The translations under genes and the position numbers were made by a program. From IMG/VR virus record IMGVR_UViG_3300035698_004965, positions 1 through 23,354 of that record: DNA of 23,354 bases; one strand, given 5' to 3'. The notes under the pieces are model-generated. The model ran no database searches, was not told where the DNA came from, and saw nothing but the letters and a program-made list of their open reading frames with translations. This stretch comes from a virus. Below are positions 1 to 23,354 of this stretch, one piece after another (position 1 is the first letter of the stretch; every line of letters begins with the position of its first letter).

Positions 1-321
1 GCTACTGAAGCACAAGACACGGCTGCAATAAGTGTTTCTATTATTGCAACGTTAGACTTAGCTGCGACTGAAGCACAAGACACCGCATCGTTTGGTGTTA
101 TTGGGGCTGTACTTGACTTATTTGCAGTTGAAGAACAAGATACCGCGAGTGTATTACTTTTTAAGGCCGTTTTTAACTATAGTGATACTGAGCGTGTTGT
201 AGTACCATGGGAGAATAAGCAAGCGGTTGTGCAATATGAGTATAGGCTTGTGTCTGTTCCAGAAAAACCAAGTCCAGCCAAAACTGTTGTTGAAGAACCA
301 GCCGTTGTTCCTGCGAGGTAA
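1..321 (+). CDS. C-terminal part of a repeat-containing virion protein (5' end outside window)
   Basis: Frame 1 is open from the first base to a TAA at 319-321, giving 106 residues with no start inside the window, so this is the 3' end of a longer gene. Three imperfect repeats of 20-21 residues are visible, each beginning with a variant of ATEAQDTA (near bases 4, 67 and 127) and followed by a hydrophobic beta-like stretch ending in LDL or similar. The tail is rich in Val, Pro and Glu. Short repeats of this kind are common in phage surface proteins, and the gene sits directly upstream of fibre genes, so a structural role is inferred. No catalytic motif is visible. The reading frame is clear; the function is not. 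Confidence 0.7.
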   Translation, partial: ATEAQDTAAISVSIIATLDLAATEAQDTASFGVIGAVLDLFAVEEQDTASVLLFKAVFNYSDTERVVVPWENKQAVVQYEYRLVSVPEKPSPAKTVVEEPAVVPAR

Positions 322-324
322 ATT

Positions 325-627
325 ATGACAACCGTATTGAAAACTTTCAGAAAAGCAACGGGTGACCGCAAGCGGTATAACATAGATTATGACAATTGGT
401 TGGATGATGGGGAAGAAATATCAACTATTGATTTCACAATACAGAACAATACAGTTTATAGCCCGTTAGTGGTTGATGGGTATGTTGTAAATGACGATAA
501 TAGGGACATATCATTTTTTGTAAGTGGGGGTGAAAACAATATAAATTATGAAGTAATTGTGCAAATTGAGACAGATGGTGGGCAGATACGGCAAGACCAG
601 TTAATTTATAATGTGGTGGAGTTATAA
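325..627 (+). CDS. Putative fibre-tail adaptor-like protein
   Basis: This 100-residue protein starts 3 bases after the previous stop and has a good ribosome binding site (GAGG at 315-318, 6 bases before ATG). The sequence is mostly beta-strand-like: a YNIDYDNWL motif near residue 20, a central V-x-D-G-Y-V segment, a SGG turn near residue 67, and a closing ITDGGQ-like hairpin. This order (DWL, then VSGG, then TDGGQ/TTQGR) resembles small Ig-like phage proteins annotated as fibre-tail adaptors, which sit between tail and fibre. Its position directly before two fibre genes agrees. The family call comes from recalled pattern similarity and is moderate; the gene itself is secure. Confidence 0.65.
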   Translation: MTTVLKTFRKATGDRKRYNIDYDNWLDDGEEISTIDFTIQNNTVYSPLVVDGYVVNDDNRDISFFVSGGENNINYEVIVQIETDGGQIRQDQLIYNVVEL

Positions 628-630
628 AAC

Positions 631-1299
631 ATGGCTATATCCGCCAAACATACTTTTAATTCACCACAGTCTGATAGTGCTGATGCTACGCAGGTACAGC
701 CATCAAATTGGAACGCGGAACACACTATAACATTAGCACAAGACACCATCATGGGTAGGGCTACTGCCTCTCCCGGTGCTGTTGAAGAAATACCATGTAC
801 GGCGGCGGGGCGGGCGTTGATTGACGACACTGATGCTACAGCGCAGCGAGCTACGCTCGGACTTATTATTGGAACCCACGTTCAGGCGTACAATGCAAAT
901 ACAGTCGTACTTGCGTCTGGCACGCGGATGTTCTTCCAGCAGAACCTTGCGCCCACTGGGTGGACTAAAGAAACCAATGCCACCTACAACGATGCGGCCT
1001 TCCGCAACTATAGCAGCGGGACGTTTGCCGGGAGCGGGGGGTCAGTCGCGTTTTCCACGGTGTTCGGGATTACAGCGACTGATGCGCATACGCTGAACAT
1101 CAGCGAAATGCCATTGCACGACCATCCCGTTCTCAGGTCAACTGGTGGCGGCGGAACCAGTTCACTAAGGGGCACTACCCTCGGCAGTAGTAACGATACG
1201 CCGTCCAGATCGGGCAACACCGGCGGCGGGGGCGCTCACTCGCACAACATTGACTTGCAAGTCAAATTCATCGGATCAATAATCGCGCAGAAGGATTAA
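631..1299 (+). CDS. Tail fibre / receptor-binding protein, first of two paralogues
   Basis: A 222-residue fibre protein. Residues 1-70 carry a base-attachment region with the motif PSNWNAEH and a GRATA-x-x-G-x-VEEI stretch; the same region appears in the fibre at 2018-2833, so the two are paralogues over their N-termini. The C-terminal half differs: APTGWTK near residue 110, a Gly-rich segment, an MPLHDH motif near 168 and HSHNIDLQVKFI at the end, a His/Gly-rich tip pattern common in phage receptor-binding tips. From about base 840 the DNA is richer in G and C than the start of the gene, so the tip looks like a swapped module. It probably determines host binding. The gene downstream begins only 5 bases later. 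Confidence 0.82.
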   Translation: MAISAKHTFNSPQSDSADATQVQPSNWNAEHTITLAQDTIMGRATASPGAVEEIPCTAAGRALIDDTDATAQRATLGLIIGTHVQAYNANTVVLASGTRMFFQQNLAPTGWTKETNATYNDAAFRNYSSGTFAGSGGSVAFSTVFGITATDAHTLNISEMPLHDHPVLRSTGGGGTSSLRGTTLGSSNDTPSRSGNTGGGGAHSHNIDLQVKFIGSIIAQKD

Positions 1300-1304
1300 G
1301 CAAG

Positions 1305-1718
1305 GTGAAGGTTTCTATCATCATTGAAGACAGCATCATCGTCATCGACCGGGAGGCGCGCAAGGTCAATCTTGCGGGTGCCCTTCCTGCTGCCATCCGC
1401 GCCGTCCAGTGGGACACTGAGGCACAAGAGGGGCACATTGAGTATAATGACCCGAAACGCGGCAACTCCGCCATCAAGGACTTCTCCCAGATGGGTAAGG
1501 TCCAGCAGGCTTTTGATGCGGCTGCCCCGGTTGTGGAGGCACCGCCGACTGAGGAGGAGGAAAAGGACGCTGTGATGGCGACGCTTGAGCGAAGCAACGA
1601 TATCATCAAGGCATTGGGGTCCGCCGTCTTTGATCTGGCGAATGATGTCCGCGCTTTGAAGGGGCAGGGTACGATCACAGAGGCACAGTTTAAAACCAAT
1701 GTCAGGAGCCGCTTGTAA
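1305..1718 (+). CDS. Hypothetical protein, possible tail fibre chaperone
   Basis: A 137-residue protein starting at GTG 1305; AAGGA lies about 10 bases upstream. The N-terminal 60 residues are beta-rich with a WDTEAQEGHIEY segment followed by NDPKRGNSAIKDFS. Residues 70-90 are an acidic low-complexity linker (PPTEEEEK), and the rest looks helical. Its place directly after a fibre tip gene is where tail fibre assembly proteins are often found, which is the only support for a chaperone role. The DNA is GC-rich compared with the lysis and virion genes, like the fibre tip before it and the small gene after it, suggesting one acquired cassette. Its stop overlaps the next start as TAATG, implying coupled translation. 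Confidence 0.65.
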   Translation: MKVSIIIEDSIIVIDREARKVNLAGALPAAIRAVQWDTEAQEGHIEYNDPKRGNSAIKDFSQMGKVQQAFDAAAPVVEAPPTEEEEKDAVMATLERSNDIIKALGSAVFDLANDVRALKGQGTITEAQFKTNVRSRL

Positions 1719-2008
1719 TGGAAGAAAAGCCGATCAACAAGAGTGGCATGGTGTGTCCGTTGTTTCGCAAGCCAACGGCAAAGGTGTGTCACACATGCGA
1801 GCTTTACATGAAGGTTGTAACCGTGACCGCCGACAAGATGCAGACCGAAAAGTACCATTGCGCCTACACGGTCACGGCGGCGATGGCGATTGACAATATC
1901 CGGACTACTCAAGCTGTCGGGGCTGAGGTTGCACGCCACAACAACGAGTTCATGGCACTGGTCGGGCACCCCAACGGGCACCCTGATGCTAAACAACTTA
2001 CCCCGTGA
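1718..2008 (+). CDS. Small Cys-containing phage protein, possible metal-binding
   Basis: A 96-residue protein whose ATG overlaps the previous stop (TAATG at 1716-1720). It has four cysteines arranged as C-P-L-F, then C-x-x-C (HTCEL), then YHC, close to residues 13, 24, 27 and 48, followed by a helical part containing IRTTQAVGAEV and ARHNNEF. A CPLFRKP start, a second Cys group and a C-terminal helix match a type of small conserved phage protein that I recall only as hypothetical; zinc binding is an inference from the cysteines. It is the last gene of the GC-rich cassette. Its stop codon TGA lies inside one of the dispersed TACC-N6-GGTA palindromes (1998-2013), whose right half provides the ribosome binding site of the next gene. 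Confidence 0.65.
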   Translation: MEEKPINKSGMVCPLFRKPTAKVCHTCELYMKVVTVTADKMQTEKYHCAYTVTAAMAIDNIRTTQAVGAEVARHNNEFMALVGHPNGHPDAKQLTP

Positions 2009-2013
2009 GGTAA
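1998..2013. repeat. Dispersed palindrome site 1
   Basis: TTACC-CCGTGA-GGTAA, 5-bp arms. It contains the TGA stop of the 1718-2008 gene and supplies GAGG of the ribosome binding site for the collar fibre gene at 2018. Confidence 0.85.
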
Positions 2014-2017
2014 CACC

Positions 2018-2833
2018 ATGGCACTATCACTAAAGCATGCTTTTACATCCGCTAAATCAGATGGTGGTGATACAACACTTGTGCGTCCATCAAACTGGAA
2101 CGCCGAACATGAACTTACTATGGCATCTGGAAAAATGCTTGGTAGGGCAACCGCAGCAACGGGCGAAGTTGAGGAAATTGACAGTACAGAATTTGGCAGG
2201 GGCCTACTTAACCTAGCTGATGTAGCCGCTCTCGGTGGGCTTATTGGAAGTTACCTAGTAGGTGAAGTAAAGGAATATGCTGGTGCCTCCCTGCCGGGTG
2301 GGTTTTTGTATTGCTATGGGCAAGCTGTAAGTAGAACAACATATGCTTTGTTGTTTACAGCAATTGGCACAGTACACGGTAATGGTGATGGTTCTACAAC
2401 ATTTAACCTACCCGATCTTAGGGGTAGGGTTGTAGCTGGTCAGGATGATATGGGGGGTTCTTCAGCAAACCGGCTAACAAATAAGTCTGGTGGGTTGAAT
2501 GGTGATGGGCTTGGTTTTACTGGTGGTAGTGAAACACACCAGCTTACAGAAGGGCAGCTAGCTTCTCATGACCATAATAGTGGGTCATTAAGCACAAATA
2601 GTACTGGTGGGCATACACATAACTATTTGAGGTATGGCAATTTAAAAAATAATATTCCAGTTGGTGGTGGCCAAGATGATTTGTGGCAAGAAACACAAAG
2701 TGTAGAAACAAGTTCCCAAGGTAACCACTCACATACTATTTCTGGCACAACAGCCAATGCTGGTAGTGGTAGTGAACATAACAATGTGCAACCAACACTT
2801 ATACTAAATAAGATCATATACGCGGGAGTATAA
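2018..2833 (+). CDS. Tail fibre protein with phage tail collar domain
   Basis: A 271-residue fibre. Residues 1-70 parallel the fibre at 631-1299 (shared PSNWNAEH, GRATA and VEEI). Residues 85-150 are a clear tail collar domain: a GEVKEYAG start, an LPGGFLYCYGQAVSR segment, then GDGSTTFNLPDLRGRVVAGQDDMGG. The C-terminal third is Gly, Ser, Asn and His-rich with SHDHNSGS, GGHTHNY and GNHSHTI, then NNVQPTLILNKII, the usual ending of collar-type tips. It would mediate adsorption. Unlike the first fibre it has the lower GC of the surrounding phage backbone. The start is supported by GAGG at 2007-2010, within a dispersed palindrome. Confidence 0.88.
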   Translation: MALSLKHAFTSAKSDGGDTTLVRPSNWNAEHELTMASGKMLGRATAATGEVEEIDSTEFGRGLLNLADVAALGGLIGSYLVGEVKEYAGASLPGGFLYCYGQAVSRTTYALLFTAIGTVHGNGDGSTTFNLPDLRGRVVAGQDDMGGSSANRLTNKSGGLNGDGLGFTGGSETHQLTEGQLASHDHNSGSLSTNSTGGHTHNYLRYGNLKNNIPVGGGQDDLWQETQSVETSSQGNHSHTISGTTANAGSGSEHNNVQPTLILNKIIYAGV

Positions 2834-2836
2834 CCA

Positions 2837-3076
2837 ATGCCAAAGACACCCAAGCCAGCTTTGATTGACTATGAAACCATAGAAAACATGGGCGGTAATG
2901 ATGTTGTTCGTGCAATGGTTAGAGACTACATTATGGCTAAACGAAAAACTTCAAGTATAGAAGGCGCAGCAGCCCTAACAGCCGACCCTATTATTGTACA
3001 AATAGTAGACGGTGGGTCAAAAGGGGTGTATAAGGTTGTAAACATTACCAGTGATAGGATAGATGGATATGACTAG
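2837..3076 (+). CDS. Small hypothetical protein upstream of endolysin
   Basis: A 79-residue protein starting 3 bases after the collar fibre stop, with GGGAG at 2823-2827 as ribosome binding site. I do not recognise a family. The N-terminal half is charged and probably helical (NDVVRAMVRDYIMAKRK); the second half is beta-like (PIIVQIVDGG, then GVYKVVNITSD). No signal peptide, membrane segment or cysteine is visible. Its last 14 bases overlap the first codons of the endolysin gene, so the two are probably translated together. It could be a fibre accessory or a lysis-region protein. Confidence 0.55.
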   Translation: MPKTPKPALIDYETIENMGGNDVVRAMVRDYIMAKRKTSSIEGAAALTADPIIVQIVDGGSKGVYKVVNITSDRIDGYD

Positions 3077-4064
3077 TTTTTACTCGCCGGAAACACTTAT
3101 AGCTATAGCTGGTGAGGGTTCTAGGAAATACATCAGCAATGTCAATTCAGTTGCTAATGGGTTAGCAAACCATGCATCTGAATTTGGACTAGATAGGGCA
3201 CACCGTTTGGCCCACTATTTTTCACAGGTTATCCACGAAAGTGGTGGGTTTAGGTATGACCGGGAAGTTTGGGGTCCAACCGCTGCCCAAAACAGATATG
3301 ATATTCGCACTGATTTGGGGAATACACCACAGCGCGATGGAGACGGTAAAAAATACGCCGGACATGGGCCTATACAGGTAACAGGCAAGTATAACACCAC
3401 TAATTTTTATAAGTGGTGTTTGGCTACTTTCCCGGACATGGAAGTACCACATTTTGTTGACAGCCCCTATCTTATAAACACTGACCCTTGGGAGTTTATG
3501 TCAACAGTTTGGTACTGGGGTGTGGGCAATCCAACGGGTAAATCCCTAAATCTGTACTGTGATGTAAACAATATTGAAATGGTGACCCGACGCATAAATG
3601 GTGGGCTTAATGGTTACCAAGACCGTATCATAAAATACAATAGGGCGGGCCTATACCTACTCGGGTATAAACTTGAGGAAGGTGTTATAAGCAGATTTCA
3701 GAGGGATGTTGGGTTTACTGGTAACAATGTTGATGGTGTGGCTGGCCCAAAAACACGGGAAGCCATACATCAAGAACTTTTGAAGTTACCTGCACAAGTA
3801 ACCTCACAGACAAGCCCACAGGTAACTACTGGGGCTACTGGGGCTACTGGGGCTACTGGGGCTACTGGGACTACTGGTGCGTCGGAAACAGCTACGGTTG
3901 GTGCAGTGGTAACTGTTGGTGCAGCAATTGTAACTGGTGGTGGTGTGGCATACACAGCATCACCAAGAATAGCTGTAGTGTTTACCGCCATCATTGTTTT
4001 GGTTGCTGTGGTTGTTGGTGGGTTTTTGATTTTAAAAAAATATCGCAATAAAGGTAAAAAGTAA
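3063..4064 (+). CDS. GH19-type endolysin with PG-binding motif and C-terminal membrane anchor
   Basis: A 333-residue peptidoglycan hydrolase. Residues 1-200 follow the glycoside hydrolase 19 pattern: VIHESGGF with likely catalytic E59, then REVW with E68, then YAGHGPIQVTGKYN near 98-111, and RRINGGLNGYQDR near 176-187. Residues 208-236 (ISRFQRDVGF to GPKTREAI) resemble a short peptidoglycan-binding domain. A (GAT)n low-complexity linker covers about 257-272, followed by two hydrophobic segments (about 276-298 and 302-324) and a basic end (KKYRNKGKK). Most phage GH19 lysins stop after the catalytic or binding domain, so the C-terminal anchor is unusual. ATG 3063 overlaps the preceding gene; ATG 3069 is an alternative start. 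Family call strong, topology inferred. Confidence 0.9.
   Translation: MDMTSFYSPETLIAIAGEGSRKYISNVNSVANGLANHASEFGLDRAHRLAHYFSQVIHESGGFRYDREVWGPTAAQNRYDIRTDLGNTPQRDGDGKKYAGHGPIQVTGKYNTTNFYKWCLATFPDMEVPHFVDSPYLINTDPWEFMSTVWYWGVGNPTGKSLNLYCDVNNIEMVTRRINGGLNGYQDRIIKYNRAGLYLLGYKLEEGVISRFQRDVGFTGNNVDGVAGPKTREAIHQELLKLPAQVTSQTSPQVTTGATGATGATGATGTTGASETATVGAVVTVGAAIVTGGGVAYTASPRIAVVFTAIIVLVAVVVGGFLILKKYRNKGKK
3652..3669. repeat. Dispersed palindrome site 2
   Basis: TATACC-TACTCG-GGTATA, 6-bp arms with the variant outer pair T-A in place of the usual TT/AA, inside the endolysin gene and in a codon phase different from the majority. Confidence 0.75.
3825..3878 (+). repeat. Tandem 9-bp repeat coding Gly-Ala-Thr linker
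   Basis: Four perfect copies of GCTACTGGG lie at 3834-3869, with degenerate copies on both sides. They encode the GATGAT linker between the endolysin cell-wall region and its hydrophobic C-terminus. Copy number is likely to vary by slippage. Confidence 0.9.
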
Positions 4065-4065
4065 A

Positions 4066-4482
4066 ATGCTTGGTGTATTTGGAAGGATAATAGGAAAACA
4101 GGTTAAGGGTAAAGTCATGCGGAACGCAAAAGAAAAGATTGTAGAAGCCAGTAAGAATGTAGTTAAAGAGGTTCTCAAAGAGGAACTTGGCCATAGCCTG
4201 TCTGCTTCAAGTGAAGCGGTAAATCGCATGGCAAACAACGCGGCCACAAAACTGGCAAATGACCCCGTGGTAGCAAATATGACCAATAGTGAACCATGGT
4301 ATATGTCCAACATTACCCGTGGTGCTATTACCGGGTTTATAACCGCAGTATCAGTGCTGGGGTTCGCGGTTGTTGAAGGTTCTGTTTCATCGGAGCTTTT
4401 CATATCATCAATATCTGGCATGGTAACTAGTGCTTTTGTTATTTATGGCAGGTGGTACGCAAGCAAACCCGTTGGAAGCTAA
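4066..4482 (+). CDS. Putative holin-like membrane protein
   Basis: A 138-residue protein beginning one base after the endolysin stop, with AAAGG about 12 bases upstream. Residues 1-60 are a charged amphipathic helix rich in Lys and Glu, residues 60-80 are polar, and two hydrophobic segments follow (about 86-104, GAITGFITAVSVLGFAVV, and 111-128, LFISSISGMVTSAFVIYG) with a short basic tail. Small size, two membrane segments and adjacency to the endolysin point to a holin or other lysis membrane protein; there is partial resemblance to GTA-type holins. No family can be named with certainty. Confidence 0.6.
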   Translation: MLGVFGRIIGKQVKGKVMRNAKEKIVEASKNVVKEVLKEELGHSLSASSEAVNRMANNAATKLANDPVVANMTNSEPWYMSNITRGAITGFITAVSVLGFAVVEGSVSSELFISSISGMVTSAFVIYGRWYASKPVGS

Positions 4483-4487
4483 ATACT

Positions 4488-4724
4488 GTGGATAACAACG
4501 ATGTAAAATTCACAGAACAGGACAAGGAAGCACTTGACCAATTGCGGGCGGCTGGCTTGCTGGACCCACAAAGGTTGGATGCTGTAATAATGCTTGCCAA
4601 CGGAGCCGCTGCTTATGGTGTTATAAAGACATTTCTTGTTGGCATAACAGTATCCATAGCATCGGTAACGGCTTTGGCTGCTGCCATCATTGCTTTGAAA
4701 GACTGGTGGTCAAACCCAAAATGA
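4488..4724 (+). CDS. Small single-pass membrane protein in lysis cluster
   Basis: A 78-residue protein if translation begins at GTG 4488, which has GGAAG 9 bases upstream and lies just after the previous stop. The same frame is open back to a GTG at 4452 (90 residues), but that start has no clear binding site and overlaps the previous gene by 31 bases. Residues 1-45 are polar and acidic with helical character (EQDKEALDQLRAAGLL). One strong membrane segment follows (FLVGITVSIASVTALAAAIIAL), ending in KDWWSNPK. Its position suggests a second holin, antiholin or spanin-like component; none can be proven. Its stop overlaps the next start as ATGA. Confidence 0.55.
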   Translation: MDNNDVKFTEQDKEALDQLRAAGLLDPQRLDAVIMLANGAAAYGVIKTFLVGITVSIASVTALAAAIIALKDWWSNPK

Positions 4725-5251
4725 TTATAGGAAAGCGCATAGCAAAATGGGCTGGGTGGACTGTAGGAGCGGTCGCTTGTTTTGTTTATACAATACCATT
4801 TGTAATGGAGTACACACATAGGTTAAGCCCTGTGTATGCTGAACCAAGCAGTATTGTATACACATGCGTAAACAGGTCTGTGGTTTTTACAGCAACGTCC
4901 CACAAAAACACCGAGTTTTACCCCAACCGGGATAGGTTAGGTTCGTTGCTTATACAGTACACAAACAGTAATGGGGTAAATGTTACAAACAGGGCACCAC
5001 TAATAAATAGCAGTGGAGAGTTTATAAAAATAGAACCACAATTTATAATGGGTGATGATTTTGTTGTTGGTCCATTTTTGTTTCCACGCCCGCCAATTGG
5101 TTCTACCAATACAAGTGTTACTGTGGTATTACCGGGAACTAGGTATTGGTTCCACAAGACAGAAGCAACCATAGGCCCAATTAGTATTGGGCTTTGCCCA
5201 GACCCAGCTAGAATGAAAAGACAGTTTTGGTTAGGTAAACCCCCAAACTAG
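4721..5251 (+). CDS. Membrane-anchored protein with extracytoplasmic domain, unknown function
   Basis: A 176-residue protein starting at ATG 4721 within an ATGA overlap, which favours coupled translation; an in-frame GTG at 4706 would add five residues. The N-terminus is basic (KRIAKW) followed by one hydrophobic segment (AGWTVGAVACFVYTIPFV), so residues from about 30 on should lie outside the cytoplasm. That region is beta-rich and has two cysteines (in YTCVN and GLCPD) that could pair. It ends with basic and aromatic residues (RMKRQFWLGK). As last gene of the lysis cluster it may be a spanin substitute or superinfection exclusion protein, but no lipobox or coiled coil supports a classical spanin. 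Function unassigned. Confidence 0.55.
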   Translation: MIIGKRIAKWAGWTVGAVACFVYTIPFVMEYTHRLSPVYAEPSSIVYTCVNRSVVFTATSHKNTEFYPNRDRLGSLLIQYTNSNGVNVTNRAPLINSSGEFIKIEPQFIMGDDFVVGPFLFPRPPIGSTNTSVTVVLPGTRYWFHKTEATIGPISIGLCPDPARMKRQFWLGKPPN

Positions 5252-5262
5252 GATATGAAACA

Positions 5263-5766
5263 ATGCCAGAAATGCCAATCAAACAGGATGCCCCTGTTAC
5301 GACTGAAGAAAATAACCCGGAACTTCAGAACCAGAACCCAAACATCGTAAATCCCGATGCTCTAAGCACCGATGCTTTTGGTGGGCTTAACGATGAGCTT
5401 AACGATGAGCTTAACGCTGAACTTAATGGGGCTGCTTCCCCGTTCATCAATATCATTGATAACCAGAAGCCCAATACCCCGGTAGGTAAGTCGGACGCAA
5501 CATTTGTCGAGGATGCCCCATCGCCCGAACAGTTTGACAAAGACGACCCCCTTGGAATGAAAAATTTCAATGTGGAACGTGAGAAGTTGTTTGCACAACA
5601 GCGCCAGCAGCCGCAGGAAGAAACTCCCGTGCCGACACCAGCACCAACACCGACAGTGGCGCGTTCATTCCAAGAGCTTGGTGCCAGTTTTGTCAATCCA
5701 AAGACGCAGGCTGAAATGCGCGCTGGGCGCAAAGTCCTCATGCTTAGGAACCCTCATTTGAGGTAA
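5263..5766 (+). CDS. Low-complexity hypothetical protein of the virion region
   Basis: A 167-residue protein, mostly predicted to be disordered: rich in Asn, Pro, Gln, Glu and Asp, with three tandem copies of an LNDE/LNAE unit around residues 42-55 and a Pro/Thr stretch (PTPAPTPT) near 125. The last 25 residues (KTQAEMRAGRKVLMLRNPHLR) are basic and helical. It lies 8 bases before the 591-residue tail protein, so it may be a small virion or assembly protein. Phage scaffolds and connectors can look like this, but no specific family is recognised. Confidence 0.55.
   Translation: MPEMPIKQDAPVTTEENNPELQNQNPNIVNPDALSTDAFGGLNDELNDELNAELNGAASPFINIIDNQKPNTPVGKSDATFVEDAPSPEQFDKDDPLGMKNFNVEREKLFAQQRQQPQEETPVPTPAPTPTVARSFQELGASFVNPKTQAEMRAGRKVLMLRNPHLR
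5386..5421 (+). repeat. Tandem 12-bp repeat coding LNDE units
   Basis: Two perfect copies of CTTAACGATGAG and a third with two changes lie in tandem in frame within the low-complexity protein. They encode acidic, probably helical units. Confidence 0.85.
5475..5488. repeat. Dispersed palindrome site 3
   Basis: TACC-CCGGTA-GGTA, 4-bp arms, in the low-complexity protein gene; reads N-T-P-V-G-K. Confidence 0.75.
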
Positions 5767-5773
5767 TGCAACG

Positions 5774-7549
5774 ATGGTTGCTATTGAACTAGCACCGTTT
5801 GGTGGAATGTTGCCAGCAGTAGATGATACCCTACTGCTGGCAAACTCCGCTGCCGATGCATCAAATTGTAACTTATTTTCGGGTGCCCTCATTGGGCTTC
5901 CGACACCTATCAATTTGCACACTCTGTTGTCGTCCGGGTCTACCAAGGTATACCGCATACCCGCGACATATATTGACCCATCATATTTATTTGAGTCAAC
6001 ATGGTTGGAATTTGCCAATAAAGATACCGATGTAATACGGTCACCAGTAATAACTGATACATATGACAGGTACTATTGGTGTTCATCTACACTTTCACCA
6101 CGGTACAATACAAAAGCGCGCATTGATGCATCTGAAAACGAACTCTTGCTGGGTATTGAAAAGCCCGGTGCAATTTCAATAAATGTTACCGGGTCCGGGG
6201 TAGCATCAAACGTAACCCGCTCATATGTGATAACCCATGTAACGACGTATGGTGAGGAAGGCCCACCCAGTGACCCTGTTGTAGACACGGACAAGGCCGA
6301 TAACACATGGACAATTACATTTCCGGCTGTAGCAGCCGATGATAAAGATGGGACAGACCGGATACTAGCTACAGTCCGTGTGTACCGCACAATTGTTGGA
6401 ACATCTACATACTTCCTTGTGGCTGAAGTACCCATAGCAGATGCAGATTACGATGACACAATAGCGGACTCAGATATATCCAGTGGCACGCAATTAGCGA
6501 GCCAATTTTGGACTGCCCCACCCACCGACCTTGCGGGTTTTCTTATGATGCCCAATGGTATGTTGGCTGGGTGGAAAAACAATGAACTGTGGTTTTCAGT
6601 ACCATACCGCCCACATGCTTGGCCTGTGCCATATGTAAAGACAGTTGAATACCCAATTGTGGGTATGGGCATTGTAAACCAAACACTGGTTGTATGCACA
6701 CAGGGGTATCCAGTTACCGCATCAGGTACGTTACCCCAGTATATAACTATAAGCAGGCTTACCAATTTGGAGCCATGCATATCCAGAGGTTCTATAATAT
6801 CAACACCACAAGGTGTTTTTTATGCATCACCAAACGGATTAGTTCTTGTAAATCCGGGTAGGGCTGAGAACGTAACCAAGAACATCATAACCAAAGATCG
6901 TTGGCAATCTCTTACTCAACTTACCCAGTTACGGTCTGGTAGGTTTGGTGCACTGTATTATGCTTTTGGTACATCTAGAACTGGCGTGTTTCAGGATGAT
7001 ATTGTGCAAACTGATGCATTCAGTCAGGATGATACAGCGGGTGCCAAGCTTGGTGTTCTTATTGACCCCAATGACCAGAGAGTAGCTTTTGTAAGGCTAA
7101 CTAGTGAACTTGAAACAATAAACATAATGAATGACCCATGGTCGGGTGAATTATTTATAGTACGTGATGGTGGGGTATTTTACCTAAATCAGAGTATTGA
7201 AGAACCATACTTTGAAAGCTATCTGTGGAAATCCAAGCGCTTTCATATGGATGAAAAAACAAATTTAGGGGCTGCAAAGGTATTTTTTACCGTGCCAGAC
7301 ACAACCCCGGAACAGAACCCAGTACCTGTGGCCGATATAGATCAAACTCTACAAAGTGACCAGTATGGGCTTTTGCGTGTATATGCGGATGATGTTCTAA
7401 AAAGTACACATGAAATACGTACTTCTGGTAAAATTATAAAGCTTCCCGGTGGCTTCAAAGCAGACTATTACCAGTTTGAAATAGAAGCCCGTGTACGCAT
7501 AAAAAATTTCCAAGTTGCCTCTACTTCCAAGGAGCTTTCCAGTGTCTAG
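5774..7549 (+). CDS. Tail structural protein, nozzle / DNA stabilisation-like
   Basis: A 591-residue, almost entirely beta-rich protein with few charged clusters. It starts MVAIELAPFGGMLPAVDDTLL, typical of podovirus tail proteins that begin by listing a set of variable positions. Residues 140-225 look like a fibronectin-type insert (YVITHVTTYGEEGPPSDP, then RVYRTI and YFLVAEVP). Residues 265-400 carry FSVPYRPHAWP, VKTVEYPIVGMG, TQGYPV and FYASPNGLVLV, a pattern I associate with packaged-DNA stabilisation or tail-nozzle proteins with a propeller-like fold. In podovirus order such a protein precedes the ejection proteins, as here. The exact homologue (P22 gp10-like or T7 gp12-like) cannot be decided by eye. 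Its stop overlaps the next gene by 8 bases. Confidence 0.72.
   Translation: MVAIELAPFGGMLPAVDDTLLLANSAADASNCNLFSGALIGLPTPINLHTLLSSGSTKVYRIPATYIDPSYLFESTWLEFANKDTDVIRSPVITDTYDRYYWCSSTLSPRYNTKARIDASENELLLGIEKPGAISINVTGSGVASNVTRSYVITHVTTYGEEGPPSDPVVDTDKADNTWTITFPAVAADDKDGTDRILATVRVYRTIVGTSTYFLVAEVPIADADYDDTIADSDISSGTQLASQFWTAPPTDLAGFLMMPNGMLAGWKNNELWFSVPYRPHAWPVPYVKTVEYPIVGMGIVNQTLVVCTQGYPVTASGTLPQYITISRLTNLEPCISRGSIISTPQGVFYASPNGLVLVNPGRAENVTKNIITKDRWQSLTQLTQLRSGRFGALYYAFGTSRTGVFQDDIVQTDAFSQDDTAGAKLGVLIDPNDQRVAFVRLTSELETINIMNDPWSGELFIVRDGGVFYLNQSIEEPYFESYLWKSKRFHMDEKTNLGAAKVFFTVPDTTPEQNPVPVADIDQTLQSDQYGLLRVYADDVLKSTHEIRTSGKIIKLPGGFKADYYQFEIEARVRIKNFQVASTSKELSSV
6715..6728. repeat. Dispersed palindrome site 4
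   Basis: TACC-GCATCA-GGTA in the 591-residue tail protein gene; reads V-T-A-S-G-T. It is the only site whose spacer does not begin with C or T. Confidence 0.7.
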
Positions 7550-7736
7550 TTTTCCCTCCATCCCAGAACCAGTGCCGACCACTGATAGCTTGTATGAAAC
7601 AATTGCAATACTGAAACAGGTTGTTGAGTTGCTTACACGGCAGCGGGCTGACACTGATAATTTGGGGGCTGTGACTTATAGCAGCCTAGTTGAAATGGGG
7701 ATTATAACCGTGGATCAAATACCATCAAATGAGTAG
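7542..7736 (+). CDS. Small helical protein, unknown function
   Basis: A 64-residue protein. GTG 7542 is chosen because AAGGAG (7529-7534) lies 7 bases upstream; an in-frame ATG at 7515 would place the start deep inside the previous gene. It starts with a Pro-rich stretch (SFPSIPEPVPT), continues with a short amphipathic helix (YETIAILKQVVELLTRQ) and ends with a beta-like SSLVEMGIITVDQIP segment. Small proteins of this build occur near the ejection genes of podoviruses, but I cannot assign a role. Its stop overlaps the following ATG (ATGAGTAG). Confidence 0.6.
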   Translation: MSSFPSIPEPVPTTDSLYETIAILKQVVELLTRQRADTDNLGAVTYSSLVEMGIITVDQIPSNE

Positions 7737-8205
7737 GTTCACCGCCAACGATTTGGATGTTGGTAACAAAGCAGCAGCCATACTGGTATGTGCAGCAGCG
7801 GCATGTACATTTGATCCTAGGTATGATGTATGCCTGTCACGTACTATACAGGGTTGTACAGTTGGTGGTGTTATAATAAAAGACTACAACGGTGCATCAG
7901 TTAACATGCACGTAGCGGGGTTTTGTGCTGGGTGGCTTACTAGGAAATTCATATGGTTTGTGTTCCACTACATATTTGAACAGTTGGGTTGCAACGTTGT
8001 TTTAGTAACAATACCAGAGGCCAACACAAAAAGCCTTGAATTTACATCAAAAATAGGGTTTAAACAGGTAACCATAATCCCCGGTGCAGTAAAGTCTGGC
8101 GGTCTTGTCTATTTAACCATGTACAAAAAAGATTGTAGGTGGTTGGATTACAAAAGCCTGTTGTTACCTAGCAAGGTAAGTCATAAGGATACCCACCATG
8201 GGTAA
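7729..8205 (+). CDS. GNAT-like acetyltransferase
   Basis: A 158-residue protein. The C-terminal two thirds fit a GNAT fold: a strand with GGVIIKDYNG, MHVAG, then RKFIWFVFHYIFEQLGCNVVLVTIPEANTKSLEFTSKIGFKQV, the usual helix-strand-helix with an Asn/Ser turn before the final GF. It then closes with GLVYLTMYKKDCRWL. GNAT proteins transfer an acetyl group from acetyl-CoA to an amine. A similar gene often sits beside internal virion genes in alphaproteobacterial podoviruses (recalled, not searched), so it may modify a virion or host protein; the substrate is unknown. The typical QxxGxG/A acetyl-CoA loop is not clear, so activity is uncertain. It overlaps the previous gene by 8 bases and the next by 8. 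Confidence 0.72.
   Translation: MSRFTANDLDVGNKAAAILVCAAAACTFDPRYDVCLSRTIQGCTVGGVIIKDYNGASVNMHVAGFCAGWLTRKFIWFVFHYIFEQLGCNVVLVTIPEANTKSLEFTSKIGFKQVTIIPGAVKSGGLVYLTMYKKDCRWLDYKSLLLPSKVSHKDTHHG
8164..8179. repeat. Dispersed palindrome site 5
   Basis: TTACC-TAGCAA-GGTAA (6 bp if the inner T-A pair is counted), at the end of the acetyltransferase gene, 18 bases before the start of the 8198 gene. Its spacer is identical to that of site 19. Confidence 0.85.
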
Positions 8206-9247
8206 AGAAACCAAAGTGCCGAAGTCACCAAACTTCAAAGCCCTTAGAAAATTGGCCGAAGCTGACTCAGCGCGGGCAAATGCTCGTTCTGATGAAATGT
8301 TTGATATGGCCAAAAAGGCATTTGAGAAAAATGGAAAAATAACTGATGCTGTAACAAAAGATTTCATGGGTGCATTTGACTTCCAAATGGATAATGCGCG
8401 TGAAGACAGGAACAGGTGGGAAAATAAATTTAAACCACTTGAAAATGATCTGATACGCGAAGCAAAAAGCTATGCCTCTGAAGACCGCAAACTCCATGAA
8501 ATGGGAAAAGCGGAAGGGCAAGTAGCAGAACAAATGGGCCAAGCGGCTAATGCCGCTAAGATGGAGTTAATGTCATATGGCATTAGCCCATCTGACATGA
8601 ATTACCAAGCGCTTGATGCTGGCATGAAAGCCGACGCCGCAGCCCAAGCAGCTAAAGCTGGTAATGAAGCTTCAGATAAGGTTGACCAGACAGCCCGTGA
8701 TTTGAGGTCTCAGGCCATTGCCATTGGTAGGGATACAAAGTCAGGAGTGGATGGGCAAGTTGCTGGTGCTATTGATGCAGAAAGCAATGTGGTGCCATTA
8801 AACCTAGCCAATACAGCGATCGGGTTTAATACGATGGGGACCCCCACACAGTGGAGTGGTCTTGCTGATAATGACCAGAACCGTGTTCTTGACACACTGA
8901 ATTCTGAGTACAGTGCTGACTTGAACACACAGAAATTCAAAAGTGAACAGTCATCTGGGTGGGGAAATCTTCTGGGTACTGTTGCTGGTACAGCCATGAA
9001 GTTCACTGGGTTTGAAGATGGTGGTATGGTTCCAGAAACCGCAAGCCCATCACAGGGTGAAACGCCGGATGATGTACCGGCGCTTATTGATGGGCAGCGC
9101 CCGGCAGCCATAAATGCAAATGAGTTCATCGTGCCGGAAGATGTGGTTAAGTGGAAGGGTGAGGAATTTTTTCAGAAGCTGATTGGTAAGTCTCGTGATG
9201 ATTTATCACAGCGTGAAGCTCGTCCGTCCGCAATAGCTATGGGGTAA
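8198..9247 (+). CDS. Internal virion (ejection) protein, gp14-like position
   Basis: A 349-residue protein. Residues 1-190 are highly helical and charged, with many Ala and Gln residues, as in phage internal core proteins. The C-terminus has a recognisable module: FEDGGMVPETASPSQGE, then DDVPALIDGQRPAAINANEF, then IVPEDVVKWKGEEFFQKLI. This GGMVP ... NEFIVPEDVV pattern recurs at the ends of phage internal virion and tail proteins. It lies first of three genes whose order and size (349, 744, 2318 residues) resemble podovirus ejectosome components. AAGGA at 8185-8189 supports the start. No enzymatic motif was seen. The gene overlaps the acetyltransferase gene. Confidence 0.72.
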   Translation: MGKETKVPKSPNFKALRKLAEADSARANARSDEMFDMAKKAFEKNGKITDAVTKDFMGAFDFQMDNAREDRNRWENKFKPLENDLIREAKSYASEDRKLHEMGKAEGQVAEQMGQAANAAKMELMSYGISPSDMNYQALDAGMKADAAAQAAKAGNEASDKVDQTARDLRSQAIAIGRDTKSGVDGQVAGAIDAESNVVPLNLANTAIGFNTMGTPTQWSGLADNDQNRVLDTLNSEYSADLNTQKFKSEQSSGWGNLLGTVAGTAMKFTGFEDGGMVPETASPSQGETPDDVPALIDGQRPAAINANEFIVPEDVVKWKGEEFFQKLIGKSRDDLSQREARPSAIAMG

Positions 9248-9253
9248 TACATT

Positions 9254-11488
9254 ATGTCTTTTGGTCAGGAATTAAAAGATTTTACCAGTGGTTTATCCAC
9301 TGGGTACAACCTTATCCAAGGCCCTATGGATAAGCGCGAGCGTGAGGCAAAGCTTGATTACATGGATGTTCAAAAGGATTACATGAACACCCAAGCTGCC
9401 AACATGCGTGGTGAGTATGAAACTGATTTGGATAGGTCACAGCAAAGATCGGCCATCCAAGTCAACCAAGCAAACATTGCAAAATCTATGGGTGGTGATC
9501 CAGAGGCTGCTGCTGCACGGCGTTTTATGGGTGGCCGTACAAGTGCTATACCATCTGGTGAAACCGAGGGTGACACAGCCGCTGCTGGGGTTACCCCGAC
9601 AGGTATAGCTAGGTTTGATGCTGTACCCGATGAACTAAGACCACACTTTGAGGCTACAGCAAAAAAGTATAATGTCCCGGTTGAGTTGCTAATCCGGCAG
9701 GCTGGGATAGAAAGTGATGGATTTAGCCCGGATGTGATTTCTGGTGAGCGGAAAAGCAATAAGGGTGCTATTGGCATATCTCAGATTATGCCTGCTACTG
9801 CTGGGGATTTGGGGGTTGATCCTACAGACCCGGTGCAGAGTATTGATGGGCAAGGCCGTTACATGCGCCAATTGTTGGATATGTATGACCAAGACCCAAC
9901 GAAGGCATTGGCGGCTTATAACTGGGGCATGGGCAACGTAAACAAGTGGGTTAAGAATGGTGCCAACCCACAAAATATGCCATCTGAAACCAGACAATAC
10001 CTTGCCTATGCCAAGACTGGCATAAACTACGATGACGTGTTTGATGCTGTACTGGCTGGGTCAGAGGGAGCTATGGAATTGGTTGGTATGGGTGGGCAAG
10101 CCAGTGGTGGTTCCGCCATACCAGATACCCTTGATGATGCAACAGAAGACCAGTTGGACCAGTTGATCCAAGGGTACGGCGGGGCACCGCAGGATGTTAT
10201 GGATGAAATGTATGCGGTCATTGATCCTAATGGCAAAATGCCAGAAGATGAACGGATCATGCGTGCTTTGAGTTCTTCATGGGAGTTTTATAACAGCAGG
10301 GGTGAAACCAATAAAGCAAAGGCGGCGGCTGTAAGCATTGTGCAACGTCAAAGGCTTGTAGCATCTAGGTATGCAGCTTTTGCAAAAGCTGCTGCTACAG
10401 GTGGTGACATGGACGAAGCCACTTCAGCCATTGTAAAGGCGTATGCCAATGTCCCAGATGGTAGGAGCCTTGCTGTACAGAAAGATGACGATGGTAAGTA
10501 TGTCATTCAGTATTATGACAGCGTTACAGAAATGCCCCTTGGTGAGCAAGAGGTAAAAACCCCATCTGAATGGGGTGCTGAAATTATGGGGGTATCTTCT
10601 ACGGCGTTTGATAGTTTGATACTTGATGCGGCTGGTATGCGTGAGGATACTGGTTCTCAGGCGTTCAAGGATGTTTCTTCTAAATTGGATGGAAAGGGGC
10701 TAGTTGAACCACCTACTGGTGCGGAGCTTGCTGAAATGTCAGCAGATGAACAAGAACGAATTTCTGGATTGATAGCACAGAACAATGCTCCGTTCTTGAC
10801 TTCACAGCCATCAATGAAGCCATCGGATGCTGTTACAAATGATGAAGTGTCCAAGCAGGCCGTGGATAATGTTATATCCCGCGTAATGGGTGATGGTGGA
10901 GAACCACTACCTGAAAACCTGCATGCAGAACTTACATCACTGACTAATAAGATATTTTCCAGTAATGGACAAGCAATACCACCAGATGATGCAGCCGTTA
11001 TTGCTTGGGATATGACACAGGTTGACCCCGGCAACCCGGATGCAGCACCGTTCACACTTGAAGCAGCACCGGGCACCGATGGGCTTGTACAGCTTACCTT
11101 GGGAGGTAAGACTGTGTTAGTTGACGCAGAGACAGTTTCTAGGGCTAGAGTGATATGGGACAAGAACAGGGCAGCGGTAAATAAAGATATAGCTGATGGC
11201 AAGGCTAGTGCCGAATGGTGGAAGCGCGCTGGTAAGCTGGTTGATCGTACTGGTGAGGCAATATACGGTGCATTTGTAACTGAACCAACAGATGAAGTGC
11301 TTAAACCAATCCCTGAAGAAGTGCGTAAAGATTACCCAGATAATGCAATGGCCCAGTACGCCGCTGAGTATCAGTATCGTGTTGGTACGATGGGTAAAGA
11401 ACAAGCGGATGCTTGGTTGCGTACTGAAATGGCAAAGTATTCAGATCAGCCAGTACCAGAGCGGTCACAGGCTATTGAATTGAGGTAG
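9254..11488 (+). CDS. Internal virion protein with lytic transglycosylase domain
   Basis: A 744-residue protein. Residues about 118-250 form an SLT-type lytic transglycosylase domain: VPVELLIRQAGIESDGF with likely catalytic E153, GAIGISQIMPATAG at 171-184, and ALAAYNWGMGNV at 218-229. The enzyme would cut glycan strands to open a path for DNA through the cell wall during ejection. The rest, before and after the domain, is mostly helical and acidic, with no further recognised motif; the first 100 residues are coiled-coil like. It is flanked by the other two ejection proteins and probably assembles with them. Start supported by the spacing of 6 bases after the preceding stop. Function strong for the domain, moderate for virion location. 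Confidence 0.88.
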   Translation: MSFGQELKDFTSGLSTGYNLIQGPMDKREREAKLDYMDVQKDYMNTQAANMRGEYETDLDRSQQRSAIQVNQANIAKSMGGDPEAAAARRFMGGRTSAIPSGETEGDTAAAGVTPTGIARFDAVPDELRPHFEATAKKYNVPVELLIRQAGIESDGFSPDVISGERKSNKGAIGISQIMPATAGDLGVDPTDPVQSIDGQGRYMRQLLDMYDQDPTKALAAYNWGMGNVNKWVKNGANPQNMPSETRQYLAYAKTGINYDDVFDAVLAGSEGAMELVGMGGQASGGSAIPDTLDDATEDQLDQLIQGYGGAPQDVMDEMYAVIDPNGKMPEDERIMRALSSSWEFYNSRGETNKAKAAAVSIVQRQRLVASRYAAFAKAAATGGDMDEATSAIVKAYANVPDGRSLAVQKDDDGKYVIQYYDSVTEMPLGEQEVKTPSEWGAEIMGVSSTAFDSLILDAAGMREDTGSQAFKDVSSKLDGKGLVEPPTGAELAEMSADEQERISGLIAQNNAPFLTSQPSMKPSDAVTNDEVSKQAVDNVISRVMGDGGEPLPENLHAELTSLTNKIFSSNGQAIPPDDAAVIAWDMTQVDPGNPDAAPFTLEAAPGTDGLVQLTLGGKTVLVDAETVSRARVIWDKNRAAVNKDIADGKASAEWWKRAGKLVDRTGEAIYGAFVTEPTDEVLKPIPEEVRKDYPDNAMAQYAAEYQYRVGTMGKEQADAWLRTEMAKYSDQPVPERSQAIELR
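9592..9605. repeat. Dispersed palindrome site 6
   Basis: TACC-CCGACA-GGTA in the transglycosylase gene; reads V-T-P-T-G-I. Confidence 0.75.
11093..11110. repeat. Dispersed palindrome site 7
   Basis: CTTACC-TTGGGA-GGTAAG, 6-bp arms (7 with the inner T-A pair), in the transglycosylase gene; reads L-T-L-G-G-K. Confidence 0.85.
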
Positions 11489-11492
11489 TTAC

Positions 11493-14400
11493 ATGGCTGA
11501 ATGGTGGCAAACTTCCCGTGTAACTGGAAACCTTGAGGGTCCAGTAGATAGCCACGTTACATGGGGCGACTACTTCACTACATTCGCTGGTGTTGGCTTA
11601 CCCCAGCTAGTATCTGCTATACCCGCTGCAACCCGTGCGTTGACAGATGAAACAACATCTGAATTTGGCCAAATAATAAATGAAGGGTCAAAATTAGCGC
11701 AAGAGGGTTTACACGGTATAGCTGATAGCAACTTTGAGAGTTTGGGCAGGAGCGCACAAAAGCGCTTGGCTGCTGACATTACTAGTCCTGAATTTTGGTC
11801 TGATGACCCAATCAGTTCTATGATGCTCAAATCAACACAAACTGCACCATCAATAATGGCAGCAGCCGTACCAGCTTTTCTGACAAGTGGTGCAATACTG
11901 CCAATTGTCGCTGCTGGTGCTACAGCGGGTGGTATCAGTGCCGCATCTACAGTTGATGAAATATATTCAGCCATAGATGCAATGTCTGATGAAAAGTTAC
12001 AATCAGAAAGCAAGATGTATGCTGATCTCCGTGCTAGTGGCATGGATGAAAAATCAGCACGGGCCAAGCATGCATCAGTTTTAAGGGGCAACCGCCCCCT
12101 AATGCTTATGCTTGTTGGCACAGTAACTGGCATGGTTGGACCCGCTGGACAGATAGCTAAGGCAACCACTGGTGCCAAAGTGGCAGGTGGGGTAACCAAG
12201 CGCGTTGGGAAAGCAGCCGCCGCCGGTGCCGGATCAGAAACAATACAGACAGGTCTTGAAGACTGGTCTGTGCAACAGGGCATGGTTGAAGGTGAGTTAC
12301 AAGAAAGTGTTGACTATGGTCGTGTAGCTAGCAGAGCCATAGAGGGTGGTATCATAGGTGCCATATTGTCTTCACCCACTGGTGTTGCTAATGGTGAACG
12401 CAGAACTACACCGCCGCCCCCTGCTGTGCCCCCGGCTGCTGTGCCCCCGGCTGCTACTTCTACACCACCGGCTCCTGCGGCTCCTATACAACCAACCATA
12501 GTAGATACTATTGCTCCCTCCGAAGTGGAAGCTTTAGCAAATTCAAGTGGTGGCGAGGTTACCCCGGTAGGTATACAGCCACAAACAAATCCAACAGCAG
12601 TTGTTGAAAATCAAGAAACTGGTGGTTTACCAATAGACCCCAATGCCACAAGGAAGCCACCCACAACAGCTTCTAAGGGGGGTACAGCGGACGCTAGCCC
12701 TCCCGCTGGTGGGGATGTACCTGCGGAGGCTAGCGGCCGTCCTGTGGCCCCTGTGGCCCCTGTGGCCCCTGTGGCCCCTGTGGCCCCCGCTATCCCCACC
12801 ACGTCCACAGACATACCCGTAGAGGCTTCGGCTCCTGTTGCCCCTGTGGCCCCTGCGGCTCCAAAACCTGACACTTCTACCCCGGCAGTATCTAAAGCTA
12901 TGGGGGCTTCCAAAGCCCTAAAATCCAAGCGCATGGCTGAAGCTGAAAAAATGAAAGGCCAGCGCAATGCGGGTGAAGTCCGCATCCTTGAGGATTTGAA
13001 CTATGACCCCGAGAAGGCTTCAAAAGCGCATTCGGATAAAATTGCGGCAAACCTTGCAGACCTTGGCACACCAGAGAAAGGTGAGGCTTTTGCTAAAAAG
13101 GGAGCAAAAGCGAAAGAAAAACGTGCGCAAGAAGATGCAGACGCAAAGGTTATCTTTGACAACCTTGCACCAGAAGACGAAGTAATACCCACAACGAAAG
13201 AGGCAAAGAAAAAGCTTTTTGACAGGCTTGAAAATATCCTTTCAGAAGCCAAGGAAAAAGGCATTAAAATACGCAAGCGGGTAACTCTTGAAACATCTAG
13301 TGACCACGCGGTATGGCTACGTGAGGTAGAGACGCTTGCAAACAAAATGCGTGCGGCGGAAAATACTGGTAAGTCAGGACCGCCCATGGATGAAATTTCA
13401 GAATTCATAACTAGGGAAAAGATCGCGGCATCCGATGGCGATTTCAGTGCCATGCGTGAGGGTCGCAAATTAGCTGGTGACCAGCTAAAGAAAATTATGG
13501 GTGACTCAGAGGGGGTTGCTGGCGGGGTAAAAACTGAAGTTGATGAAGATGCAGTTGAACAACCAATGGGTGATACCACGGAAGATTTGCCTTCCGAGGA
13601 ACATAGTGAAAATGATGACATTCAAGCTAGGGGAACTTCAAAAGTAAGCAATAGCTTGTTTGATGAAGAAACTGGATCAAAGGTTACCTCAACAGGTAAG
13701 ACAATTGATGTAGCATCAGTATCCGATGAAGAAAAAGCAGCTATGCTTGCTAGGCTGGCGGGGGCATCAACTAAAGGTTCCGCCCCCGCACCCAAGCCTG
13801 TTCCCAAATCAACACCAAAAGCTGAGAAGATAAAAGAAACATCCAAAAAGCGCAGCGCTGCTAAAGCAGAGGCCAAGCCAGAGGCCAAGCCAGAGGCCAA
13901 GCCAGTTGCTCCAAAACCCGCCCCCGTGCCGAAACATAAGGTGCCAAAACGCAACTCAACAAATTCAGATGTTCTGAAGGCGGCAGGTGCTACTGAAGCT
14001 GATCCAACACCCGAACAAAGACTGTCCGGTGAATACACAAAGGGCACCATTGTTTGGGATGGTCACAATATTGAAATAGAAACAGCAAAAGGCTCTATGC
14101 GGCGTGGTACTAGTCCTGATGGTGATTGGGAAGTACGCATGCCTGTTCACTATGGGGAAATGACAGATACAAAAGGCGTAGATGGTGATGCTATTGATAT
14201 GTTCATTGGTCCAAATATTGAAGCTGCTGAAAATGTATTTGTGATTGACCAGTTCAATATAGAACCACGTAGCTTTGATGAACACAAAGTTCTTATTGGC
14301 TTTGACAATGCAATGGATGCAGTCGAGGCATATGAAAAATCTTTCTCGGATGGTTTAGCTGCTGACCGGGTTGGTGACTTCCGTGTTATGAGCAAGAAAG

Positions 14401-17400
14401 AGTTTGGTGAATGGCTTGATAGCCGTAAGCAGCACACTGACCCTGCTGGTGATCCTGATGTACTTACCCCACCGGGTAATGATGTATTCAGAGCCTCCAT
14501 ACGTGAGAAAAAGGAAGGTGGTACTTCTGATAAAAAAACTGACAAACTAAACAATAAAGAACAATTCTTTAAATACAGCGCAGTTGCAATTGGTAGTGCA
14601 AATGATTTAGTTAGTGATACCATTAACGAGTTTGGTAGTGGTGGGATGTTAGTGCCGTTCAGGGCTATTCTTGGTAGAATAGGGGCACTCACAAAGGATG
14701 TTACTATTTATATAGTTCCAAAGGAACTTACAGGTAAGGCAGCAGCATTTTATAACCTTAACAATGGGTACATTGTGTTGGCTGAGGATGTGTATAATAA
14801 TGGTGGGCAAGATTACGCCCACGTAGTATTGCACGAATTGGTCCATGCAGCTTTTTCAAAAGTGCTGTCAGTTAATATGGATGCAAGGGTAGCACTAGAA
14901 AATATAGCCCGTGAAGCATCTTATGCAATAAACAATACCAATGAGGTATACGCATTTGAAAACCCTGATGAGTTTTTAGCGGAAGCACTAGCTAACAGCA
15001 GCATACAAGAAATATTGATGACTACAGATGCATCAAAAAACCTTGTTGATAGCATGTACAAAATGCGCAGCGGGATACCTAACCGGGTAATTTCATTGTG
15101 GGATACTATTGTTGATACAGTACTACAGGCACTTGGCCTTGGTTTAAAAAATTATACACTTATGGAGGCAATCCTAAATGTATCAGCGAGACTAGATGCG
15201 GATGTTTCAAAGCCGGGGTTTGATCGGCGCATGTCAAAAGATGATATGTCTGAATTAAATTTTGTAGAAACCATTGAAAAAGCATCTACCGCTATTTGGG
15301 CATATGGCAACAGTAACTTTGCCCCACCAGAGGCGGGTAGCAACCTACCCGTACTGCGTGACAAGTTTAACCAGATTATACTTAAAGAAGGAAGGCAAGA
15401 ACAGCGCTCGGTGCCATGGGTACTCAGCCTTACCTCAATGGACTACATCGTAAGAGTGTCAGAGAGGTTCTTCAATAAAGTAAACAACCCAGTCCGCCAA
15501 ATCCATGATGCTATGGAAATGATTAGGACAAAGGGTGATACTTTGTTTGCAAAAAGTGAGCCACTTATCTCCAAGATGTATGAGTTGGAAAAGAAATACC
15601 GCGCTACAGGTGAGTGGGTTAATTTTTCGCAGTTGGTTCACGCCGAAACTACGGCTAATGTGTACGCCGACCGGCCCCTGTCCAACAATAAACACCTTGG
15701 TAAGAATGCCCTACGCGGGGTGTGGGCCAAGGCACGCCATGCTGAGTTGAAGCGCATACACGATGCACTACCCGATGATTTGAAAGCCCTTCGTTCAGAA
15801 GCCGTAACCTTTTTCAGAGACCAACAGAATGCCATGAGCTTGGGCATCATCAAAAACCGGGTGCTTAGGGCACTTGGCATAAATGATGATGCACTGGCAC
15901 AGAGAATTTTTGACAATACGGCTACTGATGCAGATAAGGTAACCCTCGGGGGTGAACACATACTTGAGTTGATCCAAGATGCAAAAGAGTTATCAAAAAT
16001 TGAGGGGCCATATTTCCCCCTCATGCGTCGTGGAAACTTCGTGGTACGTGCAACAGCAATAGTGACCCCACCCCCTGCCGGTGCCAAAGCCCTATCTGCA
16101 AATAGATTTCAGTTCACCGATAGGGCATTGGCTGAAAATTATGTTGGAAGCCAGTCACCCCATACCACACTTAAGAGCATTATTATAAGCTCAGTAACTG
16201 GTGAACAATTTGAGATTACCCCGGCAGGTAAGAAGGTTCGTATATCCGAGAATGATGCGGACGCTATCCGGGTGTATGTAGTGGAAGTGCAAAACCAGCA
16301 TGTGGAATTTTTCAAGACCCAGCGTGAGGCCCTTGAAGCTGCCCATGGCCTAGAGGAAACAGGTGAGTATTCTGAAGTAAAGGGTGCCATCCCTCGCAAG
16401 TATGAGGAAGAAGGTAGGCGTGCTGACATGCTTACCCACCAGATGACAGCGTTGTTGAATGGGCTGAAGCGCCGTAAGGGGTTTCAGGAAATGCACCCTG
16501 TTATGCAGCATGAGCTTGAGATTGCCTTGAATGAGGCAAGCATACGTTATATGGGGTCAACCCGCATACAGTCCCGCCGTCAGCCTCGCCGCAACATAAT
16601 TGGGGCTTCCATGGACTTGACCCAGAACACCCTTGAATACACAAAGTCTGCTTCAAATTACCTCGGTAGGTTAGAATACCAGCCAGCACTTGAAGTTGCA
16701 CTTAAGGAAATGCGGGAGTTAGCCAACGCATCGTATGACAAGCCCGGTACTATGGGGCGTGGTTCTATAGCCAATGAGGTTGAAAGGCGTGCTGATGTTG
16801 GTACAGGGTTCTCCCCGTCCAACCCGTTCCAGCCTGCAATACAGCGCATATTAACGTGGTCGTTCATTGATAAGCTGGCATCACCGGCCTACTCTCTTAT
16901 CAATGCCACCCAGCCAATCATGCTTACCATGCCAGTACTGGCAGCTAGGTACGGCATCGGTCGGTCGTTCAGATTTATGACCAAGGCTTATTCTGACATT
17001 GGGGCTGGTGGCATAGCAAAAAGTGGCATCAAGGATACTTTGGGTAAGATAACCAATCCAACTAATAAACCACAGAGCTATGTGGAGTTTGTTAAAGGAA
17101 GGCTTACAGACACCAATGAAAGGGCTATGGTTGATTGGCTCGTAGAGCGTGGTTTGCTGGACCCGGACGCTGGATTGGAAGTTGAAAGCTTCATCAGGTC
17201 ACGGAGCACTAACACACTCTTTGAGCGCGGTGTAGCGGGAGTTGATAAGGGTGTTGGGTACTTTGAGGGCATAGCACGCCAAATGCCCAAGGCTGTTGAA
17301 ACTATCAACCGTGCAGCTTCTGCACTGGCTGCTTACAGATTGGAGGTTACCCGGTCAGGTAACCATGAAGCTGCGTTGCAGTATGCCCAAGATACAGTTA

Positions 17401-18449
17401 GCGCTACCCAGTTCAACTATTCCAATACCAATGCTGCACCATTTATGAACCATCCTATTGGGAAACTAAGTTTCCAGTTCAAAAAGTTTGGTATCGGTGT
17501 GTACCAGCTTATTGGTGAAAACATTGGTAAGGCTGTCCGGGGGGAAACAAAAGCTGAAAGGATTGAAGCGTTGAAGGCCCTAGGGTATATAGGGGCAATG
17601 CATTTCGCCGCTGCTGGTGCCATGGGCTTACCGACAGAGCCGTTCAAATTCCTGCTTATGGGTGCTAACCTTGTGGGGCTAACTGACTACACTTGGGAAG
17701 ATGTGCAGCACGATGTTAGAACCAATGCTGCTGAAATATTTGGACCAACACTTGGTGAAATGGTTTCCCGTGGGGTAACTCGTGGTCTCCCTGCCGGGTT
17801 CGCCTTTGATGCATCCGGCAGGCTGGGTATTGATAGCCCCCTTACGTTCGGCCAGCCACGGTCGAATGATACGGATGATGTGTGGGGGTGGTTTGCTGAT
17901 ACAGCTTTCGGCGCACCGGGGTCTCTCATAAAGGACTGGCACAGCGGGCTACAAACCCTTAGTAATGGTGACTTCGGTAAAGCGGCCGAGTTACTTATAC
18001 CATTTAAAGCTGCATCAGATACTGTCAAGGCATACCGTGCTGCTTCTGAGGGACCAAAGACTAAGCTTGGTCGCCAGACTATGACACCATACTCATTATC
18101 TGAAGCCATGCTTCAGGGCTTTGGGCTTATGCCTGCTAGGGCTGCGGAGAACCGTGAAAAACGGGTTGCCTTTTATCGTGGCCAAGCGGCTGCTACTGAC
18201 GAGAAGTCTAGGCTCATGGAGGACTGGGCGTCTACCAGTGCAAATGAACGCGGGCGTATGTGGGGTTCAGTTGAAGCGTGGAACAGGCTACGCCCCCAGT
18301 CAGATCGTGTGACCCGTTCGCAGCTTGATAAGTTTGCCCGCGATAAGGAAGCCCGTGATAAGGCTGCTATTAGTACCGGTGGCATTGTGCTATATAAGAA
18401 AGATGAACAGTTGTTAGATAGTATGTCTAACACCTATAACACACAATAG
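11493..18449 (+). CDS. Giant polyvalent internal virion protein (pyrophosphatase-like and HExxH segments)
   Basis: The largest gene: 2318 residues. A hydrophobic Ala/Gly-rich segment at about 122-155 could insert in a membrane. Residues about 300-470 are Pro/Ala/Val-rich and disordered (PVAP repeats), and 790-820 has AKPE repeats. Residues about 848-980 match an inorganic-pyrophosphatase-like polyvalent domain: [33 protein letters not shown] (near 894-907), [23 protein letters not shown] at 1114-1118 fits a zinc peptidase (zincin) signature. The remainder to the C-terminus is helical, with late hydrophobic stretches near 2025-2060 ([17 protein letters not shown]). Such multi-domain proteins are injected with phage DNA and are thought to act on host targets. 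GAGGTAG precedes the ATG. Domain calls are by motif recognition. Confidence 0.85.
12560..12573. repeat. Dispersed palindrome site 8
   Basis: TACC-CCGGTA-GGTA in the giant protein gene; reads V-T-P-V-G-I. The spacer is the same as in site 3. Confidence 0.75.
12741..12785 (+). repeat. Tandem 9-bp repeat coding PVA units
   Basis: Five perfect in-frame copies of CCTGTGGCC encode a (PVA)5 stretch in the disordered linker of the giant internal protein. A degenerate further block follows near 12832-12860. Confidence 0.9.
13684..13699. repeat. Dispersed palindrome site 9
   Basis: TTACC-TCAACA-GGTAA in the giant protein gene; reads V-T-S-T-G-K. Confidence 0.85.
13869..13904 (+). repeat. Tandem 12-bp repeat coding AKPE units
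   Basis: Three perfect copies of GAGGCCAAGCCA are placed in frame before the pyrophosphatase-like segment of the giant protein, giving a charged proline-rich linker. Confidence 0.9.
14464..14479. repeat. Dispersed palindrome site 10
   Basis: TTACC-CCACCG-GGTAA in the giant protein gene; reads L-T-P-P-G-N. Confidence 0.85.
15076..15089. repeat. Dispersed palindrome site 11
   Basis: TACC-TAACCG-GGTA in the giant protein gene, in a minority codon phase (I-P-N-R-V). Confidence 0.7.
16216..16231. repeat. Dispersed palindrome site 12
   Basis: TTACC-CCGGCA-GGTAA in the giant protein gene; reads I-T-P-A-G-K. Confidence 0.85.
17345..17364. repeat. Dispersed palindrome site 13
   Basis: GGTTACC-CGGTCA-GGTAACC, perfect 7-bp arms, in the giant protein gene; reads V-T-R-S-G-N. 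Confidence 0.9.
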
Positions 18450-18450
18450 T

Positions 18451-18464
18451 TACCCGGCGAGGTA
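18451..18464. repeat. Dispersed palindrome site 14
   Basis: TACC-CGGCGA-GGTA directly after the giant gene's stop; its right half forms the Shine-Dalgarno of the gene at 18469. Confidence 0.8.
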
Positions 18465-18468
18465 TGCC

Positions 18469-18702
18469 ATGTTGGGGTTTGAAGGCTGTGAACCTGATGT
18501 AATAGGTGTAAATTTACACCGCCGCATTGTGATGCGTAGTGACTACTTGGCCGGAACCATAGTCAATATGTTTGACTTCGATGGGGAAGAAACAACTTCA
18601 ATTGAAGATGTAGTAGCAATCGTTGTGAAATGGGATTGCAATGTTGGGTGGGGTTCAGTCAATATGTCTATGATTGCTGACAATACCCTTTTAGTGAATT
18701 AA
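18469..18702 (+). CDS. Small hypothetical protein
   Basis: A 77-residue protein that I cannot place in a family. It begins MLGFEGCEPDVIGVNLHRR, followed by a hydrophobic/acidic part (IVNMFDFDGEE), an EDVVAIVVKWD segment and a polar end. Two cysteines are present (residues 7 and about 56). GAGG (18459-18462) provides a ribosome binding site 6 bases before ATG; this GAGG is the right half of a TACC-N6-GGTA palindrome. It begins the group of small + strand genes after the giant ejection protein. Confidence 0.6.
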   Translation: MLGFEGCEPDVIGVNLHRRIVMRSDYLAGTIVNMFDFDGEETTSIEDVVAIVVKWDCNVGWGSVNMSMIADNTLLVN

Positions 18703-18719
18703 CCATGTGAGGTAGAGCT

Positions 18720-18971
18720 ATGGCTGATGAAATTTGGAGAACACCTAGCACACAGGTGTACACAAAAATTGTGCCAGTGACCAAGGCTGATGAAGACTTA
18801 CCTGATGGGGTATGCAGGGGCTTGTACATCGGCACCGGTGGCACTCTGACCATCATTGATGCTAGCGGTGGCACCAGATCAATTACAGTTGTTGCTGGTA
18901 GTTTATTGCCATTCGCGGTATTGCAGGTCAAAGATGCTGGTACAGCATCGGCTGTACTTGCATTGTATTAA
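18720..18971 (+). CDS. Spike base-like protein (GTA Rcc01079-type)
   Basis: An 83-residue protein. The order DLPDGVCRGLYIGTGGTLTIIDASGG, then SITVVAGSLLPFAVLQVKDAGTASAVLALY (quoted in pieces: RGLYIGTGG, SITVVAGSLLPF, AGTASAVLALY) fits the small spike base protein family known from the Rhodobacter gene transfer agent and from alphaproteobacterial phages, where it attaches to capsid or spikes. All-beta composition and length agree. GAGG at 18709-18712 lies 7 bases before the ATG, within a near copy of the dispersed palindrome. The assignment rests on pattern recall. Confidence 0.62.
   Translation: MADEIWRTPSTQVYTKIVPVTKADEDLPDGVCRGLYIGTGGTLTIIDASGGTRSITVVAGSLLPFAVLQVKDAGTASAVLALY
18799..18812. 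repeat. Dispersed palindrome site 15
   Basis: TACC-TGATGG-GGTA in the spike base-like gene, minority codon phase (L-P-D-G-V). Confidence 0.7.
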
Positions 18972-18981
18972 GGGGTAAGTT

Positions 18982-19158
18982 ATGGCATATGACAATAAAT
19001 ATGACAAGCGCAACATCCCGCATAAGCAACCGACCCGGAATGCAGTTACAGATGAAAATAACCGCATACCAGCGCAGGCCGGTACTGGGATGGTTCCATC
19101 CAAACGCCGGATCGAAGTAGGGGCTATGCCCAGTAGCAATGAAGACAAGGATGATTAG
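18982..19158 (+). CDS. Short basic-polar protein, unknown function
   Basis: A 58-residue open frame from ATG 18982 (with GGGG at 18972-18975 upstream) to TAG 19156-19158. It begins MAYDNKYDKRNIPHKQPTRN and is rich in Asn, Lys, Arg and Pro, with no hydrophobic core, so it is probably disordered; the end is acidic (SSNEDKDD). It fills the space between two other genes in the same direction, with gaps of 10 and 2 bases, and is therefore likely real in spite of its size. No family recognised. Confidence 0.55.
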   Translation: MAYDNKYDKRNIPHKQPTRNAVTDENNRIPAQAGTGMVPSKRRIEVGAMPSSNEDKDD

Positions 19159-19160
19159 GA

Positions 19161-19436
19161 ATGCCAAAGAAAGAGGGGGTGCGCGACCCGAAATCGCACC
19201 GCACCCCAGCACAAATAAGAAAAATGGATAGGGGGTACAATACCGAACCCGGCCCGTCAAAGGCCCGCGCCAATAACAACAAAGCTAGGCGCATGCTTGA
19301 GAAGGAAGGCAAGGTGCACAAGGGTGACGGTATGGATGTTAACCACATAAAACCACAAAGGAAGGGCGGATCAAACAAGCGCTCAAACCTTAATGTGGTT
19401 CCAAAATCTAAGAACCGTGGGTGGCGGGACGATTAG
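19161..19436 (+). CDS. HNH-like small nuclease
   Basis: A 91-residue basic protein. The C-terminal half has the HNH pattern MDVNHIKPQRKGGSNKRSNL followed by NVVPKSKNRGW: the D-x-N-H of the first strand, the GG loop, the Asn of the helix, and a final Asn in place of the third His (an H-N-N form). The N-terminal half is Lys/Arg-rich with no zinc-binding cysteines, so it is a minimal form. Phages use HNH proteins in packaging or as free nucleases; which applies here is unknown. It is the last + strand gene before the convergent junction. The start is 2 bases after the previous stop, with AGGA directly before the ATG. Confidence 0.72.
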   Translation: MPKKEGVRDPKSHRTPAQIRKMDRGYNTEPGPSKARANNNKARRMLEKEGKVHKGDGMDVNHIKPQRKGGSNKRSNLNVVPKSKNRGWRDD

Positions 19437-19463
19437 GCCCGATAGGCACATTTGTAGAAATTG

Positions 19464-19497
19464 AATGGGGGCTTACCCAGTCAGGTAAGCCCCCATT
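19464..19497. terminator. Perfect 14-bp-arm hairpin at the convergent junction
   Basis: The arms AATGGGGGCTTACC (19464-19477) and GGTAAGCCCCCATT (19484-19497) are exact reverse complements around a 6-base loop, CAGTCA. It lies in the 74-base gap between the last + strand gene (stop at 19436) and the last - strand gene (stop at 19511), the expected place for a bidirectional terminator. No clear U-run follows on either strand, so factor-independent termination is not certain. Its core is a copy of the dispersed TTACC-N6-GGTAA palindrome. Confidence 0.75.
19473..19488. repeat. Dispersed palindrome site 16
   Basis: TTACC-CAGTCA-GGTAA, the core of the 14-bp-arm hairpin at the convergent junction. 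It is the only copy lying clear of both genes and ribosome binding sites. Confidence 0.9.
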
Positions 19498-19510
19498 AGC
19501 GTCATAGCCG

Positions 19511-19729
19511 TTACTTGCGGGCGGCGGGGGCCGTATTGACCGCCTCCGTGGAAGCAGCGCGCTTCGGAGCCGCTTTAGTGGAAGCTGCCTTCTTCGGAGC
19601 TACCTTCTTCGTATCCGCCTTCGTGGAAGCCGCTTTCTTCGGAGCTACCTTCTTCGTAGCCGCCTTCGTGGAAGCGGCTTTCTTCAGGGCCGTCTTGGTG
19701 GTATTGCCAGTGGCAGGAACTTTTACCAT
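19511..19729 (-). CDS. Histone H1-like Lys/Ala repeat protein
   Basis: A 72-residue protein, extremely rich in Lys, Ala and Thr and with almost no other residue types after the start. It is built from repeats of KKAASTKA and TKKVAPKKAAST, like the C-terminal tails of eukaryotic H1 and of bacterial H1-like proteins. Such tails bind DNA without sequence specificity and condense it. AGGAAAG lies upstream of the ATG and overlaps the stop of the primase gene, so the two form one - strand operon with this gene last. A + strand frame across the same bases is a shadow rich in Ala and Phe. A nucleoid-type or packaging role is inferred. Confidence 0.75.
   Translation of the reverse strand: MVKVPATGNTTKTALKKAASTKAATKKVAPKKAASTKADTKKVAPKKAASTKAAPKRAASTEAVNTAPAARK
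19550..19690 (-). repeat. Imperfect tandem repeats in the H1-like gene
   Basis: The - strand gene repeats units of about 45 bases, visible on the + strand as TTCGTGGAAGC, TTTCTTCGGAGC and TACCTTCTTCGTA in regular order. Each unit encodes KKAAST plus a KKVAP-type segment. Confidence 0.75.
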
Positions 19730-19744
19730 GGGTTGTTTTCTTTC

Positions 19745-22699
19745 CTAGGTTTCATCTATGAAGTTTGAGTGTGGTGTACCTGCAAGATTGATTTCCAACA
19801 GGTACTGCGTAACACCGGCAAACCTCGTACCCGATGCTATGCGGCCATTGATTGTCTTCATCCCAAAGGTTTCGGCCAAAGCCTTTGTAAACAAGTGACG
19901 AGACAACCCCCTATCGGCCAGCCATTCGGACAACCTATAGGAACTTATACGCAGCAATTTGTCATCCACACCAACGTGTACGTGAATGTCATCAAGCCGC
20001 GATGTATCACCAACCTCAACAATAGCCCCCTTGGGTGGCTTTCCTGCTGATATGTGTATGCGGTTGGTAAATATTGTATGGCGTGCCCTGTGTTGGTTAA
20101 GGAACGCCGCAAGGATGTTTGATACATCCAAGTCATCCTTCATGTCAACACCCTTGCTCCCACGGGTTATCCGCATGTTACCCAAGCAGGTAACCAGAAA
20201 TTCCTTTAGAGCAGCTTCATTTATCCGGGTGAGGTTCATTGAATTCATGTATTTTGCGCCCATGGTAAGGCTCGTTATTAGGCCCAGCCAATAGCGCTCG
20301 TCTTTCTGTATCTCTAGCTCTTGTTCAAAAGCCACCATACAGGCGTTAACCTCTTTCTCTACAGCAACAAAATTCTGGCCTAACCACCTAGCATATGCCA
20401 GACCCACCATGCCATAGTTGTCATTCAGTAGGGCAACCTTCCTCTGCGCTGCCGATATTGAAATCTGACCATGCACACCCGGCTTAACCTCATATTCAAA
20501 TATGCGATAGATACCGGCTGTTGTCATCTGTGTTCTAGCAGTTACCCGGTCAAGTATGCTTTCGTTGGATGCTGATACAAGCAACGTTTGCCATGTACCC
20601 ACTTGGCGCTGTTTAGCACGGGCAGTCAGGCGGGATTTTTCTTTACCCAGTGTCATGGCAAAGACAATCCTAACGAAAGTCTTTGTATCTTCCTCTGTTT
20701 TCAATTCGTCCCAGTACAACGGCAGGGAGCGTATTTCACCAATTTTGTTTATAACAGAGTTCTCTGTATCAGACAGCGACTGCATGGCCCGTATGGGGTC
20801 ACCCCATACAGCTTGAGCTATGCGAAGTGCTGTTGACTTGCCAAGCCCGCTTTCCACGGAATACGTAGACATGAGCAAACCAGTTTGGTCTGTGAACCTA
20901 ACGAGAGGTGCTGCAAAAGATGATACTAGGATGGCGTCAAGGTCAGGGCGTTGCTGGTCTGTTATCAGCTTTGCTGCATCAACCCAAGGTAGAAGACTAC
21001 CATTGGGGGCATATTGGGAAGCAATGATTGGGTCTGCATTGGCGGCTGGACGGGGGCCATCAAGTGTCCACACATTGCCACCGTACACAAACCCCTCTAG
21101 CTTGCCACCCTTCATGTTCCACCCAAAAGGTGTGGACGATATGACAGCATGCTTACGCTGCTGTAAAGTCTGTATCCAAGCCATGAGGAATTTTGATACC
21201 TTTTTGAATTCATCAACACCAACCATGAACCCTTGGGCTTGTAGCACCTTTCTCATTTCGGTGCCACCAACTACCTCAAGGTCTAACATGATCTGTGCTA
21301 AATGGCCTTCCTCTGTTGTGGTTGTAAAGTTCAAGCGCCATGGGTTTTTCTGTAGCCATGGATTGACCATTGGGTAGTCACATACCCGAGCTTCGGCAGT
21401 TTCACCGTCCTGTGTGTAAAACACATAATTGATGAAACCTTCTATGTCTCTAGTATAGCCCTGTGGCAAATCTTTTTCAACAAGTGGCTTACCTTGTGAG
21501 GTAAGCATGGGGGGTAGTGGCTTATTGTATTTCTTGGGTGCAAAGTTTAGGGGTGATTTTTTCTCACTAAAATGTGGGCATGCCTTACACCCTTCATACC
21601 CAGCACCGTTTATACTTAAGCAGGACGGCCACCCCAAGTTACGTTCTTCACGTTCTTGTTTCTTTCGGCCATACAACTCGTCAGTGGTAACAGGGCTATA
21701 GTCAGGATGGCCCCGTGCCATAAGATGGGCTAGGGTTGCCCCCTGTGTAGTGAACACTGATATGAGCGTTGTAAGGTTCCATAGCGGGTTGTTGTAATCC
21801 CTGCCCCCGGTAGTTAGGCCATCCTTTATGAACGGGCATTCCGACACGACGCCTGTTATATCAACAGGGCCAACCTTACCCACGCTCATATCCACCCCTG
21901 CCGACATTTCATCATTTACCACTGGGGCTTTGGGGGGTAGGGCCTTGTAATCAAACCCACCTATGAAAGAAGTGTCTCTCCATTTGGCAACACTATCAGC
22001 TATACGATCAAGCCTATAATCAAAACCTGTAGGGTTACCTAGCAAGGTAACCGGCCTTGCATCCGGTAATTTGTAATTGAATGTTCCGGGTATTCTCAAT
22101 AGCCGCACACTGTCTATTGTGCATTGCCCGTCAAACAACATACCACTGTCAGTGGCGGCATTCCTGAAAGAATGCGCTATGGGTTGCCATTCCGGTAGTG
22201 TGAGGGGCCGGTCAACATTCCAATACACATGCATGCCACCACCAGAACCAACTACCATGCTGGGGTTGGGTAACCCGGTGTGCTGTATGAATTTGGCTAG
22301 TGCTTGAACAGCCTCCAATTGGTTATCGTAGCTCTTTTTGTCTTTACCTTTCCAGTCAAGGTCAATAAAGAACGATTTTATATATGCAACGTTAGATTGG
22401 TTACGTTGTGCTGACCAGTATTTATAGTTGCTTTTCTTACCCTGCTTTTCAATTGCATTACGCTGGGAAGACATACAAGCGTATATGTCCCGCCTACCAT
22501 CTTTTTGGGCAAACGTTATTGCACTGATCGCTTCATCCATAGACCGGCATGCGCGTCCGGGAAAGATTGGTTCCTTCCTGTCTTCAGGCTTGAATGTCCA
22601 ATGGACGTTGATAAAGGCCGTACCATGGCCCTCAATAGGCCAAGGCAGAACGGCGGCTAGATATAATTTAGCTTGTGCCAAACTGTCTGCGAATTGCAT
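19745..22699 (-). CDS. Primase-helicase: AEP-type primase fused to DUF927-like ATPase
   Basis: A 984-residue replication protein counted from ATG 22699; an in-frame GTG at 22717 would add six residues. Neither start has a clear binding site. The N-terminal part is an archaeo-eukaryotic-type primase: FFIDLDW (110-116, catalytic D113 and D115), GSGGGMHVYW (152-157 core), and DSVRLLRIPGTFNYK with D196. Cysteines at about 288, 360, 371 and 374 may bind zinc. The C-terminal part is a DUF927/superfamily 3-like helicase ATPase: Walker A ESGLGKST (616-623), Walker B LPLYWDE (659-665). It would unwind the template and synthesise primers for phage DNA replication. It is on the - strand, opposite to the virion genes, as is usual for an early module. 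Confidence 0.88.
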   Translation of the reverse strand: MQFADSLAQAKLYLAAVLPWPIEGHGTAFINVHWTFKPEDRKEPIFPGRACRSMDEAISAITFAQKDGRRDIYACMSSQRNAIEKQGKKSNYKYWSAQRNQSNVAYIKSFFIDLDWKGKDKKSYDNQLEAVQALAKFIQHTGLPNPSMVVGSGGGMHVYWNVDRPLTLPEWQPIAHSFRNAATDSGMLFDGQCTIDSVRLLRIPGTFNYKLPDARPVTLLGNPTGFDYRLDRIADSVAKWRDTSFIGGFDYKALPPKAPVVNDEMSAGVDMSVGKVGPVDITGVVSECPFIKDGLTTGGRDYNNPLWNLTTLISVFTTQGATLAHLMARGHPDYSPVTTDELYGRKKQEREERNLGWPSCLSINGAGYEGCKACPHFSEKKSPLNFAPKKYNKPLPPMLTSQGKPLVEKDLPQGYTRDIEGFINYVFYTQDGETAEARVCDYPMVNPWLQKNPWRLNFTTTTEEGHLAQIMLDLEVVGGTEMRKVLQAQGFMVGVDEFKKVSKFLMAWIQTLQQRKHAVISSTPFGWNMKGGKLEGFVYGGNVWTLDGPRPAANADPIIASQYAPNGSLLPWVDAAKLITDQQRPDLDAILVSSFAAPLVRFTDQTGLLMSTYSVESGLGKSTALRIAQAVWGDPIRAMQSLSDTENSVINKIGEIRSLPLYWDELKTEEDTKTFVRIVFAMTLGKEKSRLTARAKQRQVGTWQTLLVSASNESILDRVTARTQMTTAGIYRIFEYEVKPGVHGQISISAAQRKVALLNDNYGMVGLAYARWLGQNFVAVEKEVNACMVAFEQELEIQKDERYWLGLITSLTMGAKYMNSMNLTRINEAALKEFLVTCLGNMRITRGSKGVDMKDDLDVSNILAAFLNQHRARHTIFTNRIHISAGKPPKGAIVEVGDTSRLDDIHVHVGVDDKLLRISSYRLSEWLADRGLSRHLFTKALAETFGMKTINGRIASGTRFAGVTQYLLEINLAGTPHSNFIDET
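20177..20194. repeat. Dispersed palindrome site 17
   Basis: GTTACC-CAAGCA-GGTAAC, 6-bp arms, in the - strand primase-helicase gene; on the coding strand it reads V-T-C-L-G-N. Confidence 0.85.
21487..21506. repeat. Dispersed palindrome site 18
   Basis: GCTTACC-TTGTGA-GGTAAGC, perfect 7-bp arms (8 with the inner T-A pair), in the - strand primase-helicase gene; reads L-T-S-Q-G-K. Confidence 0.9.
22033..22052. repeat. Dispersed palindrome site 19
   Basis: GGTTACC-TAGCAA-GGTAACC, perfect 7-bp arms, in the - strand primase-helicase gene; reads V-T-L-L-G-N. Its spacer equals that of site 5, 13.9 kb away. Confidence 0.9.
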
Positions 22700-22722
22700 G
22701 GGTGATAGTATCCACACTGGTT

Positions 22723-22752
22723 AAGACAGGGCACGGTGTTGTGCCCTGTCTT
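22723..22752. terminator. Perfect 12-bp-arm hairpin between two - strand genes
   Basis: AAGACAGGGCAC (22723-22734) and GTGCCCTGTCTT (22741-22752) are exact reverse complements around a 6-base loop. It lies between the - strand Pro/Gln-repeat gene (stop at 22773) and the primase start. There is little U-run beyond the arm, so it may be a terminator, an attenuator that lowers primase expression, or an RNA processing site. It does not contain the TACC-N6-GGTA motif. Confidence 0.65.
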
Positions 22753-22772
22753 CTAATAGGGGCGTGTGAATA

Positions 22773-23354
22773 CTATTGCTGCGGAAGCAACTTTGCCAGT
22801 TCAGCATCCAAGTCCTTAACAAACTGGGGCTGGTCCACTTGGGCTTGTGCAACTTCAACCGGCTGCTGTACCGGCTGCTGTACCGGCTGCTGTACTGGCT
22901 GCTGTACCGGCTGCTGTACCGGCTGCTGCTGCTGAACCGGCTGCTGGTTGGCAGGAGACGCCGCACCGAACCCACCCGCCGTAGCTACCGGGTGGGGTGC
23001 CTGTACGGTAGCTTTAACAGGCTGGGAGTGGGTCTGTACGGGATTGGCAGGAGCCGCCGCACCGAACCCACCCGCCGTAGCTACCGGCTGTGTAGCGCCT
23101 CCCTGAGCCGGTTGCTGCTGAACCGGCTGTTCTACCACAGGTTGTTCTACCGCAGGTTGTGATGTCTGGATTGGCAACGTAGGCTGGATTGGCAACTGCG
23201 ACTGCTGAACCGGCTGCTGAACCGGCTGCTGAACCGGCTGCTGAACCGGCTGCTGAACCGGCTGCTGTACCGGCTGCTGAACCGGCTGCTGAACCGGCTG
23301 CTGAACCGGCTGCTGAACCGGCTGCTGAACCGGCTGCTGAACCGGCTGCTGAAC
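22773..23354 (-). CDS. Pro/Gln-rich repeat protein (5' end outside window)
   Basis: The - strand frame is open from the window edge to a stop at 22773-22775: 193 residues. The apparent start at about 23195 is a TTG inside the frame, not a true beginning, because the same frame continues upstream as PVQQ repeats. From the N-terminal side: about 12 PVQQ units, a segment with two PIQ-type repeats, PVVEQPVQQQ, two copies of PVATAGGFGAA(A/S)PAN, a second PVQQ block, then QVDQPQFVKDLDAELAKLL at the C-terminus. The protein is probably disordered with a helical C-terminal tip that could bind a partner, as acidic tips of replication proteins do. It is transcribed ahead of the primase. Function unknown. 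Confidence 0.7.
   Translation of the reverse strand, partial: VQQPVQQPVQQPVQQPVQQPVQQPVQQPVQQPVQQPVQQPVQQPVQQPVQQSQLPIQPTLPIQTSQPAVEQPVVEQPVQQQPAQGGATQPVATAGGFGAAAPANPVQTHSQPVKATVQAPHPVATAGGFGAASPANQQPVQQQQPVQQPVQQPVQQPVQQPVQQPVEVAQAQVDQPQFVKDLDAELAKLLPQQ
22857..22947 (-). repeat. 12-bp tandem repeats, distal PVQQ block
   Basis: About seven copies of a 12-base unit (+ strand TACCGGCTGCTG with AACC and TACT variants) encode consecutive PVQQ units near the C-terminus of the - strand protein. Confidence 0.85.
23202..23354 (-). repeat. 12-bp tandem repeats, proximal PVQQ block reaching window edge
   Basis: Nearly 13 copies of CTGCTGAACCGG in perfect tandem, one with TACC instead of AACC, continue to the last base of the window. 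They are a coding repeat with no spacers, so not a CRISPR array. Confidence 0.9.

Follow-up and report, generated by a model that had tools for sequence, protein, structure and literature searches.

Why a single short palindrome should recur along a whole stretch of viral DNA, mostly inside genes, and what protein might read it, are the questions raised by the 23,354-nucleotide fragment analysed here (IMG/VR record IMGVR_UViG_3300035698_004965; the window means this whole stretch). The best overall reading, to which we give a probability of about 0.55, is that the palindromes, or dyads, serve as dispersed operators, comparable to stoperators, for a dimeric protein encoded by the phage.

The dyad in the window

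A sequence-only reading of the window had listed 19 copies of TACC-N6-GGTA, and all of these (19/19) were present where it had placed them. Dinucleotide-preserving shuffles gave a chance count of 0.33 (sd 0.57, maximum 2), tetramer frequencies predicted 0.90 copies, and a reversed control motif had 0 copies in the window. The longer form TTACC-N6-GGTAA was counted 11 times, the number claimed, and the reported preference at the spacer ends was reproduced as pair counts, with C or T as the first base in 18/19 and A or G as the last base in 19/19. The claim that a spacer of six bases is special held in the window, where every other spacer from 0 to 20 occurred in 0-4 copies, but relatives also use a spacer of five. 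The consensus is G-TTACC-Y-N4-R-GGTAA-C, with spacer 6, or 5 in relatives.

The dyads fall entirely within genes in 16 of the 19 cases. The copy at 1999..2012 (arms TTACC/GGTAA) lies at the end of ORF 1718-2008 and the gap before 2018. Further along, dyads are located within an endolysin-like ORF (3654..3667 in 3063-4064), ORF 5263-5766 (5475..5488), an internal virion protein ORF (6715..6728 in 5774-7549), the 3' end of an acyltransferase-like ORF (8165..8178 in 7729-8205, with TTACC/GGTAA arms) and the SLT-domain virion protein ORF 9254-11488 (9592..9605 and, with TTACC/GGTAA arms, 11095..11108). The 2318-aa ORF 11493-18449 holds TTACC/GGTAA dyads at 13685..13698, 14465..14478, 16217..16230 and 17348..17361 and TACC-N6-GGTA at 12560..12573 and 15076..15089, and another copy (18451..18464) is found directly 3' of its stop. 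The copy at 18799..18812 is within ORF 18720-18971, and the remaining dyads all have TTACC/GGTAA arms: one (19474..19487) in the convergent gap 19437-19744, and those at 20179..20192, 21490..21503 and 22036..22049 within a DUF927 primase-helicase-like ORF on the minus strand (19745-22717), the last at a homologous position that is kept in RHph_TM29 and in the relative G002.

Shared coding ancestry had been dismissed as an explanation, and this judgement was borne out. When synonymous codons were permuted within each gene, the control that the same reading had proposed as a means of refutation, a mean of 1.19 and a maximum of 5 copies were obtained in 500 runs vs 16 coding sites, while homologous site positions were kept in only 72/658 comparisons with orthologues (7.3 expected). 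Shared coding ancestry of the sites was rejected on both counts.

Relatives, hosts and motif drift

The window derives, as a partial genome, from a lineage of podoviruses of soil bacteria with genomes of ~60 kb, whose members include Rhizobium phages (RHph_TM29 and others), Bradyrhizobium prophages and hundreds of metagenome contigs. Conservation in related phages, suggested earlier as a check, was observed: dyads are kept in relatives at 38-94% protein identity. RHph_TM29 carries 43 exact dyads, 30 with spacer 6 and 13 with spacer 5, and a 58.7-kb relative carries 91 dyads as counted with four scan patterns. In the pooled relatives, spacer 6 was counted 168 times, spacer 5 72 times and every other spacer 1-21. 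Site centres in RHph_TM29 are enriched in non-coding DNA (18/56 vs 10% expected), yet the majority are coding; both of its convergent gaps contain sites, and its early region is denser (759 bp per site vs 1534-1947 elsewhere). Dyad positions turn over among relatives while density persists. The motif itself also varies, being TTACTC in G019, TACT in L333 and GTTNAACC-N-GGTTNAAC in G018; the stoperator motifs of Cluster A mycobacteriophages drift likewise (PMC6550527).

TTACC-N6-GGTAA was absent from phages that have only tail or internal-virion genes in common with the lineage. Neither Bcep22-like phages nor distant prophages (Pseudomonas, Salinicola and others) had an excess of dyads, and both were discarded as carriers; in HMO-2011, CRP-235 and HTVC103P dispersed dyads were not above the shuffle range. 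A record retrieved by the motif, G009, proved unrelated, its iteron-like copies being clustered in a replication-initiator-like gene. Searches for related loci with the primase alone, or with alignment A4, returned 0 loci.

Two Bradyrhizobium assemblies allowed phage and host DNA to be compared. In the first, 5/6 copies were in its phage contig and 1 copy was in the ~8.6 Mb outside; in the second, all copies (9/9) were in two prophage-bearing contigs, with 0 elsewhere. At the end of the early half of the prophage in the second assembly stands a large serine integrase, beyond which the genes are ordinary chromosomal ones; the structural half of this prophage, on another contig, adjoins glyS-side genes. 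Some members of the lineage are temperate. Since neither a tyrosine nor a large serine integrase was found in RHph_TM29 and several relatives, a purely lysogenic role would not explain why these phages retain the sites.

These counts bear on the idea that the dyads are read by a host protein, be it a global regulator, a nucleoid protein or a CtrA-type factor. Alphaproteobacterial phages can indeed use the host regulator CtrA (PMC9437464). However, two host assemblies of 8-9 Mb have 0 and 1 copy outside phage-bearing contigs and the motif is not the same in related phages, so that a host-protein site is very improbable and nearly refuted.

A DNA site for a dimer

A perfect dyad could in principle give an RNA stem of 5-7 bp, and the sites might then be hairpins or intrinsic terminators. 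Pairing of the inner Y and R bases was found 9 times vs 10.1 expected in the window and 40 times vs 41.8 expected in G002, and the inner base showed a weak left/right bias and nothing stronger. This lack of covariation at the inner positions indicates that recognition is of DNA rather than RNA. Beside the sites, no enrichment of T-tracts was found, and the majority of sites are intragenic; moreover, probable repeated terminators look different (e.g. MQM1, A/T tracts between genes). The absence of covariation and of T-tract enrichment argues strongly against an RNA hairpin or terminator, the least credible of the readings considered.

The earlier suggestion that the site is the target of a dimeric DNA-binding protein gained support, as its halves vary independently, with none of the covariation of an RNA. 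The dyad is very probably a site for a phage-encoded dimer. A dimer site that is dispersed in the manner of stoperators is supported by the independent halves, the conservation in relatives, the specificity for phage DNA and the predicted winged-helix protein that accompanies the dyad. We infer that the ligand is made by the phage.

Candidate binding proteins

The leading candidate ligand is the gene 61 family, a predicted winged helix. Gene 61 of RHph_TM29 (34642-34956), whose product is small, lies between the genes for PolA and for a RecB-like exonuclease, inside the early operon and not at a typical immunity locus. Its AlphaFold model (mean pLDDT 77, 72-94 over the domain) consists of a helix bundle with a beta-hairpin wing, together with a separate N-terminal helix that, on the model, could serve in dimerisation. 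Among the matches listed, its fold neighbours in the PDB were, with few exceptions, winged-helix regulators of the MarR, OmpR or ArsR type (best E 0.0047), and its marginal sequence matches were of OmpR/PhoB type (PhoB, SaeR, RstA). OmpR-type domains usually target direct, not inverted, repeats, which, like the position of the gene in the early operon, counts against the operator reading.

Gene 61 was detected in 9/10 near-complete dyad-bearing genomes, and all loci retrieved by homology to it had the dyad or its TACT variant. It was not found in G018, G031 or Rollin. Because its presence follows phylogeny, the association with the dyad is weak evidence. One genome, G016, has the dyad and no detectable gene 61, which counts against the operator reading. 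By eye, one helix position of the protein is D, E or P in TACC examples and differs in two TACT examples (L333, G019).

The gene 28 product is a second candidate binder; it was present wherever its region was sequenced, and its model is all-helical, with no PDB neighbours at E <0.001. An XRE/CI-type repressor was set aside as binder, HTH_3 being found in G019 only.

Regular spacing and what the dyads do

The even scatter noted in the sequence-only reading was under-stated. The coefficient of variation (CV) of the gaps in the window was 0.36 vs 0.93 under random placement (0/2000 as regular), and over 5.8-18.4 kb of long genes it was 0.25 vs 0.87 (0/5000). Spacing was more regular than random in 7/10 genomes tested, and in G001, G019 and G027 regularity was below significance. 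Because operators alone do not account for regular spacing, genome organisation retains some weight.

In one such scheme, a sequence-specific, nucleoid-like protein of the phage would bridge the even dyads and fold the genome for replication or lysogeny, with silencing secondary. The regular spacing, including that within long genes, the density kept despite positional turnover (72/658) and the sites in both RHph_TM29 convergent gaps are all consistent with it. On the other hand, a known bridging protein was not found, the denser early region of RHph_TM29 also fits regulation and 3/10 genomes lack significant regularity; this scheme is a credible but distinctly less probable account.

Palindromic sites serve in long-range silencing in the KorB operators of plasmid RK2, a ~60-kb replicon, much as is proposed for the dyads. 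The protein that binds KorB operators is a CTP clamp of the ParB type, partnered by KorA, and silencing reaches up to 1.5 kb (PMC11790492), near the gap sizes seen here. A clamp of this type, loading at the dyads and sliding to silence or partition the genome, would suit dispersed palindromes, and the relative G018 has both a ParB_N (PF02195) protein and a dispersed dyad of its own. That dyad differs, however, and a search of 13 further records, the TACC-dyad members tested among them, detected no ParB_N, in which respect these are unlike the RK2 system; most dyad-bearing members have the predicted winged-helix protein instead. A ParB-type mechanism is thus improbable, and partition, which had been proposed alongside stoperator-like operators and genome organisation, was not supported, a centromere-like cluster being absent as well. 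The part of that proposal that gained support is a dimer-type DNA site, dispersed as stoperators are.

The dyads might instead be tags of a Chi-like, nuclease or packaging kind that the phage's recombination or DNA-processing enzymes recognise. Their spread over the whole genome regardless of gene or strand would fit, and a RecB-like gene (63), a VRR-NUC gene (67), an SNF2 gene (70) and an HNH-like gene (80) accompany the lineage. In Rollin, however, genes 63, 67 and 70 have relatives but TTACC-N6-GGTAA is absent, and Chi-type tags are asymmetric and oriented, leaving this reading quite improbable.

Under the preferred reading of dispersed operators, a phage-encoded dimer would bind the double-stranded dyads as one genome-wide set, and a gene 61 dimer would match half-sites placed one helical turn from each other, with room for a difference of one base pair. 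Occupancy at many sites might block initiation or elongation, or loop the genome every ~0.6-1.5 kb, and the bound dyads would keep the prophage silent and perhaps folded, or set the timing of gene expression from a phage that has just entered. The chances that the dyads have a silencing role are about even. Regular spacing is not expected of operators. A tentative suggestion is that the even spacing is itself selected, the dimer dividing the genome every ~0.6-1.5 kb into loops or silenced stretches; the result would be a viral chromatin with sequence specificity, its sites written into coding sequence and re-created when lost.

Comparison with known systems

Dispersed phage operators are already known in a few systems. 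The conserved inverted repeats (CIRs) of phiC31 are palindromic, dispersed repressor sites of a temperate phage; there are fewer of them, most lie between genes of the early region, and the repressor is unrelated as far as known. In phage SPbeta, as with the dyads, a repeated element (SPBRE) serves many places in the prophage, there under one master repressor, MrpR; about 10 promoter-region sites are involved and MrpR has a tyrosine-recombinase fold (PMC10516654). Stoperators, known from Cluster A mycobacteriophages such as L5 and Bxb1, resemble the dyads in that a single short site recurs tens of times along the genome of a temperate phage and its motif drifts from one relative to the next. 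Stoperators are asymmetric 13-mers that a monomer binds; they follow the direction of transcription and occupy promoters or the short spaces between genes (PMC9283540, PMC6550527). The dyads share with stoperators a copy number far above chance; they show neither an asymmetric, oriented site nor a promoter or intergenic location, being symmetric, mostly intragenic and regularly spaced. Symmetric sites in mid-gene and in convergent gaps, unlike those of L5, tell against the operator reading.

To our knowledge, a dense, symmetric and regular set of sites that runs through structural genes and is kept across a large environmental lineage with drifting specificity is undescribed. Natural variation within the lineage gives access to the recognition code of a phage DNA-binding protein and to the purpose of genome-wide spacing. 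Isolates for direct tests exist in the Rhizobium phages RHph_TM29 and its kin and in Bradyrhizobium strains that carry relatives.

A dispersed dyad in the window and its relatives

All 19 copies of TACC-N6-GGTA reported by the sequence-only reading, the first starting at 1999 and the last at 22036, were recovered at exactly those positions in the window, while dinucleotide-preserving shuffles gave 0.33 on average (maximum 2). When synonymous codons were permuted within each gene, a comparison covering the 16 sites wholly inside genes, 1.19 copies were expected (maximum 5). The fixed spacer also stood, as spacers other than 6 gave 0–4 copies each, and a reversed control motif gave none.

The window, an uncultured virus record of 23.4 kb, has genes for tail and internal virion proteins and encodes both a DUF927 primase-helicase and a protein of 2318 aa, but most of the early region is missing. 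Its nearest named kin are the Rhizobium phages RHph_TM29, TM27A, TM27B, and TM3_14A (46% identity in the primase, 45% in an internal virion protein). GenBank labels the RHph_TM29 relative of the DUF927 primase ‘putative integrase’, which looks wrong. The 2318-aa protein (11493–18449) contains an inorganic-pyrophosphatase-like domain (PF18823, residues 841–975), and its C-terminal part aligns to DarB-like giant virion proteins. Tandem repeats of 15, 30, and 45 bp (19540–19701) occupy the convergent gap between an ORF (19161–19436) and the primase gene. On the minus strand, 12-bp tandem repeats encoding a QPVQQP-type stretch (22773–23354) continue past the window end and, judged by position, are perhaps the C-terminal part of a relative of RHph_TM29 gene 74.

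The dyad proved to be conserved in related phages, including RHph_TM29 (60.9 kb; 30 exact copies at spacer 6 and 13 at spacer 5), the related genome G002 (58.7 kb), and further contigs fetched by homology. Adding TTAC-N7/8-GTAA to the patterns gave 56 sites in RHph_TM29 and 91 in G002. Across 80 partly overlapping contigs (906 kb; 79 found by capsid-protein homology and one by gene 28), TACC-Nk-GGTA occurred 168 times at k = 6, 72 times at k = 5, and 1–21 times at each other k; roughly half of the loci, including many short ones, fell below the threshold set for the TACC class. TTACC-N6-GGTAA was absent from the distant relative Rollin and from POI1126, Atu_ph08, PBC5, BcepIL02, Mwe-JY07, and Skulduggery, which have only tail and internal virion genes in common with the lineage, and no dyad excess was seen in more distant prophages.

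The motif drifts between relatives, reading TTACTC-N4-GAGTAA in G019, with half-sites TNACTC in G023 and TACT in L333. A relative with 72% capsid identity, G018, has a dispersed dyad, GTTNAACC-N-GGTTNAAC, at ~ 14 places (top z 27.8 vs ≤ 9.1 across ten triplet shuffles). The same genome bears an ORF with a ParB_N domain (contig C1, 1354–1581), and the two could possibly form a parS-like system.

Clustered GTTACCTGTTTGGGTAAC copies within a replication-initiator-like gene of an unrelated AT-rich contig (L148, 1919–2623) are probably origin iterons, and 14 near-identical, mainly intergenic CGGACAnnTGTCCG palindromes flanked by A/T tracts in Aeromonas phage MQM1 are probably bidirectional terminators.

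Spacing and turnover of sites

The coefficient of gap variation (CV) in the window was 0.36 vs 0.93 under random placement (0/2000); across the long genes (5.8–18.4 kb), a stretch picked after the sites were seen, it was 0.25 vs 0.87 (0/5000). RHph_TM29 (0.62) and G002 (0.60) were likewise more even than any of 2000 random placements. Ten genomes were tested and the P values left uncorrected for that number; they were 0.007–0.043 in G003, G013, G016, and G020, and evenness was not significant in G001, G019, and G027.

Coding sites shared an orthologous position in 72 of 658 non-independent comparisons vs 7.3 expected, most commonly between close relatives; single sites are therefore gained and lost while density is maintained. 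In RHph_TM29, 18 of 56 sites lie in non-coding gaps vs 10% expected (P = 7e-6), including both divergent and both convergent gaps. Interspersed with the densest dyad run are paralogues of one small protein family, with 13–15 copies in RHph_TM29 (21644–25014 and elsewhere) and eight in G002.

A phage element probably acting as DNA

The dyad probably acts as DNA, not RNA; pairing of its innermost Y/R positions did not exceed expectation for independently varying halves, and no enrichment of T-tracts was found beside the sites. It belongs to the phage, not the host. Two whole Bradyrhizobium assemblies hold six and nine copies of the TTACC form, of which 5/6 and 9/9 are within phage-bearing contigs. 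In Bradyrhizobium sp. 139, one contig holds the structural half, adjoining glyS and a pyruvate-phosphate-dikinase-like gene, and a 170-kb contig holds the early half, which has a large serine integrase at its end and ordinary chromosomal genes beyond it; we infer one integrated prophage split over two assembly pieces. Neither a tyrosine nor a large serine integrase was found in RHph_TM29. Tyrosine integrases occur in five members (G003, G014, G015, G017, and G021), and the lineage is therefore temperate, at least in part.

Candidate binders and likely mode of action

An iterated profile search for core genes confined to the lineage yielded two candidates, whose relatives are absent from the window because most of the early region is missing there. 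Gene 28 of RHph_TM29 (242 aa) was detected in every genome whose sequence covers its region; its model is all-helical, and a search for PDB neighbours gave none with E < 0.001. Gene 61 (104 aa) lies between PolA and a RecB-like exonuclease. Its product is predicted to be a winged helix behind an N-terminal helix and, although modelled as a monomer, may dimerise. Nearly all of its listed PDB fold neighbours are winged-helix regulators, though none was as good as E 0.001, and its profile matched OmpR/PhoB-type domains marginally. Gene 61 is present in nine of ten near-complete dyad-bearing genomes (the exception is G016) and absent from G018, G031, and Rollin, an association that is only suggestive, as presence and absence track phylogeny.

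Compared for asymmetry, orientation, and intergenic placement, the dyads did not match the mycobacteriophage L5 stoperators and thus fall outside that class. Most likely, a phage-encoded dimer would bind every site and, stoperator-fashion, silence or pace transcription across the genome. The even spacing suggests an additional, architectural role for the dyads.
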